A stretch of 64,000 nucleotides of DNA, taken from NCBI GenBank assembly GCA_027603945.1, contig JADIIU010000003.1, positions 1 to 64,000 of the forward strand, given 5' to 3'. Shown here in pieces: positions 1-64,000 of the stretch. The notes under the pieces are model-generated. The model made no database searches. It was not told the DNA's origin and was given only the letters and a program-made list of their open reading frames with translations. Origin of the DNA: Terramyces sp. JEL0728 (Eukaryota; Chytridiomycota; Chytridiomycetes; Rhizophydiales; Terramycetaceae). Position numbers and translations under genes: made by a program. Within the stretch, counting starts at the first letter, position 1, and each line of letters opens with the position of its first letter.

Positions 1-854
1 ATGAATACCGATTATACAAATACTCAAAGAGAGGATTTGGAGTATTGATTCCAGGGAAGAAACTTGCCCCAGAATTTCTTCAAGAACTATATTCAAAAGC
101 TAAGGACACAATTTTAAATGGGTTGCCTAGATTGATAGCATTGTCGCACGGAAGTGCAGCCCGATTGTACTCTCGATATTCTGGTAGTTTCACCACTCAA
201 CATTCAACTGATTTATCCCAAATTAACAACGAACAAATCCAAAGTACATTGAAATTAACCTTAGCAAAAGTAAAAACATTCAAGGTTGAGTCCAAACTTG
301 TTGGCTCTGACGATTACATCAAATTCGTGAAAGGCGAGCAGTTTGAATGCGATTATGAAAGAGAAAATGACAATCTATTCCCTGATGGACGTGTCACAGA
401 GTTGATTGATATTGATCGGCACACTGAAATGTTCTCGTCAATGTTTTCAAACTATATGGTTTGTAAAATACCCTACTCTGCAAACTGGTCCTTGGCGAGG
501 ATTAAGAGGTATGTTCGTCCTTGCAACTCAAAGTTTCGAATGAACAGACACTACGGAAATTTTATGAATATGGACGTGGCGAGAAAATTAAGGCCAAATA
601 GAGCTGCACACGATGATGAGGAGGAAGACGATTTTGACTATGCCATTCCTAACTGTATAGAAATCAACGAATCTGCCGAATCTGTCTTGACCGCTGCTCT
701 GTCCTTTGTGGACAAGGAAAACGATAACTGGGTACTTTCTCAATACTCGCCAACTGAATGTTGGCTTATTGACAATCCTGGCCAGCAAATGCTGACTGGT
801 AGCTTCGAGCCTTTGTTTTCTACAATGCAAGAATGGATTTATGGAACAAAATAA
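1..854 (+). CDS. Nucleotidyltransferase-fold protein, copy 1 (5' end outside window)
   Basis: This is the 3' part of a gene whose start lies upstream of base 1. Codons run in frame from base 3. The first ~50 bases are almost identical to bases 6487-6536 of the complete copy at 5198-7263, so the two are recent duplicates. The C-terminal part shares the LPDxR...IDIDR stretch, an IPYSANW motif and the closing WLIDNPGQQMLTGSF motif. A 21-nt intron probably occupies 244-264 (starts GTAC, ends CCTTAG), because it sits in the same phase and exactly 14 residues before the same conserved YIKF block as the intron of the other copy. This intron has no in-frame stop, so a retained form would add seven residues. 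The molecular role is unknown. The family resembles nucleotidyltransferase-like ankyrin-type proteins of fungi and amoebae that I know only from general memory. Confidence 0.75.
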   Translation, partial: EYRLYKYSKRGFGVLIPGKKLAPEFLQELYSKAKDTILNGLPRLIALSHGSAARLYSRYSGSFTTQHSTDLSQINNEQIQSTLKLTLAKVKTFKVESKLVGSDDYIKFVKGEQFECDYERENDNLFPDGRVTELIDIDRHTEMFSSMFSNYMVCKIPYSANWSLARIKRYVRPCNSKFRMNRHYGNFMNMDVARKLRPNRAAHDDEEEDDFDYAIPNCIEINESAESVLTAALSFVDKENDNWVLSQYSPTECWLIDNPGQQMLTGSFEPLFSTMQEWIYGTK

Positions 855-868
855 ACTGCATTTTTTTA

Positions 869-1846
869 TTAAGAGGTAGAGTAGGTGTTCAATGTTCTGT
901 CATCCCCAACACTTGCTAATCTAGTACCATCGTCATTGTATGCAACACTCCATACTTGATCAGTATGATTCTCAAACGTATGAACACAGGATCGTGAGTT
1001 TAAATCCCAGATTTTTACTTTCTTGTCGCTTGAACTAGAATTAAAAATACTTACCCAGTTGCAAAATGAATGCCATCAGGCGAAGCAGATACTGATAGTA
1101 CCCATGATTGATGTCCAACAAGAGTCGCAATACAATTGGAATTTATCATGTCGTAGACATTGATTCGTTTATCATCAGATACTGTGATAAGATTCTGCGA
1201 ATCTGGGGTGAATACCATCGATCTAATCGCCATAGAATGGCCTATTATTAATACAGTTTACCTGGCAGAGAGTGAATCAACTTGCCTGTTGAAATATCAA
1301 ACACGTGAATAGTTCCGTTTTCAGCTCCACTTGCCATCTTTAATCCATCGGGGCTCTACTATTAGCTGCTATTACAAACGCAATGGACATTACAAACTTT
1401 CCTCCTGTTGATAAAACACGATCTTTTTCCCCAGTTTCCGCATACCATGTTGTAATGTTTCCAGAATGAGATCCAGTAGCGATAAAGCGGTTATCAGGAG
1501 AGAAACACACTGACCAACATTCGACTGGGTTACATTTCAAATACCTGGTCCAGTGTCTATAGTTTTTATTAATGAATGCGAAGCAACATCCCACACACGT
1601 ATTTGGGAATCTAAACTGGATGAACAAGCCACTAAATTAATGTGAAATACAGGCTCCGTTTGGTGAGATATCTACAGAAATTACTCCTAGTTGATGTCCG
1701 GTAAACGTATGCATTTGAGTCAGTGTATCTCCGTTCCATAATTTAACAGTATCGTCTACTGATCCGGTGATTAATTTGTTTTGCTTCTTGCTCCATGCGA
1801 CTGACCATATCCCATCTGAATGCGCTTTATTAGTTTTCTGTACCAT
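869..1846 (-). CDS. WD40 protein of the SKI8/WDR61 type
   Basis: A seven-bladed WD40 propeller of 292 aa, close to the usual ~300 aa of WDR61/SKI8, which works in the Ski exosome-adaptor complex and in many eukaryotes also in the Paf1 transcription complex. It begins [18 protein letters not shown]. Repeats with GH...V...SP..., TGS.D and KLWN/KIWD signatures follow, and the last blade ends in a GDDRTLNTY motif as in SKI8. Five introns interrupt it: 1632-1650, 1525-1544, 1356-1375, 1242-1261 and 1035-1054, of 19 or 20 nt each. Splicing them gives one continuous propeller, whereas none of the raw reading frames exceeds two blades. A poly(A)-like AATAAA overlaps the stop codon. Another small WD40 protein cannot be excluded. 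Confidence 0.8.
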
Positions 1847-2041
1847 CTTTTATCGTCTTGTGGAGAATAAATGGCATTTAGATTTCACAAAAAATAAAGT
1901 TCAACGAGAAGCAGCTTTTTTATATTGGAATCTGGTGAATTTCAGTATCTGAATCACTATGTTTAATGGAATCAGGCTTAGTTGGCCCTTGCGAATATTT
2001 AGAGGCACTCCATCAAGAGGTTTAAATGCAAAGGAATATAG

Positions 2042-2961
2042 TCATGTTTCTATTACTGATGGACGCATTGCAGATTGAACAGAACTTTTGACAGATTCGT
2101 CGTTGCATTGTTTCCTGGTGCCTGTTTCAAATACCAGTCGTATTAATCCAAAGGCAATAGTAAGAAACAAGATGTGTCCCATTCCAATTACCCCACCGAT
2201 TAATCTACAATCAAAATTAACTTACGCCAAGCAATTTGATACATTCACATCAGAAACAAAAACCGACACTCCCAGCACCAGAATATTTATCCAGTCGATT
2301 ATTATTGCGAGAATTGTGACAATGAAAAGTCTATTCAGGTGTAGATTATCACTAGGTGAAGACCCCCTCTGCTTCTTAAAAATAATTGATTTCGAAGTGT
2401 AAACTGCGTGGAACGACTCGTACGCTATACAGACCAAGCCAAATCCAAGTATCCCACTAGTTTAGCGTATAATTACAGCACACTCCATATATCCATTATA
2501 GGCATTGGCTTTCCGAGAGAAAACAGTTTTCCAACTGATCCTAGAGAACAAATAAGCAGGATTGCGGTGAAAAATATCCGAAATTGTGCTATTCTGTTTG
2601 CAGTGATTAATGTGCTTTGTTTTGCAAATATTTTCAGTACTTGTAACTGGCCCAATATGGTGGTATACATACACATGTAACCCAAGATCTTGTAAATCCA
2701 AATTAACAATGGACAGGGAAAAAGGAAACGTATGGCTATGATAATGTAAAATGAGAGTAAGAGGATATTTATGCTTTGTATAAACCGGTAGGCGCTCGAG
2801 CTAATCCCCAAGTATTTACAAGCAACAATAACTGTCATTGAAATTGAAAGAATCGCGTATACCGCTGTTATTGCAATTGAAAATATCCCGATTGGAGTGT
2901 GTAAATCTATTGGTGCTACTCCTTGTCCATCTATTCCAATATCTGCTGCCAAAATACCCAT
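2042..2961 (-). CDS. Orphan seven-transmembrane protein, tandem copy 1
   Basis: A 292-aa polytopic membrane protein with about seven hydrophobic segments. A short N-terminus with a DIGIDG motif is followed by a helix near residues 25-45, then evenly spaced helices and a polar tail. The layout looks like a GPCR-type receptor, but I recognise no named family. It is the last of three tandem paralogs (with 3063-3972 and 4260-5122). All share the (V/D)GIxIDG start, a conserved F-P-x-P-x-x-(I/W)-W-I-Y-K-(I/M)-L-G block, an (H/Y)AxYTSxSIxF motif after TM5 and a GxxGM(G/S)HIL motif in the last helix. Introns are 2456-2475 (20 nt) and 2205-2225 (21 nt), at the same protein positions as in the paralogs. 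I chose the ATG at 2961 because it aligns with the paralog starts; an in-frame ATG at 2991 adds ten residues. Confidence 0.7.
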
Positions 2962-3062
2962 TGATGATGACGTTTTTGCAAGTTTTGACATTAGGTTAAG
3001 ACGCGTATATCCGGTACTGTGCAAATCGAATAACTGGATGTACAGTATCCGGGTTTATTTAT

Positions 3063-3972
3063 TCACATTTCAGGTGTTTCTCTTTTTTCTTTACTCGCGA
3101 AACTACTACTACAAGTTGGAGCCTGGATAGAACTACTGTCAAATACTTGCTTGATCAATTTAAATATTATAGTCAAGTACAATATATGCCCCATTCCAAT
3201 TACACCTGCAATCAAGCTTGGTTAAAATGCAATTACCCGATACCAAACGCCAGCTGGTTAGATTTCACCAGCAGCGAGCTAATAAGCAATATCGTATTAA
3301 TCCAGTCGGTGATTATAGCAAGACAAGTGATAACATATAGCAGCTGTATACTTGGATTCTTGGCTTTAGTTTGGCTGGTCTTTCTTTTGAAGAATATTGA
3401 TTTGGATGTGTAAATTGCATGCAAAGTCTCGTACAGTATACACACACCGCCCAACACGAACACACCGCAAAGTTAGTTTTTCGTTACTAAATGTTCCATG
3501 TATCTATTATGGATGCCTTCACTCCCAGTGAAGCTATTTTTGCGGCAGTCCCACCAGCACATATGATGGAGAAGAGCGTAAACCCAACGGCAAAGATATT
3601 AATCCGTCTTTCAGTGATAAAAGTGCTGTTATTTGAAAATACCTTTAATATCCGCAACTGCCCAATGATTGTAGCGTACATGCAAGTAATTCCTAGCATT
3701 TTATATATCCAAACGATGGCTGGAAATGGAAACACAAACCTAATTGTTATGGCGATATTATAAGCCAAGCATATCACGTTGATGAATTGTACAAATACTT
3801 TGGCGTTTGCTTTGACACCGATATACCTCGTCTGGATTAGAATGTTCATTGTTAGCGATAGGAGGGTATACAGTGCAGCAAATGAAGCAGCGAGCACACC
3901 GATATCAAGTTGGAGATTTAGTCCTTCCTCTGGTGTGCCATCGATACCAATTCCCACATCAAATGCCCGCAT
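3063..3972 (-). CDS. Orphan seven-transmembrane protein, tandem copy 2 (odd 3' splice site)
   Basis: The middle member of the 7TM trio, 289 aa, with the same helix layout and motifs (start MRAFDVGIGIDG; FPFPAIVWIYKMLG; HAIYTSKSIFF; GVIGMGHIL) and a Ser/Thr/Lys-rich tail. Two introns are expected by alignment with the other copies: 3468-3487 and 3217-3236, both 20 nt. The first begins GTAAC and contains CTAAC at the usual place, but it ends in TG rather than AG; no AG exists nearby that would restore the frame. The gene therefore either uses a GT-TG intron or is becoming a pseudogene. All other reading frame features are intact. The ATG at 3972 matches the start of copy 3. Confidence 0.65.
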
Positions 3973-4259
3973 TGAGGAATGACGTGTAAAGAGATGTATG
4001 GACTTTCTTGAGTGGGATTGTAAAATATTGAAATACAAACAAATCTTTTTATTTCTCTTCTTTTGGGCAGCATGCTGACATGTCGGTCTATAGGTTGTAA
4101 TGGGATCCTGCTGATGGGAAGGAGCCTGTAATAGTCTCTTAGATTGGTCGATTTATTCTTTATCTGCCGATACTAGCCGAGTCAATTGAGCTTCAGTTGT
4201 CCATTACAAGAGTACCATCGAACCGATAGAATCCAACAATAGACCACTAATGGTTGAAT

Positions 4260-5122
4260 CTAGTTACTAGTATTCCGCACGCTGCTGCTTTCAAAGATTT
4301 GCTTAATTAACTTGAAAATAATAGTCAAATATAGAATATGACTCATCCCAACTATACCACCAATCAATCTAAGTTAATTAAAGATACCCAAGGCAGAATG
4401 CAGTGTTTGAAGACGTAACGAAGATGACACTACCAATCAGTGCTATATTTGTCCAGTCAGTAGCAATCGCAATACATGTAATGGTATAAAGCATATCCAA
4501 ATGAGATTTCTGAGCTACACTTTTCTCGTTTCCCTTTTGAAAGATTATCGACTGTGAGGTATAGATTGCGTGGCCGGTTTCGTAAGCAACGCTCACTACT
4601 CCTAATAAAAGCACTCCACTGGATTAGTTTCAATTACTAGATATTCCACTGATCCATTATTCCTCCCTTCGCACCTAGTGAAAACAATTTCGCCATAGTT
4701 CCTGTCATACAAACCAAGTAGAAAACAGAAAATATGATTTTGAATAGGTATATCCGGTGCGGTGTAACAATGTGACTATTCTTTGCAAATATCGTCAATA
4801 CTCTCAACTGTCCGATTATCGTACAGTATATACATATTGATCCCAGCATTTTGTATATCCAAGATATCAATGGAAATGGATATAGAAAACGAATTGCAAT
4901 GGTGATATCGAATAAAAGCAGCATGAGATTTATCGCTAGGATAAATAGGAACGCGCTTGCATTCACTCCAATGTATCTCGAAATGATCAAGATATTCATT
5001 ACGATTGCAAGTAAAGTATAAAAACATGTAATTGATAGCGAAATCTTTCCGATTGGTGTGCTTAGATCGATTGCTGTCTCTGGCGCTCCATCAATTGCAA
5101 TTCCAACGGTGAAAGCACCCAT
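4260..5122 (-). CDS. Orphan seven-transmembrane protein, tandem copy 3
   Basis: The first-transcribed member of the 7TM trio, 274 aa, starting MGAFTVGIAIDGAPE at an unambiguous ATG. About seven hydrophobic helices are visible, with a FPLISWIYKMLG loop, a GHAIYTSQSIIF segment and a GGIVGMSHIL last helix. Two 19-nt introns at 4619-4637 and 4369-4387 lie at the same sites as in the two paralogs, both with canonical GT and AG ends. The start codon is only 75 bp from that of the divergently transcribed PBZ-nucleotidyltransferase gene, so the two probably share a bidirectional promoter. The topology suggests a chemosensory or signalling receptor, but this is inference; ligand and G-protein coupling cannot be read from the sequence. 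Confidence 0.7.
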
Positions 5123-5197
5123 AGTATGACGTCGCGTAGTAAGATTATTTCAGAATCGAACCAATATGGCTGGACAATGTGTGGTACAGCGCCATAA

Positions 5198-7263
5198 ATG
5201 AGACCGTTACCGAAAGTAGGGGAAATTTCTGACTTGCAATCTCCAATGGCAAGCTGTCGGTATGGTGCCAATTGCTACAGAATTAATATGGACCACTTGC
5301 GTCAATTTGAACATCCGATTTCAGTGTACATGTCCAGGACAGCTGTAACCCATGAAGAAGTGGATGAACACAAATGGATTGCACAATGCAAAGATAGAGA
5401 CCAGTGCACCGATACCAGCCCAGAGCATTTGCAACTGTACTGGCATGATGGAGACCTGTATATTGATCCGTATGAAGCATTATCTAAACATGCAAGTGAA
5501 ATGAAAGACAAAAGACTCGAAACCGAACAAGATCCTGTTTTAATGAATGGTATTGAATTGAACAGTAGCGATCATCCCGAAATTCGAGTTAATTCGATAC
5601 GATCGTTAAAGGACATGGCGATGGAAAAAGTTGCGCAAGCAATCAATGAAGCTCCTCTAAACTACGTCAACTATTTCCAAAATATGCCAGAGGAAATTTG
5701 CAAGTGCTACTTTAAGCTGCTTACATTTCACTCCCTGGAAAAATTAGTAGAAACAAATGCATTTGAATGGTGGCAGGGAGACTTGTCGTTTTCTCAATTC
5801 AATCGAAAGTTAGAAACTCACTATCGGCAACTATCTGTTTCTGACAGAACGAGTAGAGAATTGAAGGACCCCTACTTGATGATGAGTGATGTGTTTGTTG
5901 GCTATCAAACCAAAAAGTTTGATGAAGGCGATAGCAATACCTTGGTGTTAAACCGTGATTATGAACCAGGAGCAGCTTTTGCTTCTAGAGAGCTATTCAA
6001 GAAACAATGGCACCACCTTACTGGAGGGGTATTTCAAGACATTGATTTGTCAAATCTGTTCTTTGCTGGTGGTGCTGTATTGGCTGCCCTGCAACCATTT
6101 GATCCCACAAAGGATATAAATGAACAGTTGATTGAAAGGGGATACTATAACTCTGATATTGATATTTTCGTTCATGGTTATGACGATGTTGTCGCAGCTA
6201 CCGATAGGGTCCAAAGGTTTTGTTCAGATATACAAGCAAAAGTCGGAGATAAAATACTATTTGCACGCACTCGCAATTCATTAACAATTGTACGGGAATA
6301 TCCTCTACGCCAAATTCAAGTGATTTTCAGATTGTACAAGTCCCCAAGCGAAGTATTGATGGGATTCGACATTGATTCTTGTTGCGTCGGCTACGATGGG
6401 AAAGAAGTGTATGGGATTCCTAGGTTTTTTGAAGCGATTACCTACCAGAGAAATGTCGTTGATGTCACTCGAAGATCGCCCAGTTATGAATACCGATTAT
6501 ACAAATACTCAAAGAGAGGATTTGGAGTATTGATTCCAGGAAGAAAAGTTGTTTTGGATAGGAAAGCACAAACAAAGACAAGTGGATTGCCCTTATTGCT
6601 ATCTTTGGCAAATAGAGATGCCAAGAACTTGTACTTTAGAGAAGAAATTAAAAACAGTGCTCAACCATCCCTCAAAGGTATTTTGTGTTAATGGAAGAAA
6701 AATTGAAGATTGACAGGTTAAAAGAGGAATATGTAAATTTCAAAGAATATATAAAATTTGTGTGCGGGGAAGAGTTTCAAATCAGCAACAAAAGACAAAG
6801 AGGTGGGCTACTCCCAGATAATAGAACTACTGATATCATAGATATCGATCGTTATGTCGAAACCATTTCATATAAATATTCCAATTATATGTCAGTCAAA
6901 ATACCATATTCTGCAAACTGGGATTTGGAACGGATTGCGTCTTTTGTCCGAGCATTAAACTACAAATTCAGAATGAATCATACTTATGGATCTTTCAATG
7001 GGCTTGAAATCTCTAGTGCAGTTCCGCATGAAGATTTCCCCGATATCCTTAGTTGTGTTGAAGTAAGCAGCTCTGCAGATTATGTATTGCGGTCACATCT
7101 GCGCTTTATTGAAGAGAAAGATGGCGCAGAATTGATTTCTCTGTATTCTCCAATTGAGTGTTGGCTGATTGACAACCCAGGACAGCAAATGCTTACCGGG
7201 AGCTTCCAACCCATTTTCTCTGGTCTTGATTCATGGATCGATGGAGGAGACTTTATACAATAA
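5198..7263 (+). CDS. PBZ zinc-finger nucleotidyltransferase-fold protein, copy 2 (complete)
   Basis: A 681-aa protein with an unusual domain order. Residues ~20-39 form a PBZ (poly(ADP-ribose)-binding) zinc finger: C20-x5-C26-x6-H33-x5-H39 with the CRYGANCYRIN core and a final HP. A second element with identical spacing (C64, C70, H77, H83) follows, with a less typical core. Around residues 290-322 there is an AGGAVL motif and an SDIDIFVHG motif; together these are the GG...DxD signature of the Pol-beta-type nucleotidyltransferase fold, with D320 and D322 as candidate metal ligands. A C-terminal domain ends in WLIDNPGQQMLTGSF. One 20-nt intron is at 6678-6697. I infer a PAR-recruited nuclear protein; whether it is catalytic is unknown. 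A partial duplicate occupies 1-854, with the 7TM trio and a WD40 gene between them. Confidence 0.78.
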
Positions 7264-7279
7264 AGTTTGAAATAGCAAT

Positions 7280-8563
<1,284 letters not shown>

Positions 8564-8852
8564 GTCTGGGTTGTAGTAAGGAAAAGTGCCAGTTGGTTGT
8601 AAATGGTTAGAAATTACGTTCAGGCGTCGCTGGGTCATACAAAAAACAAAGATGCAGCCACACCCATCTCCAGCAAAAATTCTACTCAAAAACTTGTGCT
8701 ACCAAACTATTTATTCAGTAGAACTTGCGATCCTCAGTCGTTACCGCAACTCCCTCTCGTGCAAACACCGTCACCGCCTTGAACTTTCACATTCCGTCCT
8801 CACATTGTTTAGTGGCGCAGCCGAAATTCAGTCATCAGATTCGGAATCGCGT
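8564..8852. other. Intergenic region 5' of the aminotransferase
   Basis: This stretch separates the start of the aspartate aminotransferase gene from the stop of the HExxH-protein gene, both on the minus strand. A plus-strand open frame crosses it but has no recognisable domain and no splice structure, so I treat it as chance. The region must hold the aminotransferase promoter. I saw no tRNA and no clear regulatory motif. Confidence 0.4.
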
Positions 8853-9610
8853 TTAGAATGCTGTATCAATAGGGTTTGCTAATTTGGGGAGCGCTACATG
8901 TTTCTTTAGCTGTTGATGAATCTCGGATAGATAAGCTGAATATTTCTTTCCAAAATCAGCTGGGTTTTCTCGAACATACGCTTGAAACTCGTCTTCATAC
9001 GCATTAGGATGATAATTCCTAGATTTAATAGTATTTACCTTTGCTGTAGCTCCTTTTCTATTACTGTGCGAATATTTTGATCCAGCCCAGAATAAATCTT
9101 GGATATCATTTCTCTATAGTCCGAGTTTGCAAAGTACACTGCGTGGGCCCATTCATGAAGAAATGTAGATTGGTCCCCTTTTAATCCAGCAATCAAGTAA
9201 TTTGCCTGTATGTTTGCCGTGAGTGATTTCATGTAGAGCTCACCTTCCGTATAATCAGATATTGTCCCCATCCACTCATAATATACACCAATAGGGAAAT
9301 TTACTCCTTTCAGAGGACCGTTGAGCTCCTGTTTTTCGTAGAACAAATGAACATTCATCAGCGCATCCTTCAAATCTTGCGCAGTGGCAAAATAAAGAAT
9401 CAAAACACTATCATTTACATATGCGGTTGGCTTTGTGAATCCTTTAACTGGCTTTGATTTCAACAATTGTGCTGCTTTAGAACCTGGCTTTGGAGGTTTT
9501 TTCTTTTTGTCCTTTGGCTTTGGCGGATTTGAATTTTGTTGTGGATTACTTTCTGTTGCGGATATATTCAACTCTTTAATTGAATCCAATACTTCAAGTG
9601 AGTTGGACAT
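8853..9610 (-). CDS. HExxH zinc-peptidase-like protein
   Basis: A 245-aa protein with a Lys/Pro-rich low-complexity N-terminal segment (residues ~20-55, PKPKDKKKKPPKPG) followed by a globular domain containing TFLHEWAHAVYF. HEWAH is an HExxH zinc-ligand motif preceded by hydrophobic residues, as in metallopeptidases. A third zinc ligand could be a downstream Asp/Glu of the NSDYREM segment or the C-terminal EDEF region, but this is not resolved. One 20-nt intron is at 9019-9038. The ATG at 9610 (MSNSLEVLDS) is the only ATG in a plausible context. I do not recognise the precise family; a predicted peptidase-like protein of basic N-terminal charge, possibly nuclear, is as far as the sequence goes. 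Confidence 0.62.
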
Positions 9611-9733
9611 TTTTTTGTGTTCAAAAAAGAAAATCAAAGGAATTGAATGGACAGACATAGCTGATTACCGAAAACGCAGTACCCTTAATGGTTTGGTTGC
9701 GATCGCTCTATTGCAGGTCGTCACGTTTAAGTG

Positions 9734-11755
9734 TTAGAATTGCAGTTTATTTAAATAAGCAGTAATTAAAGTAAAGTGGCAACCACCTGCAACAGATTGC
9801 ACTCTTCTGTCTCCTTTCAAGCTAACCTTTTTGAATTTCAGTTGAGTCATTGGTTCGTCATCCAAATTGCCGTGTGGATCCCAATGCCCAAGTTGTCCAT
9901 ACAAGCTCTGTCCTGTTGTCCACAAATTTCCATCTGTATCAATGGCATCTAAAGTTAAATGTTTTTACATGAGCTAGCACTTGACACGCCAGCAGCGATT
10001 TGTGCAATTTTTACAGTTGTAGGTATTAACTGAGGGGTTGAGTAAACCTTGCTCCCAACAACCCCTAACTGCCCATCATTATTTCTTCCGGCACCGTAGA
10101 TTTTACCTTCAGAATCTAAAAATAGCGCATGATGAATACTTCCAGCTATCTGGACAATTTGCTTGTTCTTAAAATAATCAAGCAGTACCGGGTAATTTCT
10201 TTTTTTGAAATCTCCAAGTCCTAATTCCCCAAAAGAGTTCTTTCCGCAAGCATAAACTCTGTTTTCGTCGACAAAGAAAGTATTATATCCGCAGGCGAAT
10301 ATATGACTGACCGGATGGAATAAAACCTTTGTTGGGATAAACTCTTGACCAGTTGCAAGTCTGTCGAGAGAAATTGGTCTCCCTAGTTCACCATGCTCAC
10401 CGAATCCCCATGTATACACAGAACCCTCCTTTGTCAGGCATACCAAATGAGACTCGCCTGCCTTTATATCAATAGCATCTGACACAAGGACTCTCTTTGG
10501 TTCCAATTGGTTTTCAGTAGCACCATCAAACCTACATTTCCCAACCTCGTTCCTAAAGTATCCCCAAGACCAAACACATCCTTCAGTGTCAATACAAGCT
10601 GAAATGCATTCTCCTGCAGTTACAACTGTGACATTGTCTTTTAATTTCGCTGGGATTTCTCCGTGCTCTCTTCCAATACAATCTGCCAGTCCCCAACACC
10701 ACAACTGCTTTAGTTAAATATTACTTGGTTATTGTCAGTCAATGCATAAGCAAACATTGATCCACATACGACTTCTCTAACTTGGATTCGGCCAATAGAA
10801 TCCAACTTGTCGTCAAGTTTCACTTTTCCAAATTTTGCAGATAATCTTCCTGCTCTTCCCAGTTGGCCATCATCGTTCTGGCCCTATCATTAATATTAGT
10901 TACAATGGAAAACGTTTCACTTTCGATTGGACTACAAGTTGGGTCCTGCTCTGTATTTGGGATCACTGTTGCCTGTGATTATCGTAACAATTACCGCTTT
11001 GGATGGACGAGAAAAATGAGTTTCAGAATGAATATAATCAACGTACTTCATTGCGGATTGAAGTTGTTCGCAAACGCTATTGTATTCCAAAAGTACCCTT
11101 GACATTTTAGAATCGGCATTGCCCAAGCATATCTCACTCAGATATTCGATAATATCAATATTAATATAAGGGTTTTCCTTGTTGATTTGCTGGATTAAAG
11201 ATAAATTTGGAATGTCTGTTGTATTATCCAATGGGCAACTTTTCCTATCCATCTGAGTGTCTGCTTGAAATCCAGTTGACGGTTGGCATTCCACGGCTGG
11301 GTTTGCGTTCCCATCTTCCATTTGGAATGCGCCAGCAATCCCATCAATGTTTGATATTTCATCATCATCGCGTTCAACAGCAATCGAGAATTCGCTGTTC
11401 TCTTCAAATAAGCCTGTAATTAGTAAAAAGTACTTTTGCTTGATTCTGGAATTGTTTCTAACCGTTTTGCTTGAACTTCAAATGAATCAGGATAAGGATG
11501 AGGAATTGGAATCAGTCTACGCCATTCCGCAGTAATATCATCAGATGAAACTATAGATTTAGCATTCATTGAATTGAATTCAGTTTGTGTTTCGAAATTC
11601 ATAAAAAGCTGATTGAATTGATTGATAATGGACTTTGCTTCTAAAAACTCTTGTTCAATTTGCAAATGGGATAATTGGCAGTCGCTGAGAGTTGGAAGCG
11701 ATATTGGGCCAATTGATATACCAGAATCTGCTGTCCGCATCATTGGAGAGTTCAT
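9734..11755 (-). CDS. RCC1-repeat protein with a long N-terminal region
   Basis: A 639-aa protein. The first ~280 residues are acidic and mostly helical, with no domain I recognise. The rest is an RCC1-type propeller with repeated WxWG, G(E/Q)LG and AGxxH elements (for example WSWGYFRNEVG, TWGFGEHGELGR, CGKNSFGELGLGD, GAGRNNDGQLG). RCC1-family proteins act as Ran exchange factors or as adaptors. Five introns join pieces that would otherwise look like separate genes: 11414-11433, 10973-10994 (22 nt), 10884-10903, 10705-10724 and 9949-9968. The start is uncertain: the open frame extends upstream of the ATG at 11755 but contains no earlier ATG. The long N-terminus argues for an RCC1-like adaptor rather than the Ran exchange factor itself. 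Confidence 0.78.
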
Positions 11756-11877
11756 GTTTGCAACAACGCGTAAAAGCTCAATCTGGCGCGATTCGTTTAT
11801 GCAGTCTGCAATTCTTTCGTACAATAAATGAATTAAGACAAGTGGAAACTGTAGAAGACGGCATATAGATTACCAAA

Positions 11878-12039
11878 ATGAGCGGTTCTCCTATGGATAT
11901 TAGGACATTCGGAACTATTCAAAAACTACCACTTCAAATAAAGTGTAGACCTATTTACTGTTCTTCAAAGCAATTGTCCGACAGTTCTATCCTGAATTTC
12001 ATGTCCAGAAAATCTCGAATTTTTAATCATGGACTTTGA
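11878..12039 (+). other. Upstream open reading frame overlapping the coiled-coil gene start
   Basis: An ATG-initiated 53-codon frame that starts 151 bp before the ATG of the coiled-coil gene and ends in TGA 11 bp past it, in another frame. It could be a translated uORF, or part of a missed first exon of that gene. I could not find a GT-AG pair of the usual 19-23 nt that would join the two frames. Confidence 0.3.
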
Positions 12040-13007
12040 TTTGGAAGCAATAGAAATCCAAGATCCTGAACTCGCAGCATGGCTACCGCTAGCTACTCAT
12101 GGATTAATTAAAGTCACCGATCAAGAGTCTAATTTAATCAACAGAATTAGAAAGCACCTTAATAGAGAGGTTGAAGCAGAGTTCAATATGTCAGCATCTG
12201 AAGAACACAAATATTCTAAACAGGAAATTGCAGAACTAGAACACAGACTTGAATTACTGCAGCACCAACAACAAACGATTAAAACAAAGCAGCAAGAAAG
12301 GGAAACACTGAATAATCAAATCATGGAATTCAATGAAAGCAAAACTGTTGATTTGGAACCAATGTTGATCAAAATCAATAACAAAATAAAAGAGTCTCGC
12401 ATTCACTTTGATTTGAGCAAAAAGCAGATTCAGGATAAGGTGATTTTAGAATATATCAAAGCCAAAGCCTGGAATTACTATTTCGGCGGTTCCTTTTGCC
12501 AGGATAAGGAAGCGATAGACAGAGATTTGTCGCAAGTAGAAACGATTCAAATGCAGAGTGAAATTCGTGGATTGTTTAACGAAATATCTTTTGTAGTTGC
12601 CAATATGGTTGATTCAGAGACAGACGCCAAATTAAATCAGATACAAGACCAACTGTTGTTGGCCAAGCATAAACTGGCCCAAAACAATGAGCTATTAGTA
12701 AAATTGAACTTGGTAAAATCAATGATGGAAGAAAAGAATGAATACCCGCAAACAACTTACAAGGTAGAAGATTCCGAAACGCTACGAACAGTACACAGCG
12801 AGTTGCATCATCTATCAAATGATTTGCAGAATCGTCTAGATGAATACTATAGATTTTCGAAAACTAGACATTACGAAAATGAACCACCTCAAGTAAAACA
12901 AATGTTTGGAGAAATCAAAAACGAACTACATGCCATACAATTGAGGCAGAAACAGTATTCAGGTATTTTCTATTAATATAGATGAAATTTCATTGTTATA
13001 TGAATAA
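12029..13007 (+). CDS. Coiled-coil protein, possibly an augmin (HAUS3-like) subunit
   Basis: A 319-aa protein dominated by heptad-rich coiled coil from about residue 40 to the end, with many Gln/Glu/Lys residues. The opening FDLEAIEIQDPELAAWLPL is reminiscent of the FDWLFE...FLxWF motif at the start of HAUS3, the augmin subunit that branches spindle microtubules; in another frame just upstream lies a FYPEF-containing stretch that would fit the residues before it. This is a weak resemblance. A 19-nt intron at 12963-12981 moves the end to a TAA at 13007 (…YSDEISLLYE). The N-terminus may be incomplete (see the uORF at 11878). The gene converges on PGAP3 with only 44 bp between the stops. Confidence 0.5.
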
Positions 13008-13051
13008 TATTATTCTAATGGCATTTTACCTTTCCCTTGCCGGATCTATAT

Positions 13052-13978
13052 TTAATAAAAGCGTACTTCAAACAGAGCATCTTCCAGCATAAAGTCCCAA
13101 TACATCTTAACCACCGGTATAGTTGCACAATGCCATAACGAATGCGCGTCCAGTATTTTAAGAGCAGGAGGGAAATCTAGTAGTTCAAGCGACATGGCAA
13201 ATGTCAGCGAAAGCACAACAACTCCCATTTTGTATGAATGCGGCCGCTTTTTGATTGACAAAATACTCCACGCTAACCAAAACACGTTATGCAGAACACC
13301 TACTACTATCCCAGCTTTAATATTATACCTGATAATTACTACGAATTACCCATAATCAAACTTGTATAGCGATAAATAGGATACATGGCAGATATAAAAG
13401 AAAGCAAACAGACCTCCTATTCCAATTGAAGATACACTGTAAATCCGCAGCTGAAACACCAAGTGAACACAATAATATAATGCAGAGAGTAATCCTAACA
13501 TTGCAGAAAAATAGTCCATCTCGTTAATAACGATTACTTTTTCGGTGAATGGTAAATCTCTGGAATGAAACACTGCGCTCCAAATCCAGCAATTAATACT
13601 GCATAATCCATAGAAAACTGCTAAATATTTCAATCTAAATCTCCTTGATACTCGTTGCTGATATTTCTTTAAACCTTTATAATGTAGCCATCCATTCCCA
13701 ATACTAAACAGCACCGACGCTGGTTCCTGCATCCCGAACAATCTATAGAACGGCCATTTACCGTAGTACTGATGTGTTCGTTCCGTTGTTTGAGTAATCT
13801 GGTGCATACAAGTGTATTTGCAATCATCCAGACAAGTCCATAATGTAAGTTTAAGAGTGATTGACAATGGGTGCGGACATTTAAAGTTGCAGTCTGATAC
13901 GCAAGATTGAAATTGTGGGAGATGATCGCCTGTTGAACAGCTTACAAATATCATTACGAAAAACCACACCAGATTCAT
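13052..13978 (-). CDS. PER1/PGAP3 GPI-anchor remodelling protein
   Basis: A 301-aa multi-pass ER/Golgi protein of the Per1 family, which removes or exchanges the sn-2 acyl chain of GPI-anchored proteins. The mature N-terminus carries the typical Cys-rich luminal domain with CVSDC, CLDDC and CMHQ. It is followed by YGKWPF and FGMQEPASVLFS and then hydrophobic helices. FDYGYN-type and DFPPALKILDAHSLWH motifs near the C-terminus are family hallmarks; the first is completed only by removing the 21-nt intron 13329-13349. The N-terminal MNLVWFFVMIFVSCSTG is a signal peptide. An ATG at 14005 adds nine residues and is an alternative start. The sequence ends in ...FEVRFY. Confidence 0.9.
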
Positions 13979-14005
13979 TTTTCGTGCTGAGAAAATTGAG
14001 TGCAT

Positions 14006-14343
14006 ACTGAACTTGAAGTAAATTTCAGAGCTACAGCACACTTGAATCCGTGCAACTCATTTATTACTCGTCATTGCTATTCTTCTGTGTCCCTTTTAAA
14101 ACGCGTATGGCTATTATTGTTAACCAGAACTATTGTGGAGGCAGGTTCTTTCTGGCAAGTAGCACCGTTGCACTGCTATCCCCGACGAGATGTATCTGGT
14201 TTCATAACGAGCATAGTTAATCTTTGGCTGGAGTCGTTGCCCAAAGAGTTATGTTACTGTCCGAACAAATAGTTACATTCCACAATTGCTGTAAAAGTCA
14301 AAAATCATTAGCCTCCGCTGAGAATTGTTTGTTTACGCGTTCA
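14006..14343. other. Divergent promoter region between PGAP3 and MKS1
   Basis: This stretch lies between two divergent starts. An ATG at 14251 is in frame with MKS1 and would add 31 residues; that extension (MLLSEQIVTFHNCC...) has no similarity I recognise. No other gene is seen. Confidence 0.4.
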
Positions 14344-15600
14344 ATGGAGCATATCAGGAATTATCACCGCACACTGGATAGAATAGAAAACTTGAAAATA
14401 GGGATAAAGTTGTATAAAAAAGGAGAAGAACTCGAACTAATAGATCAAGTTTGTGTGGAATGGCAACAGCCAAGAATAATTACAGAGGCAGAAAACTCCA
14501 AAGAAAAAGAAACTGTGATTTCAGTGTTATTGGATAACGAAATTAAAAGCGAGCTGGGTTCGGATTTACTCAAGATTGATCCGCATTCTGGGATGGCAGA
14601 GAGACTATTGGAACCAATTCACCATGTCCTGAATGTCAGTGACAATGACGAAAATATTGGGGTTCCTTTAGAAACTAAAAGGTGGCATCAGCCATCAATC
14701 AAGGGAATTTATAGCGAAATGCAGTTCCTTGCCAATATCACGTATTCGATATTAATTGCAGAGACACAGATTTAGAGCAATACGATACAGCGATAACACA
14801 GATATTACTGTTAAAAGTACAATATTTTGGTAATGGGAATTTCGTAATGACAGTAAGAATCATTAATCAAGCCTGACTTTAATACAGAACAAAAGTTTAA
14901 AATTAAAGACGCAAATTACCAGTACATTATCACAAATGAATCAGAGAAAATAAAAGAAAAAGATGAGCAGATAGAGCAACTGATATTTACCGAATTCTAC
15001 AAGCGACTGCAAATATCGCGCTCAAGCACACTGGTGGACCTTGAGATGGAATCTATGGAATCGCAATCTAGAATCGTGTGGAATGGTGAAATCGGAATTG
15101 GAACGGGGTTCAATTCAGCAAATTTGTATATCCAATACATTACCAGCTTGCCAAAAGATTGTAAAAATGAGTCGAAATGCATTATAGGCTATACACAAAC
15201 AGTTTGTTCGACAGCTGATGAAGATGGGCAGGTATGGAACTTTAATGTTCCGATACAGATTTCCTACACTGCAGAAACCCTAAAGTCCCCAATAATCTAC
15301 TTTAAAATTGTTGGTATTGATTACATGGATAGACAACAAATCCAGGGTTATGGATACTTGGAACTCCCTTGTACTGTCGGTAGGTCCAGTTTTGAAATAC
15401 ATACCTGGAAACCATTAAGCAACTATCAGTCGAAAATGAAGACATACTTTTTAGGAGGGTCGCTACAGCTGCAAGAACTCGAATACCTGACCAAAGACAC
15501 TCAAAATAGATACGGCTTCCAAACTGAGAGTAGTGGCTACGTTACGTTCAATTGCAACTGTCTAGTTCAGGATAAGCGCGTGGCAGAGATACCAGTGTAA
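14344..15600 (+). CDS. MKS1: MKS1-like B9-domain transition-zone protein
   Basis: A 405-aa protein that matches Meckel syndrome type 1 protein, a component of the ciliary transition-zone MKS/B9 complex that gates the flagellar base. The opening YHRTLDRIENLKIGIKLYK corresponds to the MKS1 N-terminus. Residues ~230-370 form a B9 domain: GEIGIGTGFNSANLYIQYI, TQTVCSTADEDG, GYGYLELPCTVG, HTWKP and an FLGGS-LQLQELEYL segment, then RYGFQTESSGYV. Introns at 14742-14761 (20 nt) and 14853-14871 (19 nt) restore the middle region including a PDFNTEQKF element. The start is not certain (ATG at 14344 or 14251). Its presence indicates a true cilium and fits with CFAP20 and dynein further right. Confidence 0.85.
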
Positions 15601-15992
15601 GTTTATGTTTATTTAGAACGAAAATTGAAAAAAAGAGTGGAGTCAGCGAAGCATTGCATCGTGCGAAATTACGGTTGGATACATTACGGCAATTCACGAA
15701 GGCTGAACCAAAGGGCTAATCCAAATGGATGTAATCCCAGGGTCAATTAAAAAATAGATTTTTTGATAATTTCCGCGTTTTGCTGTTCCGAATCGTCTCT
15801 GCCCGCATTACCCTGCTAATCCACTCTGTTACCAACCATTTATTTCTAGCTTTGAATCCTTGAAACCCCAAATTTATTTAGACACGGGACCTGACCGCAT
15901 TTTATGCTGATGCGGCGAGGAGTTGACAGATTAAGGACACTATATTACATTCCTTTTTAGAAAATTCCAATGAAAAAAAATTACTTTTTAAA
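15601..15992. other. Intergenic region upstream of the CAP-protein gene
   Basis: About 390 bp between MKS1 and the chitin-binding CAP gene, both on the plus strand. It includes A/T-rich runs, among them an imperfect palindrome around 15750-15766 (AAAAAATAGATTTTTT). I see no tRNA, no exon and no known motif; it probably carries the promoter of the CAP gene. Confidence 0.4.
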
Positions 15993-16943
15993 ATGACATT
16001 GTTGTTCTTGTTCAACTTGGTTGCCTCCAGCCCATTGACTTCTCCTCTCGGACTATGTGGTTCTCAAAACAGTGCATTCGTGTGCGATAACAGCAACTGC
16101 TGCTCTAAATGGGGATACTGTGGTCAAGGTGCTGAATACTGTGCTGATGGCTGTCAAGCTGGCTATGGGCTTTGTAGTGGATCCTCTGTTCCTCTTGTTA
16201 TTCAAACTGGTGGTTCTGCTCCAAGTGTGGTTGGTGTCACTACCAACGATAGATGTGGTTCTCTTTTCAATACTCGCTGTAGCGGCACGTATTGTTGCTC
16301 AAAGTACGGCTACTGTGGTGATACTGATGCACACTGTTTGCCCGCGCAAGGATGTCAAATCTCTTTTGGTGCTTGTACTGGACAAGCCAGCAGCAACCCT
16401 GGCGTTGTTGGTTCTGGCCCTGCAAACCCTCCTCCACAAAACAACCCTCCAAAGACTAGTCCTCCTCCACAAACCAATCCTCCAAAGACTAACCCTCCTC
16501 CACAAAACAACCCGCCAGCACAATCCAGCCAATGTGGTCTTGGTGTGCACAACAATGCTAGAGGCAATGTCGGACTTGCAGGTCTTTCTTGGAGTTCAAG
16601 CTTAGCAAACGACGCATTAGCTTGGGCCCAACATCTCGAATCAACAAACTCATTCGCCCATGCTTCTCAGACCGCTGAGGGCGAAAACTTGCACTGGACT
16701 TCAGGCACTGCTGACTGTGACTCTGCAGTTCAATCATGGTTGAATGAAAGACCAAATTTCATCAAGTACTGCGGAAACGGCGTTATTAATTGTAACGGCG
16801 GGCTTGGGTTTGAATCCTATGGCCATTTCACTCAAATCATGGTGCAAAACTTGCAAAGTGTCGGGTGTGCAAAAACTGCTCATATTGTTGTTTGCAGATA
16901 CAATAGAATGCAATTGACTGGTGAAAAGTTGCTTAAATTCTAA
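15993..16943 (+). CDS. Secreted chitin-binding CAP-superfamily protein
   Basis: An intron-less 316-aa secreted protein. A short hydrophobic signal peptide (MTLLFLFNLVASS) is followed by two hevein/WGA-type chitin-binding modules (CBM18) at residues ~22-62 and ~86-128, each with the CCSKWGYCG or CCSKYGYCG core and eight cysteines. A Pro/Asn/Gln/Thr-rich linker (~130-182) is built from short NPPxTNPPPQ-like repeats. The C-terminal CAP/PR-1 domain (~185-305) shows HNNARG, AHASQTAEGENL, YGHFTQIMVQ and GCAKTAHIVVCRYN; the two cavity histidines and the glutamate are present. Such proteins act on cell walls or at host or prey surfaces. Lack of introns contrasts with most neighbours. CBM18 plus CAP points to a chitin-walled or chitin-interacting organism. 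Confidence 0.92.
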   Translation: MTLLFLFNLVASSPLTSPLGLCGSQNSAFVCDNSNCCSKWGYCGQGAEYCADGCQAGYGLCSGSSVPLVIQTGGSAPSVVGVTTNDRCGSLFNTRCSGTYCCSKYGYCGDTDAHCLPAQGCQISFGACTGQASSNPGVVGSGPANPPPQNNPPKTSPPPQTNPPKTNPPPQNNPPAQSSQCGLGVHNNARGNVGLAGLSWSSSLANDALAWAQHLESTNSFAHASQTAEGENLHWTSGTADCDSAVQSWLNERPNFIKYCGNGVINCNGGLGFESYGHFTQIMVQNLQSVGCAKTAHIVVCRYNRMQLTGEKLLKF

Positions 16944-16994
16944 ATAAATTTTCTTTGTCCAATATCTGTCCAAGAACCAACTTTTCCAATCTAA

Positions 16995-18217
16995 ATGTCT
17001 GCTTGTAAAATCAATTAACTCTAGTGAGATCAAATATCTTTCAAGAGTGGATCAGTGACTCTAACGAAGCGCTTTGTCTATCACTGGGTATACTCTGTTA
17101 ATACTAGGTAAGCTAATTAAACTAATGCAGTTAATCCAGAAACCATTGAGCAGCCAGTAGAATTCCACCCGCAATTCACTTACCCTGTATTCGGAGATGA
17201 AGAGCATGTATTTGGATACAAGGATCTAAAAATCAAACTATACTATTCGTCAGGATCACTCATTCCATATTTATCAATTTCATCTTCATCTCAAATTAGG
17301 GAAGGAGCAAAACCACAGGATATACTGAAAATCCTAAAACCATACATTCCAAAAGGCAACCCAATACTAACCAAGAAACCCTGTTTAATTGCGATGAATT
17401 TGCAAGCAAACTCAGGAATGAAAAGTTCAAACCAATTGGAGAAAAGATCCATGAATATAGAATAGACTCTACAGTTTATGAATATTACAAGTGCGACTTT
17501 GAAACCAAGCGCTTTCAGGATTACCATTCCCGATTACAGTTGTTTTTGCTCTGGTTTATAGAGGGATCTACATTTATCGAACCAGATGATAGATGGCAGT
17601 GCATTCTAATATTCAAGCGGGAGGGTAATGTTTCTCTGGTTGGATACTGCACCTATTATCCTTTTTATCATTTTCCAGACAAGATCAGGATGCGGATAAG
17701 GTGAATATTTTTAACTCAGCCAATTCTTGATACTACCTCCACATCAGGGACAGGGCCATGGAAAGACTTTATACAAGTACTTGTATGAAACATTCAGCAG
17801 CAATCCAAGTGTGGTGGATATCACTGTCGAAGACCCTAACGACTCCTTTCAAGATATGAGAGATAAACAAGATGTGCAAATGCTACTAGAACACGAGGCA
17901 TTAAAGGATGTCACGCCAAAGTCATTTGCTAGAAACGATCTAAAAGGACTAATGAAGCAATTCCACTTGTGCGAGGTACTGTTTATTAATATCAGCGCCA
18001 AGCCATTAGGTGTGTTGAAATACTGTTTTTGAAAAGAGTAGATAGATGGGATGCAAGACAGGTTAAGCAGTACCGCATATTTGTAAAGAAGCGGCTATAT
18101 AAAAAGAACAAGGAGGTATTGGAAGGGATGGAGTTTGGAGATCGATTGAATGCCCTTGAACAGACCTACGACAAGATTGAACAGGACTACCGTGAAATAA
18201 TAAAGAATCTTTTTTAG
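16995..18217 (+). CDS. HAT1: Histone acetyltransferase type B catalytic subunit (HAT1)
   Basis: A 366-aa HAT1 enzyme that acetylates newly made histone H4 (K5/K12) before chromatin assembly. Motifs are FTYPVFGDEEHVFGYKDLKI in the N-terminal domain, VGYCTYYPFYHFPDK, and the acetyl-CoA loop SQFLILPPHQGQGHGKTLY around residue 210, followed by VEDPNDSFQDMRD and the RQAIR...VEIL region. Five introns were placed: 17005-17024, 17088-17130 (43 nt, two introns back to back), 17356-17375 (GC-AG ends), 17701-17719 (GTGAA start) and 17976-17995. Only the full set gives a continuous protein. The first exon encodes just MSA plus one base. The ATG lies 51 bp past the CAP gene stop. Confidence 0.93.
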
Positions 18218-18298
18218 CAGACACAGTGAATATGGATCTCTATTCACCTCTTCCAGCAACAAAATCCAACTCAAAAAAATTTCCCAATTGCTAATCAT

Positions 18299-19704
18299 AT
18301 GGCTTCTTTGAAGAAATACATTAGAAACATAAAGAAAAACCAGCATCTCCTTACCTCTAGTCATTACTTTCAAATCAGCGAAACATTAATCAACTCGAAA
18401 GATGAAAAATTATCCAGAGAAACATTTAAAATTTTAGCTGGTCCAAATGATTCTATAGGAAAAATTACTTGTTCGCTGATAGTAGTCCAATATTAATGTA
18501 GTTGAATAAATCCACTGCTACCAAAGCACAAATCACACAGCTGTCTCAACAAATCTTGACTACATATGCAGATAAATTAGAGTACACCAGGTTCCGGCTA
18601 TTATCCAGAACACTGGTGCTATCGGATCTCGTTTCAAACCTGAATGATACGATGAATGACTTGAATGCAATGAATTGGGATCCACGCTTGCAAAGAACAA
18701 CAGAAATATTAATCATTGAAATTTTTACTCTTGCACAAAAAGAAGAGTATATTCTATTCCAAGAATTGTCGAAACTGTTACTGCCGTATTTGTTTATCAA
18801 TCAGGACGAATTCAAGAAATCAATTTACAATATTTATTCCAGCAAGAAACTAGAGTATCTGGTAAAAAATTATGCAAACATGGATAAAAATACGCTGGAA
18901 GGTTCCGCATTGCTGCAAGTTAATGAGAGAGATGATGAATCGTTAAATAACAAAATCAAACTGGCTCTACTGCTAAAAGATGCTGGAAAGATGGATTTAA
19001 ATGCAGTTGTTGAATTGTTTAACAGCTATTTGCGTACCGGGTTCCTGCCTGATCGAGACATTTTCAATTTACTAATTCAAGAAGTTGGGAATGGCAATGT
19101 GCAATGTTTACCGACTGAAAACACGCCAGCAAGTCAGGAACCTGAAATCGATCCCCAAGTCAAATGCTGGGAGATATTCAGATCAATGGAACGATCGGGA
19201 ATACCGTCTACCAGTGAATCGTTTGCACTATTATTCTCAAGCTGCAAGAACCCTAAAAACAAAGACAAGAGTTTTATATTCAAAATCGAAGAATATTTGG
19301 TATCAAACAACAAAACACACTCATACCAATCACTTTACAGTTTAATCGAATCGTTACTGGTGCTTGGACACTACCAACAGGCGTTTCAGCGAATATTAGA
19401 TATGGAAAGTTCAAATATACCATTAAACAAGGATATTTACAGAATGGTATTACAGATATCAACTACAGATAAACGATTAGCTTTGCATGCTATAAAAGAA
19501 TTCAAGAGAGATACCAGTGATAACTACGATTTGCTGCTGGAATGCTGCAGGGTAAGTGGAGATTATGTATCTGCGCTAGAGTTGGTTGATGAAATGCACG
19601 AAAGGAAAGTAGACTTGAAACCCTATAGAAATCTTGTGATGGAGCTGGGCGAACTTGGCGGATCCGAATTTTTAGATGCGCTGGTTGGGTATTACAAGAA
19701 ATAA
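18299..19704 (+). CDS. Pentatricopeptide-repeat (PPR) protein
   Basis: A 461-aa alpha-helical repeat protein. The C-terminal half holds PPR-like units, recognisable in PDRDIFNLLIQEVGNG, CWEIFRSMERSGIPST, LFSSCKNPKNKDKS and ALELVDEMHERKVDLKPY. PPR proteins normally bind organelle RNA, so a mitochondrial role in RNA processing or translation is likely. A 20-nt intron at 18482-18501 joins the N-terminal exon, whose basic start (MASLKKYIRNIKKN) could be a mitochondrial presequence. The repeats are degenerate, so a related helical-repeat family is possible. Confidence 0.7.
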
Positions 19705-19993
19705 AACATTATCTCGCGCAATTGATGCTCTTTCCACTATGCAGTGACAATTCTCACGCGATTGCTCTCAAGTCGCCGAGTGTTTTATGAAGAGCCTCAC
19801 AACAACTTGAATGGCACACTGGAATTAAGATTCATCGAACCTGGACAAACCCTATCTCAAAATGCAACAGGAGGGCTAGGGCTGGTCTGCAAAACACATT
19901 GCAAATTTGATTGGTCAAAACAATTTTTTCTCCGAAATGTGGCTTAGATGGTTTTTTTTGAGTGTTTCAATGACAGTACAACTTCACTTTCAA
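19705..19993. promoter_or_regulatory. Upstream region of the eL18 gene with a telobox-like motif
   Basis: The 289 bp before the ribosomal protein gene contain AAACCCTA at 19847-19854, the telobox sequence often found upstream of ribosomal protein and translation genes in plants and some fungi, and a nearby AGGGCTAGGGCT. A plus-strand frame at 19744-19947 starts with GTG and has no domain, so I do not call it a gene. The regulatory meaning is inference. Confidence 0.3.
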
Positions 19994-20624
19994 ATGGTAA
20001 GGAACAGCGATACAAAAAATATCCGGACAGAACTAACAATTAGGGTGTAGATTTAGCAACCAAGCATCACGTCAAGATCCGCAATCGTTCAGAACCAAAA
20101 TCTCAAGACGTTTACTTGAGACTTTTAGTTAAACTTTACCGTTTCTTGGCTAGAAGAACTAATTCTAAATTCAATGCAACCGTTCTTAAGCGTTTGTTTA
20201 TGTCCAAAGTTAATAGACCACCACTTTCTATTGCTCGCCTCGTAAAATACCTCGAAGGAAAGGAAGACAAGATTGCAGTATTAGTTGGAACTGTTACAGA
20301 TGATGACCGTTTGCTTGAAGTCCCAAAGATGACTGTTGCAGCCCTCCGTGTTACCAAGACTGCTCGTGCTAGAATTTTGAAAGCAGGAGGTGAAATTTTG
20401 ACTTTTGATCAACTTGCACTTCGTTCACCATTAGGAAAAGGAACTGTATTGTTACGTGGACCAAAGAACAACCGTGAAGCTGTCAAACACTTTGGTACCC
20501 CAGGTAAACCAGGTTCCCATGCAAAGTAGGATGATTTATTAACCATAGGCCTTTTGTCAGATCCAAGGGACGCAAACAAGAACGTGCTCGTGGTCGTCGT
20601 GCTTCTCGTGGTTACAAGAATTAG
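19994..20624 (+). CDS. RPL18: 60S ribosomal protein eL18
   Basis: Ribosomal protein eL18 of 186 aa, the normal family size. Motifs: [20 protein letters not shown] at the N-terminus, [67 protein letters not shown] and a basic tail ending RRASRGYKN. The first exon is only the ATG; the next intron, 19997-20043, is 47 nt and the longest in the window. A second intron at 20526-20548 (23 nt) interrupts the codon after HA. An intron at or near the start codon is common in fungal ribosomal protein genes. Codon choice looks stronger toward C-ending codons than in neighbours, as expected for a highly expressed gene. Confidence 0.95.
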
Positions 20625-20837
20625 AGGATTTGGTCCTTTTTTTGTTTTTAATACAATCACATTATGTCACTATGGTGAGATTATAATCAAACTGGATTTG
20701 TATTTGGAGTTCTGGATTGAATTGTTTACTGAGTCACTATGAGTGCACCCTGTCATTTTTGACATGTGATTGGCAATGGATCGCTATGACTCAAAGACGC
20801 TATTCAATTAAACAAAATCAATGTATTAGCGGATGAA

Positions 20838-22287
20838 CTAGATTGCTTTTCCTACCACGCTTACTTTAAATCCAATCTTCTTTAAAACATTATAATCAAC
20901 TATAGAACGGCCGTCAAACATGAACGCTGGCTTGTTCATGTCATCATACACCTTCTTGTAATCCAAAGTCTTGAATTCGTCCCATTCAGTAACAATTATA
21001 ATCGCATCTGTGCCCTTGGCAGCTTCGTAAGGGCAGTCAAACATTTTCACTCTCTGTTTGACTATTATTAGCAATTTACTTACATTGTTCTTTACTGGCT
21101 ACCTCTGGATCGGTCAAGTCACGCACAATTTGTTCTTTTGGCACTTTAGGATCGTAAATCCTTACGTTTGCATTTTCCCTTAAAAAGTATTTGATCAAAG
21201 TGATTGCAGCAGACTCTCTGGTATCGCCAGTGTTCTTTTTGAACGCAAATCCAAAGATTGCCAGGTTCTTGTTGGTAATTGTGTTGAATAATGATTTAAT
21301 AACTCTAGTTGTAAATCTTTCTTTTTGGTATTCATTCATAATTACTACTTGGTTCCAGTATGCCGCAACTTCAGGCAGATTCAAAGATTCGGAGAGATAA
21401 ACCAAATTCAGGATATCTTTTTGGAAGCATGAACCACCAAAGCCTACACTGGCTTTCAAGAATTTCGGTCCAATTCTGCTGTCGAGTCCACAAGCATATG
21501 CGACTTCATCGACATCAGCGCCAGTAGCTTCACAGATTGCAGATAATGAGTTAATTGATGATATTCTTTGGGCTAATAGAGCGTTGGCTGCCAATTTAGA
21601 TAATTCAGAAGACCACAGGTTTGCTGTGATAATCTTTTCCTTTGGTACCCAGTGTTCGTACACTGAGGCGAGTACAGATCTAGCATGAAGACCCTCTGGA
21701 GTAGTGAGAGAACCAATCAATACTCTGTCAGGATACAATAAATCGTTGATCGCTGTTCCTTCTGCTAGAAATTCTGGGTTCGATAAAATATCAAAACGTA
21801 TTAGATCATTGCTGTTGGCATCTAATATAGCACGCATACTCTCGGCAGTCTTGCAAGGAACAGTAGACTTTTCAATAACAATCTTTGAAGATGTAGCTAC
21901 CTTTGCAATTCTTCTAGTAGCACTTTCCAAGTATGCCAAGTCAGACGCAAATCCCGCTCCTAATCCAGACTTTTTTGTTGGAGTATTTACAGAAACAAAG
22001 ATTAAATCTGCTTGGTTTATATGGAAATCAACGTCGCTGGAAAAGAAAAGATTCTTTCCTCTGCAAGCAAACACAATTTCATCCAAACCTGGCTCGTAAA
22101 CTGGTAAATTGTCTGAATTCCATTCGTCGATTCTTTGCTGATTGATATCCACAATCGTTACTTGAATGTCAGGACATTTATATGCAATTACTGCACAGGA
22201 AGGGCCGCCTTCTTAAGTGGAAAAATTACCTACGTATCCGGCACCAATACAGCAGATCTTTAACTTTGGAGAAAAGGCTGTCAACAT
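20838..22287 (-). CDS. UGDH: UDP-glucose 6-dehydrogenase
   Basis: A 468-aa enzyme that oxidises UDP-glucose to UDP-glucuronate with two NAD+, feeding cell-wall or capsule polysaccharide synthesis. The N-terminal Rossmann motif GAGYVGG appears after splicing. Further marks are [31 protein letters not shown], the catalytic-cysteine motif [24 protein letters not shown] and a C-terminal UDP-binding domain with TEWDEFK and FDGRSIVD. Introns: 22209-22229 (21 nt) inside the Rossmann loop and 21062-21083 (22 nt) in the C-terminal domain. It is upstream-flanked by about 520 bp without genes. Confidence 0.95.
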
Positions 22288-22809
22288 TTGTCTATTGTGA
22301 GTTTAGAAGTTGCTTTTATACTTTTTGCAGTTGGATTAAAATTCCAAGCCACTTTCAGGAAGCAAACGTTTCCATTCGTTGGTTTTGGATAAAAATTTCA
22401 ACAGTACCAAGGTAGAAGCAGGATAATATGAAACGCAACAATCGCTCGTGATTGGGTTTGGCTATTTCAATCCCAGTTTTTAGGAATATTTAATCTCCAT
22501 GCTTTATTTTTCCCTGCAGTGCATTGACTATAAAAATTAAGAACTGGCATATCTGGATATTAAAAAATAATTGTATGGGATTTTGAACCAATGGATCGCA
22601 ATTGATAAGCGATCCATTCAGGAATTAAACCCGGGTATATATTGGATGAAATTCCGCGTTGCCGTTTTTTGTCACTTTAAATATAGCAGGCAAGATTGCA
22701 ATTTTAAAGTGCATTGTCGTCTTCAAAGGGAATCAACATCGCAGACCACATCTTACCATACTAACTGCAAATGCCAAATCGAAATGGACCAGAAATTAAT
22801 ATATTAAGA
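22288..22809. other. Intergenic region upstream of UDP-glucose dehydrogenase
   Basis: About 520 bp between the UGDH start and the stop of the Furry-like gene, both minus strand. It contains one perfect 10-bp inverted repeat (listed separately) and A/T-rich tracts. I found no exon, tRNA or transposon remains. Confidence 0.45.
22590..22618. repeat. Perfect 10-bp inverted repeat (hairpin)
   Basis: AATGGATCGC at 22590-22599 and its exact reverse complement at 22609-22618, with a 9-nt spacer. It could form a stem-loop in DNA or RNA or act as a dimeric factor site upstream of UGDH. No function is known. Confidence 0.5.
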
Positions 22810-25800
22810 TCAATTGATCTTTCTTCTAAAGAATGCTTCCAGCTCCTCAAACCCTTTCCCAAGCTCCTTCAGATCCAATATTGTTGTAGATGGCGCTGGC
22901 TTCCTTAAATATTCCAAATTGCGTTTTGGATGCAATGAACTCGAACAGGACTTTACGACACTAATCATTCGTTTCTTTGCAATATCGATCGTGACAGATT
23001 GATCTACACCAAGATTCCAGCCTGTAGAAGTATACAATGCAGATGCAGCTATGTTTCCTTGCTTGAAATGTGAATACATTGTTTGGGCACCTCCCACTGC
23101 TTGCGCAATATCCGGCTCCGCTGCCTTGGTTCTTCCGGACAGCAGTATGTCTATAACATTTGAAGTCTCGGCTGCGAACTGCGTATCCAATAATTCCATC
23201 AATGGCTGCAACCAGTTATTTTTGTGGTCCAGCAGCATATCTTGAGGCAGCGAAACGAGTGAAACCTCTTGCACTAGTCCTTCAAGCATCTGCAACAACC
23301 CTTTTTGATAATACGGTGTAGTGTTGGTCAATAGAGATATTGAAAATTTCACAGCATTCCAAAGGTATTTAGGGAAGGTTTCCCTCAGGATTTTGACAAA
23401 TTGAAGAGTGCAATCTTCTGCTGTCTTGAACCGGAGGTTTGCTATTGCATTGTAAAAGTGTGCAAACTGCTCGTTGCCCGTCGCTGTTGCCGCTTGAGCC
23501 AGCTTATCTGCTCTTTGTAAGCAGCTATCGGAAAACACTATATCCGGCTCCAGCGGACTTCCCAAAGTATTGAACAGATTGAGCAATTTTGGAAAATTGG
23601 ATATTGCGACAATCATAAAACTGTACGGATGCACATCCAAAATAGATTTGTCTATAGTTGCTACAATTTTGTTCATCAAGTCCAAGGCGGCTGTTTCAGT
23701 TTTGCTGGACTGCATTCCTCGTATCAATAAAGATAGAACACCATCAAACTCTGGCGACCATTTTGACGGCTTGTTTTTTAGCAAGTTCTCAACCACTGAT
23801 CGTTTGGTAAAGTCGTATTTTTCTGTCAGCAAGTCAAACAGTTTTAGCCCTTCATTATACTCCCATTCATGAACAGAACTGAGTATGGCAATGTTTGTCC
23901 AAAACAGCTGGGGGTATTCCATAATCTCAGACCTAGAAAGCCCTTTTAACACCACATTTAGTGCAAGGAGAATGTCTATCGCAAAGCTTTGAATGCCAGC
24001 CGTAACATCTGACATTGAAAAAGAAAGACAGTGGAGCAGTTGCGACAGCATTCTATCAGTGATGGTTGGATTTAGGCTACGGAATATCTGCAAAGATCTG
24101 CATGCAATATGATTACCAGGACAGTGGGTTCCCCAGATTAACAAAGTTTCGCACCATTCATTCAGCAAATTTGGAGAATATGGGATAAAGATATCAACAA
24201 TTTCCATAGCAAGTGCGCACATTTGGTCTGAACTCTGCAATTCAAAACTGTCTGCGGAAGGGTCTTCATATTTCCAGGCTTTTTTCCCTTCCTCAAATTA
24301 GCATTATTTACCTTTAGACTGAGTGCTGCCAATGTTGCATCAATGCTATCTTTCTGTGCAGGCTCCCCAGCACATACAGCTTGAATCAAGTTTACCAATA
24401 GCATTCGTAAATCTTCACACTTCATGGCATTGCCATCAAGCTGAACAAAAATGAAAGACAGCAGCAGAGGCAGATGAGAAGTAATAGCAAACTTTTCAAT
24501 TTCAATACTGACATCTACCAATAAACTGATTGCTATGTGGCCGACAGAATAGCGGGCTCTTCCAGCAAATTTCGTCAACACTGAATCCATGTCTGCAATA
24601 AACATCGACTGTGCCGTTTTAAATTTGGCTACAGTGATCTGATTCAATAAAATGTCGGGAGGTTGCATGATGCTTTTTGGCAAAAGCCTTGAAATTATTG
24701 CTTCCAAAAATATTGGTCGGGCTTCCGTTCTGCAGATATATACTCCGACTGTTTTGGCGATTTCCATTGCATTTGGATTTTGGGTAATAATTGCAATGTA
24801 AATTATGATATCAATAATAATCTCAACTCTTCTTTTCAACGAATCCTCAGTCGACTTTTCCTTGTCACATTCTACTACAACTTTCCATAATTTCTCTATT
24901 TCTGGGCCAAATACGCCTCCAAATCTGATACTGAGATAAAATAAGTTGTGAACTATTGTCCAAGAAATATGTTGTCCTTCTGGTGCGATAAAGTTTCCAT
25001 CCTCTGGAACTTGACAAGAAAAATCTCCAATCAGAGTAACATTTTTCAGCCAAGGCTCTATAGCCCTCAGTAAGTCTGAACATTTAGGACTTACGGGTTT
25101 GTTACCTATTGTATGAATTCTGTAAATAAGCTCAGAGAATATCTCGCATTAGCAATATCTACCTCGTTCGTCAATTCCGGGTGTTCTGATGCAAGTCTTT
25201 GAGATACCGCTCTTTGAGCATTCTTGTATATTGTAGGCAAGGTACTGGTAATGGTGGAAGCCTCAAAGGAATAATGCTGATCTGCCAAATCGGATGGGGT
25301 TTCGCCATCATTTTCTGCCAATTCATCCGCAATACCATTGTCTTCCAGCTCCTCTTCTACTGGAGAGTTTTTATACCACTCGATTACATCTTCTGTAAAA
25401 GAAAAGTTGTTTACAGTTAAACCGAAAATCTTTTGGTCTATGGCATGAAGCAGTCTTGATGCTCCTCTTCGAAGCACCAAGTCGTCACTGGCAATGTGGA
25501 ATATCGCTAGACACACTATTTTGGCGTGCGAGTGTTTCCAGTTATCTTGTTTTGATATCAAATCAACCAGCGCTAAAAAGTTCCCGACAGTGATACTTGC
25601 TGCTCTTGAAGAATCTTCGGAAGTGGTGTACGAGTTTTGAACAATTCGTTCAAATAAGTCTTCAGAAGTTTGGTTAAAAGCAAGAATATTTTCTATTGCC
25701 GACCTGCCAATTAAATTGTATCGGGGTAATGGGGATTCAAGCAACGAGTTGATTAAGCTAATAAGTCTGTTGATATCGAATGCCAAGTTGGGTTCAGAAG

Positions 25801-28800
25801 CATGTGTCAATGGCCCTTTGCATAGGACCGCCAAAGCCTTCAGCGAGACTAGTTGCACTGACCTACGATAAACTTCCATCTTATTTCCCAATGTGGCCCT
25901 TTCATTGATATCTTTGATGTTATCTAGCACATTTCCAATCATGTTTGCTTCTCTTTGACGGGATTTTTCGGATTCAACCCCATGGCCACTCCAGGATTCA
26001 AAGAGAGTAAATAGTTCGAGCCGCAACTTGAAAGGGAAATATTGCTCTACATTTTCATTTTCCCTTTTACTGAGCACCTGAGAGAGGAATTTGTAAAACC
26101 TTTCTACAAACGCACAGTAATAGTATCTTGTAATTTGGTGTCTCCAATCTAGTTGAACTTCTGCATCGGAGAGAAAAGTATACATGGATCGGATAAATTC
26201 AACTATTGGATTCATGTTTTTGTAGCTTCTAAGAGAATCTTCAATTGGGAAGGAGGCAATAAAAGACAGCAAATGTGGTAATTCAGTACGCATCCTTTCT
26301 ATCCCCGCATCTTTAGGAGAGAGCTTTCTGGAAGGGTTTTGTGAATGCTTTATAACAACTTGCAAATACGGCTGTATGTCATTAAGGAATGTTTCGTACC
26401 CAGCAGGCTGCATAGATCCCATTGCAATCACTGCTGCTTTTCGTATTTCATACTTTTCGCTGGATAGAAAAGGGATAATATTCTTGTTGAGTTCGCTTGT
26501 CGAACGGACAGCGAATGGGGTGAGAGCACTGTCTGAATTGGCTGACTGCTCTCCTGTCACTTGGATACATTTATAGGCAAATACAAGGAAGAATCTCCAC
26601 TGTTCGACAAGATTGTCAATCGTAGTTGCGGCGGAAATGGCACTACCCTTTTCTATTTTTTTCATTGACGGCAGCGATTTTGTTCTTACTAGCATTGTTT
26701 CAGAAGATATCGAAGTAAGTATTGGATGGATGGCTTCCAAGTATTTCCAAACATCGTAAAAACAATTCTTTAATGTGTCCACACTTCCATATTGCAGCAA
26801 TATTTTGATCAAATCGGGGTAACACCTAGTCCATAGCGAAACATCTCTAGGATCATCGGAAACCGCTACTTCCAGCAGTGGATGCTCCATTGCAAACAGC
26901 TTTGTTTGATGCTCTTTTCTTTGGGTAATGTTTTCATCCAACTCTAAACGAGTACTGGCCAGGTCCATTGGGTCGAAATAATTATCGCGGACAAGCTTAA
27001 TGCCCTGATCAACCAAAATATCAACTATTGAAACAAACGGCCGGTCAGTCGGTGCAAAATTATCAAAGGACAACATTGAATATTTCTTGTAAATAGATGC
27101 TCTATTTCCCCCCTGGAAAGTAGAAAGACGATCTTTTGAGTCCAAGTTGTGTGGGCTGTGCTGAATTGAAGATAAAGTATTGGTTTTGCCGTTTTTGCTT
27201 TCCAACTTTTTGTTAAATTCCAATGCAGTTTTTAATATCCTTATCCCATGCTCCCTGATTGTCGGCGATACCCCACATAAAAAGAATAGCCCAATTGATT
27301 CAATATCCTTTACAATTTTGATGGGATTCCCAATTTCCGGACAATTTTCAGGATTGGACTTTATTTCATTTATCCAAATATCGAGCAATCCCAAATACGT
27401 ATTTGCAAAGGTGGTGTAGTTTGAATCCAAGTTATCCTTGTTGGGCCACAACTTTTCATAGTTTTCAACCAGCGTGCTTTGGACAGTCTTGGATGTTATG
27501 CGTATCACTGAAGACACCACAGATTCCTGGTTGTTAAACTGCCAATAATTGTCTGCCAGTTCCTTTCTTTTCACCACCGAGACCCTATTTAACATTTTAA
27601 TCGCAGATTGCTGGAGCATGCTATCGCCATGCAAAACGTATTTGGCGACCATCTCTACCAACTTTCCAGCAGTGATGCCCGAAGGCTGAAATCGCGGGAT
27701 ACTATCAATGATAACTTGAAGTAATCGGATATAAGTCGCTTCATGGTAATCGCTAGACTTTGCTTCAAGCAGCACTTCGTTTCCAAATGCCTCTGGCTTG
27801 GTAGTAATCCCAGTGAAATTATTCAAAGCGTCCACCACAGTGTTTCTAGGCCGATTTGTAAAAGAGATGTTGGGAGAGGAGCTGACGCCGATGTAGGTCG
27901 CGCTGGTATTCATATAAGATTGGGTTCCATTGAACGAGCCGGTTGGGTTAAACGTCGATGTCGATCCAAAGGTAGTCCCTCCCCCGAATGACGCAGTGGA
28001 AGATAGCTGAGTGTTGGAATTTGTAAGGAATTGCGCATTGTTAACCGGCGGACTTGCAATTTGCTGAGTGTTGTGCTCTTGACATAGGAGATGGCCAACC
28101 GCCGAATCTAAAATAAAGAAAGCGCTGCCAGCATATTCATTAATCAGATCCAACGTTTCCCTCATACTTGTCCCCATTCTTGCATTCAAATCTGCAGTTA
28201 TTGGTCCGTTGATTTCACAATTAGCTGTGATATTTTTACTTGGAAGTTCTCTAGTTCCGATCATCTCCAAAGTTTCGATTGAATACGACACAATATTAAA
28301 ATTATCTGGGAATCGAGGCGAAACGAGATTCAACTTGCCTTCAACGAGCACAAGCCCAGAGTTTGAATGAACTGCAGAAACAGTTCCTGCTGTTTTCACA
28401 TACTTGCCATCGGCAGAGATTTCTCCCAAACTGGATTCAACATCTCTAAGGATCAGTAAGAAAGCTCTAAAAGCGATCAGCATTCTTTCAGCGTTGGGTA
28501 AATCCACCGTATGGTGTGAATTATCGGATTTAGACATTGAAAACGAATCCTCTTGCGACAGTTTTGTATTTACATCTGATTTCAACAAATGCAAAATAAC
28601 ATTTTCGTTGCCATATTCTGGATACTTTACCAGCATAAAGTATACGATACGGACAAAAATATCAAAGTCACATTCACTGGGCATCAGAGTAAATCGACTA
28701 GGAAATAGAATTTTTGTGAAATAGTCGATTCTTTTTTGTACGACTGATGACGGTGACTCAAAACATCTGAAAAGATATACCTTGTTCAAATACAAATTAC

Positions 28801-29979
28801 CCACACCAATCTTGAAAACGAAGTTAGCGCAATCGATTTTAGCTGCTTGTCTTTGAATTTGGAGGTTAAAATTTCAATCAATTGCGGCCAGTGTTTTAAA
28901 AAGTATTCTTTCTTGGAGACGCAAAACAATGTAGTAAGCAAGGGGAGCGCGACGTTCAAGTTCTTTGCCTTGCTTACCATTCGCATGACTCTAGGGGAGA
29001 TTGATTCAATGGTTTTCTGCCAGACTGGCAAGTTGACTTCAGCATCAGCAACTTTTGCTATAGGTTCCAGTAGTTGATTGAAAAGATAACAAAATGCAAT
29101 CTTGATTTTCATACTGTTTGCATTTTGGAATAACTCTGCGAGACCTTGGAGAAAATCGGCAGCTTCTTCCAACGCAGCCATTGGATAAATCTTGGTAAGT
29201 TTCGGCTTACTTTCAACTTTAAATAGTGCGTGCATCTAATTTTTAACTCCAGATTCATTTCGCTGACCCTATCTACCCCCTTCACTTCCTTGATTTCTGA
29301 AAGCAATCTGTCGGATATTGTCGAGAATCTTGTGTGCGATAACACTCCCAGCAATTCTGAAAACCAATTCACATGCGCATTTACACTAAGGTTTCTTGCT
29401 ACAGTTTCACTTGGTTAAATTAAACTCACGCATCTGCTGGCTTTATCTGCCCAAATATCAAATCTTCCAGTTTCTTTCCCAGCTCATTACTGAGGACTTT
29501 TCCATTTAAGCTGAGTAAGATTTGAGTTAATATTCGACAGAGTATGAAATTTGAAAGTAAGCTATTCCGTTTTTTTATCCTGCTTTCCAAGTCTGTTGAA
29601 CCAAGAATGGGGTATAATGCTCGTCTACTTTAACGTCGATTTACATTTGTTCCGGTACAGGCTCCTGCTTTTTATTTCTCGTACTTCTCCATAACATTAC
29701 GCTGTCGATTAATAATTTTGGACAATGCTTGGCGATTGCAGCCAAAGCAAATACTTTTGCGTCAAACTCTGCATCTGAACCCAATCTCATTGGCTTGGAT
29801 AAATCTTCGTTCGCATCCAACCCTAGATATTGCATAGAAGCGATTTTCACTTCGGATACTTTGACAAATTCGCAAAACGCATGCTCTATTATTTCTCTTT
29901 GGATTGCAGAGTCTGTTGCAGACTCGTTTTTCTGTTCGAATGACCTGTCCCGTGGTGGAAATTCAAAGGAGGACTTCAT
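22810..29979 (-). CDS. Furry / Tao3 / Mor2 cell-morphogenesis scaffold
   Basis: A very large protein of 2349 aa, the biggest complete gene here. Furry-family proteins (fungal Tao3/PAG1, fission yeast Mor2) scaffold NDR/Cbk1 kinase and Mob in the RAM/MOR pathway that controls polarity and septation. The N-terminus FEFPPRDRSFEQKNE with AFCEFVKVSEVKIAS and the AKVFALAAIAKHCP-LLIDSVMLWR segment match the family start, and the C-terminal HEAT-like armadillo region includes DLLRAIEPWLKN and LWGTHC-like blocks. Six 20-nt introns: 29625-29644, 29410-29429, 29191-29210, 28781-28800, 25143-25162 and 24292-24311. I considered a further intron near 25090-25119 and rejected it because the frame is open there. 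The start is the ATG at 29979 (MKSSFEF). Confidence 0.88.
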
Positions 29980-30260
29980 ATTTTTCAAACTTTTTGAGGC
30001 GGCTGCGTGTTTTTGGCTACAGTTTGTTCATCTATGACGAAGCTGCAGTTCATCGTTTGACGAATGAAATTTGCAGAATAAGGTGGTTGAATACAGCTTA
30101 GCATCGTGCGGGATTTGCCGATTTAATATTTAGATTCAAGCGACTGTGTATTGCTTACAATATGTGGTACCGCCATTCCTCAATTTAACATGCAACTCGA
30201 CCAATCTTTTCTACAGAAAAGTAGGATTTGATCAGTCTATCAGTTTTTTTTTCAAAAAAA

Positions 30261-31177
30261 ATGGGAGAGGAAAAAAAGCATAGCTCAACCCAGACAATTA
30301 AGGAATTATTTGCTGGAAGTATTGGAGGAGTAGCGCAGGTGCTTACTGGACAGCCGTTTGATACAGTTAAAGTCAGACTTCAAACACAATCACGAGAAAA
30401 TCCATTGTACACGGGAGTAGCTGATTGCGTAAAAAAGACTGTTAAAAATGAAGGATTCTTAGGCTTATATAAAGGCACTTTGACTCCATTACTAGGTGCT
30501 GGTGTTTGTGTTGCAATTCAATTCAGTGCTTTGGAAAGTGCAAAGAGATTCCTTGGAAAAGACTTGTCTTTGGGCCAGCTTTATTTAGCCGGTGCCTTTT
30601 CAGGTATCTGTAACTCTGTTGTGTCTGGGCCTATGGAGCATGTCCGTACCAGATTGCAAGTTCAAACTGGAGGAGGTTTCAGCGGGCCTTGGGATTTTAT
30701 CAAAAAGACTTCTCAGCAATACGGATGGAGCTCGATTTACAAGGGACAAATGATTACATTATTGCGTGAATTCCACGGATATGGTATTTATTTCATGGTC
30801 TATGAATATTTGATCAAGAAAGTATTTAATACTAATGTAGACAATGGAAAAGGAAGGAATCACTAGAAGCCAAGTATCTCCAATCAAGCAACTCACCTAT
30901 GGTGCACTTTCTGGCTACGTCCTATGGATTATGATTTATCCGATTGATGTTGTAAAATCCAAGCTTCAAACTGATTCGTTCGACAAGAATACTGCAAAAT
31001 ACAAGTCAACTATGGACTGCTTTAGAAAAACATTTGCAGTCGAAGGAGTTGCTGGGTTTTATAGAGGTATTTGGCTTTAACATAGGTTTCCTGGCGTGTA
31101 TGCTTCGTGCTGGTCCAGCGAATGGTGCTACTTTTGCAGCTTATGAGTTGGCAATGAACCTTGTTGGACGTGATTAA
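30261..31177 (+). CDS. Mitochondrial carrier (SLC25 family)
   Basis: A 292-aa inner-membrane carrier with the threefold repeat of the family. Signature motifs are PFDTVKVRLQTQ (repeat 1), GPMEHVRTRLQVQ (repeat 2; the usual P-x-D/E is retained as P-M-E) and YPIDVVKSKLQTD (repeat 3), each followed by GxxGLYKG-like segments. Six helices are visible. Introns: 30822-30840 and 31067-31085, both 19 nt. The repeat 2 sequence and REFHGYGIYFMVYE suggest a basic amino acid or acylcarnitine-type (YMC1/ORC-like) carrier, but the substrate cannot be assigned from sequence alone. The ATG at 30261 follows a run of eight A. Confidence 0.88.
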
Positions 31178-31381
31178 TAAATTCTAATTCAAATATGATT
31201 CTGGTTGGTAATTACGTTTCCCATTCTAGAGCATACAAAATAATATATGCGTTTGGCGTTTAATCTGCGCAGAAACTAGTGCTTTATGCAGTTTTACTGT
31301 ATTCAGTCTTTACAATACAATTTGGAATCAAAGACGGTGCGGCAAGTGAGGGGTAAGTCACATGAACAAAAAACTTTCCAA

Positions 31382-32151
31382 ATGGATTCAGAGCTGATAT
31401 TAACAGTCTCTTCTGGAGCGCTATTGGTGGGATATCATGTATGGTTCTTGTGGAATCTGCTCTACCGACCAACGAACGTAATAGCTGGCTGGACTGCTAA
31501 AGTTAGAGGAGCATGGGTTCGTGAAATCCTAAAGAAAAAAGGTGGTGATATCCTGGCTGTCCAGACTCTTCGTAATTGGATCCTAGGAGCTACATTTTTG
31601 GCTTCCGTTGCTGTAACGATCTCTTTCGGGTTTTTGGCTTTTCTCGCGCAGCTTGCTCGAATAGTCGACCCGACCACAAACGTTTTACTTACGAATATGA
31701 TGAATGATCCGCATATTGGAACCAAATCCATGATTTTGCTGATTTGCAACTTTAGTTCTTTTTTCGTACGCTAGTATTAACCATAGTCTTTTACGCAAGC
31801 GATCAGATATTTCAATCACGTTGGATATGCAATTAATATCCCGATGATCGATCTACAGACAGAAGCAGATCAAGAAGAATATTTTTATGAAAGGTAAAGC
31901 TTTAACTGACGACTAGTACCTGTCATGTTACTTCTTTGCTTAACCTGGGTGCTAGATTTTACACGCTAGGACTGCGCTGTTTCTATTTCTCAATCCCTGT
32001 AATATTTTGGTTCTTTGGAGCAACGCCGCTATTTGCATCTGTGGTTCTCCTCTTATTCCTAATCCATGTTAGTGATTCTGCAGAATGTAGGCTGGCAATG
32101 GGCTCGTTTAAACACAAGAAAATAATCAAACCCAACACATTGCCAGTTTAA
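31382..32151 (+). CDS. DUF599 membrane protein, paralog a
   Basis: A 241-aa membrane protein of the DUF599 family. It begins with a hydrophobic helix ending in GYHVWFLW, followed by the conserved polar block WVREILKKKGGDILAVQTLRNWILGAT, helices, then FTQAIRYFNHVGYAIN and LNLGARFYTLGLRCFYFSIPVIFWFFG. These are hallmark motifs (VQTLRN and FYxxGxRxFY). Introns: 31766-31786 (21 nt, with an in-frame stop) and 31894-31916 (23 nt). An ATG at 31286 is in frame but the paralog at 33013 begins where I start, so I prefer 31382. Function is unknown for the whole family; known members are mainly plant, oomycete and bacterial, as far as I recall. Confidence 0.82.
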
Positions 32152-32164
32152 TAAATTATTCACT

Positions 32165-32639
32165 TTATTTTGCCCATTCGTCGGCTGGGGGATAGCCAGC
32201 GCGTTTCAATTCTTCATTTTGCTTGTCCATCAGCCGTCTGTAGACTGGCTTCATTAAAGGTGGTAAATCCATCAATTCATTAAACCACCATCCTTCTTGC
32301 TTTTTAATTTCAAGTGCGTCGTAGTAGATACGATTCACTGAATTAGTTTTAGTTACTCTTGGTTCCATACACCATATCCGCTTGATATGCAATTACTAAC
32401 GGAATGATAGTCCCTGGGACCGCAGCTACTGGAAGATGTTTTCCTCTTGTTCTAGCTAAAAGCCCTAACACGATAACGGCAGAGACTCCTCCAGAAATGA
32501 ACTTTAGCAAATCTTTTGTTCCTGCAATTGACAGCGCCAACTGCATGTCCCTCTGGTTTTTCATTTGGCGCACGGATTGAAGGTTAGAAGTTTGCATGAA
32601 ATTCTTTACCTTATCCTCTACAAAGCTGAATAAACCCAT
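32165..32639 (-). CDS. Plg-RKT-like small membrane protein
   Basis: A 151-aa protein resembling the plasminogen-receptor-KT family (C9orf46-like): an amphipathic N-terminal region rich in Gln, Met and Arg (NLQSVRQMKNQRDMQLALSIA), two hydrophobic helices separated by a basic turn (GLLARTRGKHLP), then YQADMVYGTKM and a polar C-terminal tail. A 19-nt intron at 32338-32356 interrupts the codon after GTK. The name reflects the animal receptor role; in a unicellular organism the function is unknown, and membership is judged from overall pattern. The gene is convergent with DUF599 paralog a, with 13 bp between the stops. Confidence 0.68.
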
Positions 32640-33012
32640 GTTTGACGGGCTATGGTATTGAAATTCGCGATTAAATACGATAGCAGCGCGTGATCGGATA
32701 TCCTATGCCATATTGAATCTCGCATATCCGAAAGCTGTCTGCTTAAGAATAAATTGTATTCATCTCACCTTGAGCTGCAATCCAGTATATCATCTTTCCA
32801 AATTTTCATTATTCCTGCTTGGTTGTACTTTTTTTCTTTGAAACCATTCAACACCTCTCCAGCCATATCCTATTCGCAAATATTGCACAAATACCAAATA
32901 ATATCCAAATTTCAAGGTCCCGAATCGAATGTTTGCTGGAAATATCGTCAGATGTCGTGATTGATCAAGTGGCTGGGGAGATAGAAAAACAGCAGAAAGA
33001 TCTCTAACGAAT

Positions 33013-33764
33013 ATGATTGATATTGATTGGTATCTGGCAATTACATCTGGAGTGCTGCTGGTAGCTTATCATTTGGTTTATATTTATAAGCTGACTTATG
33101 CCCCAGAGGTAAGATTTGCTAACAAGACCCTTATCACTGGATGGACATTCAAAGTTCGGGCAGCTTGGGTTAGACAAATGCTAAAAAAGAAAAACGGGGA
33201 TATACTAGCAGTCCAGACCCTACGAAATTCGATCATCAGCGCAACTTTTCTAGCAACGGTTGCCATCACAATTTCATTCGGATTTTTGGCGTTTCTTTCT
33301 CAATTGGCGAGGGTGGACGATGCCAAATCGAATTTTGTGCTTGATATGATGATAAACGACCCTTATATTGGAATCAAGAGTATTGCCTTGCTGACCTGCA
33401 ACTTTTCTGCATTTTTCGTAATTCAAGTTAATTCTAGGCATTCACTCAAGCAGTTAGGTATTTCAATCATGTAGGGTTTTCAATCAACGTACCGATGGCA
33501 GAAATGAGAGAAAGTGAAAGCCAAGAGGATTTGTACGAATCGTCAGACCACATCAGCTCATTATTGAATTTAGGAGCAGGATTCTATACTTTTGGACAGC
33601 GATGCTTTTATTTTTCGATACCTGTTATTTTCTGGTTTTTTGGTTCTGCAGCGCTGTTTATTTCCACCTGCTTGATTTTATCGCTGGTGCACTTGAGCGA
33701 TAGAGCTGAATACAAAGTGAGGAAAGCATTTCCAATAAGCGAAACCTGGCTTTTGCCAGAGTAA
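33013..33764 (+). CDS. DUF599 membrane protein, paralog b
   Basis: A 243-aa second copy of the DUF599 family with the same architecture: GVLLVAYHLVYIYKL, WVRQMLKKKNGDILAVQTLRNSIISAT, FTQAVRYFNHVGFSIN and LNLGAGFYTFGQRCFYFSIPVIFWFFG. One 20-nt intron at 33418-33437 matches the first intron of paralog a; the second intron of paralog a is absent here, so one intron was gained or lost after duplication. About 370 bp separate it from the Plg-RKT-like gene. The ATG at 33013 aligns with the paralog. Confidence 0.82.
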
Positions 33765-33928
33765 CATTGCCATATTACAATAAATATTGTGGGATCTCTG
33801 AAATTTGTTTGTAGTTCATGGCTGCCGACGAATCCGTGGCGATTAGAATAGTGAACAGCAATGAGATGGCTGACACGCGCAAATATTTGAGACGGTTATA
33901 GAGCAAAGGATAAAGAATTGAAATGTAT

Positions 33929-35214
33929 TTAGTATGGGACAATATCCTGTAGGAATGAGACAGACTCGCCATTGTGAATACGTCTAATTGCTTCCGAAAA
34001 AATAATAGTAACATCCATCACTCTAATTTTCGAGCATTTCTTCATATGCTCTTCTTGGGGCACAGTGTTGGATACAATGACTTCCTTCAAAGGGCTCTTT
34101 TCGATTCTATCCAATGCAGCGCCAGACAAAATCCCATGGGTAATAATAGCAACAACGCTGGTTGCCCCCTTTTCAACAAGTTTATGTGCTGCAGAGCATA
34201 TTGTGTCTGCAGTGTCACTCATATCGTCGATAATAATACAATCCTTGTTTTCTACTTCGCCCACAAGCATCATAGTGCTGCCTCTTGGTCCGTGATGGTT
34301 CTTTTCTTTGTGGATTAAGGCAAAATCCATGTTCAATTTATCTGCAATTTGAGTTGCGCTGGATTAATACAAATTACCGTTTAGCTCCTCCTGCATCTGG
34401 TGAAACTATAACGCTGTCTTGATAATTTGGGATTTTATCCTTGATATACTTGATAATTAGTGGATGGCTGTATAGATTGTCCACTGGGATATCAAAGTAA
34501 CCCTGGAATTGAGGGTCGTGAAGATCCATGGTGATTACGTGATCACAACCTGGATTAAATAAAGGTACCTGCTGCCATCAACATATTCGCAATTAGGGTC
34601 CCTGGTTTGGCGCTCCAAGTCTTATATCCTCCATTTTCCTTCTTGTTGTCCGGTTTTGTAACAGTTAAAGTTGTAACCGCAATTTCTGGCTGGGATGTAG
34701 AGATCGAAGAAATTCGGTTTCTCTTTGTTTGAGCTGAAATTGGACTCGGTGCTTGAGGTACATCAGTGTCAATAACAGTTTTAGCTTCTGTAATAAATGA
34801 AACTGATGATAATTTGGAAGGCTTTGAAAGTAAAGGCTTCTTTGGGGGTTCAACTTCTGCCTTAGTGATAGTTACCTTCGTCCTGAACAAATGGATTTTC
34901 AGTTTGACGAGCGTATGGGAAGCACGGGATGACTGCTGTAATTTTACGTGCACTTGCGGTTCTGCATGCTGAAATCATAATGAGAAGCTCAATAAAGTGA
35001 TCTGCAATTAGCTGTAGTTACCATTGACGTTATCGCAGGAAGATTGGACAATGAAAACATCTACATCTCTGACGGTTTCGTTGATAAAGATATTCGTTTC
35101 TTGATTGGAGAACTTGGAGAGGGTTGATTTTCCGACTGGGATCGCTAATTGCTTGCAAATCTTTTCAGCCAACAGAGGATGCGACTTTCCTGAAAATATA
35201 GAAATGTTTCTCAT
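33929..35214 (-). CDS. Ribose-phosphate pyrophosphokinase (PRPP synthetase) with an internal insertion
   Basis: A 402-aa PRPP synthetase, which makes the activated ribose for nucleotides, histidine and tryptophan. Motifs: [82 protein letters not shown], and the PRPP loop [14 protein letters not shown]. About 90 Ser/Thr/Pro/Lys-rich residues are inserted between YARQ (residue ~100) and the [14 protein letters not shown] region, replacing the usual catalytic flexible-loop sequence. Yeast Prs1 and Prs5 have comparable non-homologous insertions. Four introns: 35002-35021, 34857-34875, 34550-34568 and 34359-34377 (20, 19, 19, 19 nt). The subunit may be regulatory rather than catalytic. Confidence 0.9.
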
Positions 35215-35277
35215 TTGTAAATCAGATTGGCGAGATGCTGGAAAAAACGGAAAATTAGTGATATATTCAAATAATAG

Positions 35278-37962
35278 TTATCCCAGAGCGGTGCCATAGA
35301 AGCCAAGTTCTGCTTCTTGTTGGTATAAAAGCTCTTCATCTGGCTCGAAAATCTCTACCTCAATCAGCTCTTCAGGCAAGATCTTGATTCCTTTCATTGT
35401 TTCATTAGACTCCAATTCTCTCCCTTTGAAAAACAAAGTCTGGTAATATGCCGGCACTTTATAATACGCTGCGAGCTAATTTTAGCCAATAGTTACCTCT
35501 TCTTTCAAATCTTGAACTGTGGTGAATGCATCGATATCTAAACGCAGATTCTTCTTTTTCATGGCCCCACCTCTTGTTTTAGTGCCTTTCTTTACAGGAG
35601 TATCGTCTCCTCCTCGCTTGTAAATGTTAATGATTGCCGTTTTGTAATCTAACAAGCGATCTAAACGGCATTCTATGCATATTTTGGGGTCTGTTTCTTG
35701 AGTTAATAGCATAATCGGTTTGCCTATTAGCGGATATTTGCTTAGCAAGTATTCCCATTCATCTGCAGTCACATAAATAAATTCTGAAAAGTTGTGGTTA
35801 TCTGTTGGCAAGTACAATGACAATTCATGTTGACAAAGCAGGTTTGTGGTGTCTAGGAAATTTGCAGGGTTGGACTTTGACTTTATAAACCGCCTCCATT
35901 CAACCAGGAATGGCGTGGGCAGCAGGTAGTATGTTTCATTTTGAATGAATGTTGATTTAGATTTTAGTAATCTTCGAAGGTGTTTTTGTTCATCCTCTAC
36001 CCTTTCCTTGAAATCTTTAACATTGCACAAGTTACAAGGTTCGAGTTCATTGGAGGGCAATGTTACTTTGTAGCGCGTCTTGATTATATTGTATACATTC
36101 TGCGCGATTGCTGTGAATTTAATTGCCTCAGGCAATCTATTGCCATGCGAACAATAGATGTGCTCGCTATACGGCGATGAAAGAGGAGACGGAATAACTC
36201 CATTCTCAAACTTGGGAGTTCTCTTTTTCCATTCTGAATTAGTTTGAAGTTACCATTGTACCATTCAGATGAAACAAAGTACCTGACTCCGCTTTGCTTG
36301 GGGAGGGATTTCATCTTTGTGTAATCAATACCGTGAATGTAATCTTGCAGTTTTGATTTCACGAGCGCATCGAAACATTCCATGCATATGTCATCTTCAC
36401 TAAAGCTATTTACCGTGATATTGAGCTTGCCTAAAGTATCTAAACCTTCGCGGCTAATTCTCTTGGTATTTGGGATTTTAGATGGATCTAATCTGCTATG
36501 TTTGCATTTGATATCCAAATCGCCAACTTCTCTAGCAATGGTGGTAGATTTAGGCTCGTGTACTGTTATTGGTTCGGCAAAGCCTTCTATAATCACAACT
36601 TCTTGCACACTGTCGATATCTTTGTCGATTACAATTGGATTATCACTCGAACCCGCATTATCTCCAGGCTCTGCCCCAGCTCCATTGAGCATAGCGGCTT
36701 TGAGTCCTTTCATAACATCATTCAGAGAATCAAACGACACAAAGCATCCTTCCGTTTTCGGCTCCCAAACTTGGAATAGCTGTTCCAGTAATTCAACTAC
36801 CCTTGAATTTTCATCATTCTTCTGTTGAATTTCTAAATTTGAAGAATTCATAAATGCTAAAAACTCTTGATTATCAGCAAGTACTTCTTCTTTGAGTGAA
36901 GGAGACATAGGTTGAATGCACGCTTCCTCGGAAGATTCTGGGCTGCCTTTCTTTCTGTACACGAGCGAATATACCGAATCTGACTGGAGTTCTTTTTCAA
37001 AGTTAAGGTCCAAATATACATTTTCATCGTCAAACACATACCAGCAGTCATTCACCTTGTTTTTTGTAATATAATGGCCAGAATGTGCAGTATTGCCTTT
37101 GTGAAGCAAGATCGAAACCAGCTCATAAACAGCAGCATCTTTTTGGCATAATGAGGATAAATCGAGTTCTTGGGCAAACTTAATGGACGTATTAAGCTTC
37201 TCTCTCGTCAAAGTAGCCATATTATACACGAATCGGTTAATTTCCAGATTCAAATATTGCGGGAGTAAAGTCAGTTTTGGAGTTCGAGTAGCGTTCTGTT
37301 TCGCATTACACGTCTGACATAGATACTTGTTGTCATTTGTCAACTCTGCACTTGAAAAATACTCTTTTATACATTCCATGATGCTTGGTTTGATTCCCAG
37401 CTGTAATTCGTGGAACAGGGTTGATTTAAAATAGCAAGTGTTGCACTTTAAACAGCGTGTTTCATATTCAATCTCGCCTTGAAATATATTCCCCGATACA
37501 GGAAGTCTCGAAAGCAGCAGTTTGGAAAACCTTGGTTAATGAAACTTACTCCAGACAATCCTGTTGCACTCCTTTTTCAAGCTTCATCAATTCAATGAAC
37601 TTTGCTGGTTCATAATATTTGCGGTTAGTGAGCAACAAGTTGGCAAATATTTGTTGTATACTCCTGAGGATTTCATTGTTTTTGGAGCAAGACAAGATTT
37701 CCATCCGGAATTTCAGATTGTTGAACCAAATCTGGAGTAGGGAATTCAAATAGCATGTCGCGCCGTAATTCCTTAGTCCCGCTGGATTTGAACGCAGTTC
37801 TATTTTGTCAATTGTATTGTCAATATGGAATTCCAGCGATTTCAAGCAATTTGGATTTCCGGCGCATTTGGCTTTGCATTTATCATGTTGAATCTTATAC
37901 AGCAGTGATGGGTCTTTTATACCTTTGGTATATAGTTCGCAGACAAGGTCCCACGCCTGCAT
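35278..37962 (-). CDS. Ubiquitin carboxyl-terminal hydrolase, USP48-like
   Basis: An 874-aa cysteine deubiquitinase. The Cys box GLRNYGATCYLNSLLQIWF is near residues 60-80, with the partner motif VQQDCLEF after the first intron. A CxxC zinc ribbon (CLKC...CQTC) is followed by LTLLPQYLNLEINRF, and the His box SGHYITKNKVNDCWYVFDDENV completes the catalytic site. Downstream come DUSP-like regions with SEWYNEWKK and a C-terminal ubiquitin-like segment (DLKEE-LAAYYKVPAYYQTLFFKGREL). This order matches USP48. Introns: 37531-37549 (19), 36234-36253 (20) and 35476-35496 (21, with an in-frame stop). Confidence 0.88.
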
Positions 37963-38033
37963 TTGTTGATTTCAAAGTCAAAAGTGTGGCCAAAAATTTG
38001 GGCAAAAATAAATTGGTGAAACTTTTATTAAAC

Positions 38034-39357
38034 TTAATAACGATAGTGATCTGGCTTGTATGGACCTTCGACTGGGACACCGAGGTAAGCTTCTTGAGTC
38101 TTGTTCAATTTGGAAAGTTTGACACCCAACTTTTCCAAGTGAGCAGCAGCGACTTCTTCATCAAGCTTCTTTGGCAACAAGTGAACTCCAAGTGGGTATG
38201 ACTTGGAATCGGTCCAGAGTGCGATTTGTGCAAGAGTTTGGTTGGTGAAGGAGTTGGACATGACAAAGGATGGGTGGCCAGTAGCACATCCCAAGTTAAC
38301 TAAACGACCTTCAGCCAAAAGGATAATGTGTCTTCCAGAGGACATTTCGAATCTGTCAACTTGTGGCTTGATGTTGACCTTCTTGACAGCATTGGCTTTC
38401 AACCATGCGACGTCGATTTCAATGTCAAAGTGACCAATGTTACAGACGATAGCGTCGTCCTTCATCAATGGGAAGTGAGCACCAGTGATGATATCACGGC
38501 AACCAGTGGTGGTGACAAAGATGTTTGCTTCCTTGACAGCTTCTTCCATGGTGGTGACTTCGAACCCTTCCATGGCAGCTTGCAATGCGTTGATAGGGTC
38601 GATTTCGGTGACCAAAACTCTAGATCCCATACCCTTGAGAGCGAAAGCACAACCTTTACCGACATCACCGTAACCGGCAACGACAGAGACTTTACCAGCA
38701 ATCATGACATCGGTGGCTCTCTTGATACCGTCAATCAAGGATTCACGGCAACCATAAAGGTTATCGAATTTGGATTTGGTAACAGAGTCGTTAACGTTGA
38801 TGGCTGGAATCTTGAGTTTTCCTTCCTTGAGCATCTTGTAAAGATGGTGGACACCGGTAGTGGTTTCTTCAGATACACCGCGGACATCTGCCAAGAGCTC
38901 TGGGTACTTGTCGTGGACAAGGGAAGTCAAGTCACCACCATCGTCCAAAATCATGTTCATGGCTTTTCCGTCCTTGAATGCCTTCAATTGTTGTTCGATA
39001 CACCAGATGTATTCTTCGTCGGTTTCTCCTTTCCATGCAAAGACTGGGATACCAGCAGCGGCAATGGCAGCAGCAGCATGATCTTGGGTGGAGAAAATGT
39101 TGCAAGATGACCAGGTAACTTCGGCACCAAGGATGACGAGAGTTTCAATCAAAACAGCAGTTTGGATAGTCATGTGCAGACATCCAGCAATACGAGCACC
39201 AGCCAATGGTTTAGTTGGGCCATACTTTGCACGCAAATGCATCAATCCAGGCATTTCGTTTTCAGCGATTTCAATTTCTTTGCGACCTTTGCGTTAGGGC
39301 AATCTTACCAAAGTCAGCTAATGTGATGTCGGCAACCTTGTACTTTAATGCAACCAT
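38034..39357 (-). CDS. Adenosylhomocysteinase (S-adenosylhomocysteine hydrolase)
   Basis: A 433-aa NAD-dependent enzyme that splits S-adenosylhomocysteine into adenosine and homocysteine and so keeps methylation reactions running. It shows [47 protein letters not shown], the NAD motif [20 protein letters not shown], the [10 protein letters not shown] segment and the C-terminal KPDHYRY. A 22-nt intron at 39287-39308 splits the codon after DFG; its branch region is CCTAAC. Codon usage is more biased than in neighbours, which fits high expression. A CACGTG site lies about 210 bp upstream (39570-39575). Confidence 0.97.
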
Positions 39358-39669
39358 TTTGTAAAGACGAATTTTTTTCTGTTGAATTTATACGTGGTCA
39401 GGCTATGTGGCTTTTCAGTTAATTGAACACGATCTTGAATTATCAGAATAGTGTCTAATCTTGGACGGCAAGCCGGAATGCATGCAAAGGGCTATTGCGA
39501 CACCCTTGTCTGTTGAATCTTTCTCTGGTTGTTCTCCAATGCGGTTTAATATGAAAAATGAGTTACCATCACGTGTTTTTTGCTTACGATATCAACCTGC
39601 TTATGTAATAAAATGTGCCCCACCACAATGTACTCTTGAGATCAAACAATGTTGGTTTATTAATACAAA
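39358..39669. other. Intergenic region upstream of adenosylhomocysteinase
   Basis: About 310 bp between the AHCY start and the stop of the acidic-protein gene. It contains TCACGTG at 39569-39575 and A/T-rich tracts. No exon or RNA gene is seen. Confidence 0.45.
39570..39575. promoter_or_regulatory. CACGTG E-box upstream of adenosylhomocysteinase
   Basis: A palindromic CACGTG preceded by T (TCACGTG), the site bound in yeast by Cbf1 in sulfur/methionine genes. Its position 213 bp before the start of a methionine-cycle gene is suggestive; a chance match to six bases is possible. Confidence 0.3.
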
Positions 39670-40107
39670 TCAGCTTTTTGAGGGAAAGCAGTAACCTAAC
39701 AGCACATGGCCCCACCATTTGCCGACTTGATTGGATTCTTCCTCAGCCAGTCGCAGCTCTTCCAGCGGTTCATTGGCCATTGTCATCTTACCTGGGAATA
39801 CGACCAAATCATCCTCTTTCGAATGATCATCTAGATCTTGCAGTATTTCGGACGCTTTTTTGCTTGGGGTAGAGTGTATTCCTTTCTCTGCCGAAACAAA
39901 TTCTTTATATTCTACTGAAGGTTTTCCATCGCTGATTGGTATATCTTGCAATTCCTCAATTTCAGTGCCAATGAGAGGTATTTCCTGCGTTTCGTCCAAG
40001 TTATCATTCGCATTTGAAATCAATCTGCTTTCCTCCTTGTCTTCTAAATTAATCTCCTTTGTTTCTTTCTTTTCCAGCAGAGTAACTTCAGAATCGCTCT
40101 TTTCCAT
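39670..40107 (-). CDS. Acidic protein of unknown function
   Basis: A 145-aa intron-less acidic protein starting MEKSDSEVTLLEKKETKEIN. It is rich in Glu, Asp, Lys and Ile, and probably disordered over its first 120 residues, with a short hydrophobic/aromatic C-terminus (KWWGHVLLGYC). I recognise no family. Its ATG is 32 bp from that of the divergent histidinol phosphatase gene, so the two must share a very short promoter. A real gene is likely because an opposite-strand frame of this length without stops and with a good ATG sits exactly between well-supported neighbours. Confidence 0.55.
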   Translation of the reverse strand: MEKSDSEVTLLEKKETKEINLEDKEESRLISNANDNLDETQEIPLIGTEIEELQDIPISDGKPSVEYKEFVSAEKGIHSTPSKKASEILQDLDDHSKEDDLVVFPGKMTMANEPLEELRLAEEESNQVGKWWGHVLLGYCFPSKS

Positions 40108-40139
40108 TTGTTTAAAACAATCAAGTGGCAACTTTTCAA

Positions 40140-41002
40140 ATGATTTCCTGCCATTCGCATTCAGGACAATATTGCTGCCATGCTAATGGGGAGTTAAAAG
40201 ATTGTGTTCAGAGGGCTGTTGAGCTGGGATTCAAAGTATTTTGTTTGACTGAACACATGCCCCGAGATGAACAGCACCTTTATCCGGAAGAAGCTGGAAA
40301 GGATTTGTTTAAAATGTACGATGAGTTCTACAAGGAAGCAAGAGAGATTCAGAAAACATGTCCTATAAACATACTAGTCGGAATGGAGATTGAATGGCTT
40401 CCATCTGGAGTGGAACTGGAAAAGTTGAAGCAAAGATATGAATTTGACTTGCTGGTTGGTAGTGTACACCACGTAGACACAATTCCAATTGACTTTGACA
40501 CGGAATTCTACTGTAAAATTGAAGCGCAATTAGGCGGGACAGAGCAATTATTCCTCAGGTACTTTGACATCCAATACGACATGCTCACCAATGTGAAACC
40601 GCTTATAATTGGTAGTTAACTCTAAGACTAGGTCATTTTGATCTGGTTAGAATGTACAGACACGAATTCCCGCTGTCCAAAGAAGTTTGGGGGAAAATTA
40701 ATAGGAATATTGATTTCATCAAGTCGTATGGCGGACTAGTAGAATTAAATTCCAGAGGATGGAAGAAGGCTTTCAAGTCTGCATATCCAATCAAAGATAT
40801 ATTGCAGGTGATGATCTCAAAGGGGATCAGCTTCACGCTTTCTGACGATTCGCATGGGCCAGACGATGTTGGTCTTTACTATGACTTGCTTTTTGACCAT
40901 ATCCAGGAATATGGAATTGAGAAAATCTACTATCCGTACCTGGCGAATTCCAAAGTTGAAATCAAGGAAATTTTATCAAAGCATTTGAAAATAAATACAT
41001 GA
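40140..41002 (+). CDS. Histidinol-phosphatase (HIS2-type, PHP family)
   Basis: A 280-aa PHP-domain metallophosphatase catalysing the step from histidinol phosphate to histidinol. The start MISCHSHSGQYCCHANG carries the PHP motif I (HSHS), followed by LTEHMPRD, GMEIEW, DLLVGSVHHVD, GHFDLVRM (completed by splicing) and the closing FTLSDDSHGPDDVG motif. All expected metal ligands are visible. A 20-nt intron lies at 40612-40631. The stop TGA overlaps the ATG of the next gene on the same strand (ATGA at 40999-41002). Histidine biosynthesis implies a free-living or at least prototrophic organism. Confidence 0.9.
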
Positions 41003-42945
41003 TTAGTAGACTTCCAGGCATCTTAAAGGACGACCTTTGTTCCATTCGGCCTACCGTTATCATGGGTCTGTTGGAGAAAAATTTTCAAAAACAATGGACC
41101 AAAATATTACTTTTGACGAAGGGTTTGAAGCAGAACCGTTTGAAATCAAGGATGTCCGCACTTCAGAAACCATTCAGAACTTTTCAAAGCGAAGAAATTC
41201 CGCTACTTCAATAATTGACAAGCAAGGAAGGCGAGAATCGTATAGGGATCAAGACTCTGTATTACATTATTTCGTAGCGACGAATCAATCAGAAGAGCTA
41301 TTGGACAGATATATTTCAAATTTGGTTACCAGTATGGTTTCATTAACCCAGGGTTTTTAAATGATCCATCTCCTATATACGCATTGGATTGGGCAAGTAA
41401 CATCCCAGACTTTAAAAGTACCAAAGTTCCTATTGCAGACTCGAGATCATTATCCAAATATTTGTTTGAATTGAAAGAGAATCTCGTGGATAAATCTACC
41501 AGAACTGCAGCACCACAAATGATTGGACATATGGTAAATCCCACTCATCTAGACCGCTGCATTGCCGTACTTTCATAGACCGTTAAGCAAGCTACTAACT
41601 GCGTTGAATCAAAATGTTGTCAAGGTGGAAACTGCTTCAACGTTCACAGCACTTGAAAGGCAGACCATCGCGATGCTCCACAATACATTTTATTCTAGAG
41701 ATTTAAACTTCTACGACGCTTACACCCAGTGTCCTTCAGTTTCTTTAGGAGTTGTGTGTTCTGGAGGCACAGTTGCCAACATCACTGCAATGTGGATAGC
41801 CAGAAACAAAGCCCTTGGACCAGACGGAGACTTTCCTGGTATTTCAAAGGCTGGATTAGTGGAAGCAATGAACCACTACAAATACAATGGTGCTGTTATT
41901 ATTGGAAGCGAGCTCATGCACTACTCTTTCAAGAAAGCGACCGATTTGCTGGGGTTGGGCGAAAATGGACTTTGTTTGATCCCTACAAATGAAGATTACC
42001 AGATGAGGACGGATTTGCTGGTTGAAAAAATCAAAGAATTCCAAAGCAAGAATATTTTGATTGTTGCGATTGTTGCCATTGCCGGGACGACTGAAACGTA
42101 TTTATCTTTAATTTAGCGGCTCTATTGATCCTATTCATGAAATTACCCAGGCTGGCTTCAAAAATGATATTCACGTTCACATTGATGCTGCTTGGGGAGG
42201 GCCTTTAATCTTTTCCAATGAACACGGCAGAAAACTGGCTGGAATTGATAAAGCGGATTCTATTACTGTTGATGGACACAAGCAACTTTACACGCCGCTT
42301 GGAATAGGAATATTATTGCTTAAATCTCCTTCTAGCACAGCATATATCCGCAAAACTGCTGCATATGTTATCAGGCATGACTCTCCCGATCTAGGCAAGT
42401 ATACACTAGAAGGGTCTCGACCAGCAAATGCCTTGTATCTTCATGCCTCGTTGAACTTGCTGGGCCAAGAGGGCCTGTCCATTTTGATGACAAGATCTTG
42501 TACTTTGGTCAAGCAAATGTCGGTTAGACTCGATGAGCATCCAACTAGCGCGTTCCAAACCCTGCATAATCCACAGACAAATATCTTGCTTTACAGATAT
42601 GTACCAACATGGCTTAGAGGAAAAGAATTTACCGAACAAGACCTTGAAGTAATGAATCAATTTGTTCAGCGAATACAGAAAATCCAAAGTGGAAAGCAAG
42701 ATGGCCAGCCGCATCCATTCACTTCTCGTACAGCTGTAATGTTCAACGCTCGCAGAACAGATGCATTCCGCATCGTAATCGCCAACCCGTTAACTCAATG
42801 GCAAGATATTGAAATGCTGATCAATGATCAAATCCGTGTTGGCAAGCATGTTGAAAAGCAATATGAATTTGAACAAAAGGTAAAGCACTTCCAAGAAGAA
42901 AACCATATTGATGGGTGGTGGCTAGGCTGGCCATATGATATTTAA
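40999..42945 (+). CDS. PLP-dependent group II decarboxylase (PanP/glutamate-decarboxylase-like)
   Basis: A 621-aa PLP enzyme. Group II decarboxylase marks are APQMIGHMTAALPYF, LNQNVVKVETASTFTALERQT, CSGGTVANITAMWIARN, HVHIDAAWGGP and the PLP-lysine motif SITVDGHKQLYTPLG. The C-terminal part has HPFTSRTAVMFNARRTDAFR. The overall pattern resembles the bacterial PanP aspartate 1-decarbo­xylase family as I remember it; substrate (aspartate or glutamate) is inferred only. Introns: 41006-41028 (23), 41332-41351 (20), 41534-41552 (19) and 42098-42116 (19). The first intron justifies the ATG at 40999, which overlaps the stop of the upstream histidinol phosphatase. Confidence 0.82.
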
Positions 42946-43179
42946 TAAAATGTTAATATTATTGGTTGCGGATCTTTCATTGAATCACCTCCAAGTGAAC
43001 GATATTTTGTTATCCAAACCGCTTGGTGTCTCGCGTTTGCAATTCGCTTCCAACAATTTCGCTTATTGCTGCAATCCCCAAGCACTCTTAGACTTTCTGC
43101 ATGTTATTTGACGTAAGTATTAACGTGGCGCAGAAGTGTGAAAGCACTTGTCTTTTTCCTCTTCAACAAACAGCATCAA

Positions 43180-43863
43180 ATGTTTCTCGTAAACTGGTTT
43201 TGGGATGTGCTAGGATCGCTAGGTAACAAGAAAAATAACCGCAAGGATTGGCAAATAAGAGTGCGAAAATATTATTCTTGGGATTGGATAATGCTGGTAA
43301 AACCACATTGTTGCATATGTTGAAGAATGATCGTTTGGCAACTTTGGCTCCAACCTATCACCCTAGTAAATTGTAAATTAAAATGCAGCGTCTGAAGAAC
43401 TTACAATTGGAAACGTTAGACTAACAACATATGACTTGGGAGGCCATCAAAATGGTAGAATATTTCTAATGCAGCTCGTCGTCTCTGGAAAGATTACTAT
43501 CCCGATGTAGGTGGTATTGTTTATATTGTTGATTGTGCTGACGGCCAAAGATTCCCAGAAGCAAAAGCAGAATTAGATGTAACTATCGTTAATGCCAGGA
43601 AATGCTTAGAATTGAAGATTTATCTAAAGTACCTATTTTAATTCTTGGAAATAAGATTGACGTTGCTGGTGCCGTTTCTGAAGATGAACTCCGTGCTCAT
43701 TTGGGATTATTCAACACCACAACTGGAAAAGGAAAAGTACCATTGAAAGATGTACGTCCAATTGAAGTATTCATGTGCTCTGTCAAAGAAAGGGCTGGAT
43801 ATGGGGATGGTAATAGTGCTCTTAAAGATAGGTTTCCTTTGGTTATCAAATTATTTGAACTGA
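43180..43863 (+). CDS. SAR1: SAR1 GTPase, tandem copy a
   Basis: A 191-aa small GTPase that starts COPII coat assembly at ER exit sites. It has the N-terminal amphipathic [15 protein letters not shown], the P-loop [10 protein letters not shown], the DLGGHQNARRLW switch II, GNKID, and the closing [13 protein letters not shown]; family members are about 190 aa. Five introns: 43223-43245 (23), 43366-43388 (23), 43455-43474 (20), 43579-43598 (20) and 43810-43831 (22). Four of these positions are shared with the copy at 44204, but the first (after the N-terminal helix) is present here only. Confidence 0.95.
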
Positions 43864-44203
43864 ATAAATGTTTTTCCTAGTTTAATTATCGTCGGTTTGC
43901 TAATTGGATTACAGCTTGGTAGTGGTTGTGCATGGCGGTGATTGTTGTATGCCATTGAGTGTCTTTTATTCCCGAAACGATGAATGCAGCTTGTATTTGC
44001 ACTAGTGAAACTTATCTTCCATGCTACTGCGAGAGTTTGTTCTTTAATGAAAGATTTGTCTTCAAGATTGCTGCAAATCCATCGGCAAGAGATCCTTAAA
44101 TGGAATGGCTGCTACGTGTAATTAGACGAAACGCATAAATTGCCACGTACATTGGTGACATCGACAGAGACATATAAAACTACTTGCACAAAACCAAACT
44201 GCA
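43864..44203. other. Intergenic region between the two SAR1 genes
   Basis: 340 bp without a supported gene. It holds the promoter of SAR1 copy b. No RNA gene or repeat was seen. Confidence 0.45.
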
Positions 44204-44857
44204 ATGTTTTTCATTGACTGGTTTTGGGATATTTTATATTCCTTTGGCTGGGCCAACAAATCTGCAAAGATATTATTCTTGGGGTTGGACAATGCCGGCA
44301 AAACGACTTTGTTACACTTGCTGAAATTCAACAGAATAGGGACTTTTGCACCAACGTACAACCCAAGTAATCCAGCGCTAAATTAGCTTCTCAAGAAATC
44401 ACGATTGGAAAAATCACTTTGAATACCTTTGATTTGGGCGGCCATAGGAATGGTAAATAAGAATAACAACAGCGCGCATATTATGGAAAGATTACTATCC
44501 AGATGTTGGCGGAATAGTTTACATTGTCGATTGTACCGACATTAGCAGGTTTGAGGAAGTCAAATCCGAACTAGATGTAATATCAATATTTACCTAGGAA
44601 ATTCTCAAACTAGAGGATCTATCGCACATTCCTATTCTGGTACTTGGAAATAAGATTGATATTCCAGGAGCTGTTTCTGAAGATCAGCTACGTGCGCATT
44701 TGGGTTTATTCAACACTACCACTGGAAAAGGGAATACCGTCTCCAAAAACACTCGGCCAATAGAGGTATTCATGTGCTCAGTCACAGAAAAGGCTGGCTA
44801 TGGAGATGGTAGATTGCATTAACACTAGGGTTCTTGTGGCTGTCAAATTACCTTTAA
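44204..44857 (+). CDS. SAR1 GTPase, tandem copy b
   Basis: A 190-aa paralog of the upstream gene in the same orientation. Motifs: [68 protein letters not shown] and [12 protein letters not shown]. Four introns at 44367-44386, 44453-44472, 44577-44597 (21 nt, with an in-frame stop) and 44809-44828. The first intron of copy a is absent here, so a 23-nt intron was precisely gained or lost. The sequence divergence is moderate, so the duplication is not very recent. The two copies may differ in expression stage. Confidence 0.93.
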
Positions 44858-45050
44858 TAAATCTGGTTGGTTTCTTTTACAAATTTAATAGTTGAACCAT
44901 GTTTGTCCATCCAGAAGGAAATTGATTCTAAATGTGCCAACGAAAGCTTTCCCTCATTCAAGTTTGGAGAGTCGCTCTTATTGAACACAAACTAGATGCT
45001 ACGTGTTTGGATGAACTATTTATTACTGGAAATCTGTTGTATTTGAACAA

Positions 45051-46283
45051 ATGTTTTCCACCAAAAAATTTTACGATATGATTGAACTCAAACTGGAATC
45101 AATTTTGAGTCTCCTCAAATATCTAGGAAATCCGCACAAGAATTTAAAAACAATTCATTTAGCAGGAACTAATGGGAAAGGATCCACGAGTACATTTATC
45201 AGCTCAATATTGTCGCAGCAGTACAAAACTGCAATCTACAACAGCCCGCATCTATTAGAAGAGAGAGATGCAATCAAAATCAACTCTAAAGTAATTGATC
45301 TTGGGTTGTATTCCTCCCTTCGCCAAAAAGTCCTCGATATCAACAGCAAGTACCAAATTAACGCATCTGCCTTTGAAATTACAACTGCAGTCGCATTTAT
45401 GGCGTATCAGCAGGAAAAAGTTGATTTTGCAGTAATCGAAGTTGGACTTGGAGGGCTATTGGACGCAACTAATGTAATTGATGCAGCTTTGGTTTCAGTT
45501 ATTTGTAAAATTGATTTGGATCACACAGAATTCCTTGGGAATAGTATCAAAGAAATTGCTAGACATAAGGCTGGTATTATAAAGAAAGGCACAAGTGTTG
45601 TAGTTGCCCCTAATCAGCATCAAGATGCAATCGCAGAAATCAAGGAACAGGCGGCTATTTGCGATGCTCCAGTTTATTTCACGGAAAAAACAAGACCAGA
45701 AGGGGAATTGGTTATTGGCAAGTTCAGAAACGCAGAGTTCAAACTTTCCAGGCGGATGTTGGGATCCTATCAATTAGAAAACATTGCCACAGCGTTAAAG
45801 ACTGTTGAAATACTTGATTCGTTGGGGTATCCGATTAAGGAAGAGTCCGTTATAAAAGGAGTCGCAGAAGCAAGGATCGCTGGCAGATTGGAAAGGATTC
45901 GCACAAAGTATGGCGATATTCTTGTGGACGGCGCTCATAATGCTGGTGGAGCTCTTGCATTAAGTGAATATATCAATTCTGTACGATCTGGCCCCATTAC
46001 ATGGATAGTTGGATTCTCTAGTACCAAAGATCCAAAAGCAATGCTGGATATCTTGGTGAAAGATGGCGATGTGGTGTATCCAGTAAAATTCAGACAGCCC
46101 CCAGGGATGAGTTGGATTTCTTGCTTTAATCCGCAAGATTTGGTGGAATTACACCCATCGTGTGTTGAATGTGGAGAAATCTCACTTGCATTTGAAAAGG
46201 CTGATTTCAAGAACCAAGTGGTGGTTTGTGGATCTTTATATCTGGTAGCGGAGCTTTACAGATACTTGAAACTTGAAGTATAA
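45051..46283 (+). CDS. Dihydrofolate/folylpolyglutamate synthase
   Basis: An intron-less 410-aa Mur-ligase-family enzyme. The ATP loop HLAGTNGKGSTSTFI is near residues 39-53, followed by NSPHLLEERDAIKIN, FAVIEVGLGGLLDATNV, CKIDLDHTEFLGNSIKEIARHKAGI-type sequences and a C-terminal domain with VDGAHNAGGALAL. The size and motifs suit a fungal FOL3-type dihydrofolate synthetase, which adds glutamate to dihydropteroate; folylpolyglutamate synthase is the alternative. The start ATG is at 45051 (MFSTKKFYDM) with no clear mitochondrial presequence. Confidence 0.9.
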   Translation: MFSTKKFYDMIELKLESILSLLKYLGNPHKNLKTIHLAGTNGKGSTSTFISSILSQQYKTAIYNSPHLLEERDAIKINSKVIDLGLYSSLRQKVLDINSKYQINASAFEITTAVAFMAYQQEKVDFAVIEVGLGGLLDATNVIDAALVSVICKIDLDHTEFLGNSIKEIARHKAGIIKKGTSVVVAPNQHQDAIAEIKEQAAICDAPVYFTEKTRPEGELVIGKFRNAEFKLSRRMLGSYQLENIATALKTVEILDSLGYPIKEESVIKGVAEARIAGRLERIRTKYGDILVDGAHNAGGALALSEYINSVRSGPITWIVGFSSTKDPKAMLDILVKDGDVVYPVKFRQPPGMSWISCFNPQDLVELHPSCVECGEISLAFEKADFKNQVVVCGSLYLVAELYRYLKLEV

Positions 46284-46306
46284 GATTAGTTTTTATTATT
46301 CACAAT

Positions 46307-46561
46307 TTAACATATCGAAATTCCCTTTTTCATTTCCATGAATTCTTTCTGTGCCTTGATAAACACATCTTTAACGTTTTCAGGTTCTAGTAACCAGCAG
46401 TGGCTGGCCATCACGGATATATCTCTAGCCTTTGACAATTTATACTTGCTCCTTATAACTTCCTTCATCTCTTTTCTATATATAAAGAATCCCAATAGGT
46501 TTTGTTTTGGGATATTGGTATGTGCCAGCTTCTTTTGTTTTTGCAAGTTGTCGATTGCCAT
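46307..46561 (-). CDS. Small HMG-box protein, MATA_HMG-like
   Basis: An 84-aa protein mostly made of one HMG box: LLGFFIYRKEMKEVIRSKYKL, DISVMASHCWLLEPENVKDVFIKAQKEFMEM. The FFIYRKEM and ...W...PENVK..F...A..E pattern matches fungal MATA_HMG domains (mating-type and zygomycete/glomeromycete sex genes) better than nucleosome HMGB proteins. There is no second domain or evident intron. The ATG at 46561 (MAIDNLQKQ) is the first ATG in frame; the open frame continues upstream without another ATG, so the N-terminus could be longer. It is a DNA-binding candidate with a long upstream region. Confidence 0.62.
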   Translation of the reverse strand: MAIDNLQKQKKLAHTNIPKQNLLGFFIYRKEMKEVIRSKYKLSKARDISVMASHCWLLEPENVKDVFIKAQKEFMEMKKGISIC

Positions 46562-47114
46562 TTCTGGGGGAAGAATACTGGGCCTTAAATACTTTGCGGA
46601 GGTTTCAACTTGAAAGACCTTTTGGTTACCTGTCACACATTAAGCTCTTTGTGACCATTGCACCTTTGAGAGAAACCCAAACTAAACGACAAGGATATGT
46701 TTCAAACGAGTTCCTTAACGAGAAGCCGAGCAGAGTTTATCTCCTGCCATCTTTTCCCTGTCTTGATGTCCATTTTAAAGGGTTGCGAAAACAAAGGCAA
46801 AGCAAAAGGAGGCTATGACGTCATAAAGCAACCAATACAACCTTTTGATTTGAAGGGTTGTCTTGGTTGTAGGCAGGTGGAGCATAGTTTGTAAGCAGGT
46901 GTCCCTTGAGTTTGATTTCCAGAGATGGTCTATCCAGTTAGTACAGATCGACTTGTAGCCAGAGCCAGTCTGATCGGCTACAAACTAAACTGATCACCCA
47001 GACAGACTGATCAATCTCTCCATATCCAAACATCCTCAATTAAAAGTAAACATTCTTCTCATGCCAAGAACATTTGAAAATGTGCAAAAAATATTATATT
47101 GGGCATTTAATAGC
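46562..47114. promoter_or_regulatory. Long upstream region of the HMG gene
   Basis: About 550 bp, unusually long here. It holds a perfect CRE palindrome ATGACGTCAT at 46815-46824, and an 8-bp inverted repeat TTGTAGCC/GGCTACAA at 46953-46960 and 46976-46983 with a 15-nt spacer. Three CTGATC motifs occur within ~50 bp (around 46970-47015). No gene is seen in it. Confidence 0.4.
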
Positions 47115-48032
47115 TTAATGCTTGGATTTAACCTATTGTTAACACAGGAATACATTTAGTAGCAAAGTGTCTGCATCCACGTAAATCTTGTTGTTGCTCT
47201 GAGATACAATAGATGCGATTTCTCTAGCCGCTTCTAATTTACGGAGCTCCAAGAATCCAGGGTTGTTGCTTACAGCATTACCAATCAATATAGCAGATTT
47301 GGCTTCTCCTTCAGCTTTTACAATAATGGATTGCTTTTCTTGTTTTGCACGGTCTACAATAAAGAAACCTCTCTGTGCTTCTTGTTGTGCAATTTGTTTA
47401 GCTTCAACAGCGTGTGTGAATTCAGGAGAGAATGCAACATGGGTAATGGATACATCATCCAAAACCAAATTGAATTTTCCAGCACGCAACATTAACTGTT
47501 CCTTGACTAGTTTGGACACCTTTTCACGCAGAGTAATGATTTGCGATGCATTGAATTGCGCAACAACTGATTTCAAGACTTCATTGACGATCGAAGGTAA
47601 AACTCTTTCATCTGAATTAATTTAGAATACCGTAATCCGACCCCAAGGTTTTGGTGATTGTTGGTAATTGGTGTTCATTAGGTCTAGATAATACTCTAAC
47701 GGTGATGTTTACCATTTGCAAATCCTTGGTTCCAGTTAGTGAAGCAATATTTCTTGGTTTTGCACGGACATCATAAATAATTGGCTGTTCAAACCATGGA
47801 ATAACAAAATGAGTTCCTTCTCCATATACCTTGTCTTTTACCCCTCCAATTCTGGAGAATTTGACTGCTCTGTACCCACCATCCACTTCAATTAGCAAAT
47901 ATTACCATTGAACAGGGATTGATTGATTCCATATCCTAGAATACCAAGTGAAATCAATACTCCGGTTGAATTGAAGAAGCCTCTCTGTCTGCTGACTTGA
48001 TTAAAGAGCTTGTTGAAATTTGGGTTGCTCAT
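47115..48032 (-). CDS. PHB2: Prohibitin-2
   Basis: A 285-aa mitochondrial inner-membrane prohibitin, partner of PHB1 in the ring complex that protects cristae and m-AAA protease. The N-terminus [27 protein letters not shown] is the membrane anchor, followed by [37 protein letters not shown]-like repeats, and the coiled-coil [23 protein letters not shown]. Introns: 47886-47905 (20), 47612-47630 (19) and 47133-47153 (21, with an in-frame stop). The 47133-47153 intron is inferred from its typical form; if it is not spliced, the protein ends at 47139 instead. Confidence 0.92.
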
Positions 48033-48473
48033 TGCAGATTGAAAAAAAATATGCTGACTCGACACAAAATGATTTGGATACGAATTGCAAGATATGAATT
48101 AAAGTAGCAATAACAAACCTGAATAACCCCGCAGTGTACAATGCACGTCTACCAGCTACTTTCTCGCATGTATATTTATGGAATTACTCTGGCTGTTTAT
48201 TAAGCAGATCCATCAATGTTCCACTGCAAGGCTAATAAAACAAATTCAAAAATAATGTTCCACTGCAGGATAATTAGGCAGCGACTGGGCTGATATACAA
48301 AACAGCCCTGAGACAACAGTTACCAGGTCGAATCAGAGATTTTAGAGACGGCATTAACGTGATATTTGCAGTGTTGAAGTGAGGTTGAATCTGGAAGTTC
48401 AAACACTCCAGATGATGGTCTTGAGAGCAGACGCGCTCGAAACTTTTTCCAAGATTGCACTTCACAGCCAATT
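48033..48473. other. Intergenic region between prohibitin-2 and the SET-domain gene
   Basis: About 440 bp separating two divergent starts. The 14-bp sequence AATGTTCCACTGCA occurs twice, at 48215-48228 and 48254-48267. I see no gene or tRNA. Confidence 0.45.
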
Positions 48474-48932
48474 ATGAATACCGCACTATCAGATCAATAT
48501 CCATCATATCCAAAGAAAATCGAATATGGCTTTGGATTATTTGCCGCAGAAGATCTGCCGGCGAACACCATAGTTGAAAAGTTTGAAGGTCATCAAATTT
48601 ACGAAGATTACAATCAAGTCAGCAAAGATCAAAGGCCATATGTGTTAAATATCAAACGAGATGAAAAGTGGGTTTGGCTCTTGACTTTTAGTAACGCTCG
48701 TTACACTAACCACTCTTGCAGGCCAAACTGCACCTTGAACGACAACCAAGAGATAGTTACTCTAGTCACTGTTCCTAAAGGAGAAGAGTTGAATTTCGTC
48801 TATAATGGCGGGAGTGAAGAAGACGAATGGGACCCAATTTGGACATTCAAGTGCGAGTGTAAAAATGACAACTGCCAAGGACTGATTGACCGCTACCGCA
48901 GTGTAGATCGACTAGGAAATCCAGTAAAGTGA
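48474..48932 (+). CDS. Minimal SET-domain methyltransferase
   Basis: An intron-less 152-aa protein that is little more than a SET domain with a post-SET tail. Recognisable elements are [21 protein letters not shown], the SAM-binding [10 protein letters not shown] block, [14 protein letters not shown] (the active-site Tyr) and a cysteine cluster [10 protein letters not shown]. There is no pre-SET or other domain, which makes it similar in size to stand-alone viral or bacterial SET enzymes. The target (histone or another protein) is unknown. Confidence 0.87.
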
Positions 48933-48999
48933 TTTCGCTTGCAATAAACTACATTTTTTATGGCAGAAAAGGTTATTTTTTTTCTTTTTTTCAAAACAC

Positions 49000-51352
49000 A
49001 TGCAAGTTCCAACCAACTTTACAGACTTGGAACTATCAGAAGCAACCCAGAAAGGCCTTCAAATGGCACATTTTACAAAGATGACTGATATTCAGAAAGC
49101 TTCCATTCCTAAAGCGCTTGAAGGGAAAGATATATTGGGAGCAGCGAAAACAGGTTCAGGGAAAACACTTGCATTTATTGTTCCTGTGTTAGAAAAGTTG
49201 CAAAAGGAAAATTGGAATTCGTACGATGGATTGGGTGCACTTATTATATCTCCAACTAGAGAGTTGGCATTGCAAATCTTTGAAGTTCTCAGAAAGGTGG
49301 GCAAAAAACATTCATTTTCTGCTGGATTATTAATTGGCGGAAAAGATTTGAAACAGGAACAAGAGAGAGTGTCTAGAATGAATATTTTGATCTGTACTCC
49401 CGGAAGATTGCTCCAGCATATGGACCAGACACCTGATTTTGATTGCAGCAATCTCCAAATACTAGGTATTTATCATTAATTATAGTACTGGATGAAGCGG
49501 ATCGGATTTTGGACATTGGGTTTGAAAAGACGTTGAACGCAATTATTGACAATTTGCCAAAGAGACAAACTCTGTTGTTCTCTGCTACTCAAACCAAGGC
49601 AGTAAAGGATTTAGCCAGGTTGAGTGTCAAGGATGCGGAATATGTTGCTGTTCATGATAAAGCGGATGCCAGCACTCCCCAAAATCTCAGCCAGAGCTAT
49701 ATAGTCTGTCCATTATCAAACAAATTGGATATATTGTTTTCATTTCTCAAGACTCACTTGAAAAGCAAAATATTGGTGTTTTTGGCAAGTTGCAAGCAGG
49801 TTCGGTTTGTATTTGAAGCATTTTGTAAGATGCAACCTGGTATACCTTTACTATCACTGCATGGTAAACAATCACAAGCCAAAAGAATGGCTATTTTTGA
49901 CCAGTTCTCCAAAAGACCAGACGGATGTCTTTTTGCAACTGATATTGCTGCAAGAGGTTTGGATATCCCCGCAGTAGACTGGGTTGTACAGTTGGACTGC
50001 CCTGACGACACAGCGACTTATATTCATAGAGTTGGACGGACTGCCAGATATGGTGCGACTGGCCACGCATTATTGATATTGCTACCCACAGAAACAGAAG
50101 CCATGCTAAAGGAACTAGAGCAAAAGAAGGTTCCCATCAAAGAAATCAAAGCAAATCCAAAAAAGACTCTTTCCATCAAAAACCAGCTTGCGTCCATTTG
50201 CTCAGAAAGACCAGACTTGAAATATCTCGCCCAAAAAGTAATTTTATCTAATTATAGGCATTTATCACCTATTTAAGATCTATTTATTTGCAGTCAAATA
50301 AAGAAATATTTGATGTGCATGCTCTCCCTGCCGAAGAATTTGCACAGTCCCTCGGGTTGCTTGGTGCGCCAAACATTAAATTCAAAAAACAAGGAAACAG
50401 CAAGAACAAATCCCGTCAAGTGGAGGCGTTAGACAACAAGAAGATTTCTATTCCAGTGTCTGGAAAAAAGAAGCAAATAGAACTGGCCTCCAGAGTATCA
50501 TCTGACGAAGATGAGCCAGAAGTAATTTTTACTAATGTAGCCATCCAAACCAAAAACGAGAACAGACAAAATGTTTGCTCAAAAGAATCTCACAGTTTTG
50601 TCGTCCCACTATGATAAGCTTAAAGAAAAGGAAGAAGAGTCTGACGATGAACTCTTGACAATAACTAGAAAAGATCACGAAATATCTGATGATGATGAAG
50701 CCAAACTCAACAAACTGCAGTCCAAGCGTTCCCAAAAGAAGATCAATAAATTATTGAACGAACGAGGTTTGGGAACAAAACTCAAGTTCACCGAAGACGG
50801 GCAAGCGTTTGATCAATTCAAAGTGGAGATGTTGAGCGAATTTGAAAAGGAAAAGAAAATTGACGAAAGAACCAAAGAATATCTAGAAACAACTACAGAA
50901 AAGATGAAGATGGAAGATGCAGTCGATAAACAAACGGCCAAAGAAAAGCTAAAGGAAATGAAGCGTGCAAAGAAGTTGAAGGAAAAACAGTCTCGTAGAG
51001 ATGAGGTAATTGCAACTAATCATAGAGTGGGCCTGTTCAAGTAACCTTAGAAGGATCAGGGGATGAAGATGCTATGGTTGGTTCAGACTACCAAGGTTCA
51101 GATGCAGGCTCCTATAACGGAAACTATGAGAATATTGATTCCGGATCGGATTACGAAAGTGGTAGTGATTCTGGTGCAGAAGGGATGAACTTTGATGATT
51201 ACGAACTTGCTGATTCTGATTCAAGTGACGAATCGATGCCAAAACCTGCAAAGAGAAAAAACAAGACTGTAGAGAAACCGCACAAAAAGCGTATGCTGTC
51301 CGATTTAGACAGGGATTCATTAGAGACATTAGCCTTATCATTATTGCAATAA
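49000..51352 (+). CDS. DBP4: DEAD-box RNA helicase DBP4/DDX10
   Basis: A 757-aa nucleolar helicase for 18S rRNA maturation (U14 snoRNA release). The order is typical: Q-motif [15 protein letters not shown], Walker [10 protein letters not shown] (~residue 50), [31 protein letters not shown], then the DBP4-specific [18 protein letters not shown] and [11 protein letters not shown] region and an acidic, lysine-rich C-terminal coiled region. Introns: 49466-49485 (20), 50238-50257 (20), 50522-50540 (19) and 51006-51025 (20). The ATG follows a T-rich tract. Confidence 0.95.
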
Positions 51353-51627
51353 AAAGCACAAACATTTATCCATTTATTGATCCGACCCCCACGGAATCCA
51401 CGGAATGGAGTGGGAAACTGCGCAACTTAAAAGCAGTTCAATAATGGAATCGAGATCTACCCGAACTGGTTGTTGAGCTTGGCACATCCCGGAATCACTT
51501 GACCTTGATCTTGGCTCTCTAGTCATTTATCATGAACAAGACATATTGCGGTTTCTGTGTCACCATGCCAAAAAAGGAAGAGTATCACAAACGACGAGAA
51601 TGAAAGGGACTATTTTTTGTTTCCTTA

Positions 51628-52392
51628 ATGCTTCAGATACTCCTGTCAATGGTGATAGCGCTGAAGGAGCCTTACCGCATCCAGGTTTATGTAATGCTGC
51701 TCTGATTTTAGGGCCCAGCAGCCAACGAATTCGACCCGCAGGGATATGCATGTTTTATTGATCAAAAAGTCCAAGCCCTATTTATTAACGTTAATCCAGT
51801 AATATATTCAGACTGTATATTCGACAGTGATCCTCAATCTTGCATGGAGGAGTCGATGCTGTACGATACGTGGTACAATTGCCCTGAGGATTTGTGCATC
51901 ACTTCCAAGAGCTACAAAAAGTACATTAAACACAACCCAAAGTTCTACGACACTTACGACACTATAGACTATGTCCCTGGTCTCTGTTCCAACATTCACA
52001 CCGGAATGTCAACTGCTGGGGTAGTGATTGATAAAAGACCTCCACCAACTCCTACTCCAAACATCCCGGTATTTGCGGGAGATGGTAGCGATTCAGTAAA
52101 CGAAAGTGTGATTAATGCTCCGCCAAGACCAACTCAAGGTTCAGGAAACAATCCACCAGCTCAAACAAATAATGTGGAGAACCCAAGCGGAGCCAGTCCG
52201 ACAAACCCTGCTGGTTTAAAATCAGTCACCACCGCTCCAGTTAGTATTTCAACTAATTCTGCTTCTGGCGATTCGGGTTCAACCCCTATACCAACTACCA
52301 CAAAATCTAATTGTAACCTTGAACTAACTGTAGCTCAATCTAATCTTCCAAACATTGCACTAATGGCTTGTATTTTTAATATTTTCTTGTAA
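51628..52392 (+). CDS. Secreted GPI-anchor-type surface protein
   Basis: A 247-aa protein with an N-terminal signal peptide (MLQILLSMVIA), a ~100-residue Cys-containing globular part (SDCIFDSDPQSCM, YNCPEDLCITS), a Ser/Thr/Pro/Asn-rich stalk, and a hydrophobic C-terminus (NLPNIALMACIFNIFL) as expected for a GPI-attachment signal. A 21-nt intron at 51691-51711 (with an in-frame stop) joins the signal-peptide exon to the rest. I recognise no domain family; a cell-wall or surface protein is the inference. Confidence 0.65.
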
Positions 52393-52422
52393 TTTTATCG
52401 TTTTCCCATTTTTAACTCAATC

Positions 52423-52644
52423 ATGTTTCCTTCAGACTTTCATGGTAGAGATACGCCAGATGACTTTTCTCAGGAATTCGAAGATGATCTGATGATGCAG
52501 GATGATGGCCTAGGATTCGAATTTCAATCAAGACAGAGACTTAATGTCAAAGTTGTCCATCAGAATTTTCAGAAAAGTAGTCCTGTTTAACCATTAGAAT
52601 TCGGAAATGACGACGACTACGATGATACTGTGCTTGCTCAATAA
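52423..52644 (+). CDS. Small acidic protein of unknown function
   Basis: A 66-aa protein (MFPSDFHGRDTPDDFSQEFED...) with Asp/Glu-rich ends. A 21-nt intron at 52577-52597 (with an in-frame stop) gives a C-terminus NFQKKFGNDDDYDDTVLAQ. The ending faintly recalls the acidic tail of COP9 signalosome subunit 9, but this is weak. The intron is the main evidence that this is a gene and not chance. Confidence 0.5.
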
Positions 52645-52793
52645 ATCTTTTGTGTATAATTTAACTTGCAATTGCTGTGGGGATTTCTTGCTTCCTATGC
52701 ACTTTTAGAGTACCTTTATTCCGCTGTATAGTTTGGTGGGATGTTGATACCGCCATCAATCTCTAATCTCATCACCAAAATTTTGCCTTTGAT

Positions 52794-55333
<2,540 letters not shown>

Positions 55334-55353
55334 AGCCGTATTATTTTATTAAC

Positions 55354-56049
55354 TTACAATCTTGTTGACAATTTCAGCAATACCAGGTAAACAAACAGCC
55401 CGCTGACGAAAACACTGAACCATAGCTTGTAATTTACACTCTTGACCACAGCTTCCCTTTTTTCCTCCTTTATTTCTGGAATAATTTTTTTTCGCTGGGT
55501 TAGAACTGGTTCGATAGGAGTTGTTTCAACTTCAATATCAACTAAATCCGGAAAGATTGCTAAATTAATGTGGAATACCTTTGAATTTTTCCTGTCTCCT
55601 ATTCCAAGCTTTACTCTGTCTAGCAAATATCCTTTTATCCTCATTAGTAGTTCTGATACTTCCGGTGGTTTCTGTATCCTCCAACATAAAAGAAAGTAGT
55701 CCGGTAAGTATTGTGGAGACACTCCAAGCTGGATTCCAGCTTCCAGGATGATAGTCAGACATTGAAAGGCATAAACGGAAATCTGTCCTAAATCGGCCAT
55801 TTGGTGTCAGCATTTTAATCGCTGGTGGCTACATTATATCACTATTACCTTGAATGGATAGTCTGATGGGAATATGACTTTTCCATGGAATTCTCCACCG
55901 TCATAGGGACTGTCCTTTGGACCAGTAATAACATAATGCCATTCCAAAACATCGCTTTCCAATGGTTTGGCAATGATATATGGCGGTGGATTCTTTGTAA
56001 TCAGCATGTATTCCTTTGTAAGTCGTTTATGTGCTTGTTTTGAAGCCAT
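55354..56049 (-). CDS. UBC6: Tail-anchored ubiquitin-conjugating enzyme UBC6/UBE2J
   Basis: A 218-aa E2 for ER-associated degradation. The core HKRLTKEYMLITKNPPPYI, EWHYVITGPKDSPYDGG and the active-site region RLCLSMSDYHPGSWNPAWSV, followed by ILTGLLSFM, are typical of the Ubc6/UBE2J class, and a C-terminal transmembrane helix (LWFSVFVSGLFVYLVLLKL) anchors it in the ER. Introns: 55829-55848 (20) and 55560-55578 (19). The ATG is at 56049 (MASKQAHKRL). Only 20 bp separate its stop from that of ARG5,6. Confidence 0.94.
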
Positions 56050-56219
56050 TTTTGGTCTCGCTGATTCGAAAAAAGTAAACTTTTCAAGTTTAAAATAACA
56101 AATAAAAAGAGCTGCCGGTATCCTAGTCTAAATTGATACCATTTTATTTTCCAATTGTTAGTTGAGCAATATGCCAAGGCGATTATATTTCAATATCAGA
56201 TGAGGATAATCATGAAGCG

Positions 56220-56927
56220 ATGGATAAAAATAGAGCGAATTTGGAGATTTGTGTTATCGGAAATTCTTTACTCAGAATTCGTGAAATGGATATCCACCAT
56301 GTGCTCGCCGACATGAGAGTAAACTACACTGAAGGGATTTTAGTAGAAAATGAAGCACCAAAGGAACCTTACTCGCTTTTCAAAGTGTGGTTGAAGGATG
56401 TCAAGGAAAGGGAACCTGCTTCCGAACCAAATGCAGTTTGTTTGGCGACTTGCGTCGATAACAAGCCATCAAACAGGATTGTATTATTGAAACACTATGA
56501 CCTAAATGGATTTGTGTTCTTTACGAATTATGATTCAAGAAAGGGAAAGGAGTTAACGCAAAATCCGTTCGCTGCAATGACCTTTTGGTGGGGACAACGA
56601 CAAGTAAGAGTGGAAGGATCAGTTGAAAAGATTGATGATGCAGAGAATGACGAATACTTTTTCTCTCGACCGAAATCAAGTCAAATTGGTGCGTGGGCTT
56701 CACCCCAATCCAACAAATTAACTTCGCGCCAAGAACTGGATGATTCTCAAAAACACTATACGAAAAAGTTTGAAACGGAGGAATTGAAACGGCCACCGCA
56801 TTGGGGAGGGTTTAGATTGAAGCCAGCCAAAATTGAATTCTGGCAAGGCAGGCCATGTCGATTGCATGACCGATTAATTTACACTGTCAAGGGCGATGGA
56901 TGGGACAGGGCTAGACTAGCACCATAG
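56220..56927 (+). CDS. Pyridoxamine 5'-phosphate oxidase
   Basis: A 235-aa FMN enzyme converting PNP or PMP to pyridoxal 5'-phosphate. It shows MRVNYTEGIL, NAVCLATCVDNKPSNRIVLLK, FTNYDSRKGKEL, QVRVEGSVEKI, SQIGAWASPQS and the C-terminal GRPCRLHDRLIY...RARLAP. The conserved part begins at an internal ATG (MDIHHVL, residue 23); the upstream part may be an N-terminal extension or mis-called sequence. No intron is needed in the conserved region. Confidence 0.93.
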   Translation: MDKNRANLEICVIGNSLLRIREMDIHHVLADMRVNYTEGILVENEAPKEPYSLFKVWLKDVKEREPASEPNAVCLATCVDNKPSNRIVLLKHYDLNGFVFFTNYDSRKGKELTQNPFAAMTFWWGQRQVRVEGSVEKIDDAENDEYFFSRPKSSQIGAWASPQSNKLTSRQELDDSQKHYTKKFETEELKRPPHWGGFRLKPAKIEFWQGRPCRLHDRLIYTVKGDGWDRARLAP

Positions 56928-56943
56928 TTAATAAAGCTCTTTA

Positions 56944-57894
56944 TTATATATCCTGATATTCTGTTGGGGCCGACCAAAGTTCTTCCACGACTTTCAAGTC
57001 TGCCGCAATATTCGACTTCAGCACTTTTGGAACGGATGCCAGGTCCTTTTCCAAAGGGTTGTCTCTAGCTGTGTTTTCGAAAGGATCATCTGCAAGACCT
57101 CCATACTTTTTAAAATAGCTCTCTCTGGCAATCCACTCATACAATGCTGCCGGGCTGTCCTTGAGTATGATCTTGTTAGTTACCACTTACTTTTGGCACG
57201 GTTGCCGGATCAAGAAAGTAAGTGATCATTTTCCATCCCATCCAAAAGAGTGTGTTTGTTGGAAAAAGATACATTCTGGACAGTCTCTCGGGGTAGTGCT
57301 TCTGTAAGATCGGGACAATATAAGAGGCGAGTTTGGCGTCCTCTTTATCTGCTCTCATCCCTGATTTATCAAAAATTATGGTCAGCTTGTCCGTCAAAAA
57401 CCTAATTTAACTCTAATGTACCCCCTTTTCCTCCCCAGTTCAATGAAATAAACGATAAATCTCATTTCCTTTTCCCTCTCGCTTTCGGTCTTTGGGCCGA
57501 CATATTTAGACCCATTCCACACAATTATACACGATCCATCCAGCGCATTTCCAAAGTATTGCAGCCTGCCTGTCTTTTCCATCGAAATGAATTCTTCAGA
57601 TAATATACTGTTGACATTAAAGTCCTTTCTCCATTGCTGTATAAGTAATATTTACTAGGGTTTCTGAAAGAGCAGCGAGTCCCTTGCCTCTATGGCCAGC
57701 ATATCCCAGTAACCACTTTGCAATCTCAGTATCCGTCAGGAAAGATATCCCATCCTCTCTATACAACTCCTTTGCTGTCATTACAAACATCTGTGTTACA
57801 ACAGTCATACTTGGATCTGCTTTTGTCTTTCTGCTTCATCAGCACCAGTTAAAACATCGTCAGGGTCAATCTCCATTTCCACTTTATTTGACAT
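56944..57894 (-). CDS. CRAL-TRIO (Sec14-like) domain protein
   Basis: A 290-aa protein with a CRAL-TRIO lipid-binding core. After an acidic N-terminus (MSNKVEMEIDPDD) and a helical region with KWLLGYAGHRGKGLAAL, the core shows FIVYFIELGRKRG, FLTDKLTIIFDKSGMRAD, ASYIVPILQKHYPERLSRMYLFPTNTLFWMGWKMI and FLDPATVPKII. Such proteins move phosphatidylinositol or other lipids. Introns: 57791-57810 (20), 57637-57655 (19), 57402-57421 (20) and 57172-57190 (19). The stop is 16 bp from the stop of the convergent PNP oxidase gene. Confidence 0.85.
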
Positions 57895-57950
57895 GCGTCA
57901 AGTAACAATAAACAAGTTGACGTAAGCAAATCATTAAAAAACAAATTTAT

Positions 57951-58592
57951 TCAAGCTTGCTTTTGAATAGGCAAAAATAGTTTGAATTCTGGAGGAAGCT
58001 CTTCTTCGGAATACAAACGGTCGGAAAAGTAGATTCTTCGGATTCTGCAGTTGGCATGAATCTGAACGCGTAGAGTTTCAATATAGTTTGTGCCATAAGC
58101 ACGTCTTGTAAAATCAGACAAGTTGAATTGAATTTGATTCCATCCGTCATCAAGCCTCATTGGCATTGTACAGATAAATGGCTTTACCCTTGTTGTACTC
58201 TAAAATTAATTATAATTACTTGATAGTTGGAGGCTCTAAACCGGCGACGAACATTTTTATCGTCCAATACTTGCACTTCAAAAGTAAAGTACTTTTTAAG
58301 ATTCTTGATAATCATCACCAAGAATGGAAGCTTAATTCCGAGTGTTCTATTTTGCTGAGCAGGACAAGTAATGTAGTTTGTAGAAACATTGGTTCCAATT
58401 ATTTCTAATACTGAGGATTGGATATCGTTGTCAGTAATACGTTTAATGTGGCCATTCCTTACTTTTTTATCCCAGATTTGTAGCGGTTTGGAGCTAGCGG
58501 TTAATCTTCAATTTACCCGATACTGTACAAAATTGACAGGAATCCAGACTATAGTTAACTCTGTTTCCTACCTGAAATGTATTTCTAAACAT
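57951..58592 (-). CDS. CFAP20: CFAP20 (BUG22) ciliary protein
   Basis: A 191-aa copy of the highly conserved axonemal and basal-body protein CFAP20. Spliced protein reads [20 protein letters not shown], then the [18 protein letters not shown] and [20 protein letters not shown] regions and [21 protein letters not shown]. Three introns: 58549-58571 (23), 58494-58516 (23) and 58200-58219 (20). The spliced length equals the animal protein. It links this genome to motile cilia with doublet microtubules. Confidence 0.97.
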
Positions 58593-58694
58593 TCCAATTA
58601 GCAAAATGGAAAGATGATAACGCGCTTTTGCAGTGATGTCACTCTGCGACTCTGCTCAAAGCAAGAACATAAAGTATTTTCAACTTATCATATA

Positions 58695-61338
58695 TTATAA
58701 TTGAAAAAAGTTTGACTGCGGAAACTTTTTTGCAAAAGCTTCCTTGAGGTGAAGACCTCGTTCTTCGTCGTTGAAAGTCAGAGCGACCAGGTTGAGAATT
58801 GAAAGTGCATCCTATGGTGAATAAAAATTACCTCAAGCGTACAACTATCAATCAAATTATTGTTGGATGCGTTAATAAATTCCGGCAATGCCGCTTCAGG
58901 TGTGATTAACTTGAAGACTTGGGCTCCAATAAGCACTAGCTCAGGTTTTGATTCGTCCAAATAGCCGTCGTTTTCTGCAACTAGCGTATTCAAATCAATT
59001 TCTTTGCCAAATACTTCAGCATACGCTTCTTTCAAACCTTGGGCAATGTCTGGTTGCAAAGTCGCATTTTCTAGCGCCATTGCTAGTTGGACTGAATACA
59101 AGTGAATAAACGGTGCAGAGTTGTCAAGTTGGAAAGCTTTTGCCAAGCACTTGAATCCGAGAGCGTATTTGCCTGTGTTAAACTAATAATACCTTTGGCA
59201 AAGTATACTCTGCAGCCCAACTTTTGAACTTCTAGATCATTTTCATTAAACTTTAGCATCGGTTTCAAGAACTTGGTAGCTTCAGCCAAATAATCCACAC
59301 CTACAACATATTTTGATCCATAAACATCCTCCTTTTTGGCAGTATCGCCATTAGTTTTCTTTGCTTCAGATTTTTTGGCTTTTTTCAGCAGTTTTTTGCG
59401 CTCAGTCTCGCCAATTCCAGCCAAACTTACTCCGTCTACCATTGATTCTGCGCTTGAGCCACTTTCGTAGAGTATCAAGTATGTTTCAATCGCACTTTTG
59501 GCAGCTCTAACGTAGTACTTGTGGTGGCGAATGGACTGGAAGTTTTTCAAAAGGTCAACGTAACTCTGGAACGTTTGCTTGCGTATGGAATAGGAATGGA
59601 AATCAATCAAATCGTCAATAAATTCTGCAAAATGCTTTTCAATTTGATGGTATCTTTTCAGTGCCAATCCATATCTTCTTTGTCTTTGGTGCGACTTCCC
59701 AGTTGCGTACGCATACCAAATGCACTGCATATCAATTAAATCCTGTGTCGGATCAGTACTAGTAAAGTCCTGGTGTCAAAATAGCCATACCCTTGTAAAC
59801 AATGAAATGGTGGCTTCCGCGTCTGCAATTTTGTCGTTTTGAAGCTTGTACTTTGTGCACTTGGAGTTTATAAATCTATCTTGTAAATCTAAAGATCTTG
59901 CAAAATCCATACACTCCATTGCCATATTAAAGCTTCCAGCATGTTTGTAAATCCTTGCTTTAGTCATATAGAGCTCAACCGCAGTGGGAGAGTGCTCGAT
60001 TGCCAAGTTTATCCATTCTAAACTCTTATCTATATCTCTATAATAATCTGCTAATTGAGCTAAAAAGTAGGCTACCCACAAGTATACAGATGGAGATTCA
60101 ACAGCTAAACATTAAAAAAAGCTACCATGACCTTCACCATAAAATGTGTTGAATGCAACTAGATTTGCATAATATGATTCTACCGTGTTTTTCAAGATTA
60201 TTGCCTTCTCTTTGTCCACGAGAAGATCTTTAATTGAATTAAATAGCGAAGGAACTCCTTTGCGGAACATTTCAACCAAGAAATGGTCAACAAGTTTGCT
60301 AAATTGTTCGCCGGCTGCATAATTGAGAGGGACTCTATGAATTAGATGAGACCTTGGATATTTCATCTTTAAGCTAGCATACAGTGCTATCAATTTGTCA
60401 GTTTTTTCAGAATCTAATTCTCCTTTCAGACCTTTTGACTCCTCTAATCCATCGAGATATTTGGTGTAATCTGGATTCATTTCAATCAGTTTTGAATACT
60501 CCTCTTCCGCATCATTAAAGCGCTCCAACTTTAGTAGTAATTGAGCTGAAATCAAACTAATATGTACCTCTGATTTCCATAAATGTGCGGCGATCGCAAA
60601 CACGGTCTTTAACTGAATCCAAGAAATCCAATGCTCTCTGGAAGTCATTACTTTCTTCCATTAAGAATGCACGGAATAAAACAAATTCACTGTCTTCGTA
60701 GAATGAAAGGGAGCCGGTAGTTTGAACTTGACCTTTGGTTGTTTCGTCGAATTCTGCCAATACCTTGTCAGCCAAGTCTGGCTGTCCAAGCAAGTAGAAA
60801 GAAATCGCATATCCAAGCCAGTTTACTTTAAGTTGCGGCTTAGATTCCAACAATTTTTGACAAGCTTCCTATAATTAATTTCTGTTACATTGAAAGCTTC
60901 GTAATTTCCTAGATGCACTTGCAATACTGAAAGATCTCTTAATATTTGGATATTTGCCTGTTGTTAACAATACTGTATCTTTTCAATTCTTAGAGACTGG
61001 GAGTAACATTTGATGGCTTCTTCATAATTTTTTTCTCCTCTGTGAAATAAACCATAAACATGCCAACAAATGGGAGATGAAATGTCTAATCTGATCCCCT
61101 TTTTGATCAGCTCGTGCGCTTCCTCTTTTCGATCAAGATGGCTGCAAAATAAACCCTTCATTGCAAGTGTCTCCCCATGCTCTGGAATTTTCTTTAATAT
61201 TTGTTCACTGACTTTGAATCCCTTCTTATATTCCTTGCTTTCATAGTGTTTCTATGTTTAACTTGGTGTTACAATAACGGTTTTGAATAGTTGTTGTTCT
61301 TTTAAGGGCAACTCCCTCTTTGCAGCTGCAGACATCAT
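58695..61338 (-). CDS. NAA15: NatA auxiliary subunit NAA15
   Basis: An 825-aa TPR-repeat protein that anchors the NatA N-terminal acetyltransferase to ribosomes; family length is ~850. Motifs: LPLKEQQLFKTVIKHYESKEYKKGFK, KGLFCSHLDRKEEAHELI, CWHVYGLFHRGEKNYEEAIKCY, NIQILRDLSVLQV, and RKQTFQSYVDLLK. Eight introns: 61252-61272, 60958-60978, 60869-60888, 60546-60567, 60105-60125, 59770-59790, 59173-59192 and 58812-58831 (21, 21, 20, 22, 21, 21, 20, 20 nt). The second one begins AT rather than GT (see findings); every other intron is GT-AG. The first two codons are both ATG. Confidence 0.94.
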
Positions 61339-61684
61339 GCAGAAAAAATGAAAAAATTGTCAACTGGTGAATTTCAAAAAAGATTTCATAGCTTGAGTTT
61401 GCGTCTGATACGGTTGGAATTTGGTGAGACTTTAGCGGGATTATCGTTCCCAAACAGTTATTAGTGACGTGCGGCCTCTTGAGCAGAATTTGAAATCTCA
61501 TAGATCAAAGAGGATATATATCTCACTAGGAATTTTTGTCGTTGTACGGAAGGTGTGGTGGAGATTGAGAGCCAAAGAACAGCCTGCTGGATATAATTTA
61601 GTAATTTACGTTTATTATTCAGCATGCCAATATTTTCAATTGAAGATGATTCACTGGGTTTTTCTTTATTATTGACGCGTCTCG
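61339..61684. other. Divergent promoter region between NAA15 and the dynein gene
   Basis: About 345 bp between two divergent starts. Short open frames cross it but have no domain or splice structure. It must contain both promoters. Confidence 0.45.
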
Positions 61685-64000
61685 ATGGACGAAGAAATTG
61701 AAGTTGAAATTCCTGAAAGGAGAGTATCGCCTTCACCAACTCAAAAAGAAAGGAGGCAGTCTTCGGCAAGACTTCCAAAGTTAAAAGCGCAGACAAACGC
61801 AGCTCTACAATTTACACAACAGCTTCAGGGTAGAACTGCCACCACAACAAGCAACAACTCCATTCCGCATTTTGAATATGGAGTAAAGAGAAAAGTAACT
61901 ACAAGTAAACACCTTTTACCGCTTGCTGCACGAAACAAAGTACTTGATTACTGAATCTAGGAATCTTCTGTTTTCAGCAGATATATAATGGAATCTGAAG
62001 ACGAGATAAAACATAAAACATTGCTAGCGGCTAAAAGAATCAAAATAAACCCCGGAGTACCCACTGCAGCCATCCAAAAAGAAGTGGAACAGCATAATCT
62101 CGGCCTTTCCAAAAAAAGTGCTATTCCTCCAATTAGAAAAGCGTCCGGAAGGGAAAGCTCAGGGACTACAACAGAAGGGTTTTCACAACAAGTTCAGATA
62201 TCTATCGATGTCGATATCCCGCCAGCAGAGGGAGGGGAAACAAGCAAGTTTGCAAGCCCATTTACTTTTTTAAAGTACTTGAAGCAACACACAGACACAG
62301 ATGAATTTGTCTATTTGATTCCAGTAACATCTACGCAAAAAGGACAACCAACTTACAATCCTTATAATTTGCAAATTGTCGATTTTTTCAAAATAAATAC
62401 AAAGTCTTCTGAAGGATACTATACAATGTCGGCAAACGTAAGCGCGAATTGATCATAGGGAATTACTCATATTAACCAATATGGCCAAGGAACATTCACC
62501 CCCATTGAGCAATGGTGCAGAGAATATGAGCTGTATCATAAATTGCTCAAAATCCCATTTTTTGCCCGATACAGATCGTGGAAATGCTTCACTTTATGGA
62601 AGAACACTGTCCTCCACACCAAGATTCTAAGTGCAAAGAAACTTTTGCAAAAACAACTGTTTATTTTGCATCCATGTATACGGCCTGCACTGCAAGCTAT
62701 AAATAATCAAAATATGGATATTATGTTAGAAAAACGGCTAGTAGGGTTTGAAGAGCAAAAGACGTTGGAGCTGAACGATTTTGTCCGAGAACAGAAGAGT
62801 CTAGTTGAAAAAGTAACAGTTGAAGTATTAACGCCTTGGGAAGAACAAATTAGAGAAGTTGTGGAAAATGCATCCCGCCAGTGTTTAGTTAATGGCGGGT
62901 TTGAAGTTCAAACATCCGACGAAAATCAGGAAAATGAAACCAAAGAAGTTAGGAAGCTAACTTTCACCGAACAGGCTGCCAGACGAACCGAATGCAAAAA
63001 GTTGGCGAGGTTTGTAAAGTTGGCAGACTATATGATGGTTTCTACTCTTCACATGCTTGCTATTGCCTCTGTTCAGGATTTACTCTGTTTCACTTTTCAA
63101 GGATGCCAGGATTCTGATGTTGTCGTAGACGATATTGGAGTCGGAACAGCATTCATCAACGAATACGGCGTGGCAGTACCAAATCCTGAAAACGGAAATG
63201 GCGAAAGAACAAATGAAAGTGCATATACTGATGGAAACCTCACCGGTGTCCAAGTTGGAGGCGTAGTAGTTGGAAAGGAAGTCAAAACTTCTCAACTTAT
63301 AGAATGTGGATTTGATGGATTTTCCAATATTTTAAGCCGCTTGGTGGTTGCTTCAATGCAAAAAATCGAGCTTATTGAAATCATCGAGGAAGAAGGTGTT
63401 AATTTGGAACAAAACATCGCAATGGAAGAGTTAGCTCAACCCGAACCCACCAAAAAAGCTGAGGATGGCAAATGGAAAATCAGCAGCGAAAAAGCAAAGC
63501 AATTTGTACCGCTCTTTCGAACTGAATTGATGGTCGAACGAGATGGAGAAAATACTAGATTTTACTTTTCTTCATCTTTGGCAGACTACCTTGCAACTTT
63601 AGACATCCTGTTAAAGGTTTACCTCTCTACAATTGAAAGGATTGGGCAGCTCACAAACACCATTTCCTTTTTAGATTCATCAAATTTGGCTGGAGGTTCC
63701 TACTCCACTGTAAGAGGATTGGATGATCCGGAATATGGCGACGGTCCTCAAGTAGGGTCTATTGTGCTGGAAGGTGGCTACTTTAAAGAACTGTGCGGAA
63801 GAATTAGAGGAGTGCTAGTTGGTATGTTTGCAAACGCTTCCAGCTGGTTGAATACTTTGGACAACATGAAAAATATGTGGATAAATAATGAATCGTTCAA
63901 AGGGCTGGAGTCTCTTCGAAAAGAAGTTGGAGAGCTGGCATACATATTGGCTACTTCAACTTCCGAAACGCATGAAGGAGGGGCAGCAGCTATCATTGCA
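61685..64000 (+). CDS. Axonemal dynein heavy chain (5' part, runs off the window)
   Basis: The first ~757 residues of an axonemal dynein heavy chain. After an acidic, charged N-terminus the tail contains FTFLKYLKQHTDTDEFVYLIPVTSTQKGQ and then the heavy-chain tail motif FTPIEQWCREYELYHKLLKIPFFARYRSWKCFTLWKN, which I associate with inner-arm (DNAH6-like) dynein. The frame stays open to base 64000. Introns: 61940-61960 and 62438-62458, both 21 nt with in-frame stops. The motor domains lie to the right of the window. Outer- versus inner-arm assignment is uncertain. It shows that the organism builds a motile flagellum. Confidence 0.88.

Follow-up and report, generated by a model that had tools for sequence, protein, structure and literature searches.

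Are the segments of about 20 nt that appear to interrupt gene after gene in this DNA true spliceosomal introns, and how might a spliceosome accommodate them? The window, that is, the whole analysed stretch of 64,000 nt, comes from Terramyces sp. JEL0728, a chytrid of the Rhizophydiales with a 15.0 Mb genome, and a first-pass annotation had proposed that its introns are nearly all 19-23 nt long. We ran a gene predictor on both strands, at first with every intron length weighted equally (a flat prior) and splice sites left unmodelled, and later with learned signals and lengths, using the window and a 264 kb sample of the same genome that includes it; the predictor forces models to be divisible by three, and window genes were counted at a score of at least 8. 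The learned model predicted 34 genes and 91 introns in the window, and 87 of these introns measure 19-23 nt, in line with the proposal. The annotation's individual counts (about 20, 47, 17, 5, and 8 introns of 19 to 23 nt plus one each of 43 and 47 nt, some 99 in all) are close but not identical to ours (17, 46, 16, 3, and 5, plus one call each of 36, 43, 60, and 92 nt, all four doubtful).

A much broader length spread across the genome had been named as an outcome that would speak against this picture. No such spread was found, because lengths are equally narrow in the 264 kb sample, where 428 of 459 introns fall within 19-23 nt under the final model and 319 of 491 under the flat prior. The flat-prior predictor produced a length peak at 19-20 nt without any splice-site model. 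When neither length nor splice-site information was supplied, GT-AG placed 74 of 144 calls in the peak and eight decoy pairs placed 5-16, so that a 19-21 nt peak arose from GT-AG alone among the nine dinucleotide pairs. Hold-out loci, in which 57/109 introns were counted as support for the peak, agree. Raising the intron limit to 600 nt left just 193 of 525 calls inside the band, and we read the others as spurious long introns. The window was also scanned on both strands for the pattern GT[AG]...[CT]TAA[CT]N0-4[ACT]AG, with expectations from ten random sequences of the same three-letter statistics. This returned 19 matches at 19 nt (2.3 expected) and 33 at 20 nt (1.5 expected), followed by 8, 3, and 9 at 21, 22, and 23 nt (2.9, 1.9, and 2.8 expected); between 24 and 60 nt, the 143 matches represent a mild excess over the roughly 80 expected, with no peak.

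Homologous proteins back 24 of 27 junctions in seven window genes. In the predicted aspartate aminotransferase (7280..8563, minus strand; introns 7726-7745, 8224-8243, and 8531-8553), two of three junctions are gap-free in the alignment to 2cst, the third, at residue 3, lying outside it, while both junctions of UDP-glucose 6-dehydrogenase (20838..22287, minus; 21062-21083 and 22209-22229) are gap-free against 2q3e. Three of the four PRPP synthetase junctions (33929..35214, minus; 34359-34377, 34550-34568, 34857-34875, and 35002-35021) lie in sequence aligned to 4lyg and the fourth (residue 106) within an unaligned insertion. All four in SAR1 GTPase paralogue 2 (44204..44857, plus; 44367-44386, 44453-44472, 44577-44597, and 44809-44828) are covered by the alignment to 1m2o, as are all three in prohibitin (47115..48032, minus; 47133-47153, 47612-47630, and 47886-47905) by that to 9urz, one of them at its extreme edge. 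CFAP20 (57951..58592, minus; 58200-58219, 58506-58528, and 58549-58571) includes a 20-nt microexon at 58529-58548; its spliced residues 1-184 match CFA20_dom positions 1-184, and thus there is no net insertion or loss across its three junctions. In NAA15, seven of eight junctions fall in conserved alignment with homologues and one in a variable loop.

Domain matches accompany the models of a B9-domain (ciliary basal body) gene (14344..15719, plus; introns 14742-14761, 14853-14871, and 15597-15616) and a CRAL-TRIO gene (56944..57894, minus; 57172-57190, 57402-57421, 57637-57655, and 57791-57810), and the spliced product of a WD40-repeat gene model (869..1846, minus; 1035-1054, 1242-1261, 1356-1375, 1525-1544, and 1632-1650) has seven WD40 stretches. 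A large predicted gene of about 2350 residues (22810..29979, minus) carries introns of 20 nt each at 24292-24311, 25143-25162, 28781-28800, 29191-29210, 29410-29429, and 29625-29644, and the model of a SAR1-like paralogue 1 (43317..43880, plus; 43366-43388, 43455-43474, and 43579-43598) is without its 5′ part. An eL18 model (20200-20529) scored 4.8, its start being absent from the model. Several genes carry names that we assume: 9734..11755 (minus; 9949-9968, 10705-10724, 10884-10903, 10973-10994, and 11414-11433) is taken from its sequence to be RCC1-like, and the others are presumably mitochondrial-carrier-like (30261..31177, plus; 30822-30840 and 31067-31085), ubiquitin-protease-like (35278..37962, minus; 35476-35496, 36234-36253, and 37531-37549), PLP-decarboxylase-like (41094..42945, plus; 41332-41351, 41534-41552, and 42098-42116), ARG5,6-like (52794..55333, plus; 52902-52922, 53377-53397, and 53613-53632), and UBC-like (55354..56049, minus; 55560-55578 and 55829-55848). 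The model at 48474..51352 (plus; 49466-49485, 50238-50257, 50522-50540, and 51006-51025), presumably SET-like and DEAD-box-like, probably fuses two genes, which would make its 43-nt call (48924-48966) a false join. Eighteen further predicted introns of 19-23 nt lie in other genes, at 244-264; 6678-6697; 9019-9038; 12536-12556 and 12963-12981; 17005-17024, 17088-17107, 17108-17130, 17701-17719, and 17976-17995; 18482-18501; 33418-33437; 40612-40631; 51691-51711, 52313-52333, and 52577-52597; and 61940-61960 and 62438-62458.

Internal eliminated sequences have TA ends. DNA-level excision of this ciliate kind has a negligible probability for segments that end in GT and AG, carry a branch motif instead of TA repeats and occur in a fungus, although their short, uniform length resembles that of the Paramecium elements (around 26 to 28 bp in the available part of PMC9942806). 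We likewise give almost no credit to the notion that the segments are never spliced and that sequencing indels, programmed frameshifts, or translational bypass mimic introns: of 95 introns with a length of 21 nt, 22 would keep the frame open if retained, but GT, branch motif, and AG recur in the segments at fixed spacing, and both the GT-AG specificity of the peak and the junction placement by homologues argue against it. Judged from sequence, it is very probable that the segments are genuine spliceosomal introns, about 20 nt long and belonging to a fungal genome.

Expectation-maximisation on 428 introns revealed a (C/T)TAA(C/T)-like branch motif and a two-arm layout, in which an upstream arm of 13-14 nt (367/428 introns) and a downstream arm of 5-6 nt (387/428) flank the branch A. 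The (C/T)TAAY-like element that had been described directly before the terminal AG is indeed found a few nucleotides from it, although an exact YTAAY occurs in 261 introns and is missing from 167; 86 lack TAAY altogether. When any donor was allowed at a penalty, 542 of 552 were GT (the rest being 4 GC, 4 AT, 1 TT, and 1 GA), the acceptor AG being imposed by the model. Introns usually have a G at +5 of the 5′ site; here that G is weak, as is the whole stretch from +4 to +6. The donor is GTA in 392/428 introns, matching the 5′ sites mostly restricted to GT(A) in the short-intron lineages of Irimia and Roy (2008), whereas the short-intron, intron-dense lineages in that work show no branch-point signature and the motif here is clearly positioned.

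On the side of the machinery, a U2 snRNA was found at 140 bits with a GUAGUA branch box, to which the branch motif is complementary by sequence. The genome search did not find a U1 snRNA; for U6 it gave two doubtful matches of 27 bits (gathering threshold 44) without the AGC triad. ARAGORN and Rfam scans of the 64 kb window had no matches. SF1, U2AF35, U2AF65, Slu7, and Prp18 are all encoded in the genome, and those splicing proteins with a match look complete or nearly so; the first three are the 3′ splice site recognition proteins expected of U2-type introns. Slu7 and Prp18 are dispensable in yeast at short branch-to-AG distances. Their predicted loss did not hold, both genes being present. 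SPF45 was considered as a U2AF substitute and rejected, the sole UHM match of the SPF45 query falling in an RBM39-like protein, and a search for RED_N gave no match. The first-pass annotation had suggested unusual U2AF, SF1, or U2 components: the U2 branch box and SF1, together with Slu7 and Prp18, look ordinary where read, and the suggestion holds only in part, through U2AF65, whose RRM1 is altered.

In Terramyces and Boothiomyces, both RRM1 RNP1 aromatics of U2AF65 are lost, the Terramyces protein having histidine at both (H/H). Among the 120 homologues listed, each position is aromatic in 118, and the change is confined to Terramycetaceae, the one exception being a metagenomic protein that carries S and I; the Globomyces protein has intact RRM1 aromatics. 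Mis-splicing does not account for the change in Terramyces: the codons for the two histidines sit ahead of the junction, within a continuous exon. The change suggests, without proving, that reading of the pyrimidine tract has been relaxed where introns have no room for such a tract. This link comes from two genera of one family and therefore represents one evolutionary event.

Taken with the GT-AG ends, these observations make it highly probable, in our view, that Terramyces has U2-type spliceosomal introns reduced genome-wide to 19-23 nt; duplex spacing and a U2AF65 bridge are the mechanism that we propose for them. In this proposal, U1 and then U6 would pair with the first six bases of the intron and U2 with the bases around the branch A, which would leave two or three unpaired bases between the duplexes; intron length would therefore be set by how closely the duplexes can sit in the spliceosome. 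The short 3′ arm would bring the AG directly within reach. As the stretch from branch point to AG would be too short to hold a pyrimidine tract, U2AF65 would serve chiefly to link up with SF1 and U2AF35 through protein contacts, with a contribution from RRM2; the loss of both RRM1 aromatics would be consistent with such a role. Deletion pressure would have driven the introns to a length floor, marked by a scarcity of 18-nt introns: 7.7 are expected if the arms vary independently, and 2 were found under the flat prior. A stronger version holds that the Terramycetaceae spliceosome has reached its geometric minimum for essentially every intron, with two fixed arms replacing separate recognition of 5′ site, branch, and pyrimidine tract, an RRM1 that no longer reads the tract, and length, as two duplex spacings, forming part of the specificity signal; we regard it as rather unlikely.

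Two alternatives leave more of the machinery as it is. General genome compaction might have shortened the introns with the spliceosome unchanged: predicted coding sequence fills 205,058 of the 264,000 sampled nucleotides, the median gap between predicted genes is 170 nt, and the matched splicing proteins look sound. The family-restricted RRM1 change and the weak G at +5 count against this account, which is conceivable though on the doubtful side. A slightly stronger contender is ordinary U2AF-dependent splicing in which a T-rich 5′ arm replaces the pyrimidine tract, the altered RRM1 being either neutral or suited to a different base. In 20-nt introns the T fraction at positions 5 to 9 is 0.40-0.51, and the RRM2 and UHM motifs of Terramyces U2AF65 are intact, but the loss of two otherwise almost invariant aromatics among the listed homologues keeps us from rating it quite at even chances.

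Three assignments of the source were rejected. An aphelid or sanchytrid, considered at first, is excluded by the NAA15 match. The genome is not that of Amoeboaphelidium protococcarum, which reads UAA and UAG as glutamine (available text of PMC5304391), since the stop codons of 116 complete predicted genes are standard (TAA 87, TAG 16, TGA 13). A relict endosymbiont nucleus is ruled out by the 15.0 Mb size, the chytrid taxonomy, and the agreement of 811 of the 820 NAA15 residues with the protein of Terramyces sp. JEL0728.

Tiny introns are of a known kind, the literature excerpts at hand naming ciliates, endosymbiont nuclei, rhizarian parasites, and dicyemids; Terramyces differs in being a fungus, in having a clear branch point, and in an extrapolated total of roughly 18,000-24,000 such introns. 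The nearest length band is that of the Bigelowiella natans (chlorarachniophyte) nucleomorph, with 18-21 nt and more than 800 introns in about 300 genes (excerpt of PMC10245619), but that is a relict endosymbiont nucleus rather than a fungal genome, and the available part of PMC2483917 reports no branch-point signature for these introns. Heterotrich ciliates (Stentor, Blepharisma) likewise have tiny introns genome-wide without an endosymbiont, described in the accessible sources as 15-16 nt and hence shorter; the Stentor table, in the part of PMC9505925 available, lists Slu7 and Prp18 as not found, whereas Terramyces has both. Mikrocytid parasites share a very narrow band and conserved sequence, but their introns are 16-17 nt, with 224 in M. 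mackini and a spliceosome of 17-19 proteins (PMC10245619, in part), while Terramyces is intron-dense and has five of the splicing proteins sought. Introns of 15-17 nt are absent from the final model of the 264 kb sample (0/459) and stay at the level of neighbouring lengths under the flat prior (10/491).

Terramyces is not alone in placing the branch point very close to the 3′ splice site. The same arrangement occurs in Yarrowia, Trichomonas, Giardia, and several yeasts, and in Yarrowia lipolytica, Trichomonas, and Giardia the motif is fixed a few nucleotides from the AG with no pyrimidine tract (PMC2483917, as far as its available text goes). These three are intron-poor, Trichomonas having about two dozen introns near 25 nt (excerpt of PMC12316389) and Yarrowia rather long ones, in contrast to the dense, tiny introns here. 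Among relatives of fungi, microsporidia combine short introns with a conserved branch motif (average 35.8 nt in Encephalitozoon cuniculi; PMC2483917, same portion), but they have few introns and a reduced spliceosome (available part of PMC10245619), compared with 3.2 introns per predicted gene in Terramyces.

At about 20 bases, Terramyces introns appear to be near the smallest known for any spliceosome and make a good system for studying minimum intron size. If our reading is right, a chytrid with thousands of introns of this size and the usual U2AF, SF1, Slu7, and Prp18 would allow cleaner tests of how short a spliced intron can be, of whether splicing needs a pyrimidine tract and RNA contacts by U2AF65, and of the rule from 2008 that the branch-point signal is lost in short-intron genomes.

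NAA15 (58695..61338, minus) illustrates the consequences for annotation. Besides introns at 58812-58831, 59173-59192, 59770-59790, 60105-60125, 60546-60567, 60869-60888, and 61252-61272, it contains an AT-AG intron at 60958-60978, of ordinary length (21 nt) and with the branch motif TTAAC, where homologues require RIEK|ANIQIL. The predictor had called a 36-nt intron there (60938-60973), and the deposited protein has the same residues at this point; alignment to NAA15 homologues replaces it with the 21-nt AT-AG intron. A 16-nt candidate was dropped because it breaks the reading frame, whereas the AT-AG intron fits. The deposited Terramyces NAA15 is identical to our model over its first 811 residues and then continues into CFAP20; by homology, it is five residues short at the non-GT intron. 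Gene predictions for Terramycetaceae therefore need checking.

The genome of Terramyces sp. JEL0728 (Terramycetaceae, Rhizophydiales, Chytridiomycota) comprises 15.0 Mb in 231 contigs, with a GC content of 39.8% over 289 kb. On both strands of the window, we scanned for the motif GT[AG]...[CT]TAA[CT]N0-4[ACT]AG, using ten random sequences with preserved three-letter statistics as a control. The motif occurs 33 times at a length of 20 nt (1.5 in random sequence) and 19 times at 19 nt (2.3), followed by 8, 3, and 9 occurrences at 21, 22, and 23 nt (2.9, 1.9, and 2.8). Across 24–60 nt, it was seen 143 times versus about 80 in random sequence, without a peak, as expected if genuine 3′ ends match upstream GTs by chance.

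Gene models were built with a single two-strand predictor, whose three-periodic coding statistics were learned from long open frames; introns were GT-AG, and all intron lengths were weighted equally (flat prior). The sample totaled 264 kb, made up of the window and 20 further stretches of 10 kb, each from a different one of the larger contigs. Without any splice-site model, 74 of 144 introns measure 19–23 nt; eight decoy dinucleotide pairs place 5, 6, 7, 8, 9, 9, 10, and 16 in this band, with about 6 to 8 expected, and the highest value belongs to AT..AC, with 8 of its 16 at 23 nt. With learned splice-site weights and the flat prior, the band holds 319 of 491 introns (62, 157, 68, 25, and 7 at 19 to 23 nt), and the remainder are scattered thinly across 10–100 nt. 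Raising the length limit to 600 nt left 193 of 525 calls in the band (38.6 per nt versus 0.4–1.8 per nt elsewhere), and no second length class was found within that limit. Of 25 hold-out loci outside the training of that model, 7 were excluded because they overlapped or were near-duplicates; in the remaining 18 (58,088 bases), the band takes in 57 of 109 introns, or 16 of 35 without splice-site weights. A learned length prior, which itself favors the figure, yields 428 of 459 introns (91, 197, 95, 34, and 11). Introns are predicted in 118 of 135 genes, and scaling from the larger-contig stretches to 15.0 Mb extrapolates to a genome total between about 18,000, under the flat prior, and 24,000. 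Within the window, the predictor placed 91 introns in 34 genes (17, 46, 16, 3, and 5 at 19 to 23 nt; others of 36, 43, 60, and 92 nt), close to the roughly 99 counted by hand in the first-pass annotation. The narrow band noted there holds equally in the genome sample, rather than giving way to a broader spread.

Junctions in seven window genes were compared with homologues. Prohibitin, aspartate aminotransferase, SAR1, PRPP synthetase, and UDP-glucose dehydrogenase were aligned with sequences of solved structures, CFAP20 was checked by Pfam, and NAA15 by mafft with 28 homologues (seven shown). At 24 of the 27 junctions, the aligned sequence shows no insertion or loss; weaker cases among these are one prohibitin junction at the extreme end of the alignment, the NAA15 junction at residue 481, with one-residue length differences a few residues off, and CFAP20, where support consists of matched ranges rather than a viewed alignment. 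The three junctions without alignment support are the first of aspartate aminotransferase, which the alignment does not reach, one in an unaligned insertion of PRPP synthetase, and one in a variable loop of NAA15. Two tandem SAR1 genes (window 43317–44857) have three intron positions in common, with lengths of 23/20, 20/20, and 20/21 nt, differing by 0 to 3 nt. CFAP20 contains a predicted 20-nt microexon (58529–58548, minus strand) flanked by two 23-nt introns.

Residues 1–811 of the 820 in our NAA15 model are identical to the deposited Terramyces protein (P0001); thus, the public annotation already contains most of the splices of this gene. The final nine residues mismatch because the deposited model continues into CFAP20, and the two are fused in the deposited proteins of both Terramyces and Boothiomyces (P0001–P0003; window 57951–61338). 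The next-best NAA15 relatives are those of Boothiomyces (75%) and Globomyces (51%). In Boothiomyces macroporosus NAA15 (P0003), seven extra residues lie exactly at the Terramyces junction of intron 59173–59192 (minus strand). These probably represent a 21-nt in-frame intron kept by its predictor, and tiny introns would therefore occur in Boothiomyces too. Terramyces NAA15 also contains an AT-AG intron (60958–60978, minus strand) of normal length and branch motif. The surrounding stretch is missing from both Boothiomyces proteins (P0002 and P0003), as if predictors there had hit the same odd intron. When any donor was allowed, a second AT-AG candidate of 21 nt appeared at locus L040:2271–2291, together with four predicted GC donors, three of them in 19–23 nt introns.

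The 428 introns of 19–23 nt begin with GTAA (214), GTAT (76), GTAC (63), GTAG (39), or other tetranucleotides (36), and end in TAG (266), CAG (109), AAG (47), or GAG (6). GTAATT-like starts are favored in the genome sample; at +5, G reaches 0.18–0.26 and T 0.32–0.48 in the 19–22 nt classes, and G is present in 6 of 11 introns of 23 nt. This preference may be linked to U6 methylation by METTL16 (cf. excerpts of PMC10581693). Expectation-maximization, seeded with TTTAAT and confined to positions beyond the sixth, recovered (C/T)T(A)A(C/T) as the branch motif in these introns (T 0.97, branch A 0.99). The (C/T)TAAY-like element first described near the AG is thus recovered as a motif, with exact YTAAY in only 261 of 428. 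In 367 of the 428 introns, 13 or 14 nt precede the predicted branch A, and in 387 of them 5 or 6 nt follow it, so that 19 = 13+A+5, 20 = 13+A+6 or 14+A+5, and 21 = 14+A+6. Independent arms would give about 7.7 introns of 18 nt versus 2 seen under the flat prior, a shortfall that hints at a floor on total length. Among 2,809 exonic GT..AG decoys of 19–23 nt, from exons picked by the same gene model as the introns, 23 pass the score that keeps 75% of introns, whereas thresholds keeping 90% and 95% let through 156 and 405; splice signals alone therefore do not fully specify introns.

The first six intron bases would be expected to pair with U1 and then U6, and the bases around the branch A with U2. 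Two to three bases would stay between both duplexes in a 13–14 nt arm, and intron length would reflect their closest approach, a reading drawn from established spliceosome architecture. As usually two or three bases separate TAAY from AG, there is no pyrimidine tract. In human cells, SPF45 replaces U2AF at some short introns whose tracts are truncated (PMC8363638, in excerpt); with the query used, an SPF45 gene was not found in the Terramyces genome.

U2AF65, Slu7, and Prp18 were found, as was U2AF35 (a four-piece match to the human protein, the model starting downstream of its N-terminus). The first-pass annotation had suggested a search for unusual U2AF, SF1, or U2 components. U2 snRNA (140 bits) carries the usual GUAGUA box, and SF1 matches its helix-hairpin family and has two zinc knuckles recognizable by eye; RRM1 of U2AF65, in contrast, is altered. 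The U2AF65 gene, split by four predicted 19–20 nt introns, retains RRM1, RRM2, and UHM regions, with KEHCHVEF as the RRM1 RNP1. Among 120 homologues listed, the nearest to the query rather than an all-life survey, 118 have F or Y at each of two RNP1 positions; both are H in the Terramyces model and the sole Boothiomyces entry, and S and I in one metagenomic protein. The H codons lie inside an unbroken exon, and aromatics are kept at the RRM1 RNP2 and RRM2 positions. This change would fit a protein no longer reading a tract; it is a single evolutionary event and may be neutral. Upstream of RRM1, eleven residues of the model (33 nt; L038, about 1563–1595) are absent from the Boothiomyces protein and would be either inserted coding sequence or a GC-AG intron of greater length. 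The deposited Boothiomyces protein (P0121) fuses U2AF65 with a neighboring PF17136 protein (a ribosomal L24 family). The genome search found no U1 snRNA, and the U6 DNA and RED_N searches were also empty, results that do not show absence. U6 gave two weak matches only, lacking the AGC triad; these near-identical sequences (loci L030 and L031) contain ACAGAGA and are either pseudogenes or something else.

Narrow intron bands are described, in the excerpts available, for chlorarachniophyte nucleomorphs (18–21 nt; PMC10245619), heterotrichs (15–16 nt; PMC10245619, PMC9942806, PMC9505925), and mikrocytids (16–17 nt; PMC10245619). The excerpted PMC2483917 (2008) describes a short, fixed branch-to-AG distance in Yarrowia, Trichomonas, Giardia, and several yeasts, and three short-intron, intron-dense lineages without a branch-point signature. 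Terramyces unites what is kept apart there, tiny dense introns and a positioned branch motif. A survey of 644 fungal genomes gives, in its excerpted text, Cryptococcus neoformans (63 nt) as its short-intron example and includes two chytrids in its intron-density table (PMC8476143). No paper on tiny chytrid introns was among the matches listed by title and abstract start in mostly open-access literature.

Elsewhere in the window, three adjacent look-alike genes for multi-pass membrane proteins occupy 2042–5122 (minus strand), and the one scanned had no Pfam match. Two genes (1–854 and 5288–7263, the latter without a Pfam match) have similar stretches in common by eye. An intronless gene at 15993–16943 encodes chitin-binding and CAP domains.
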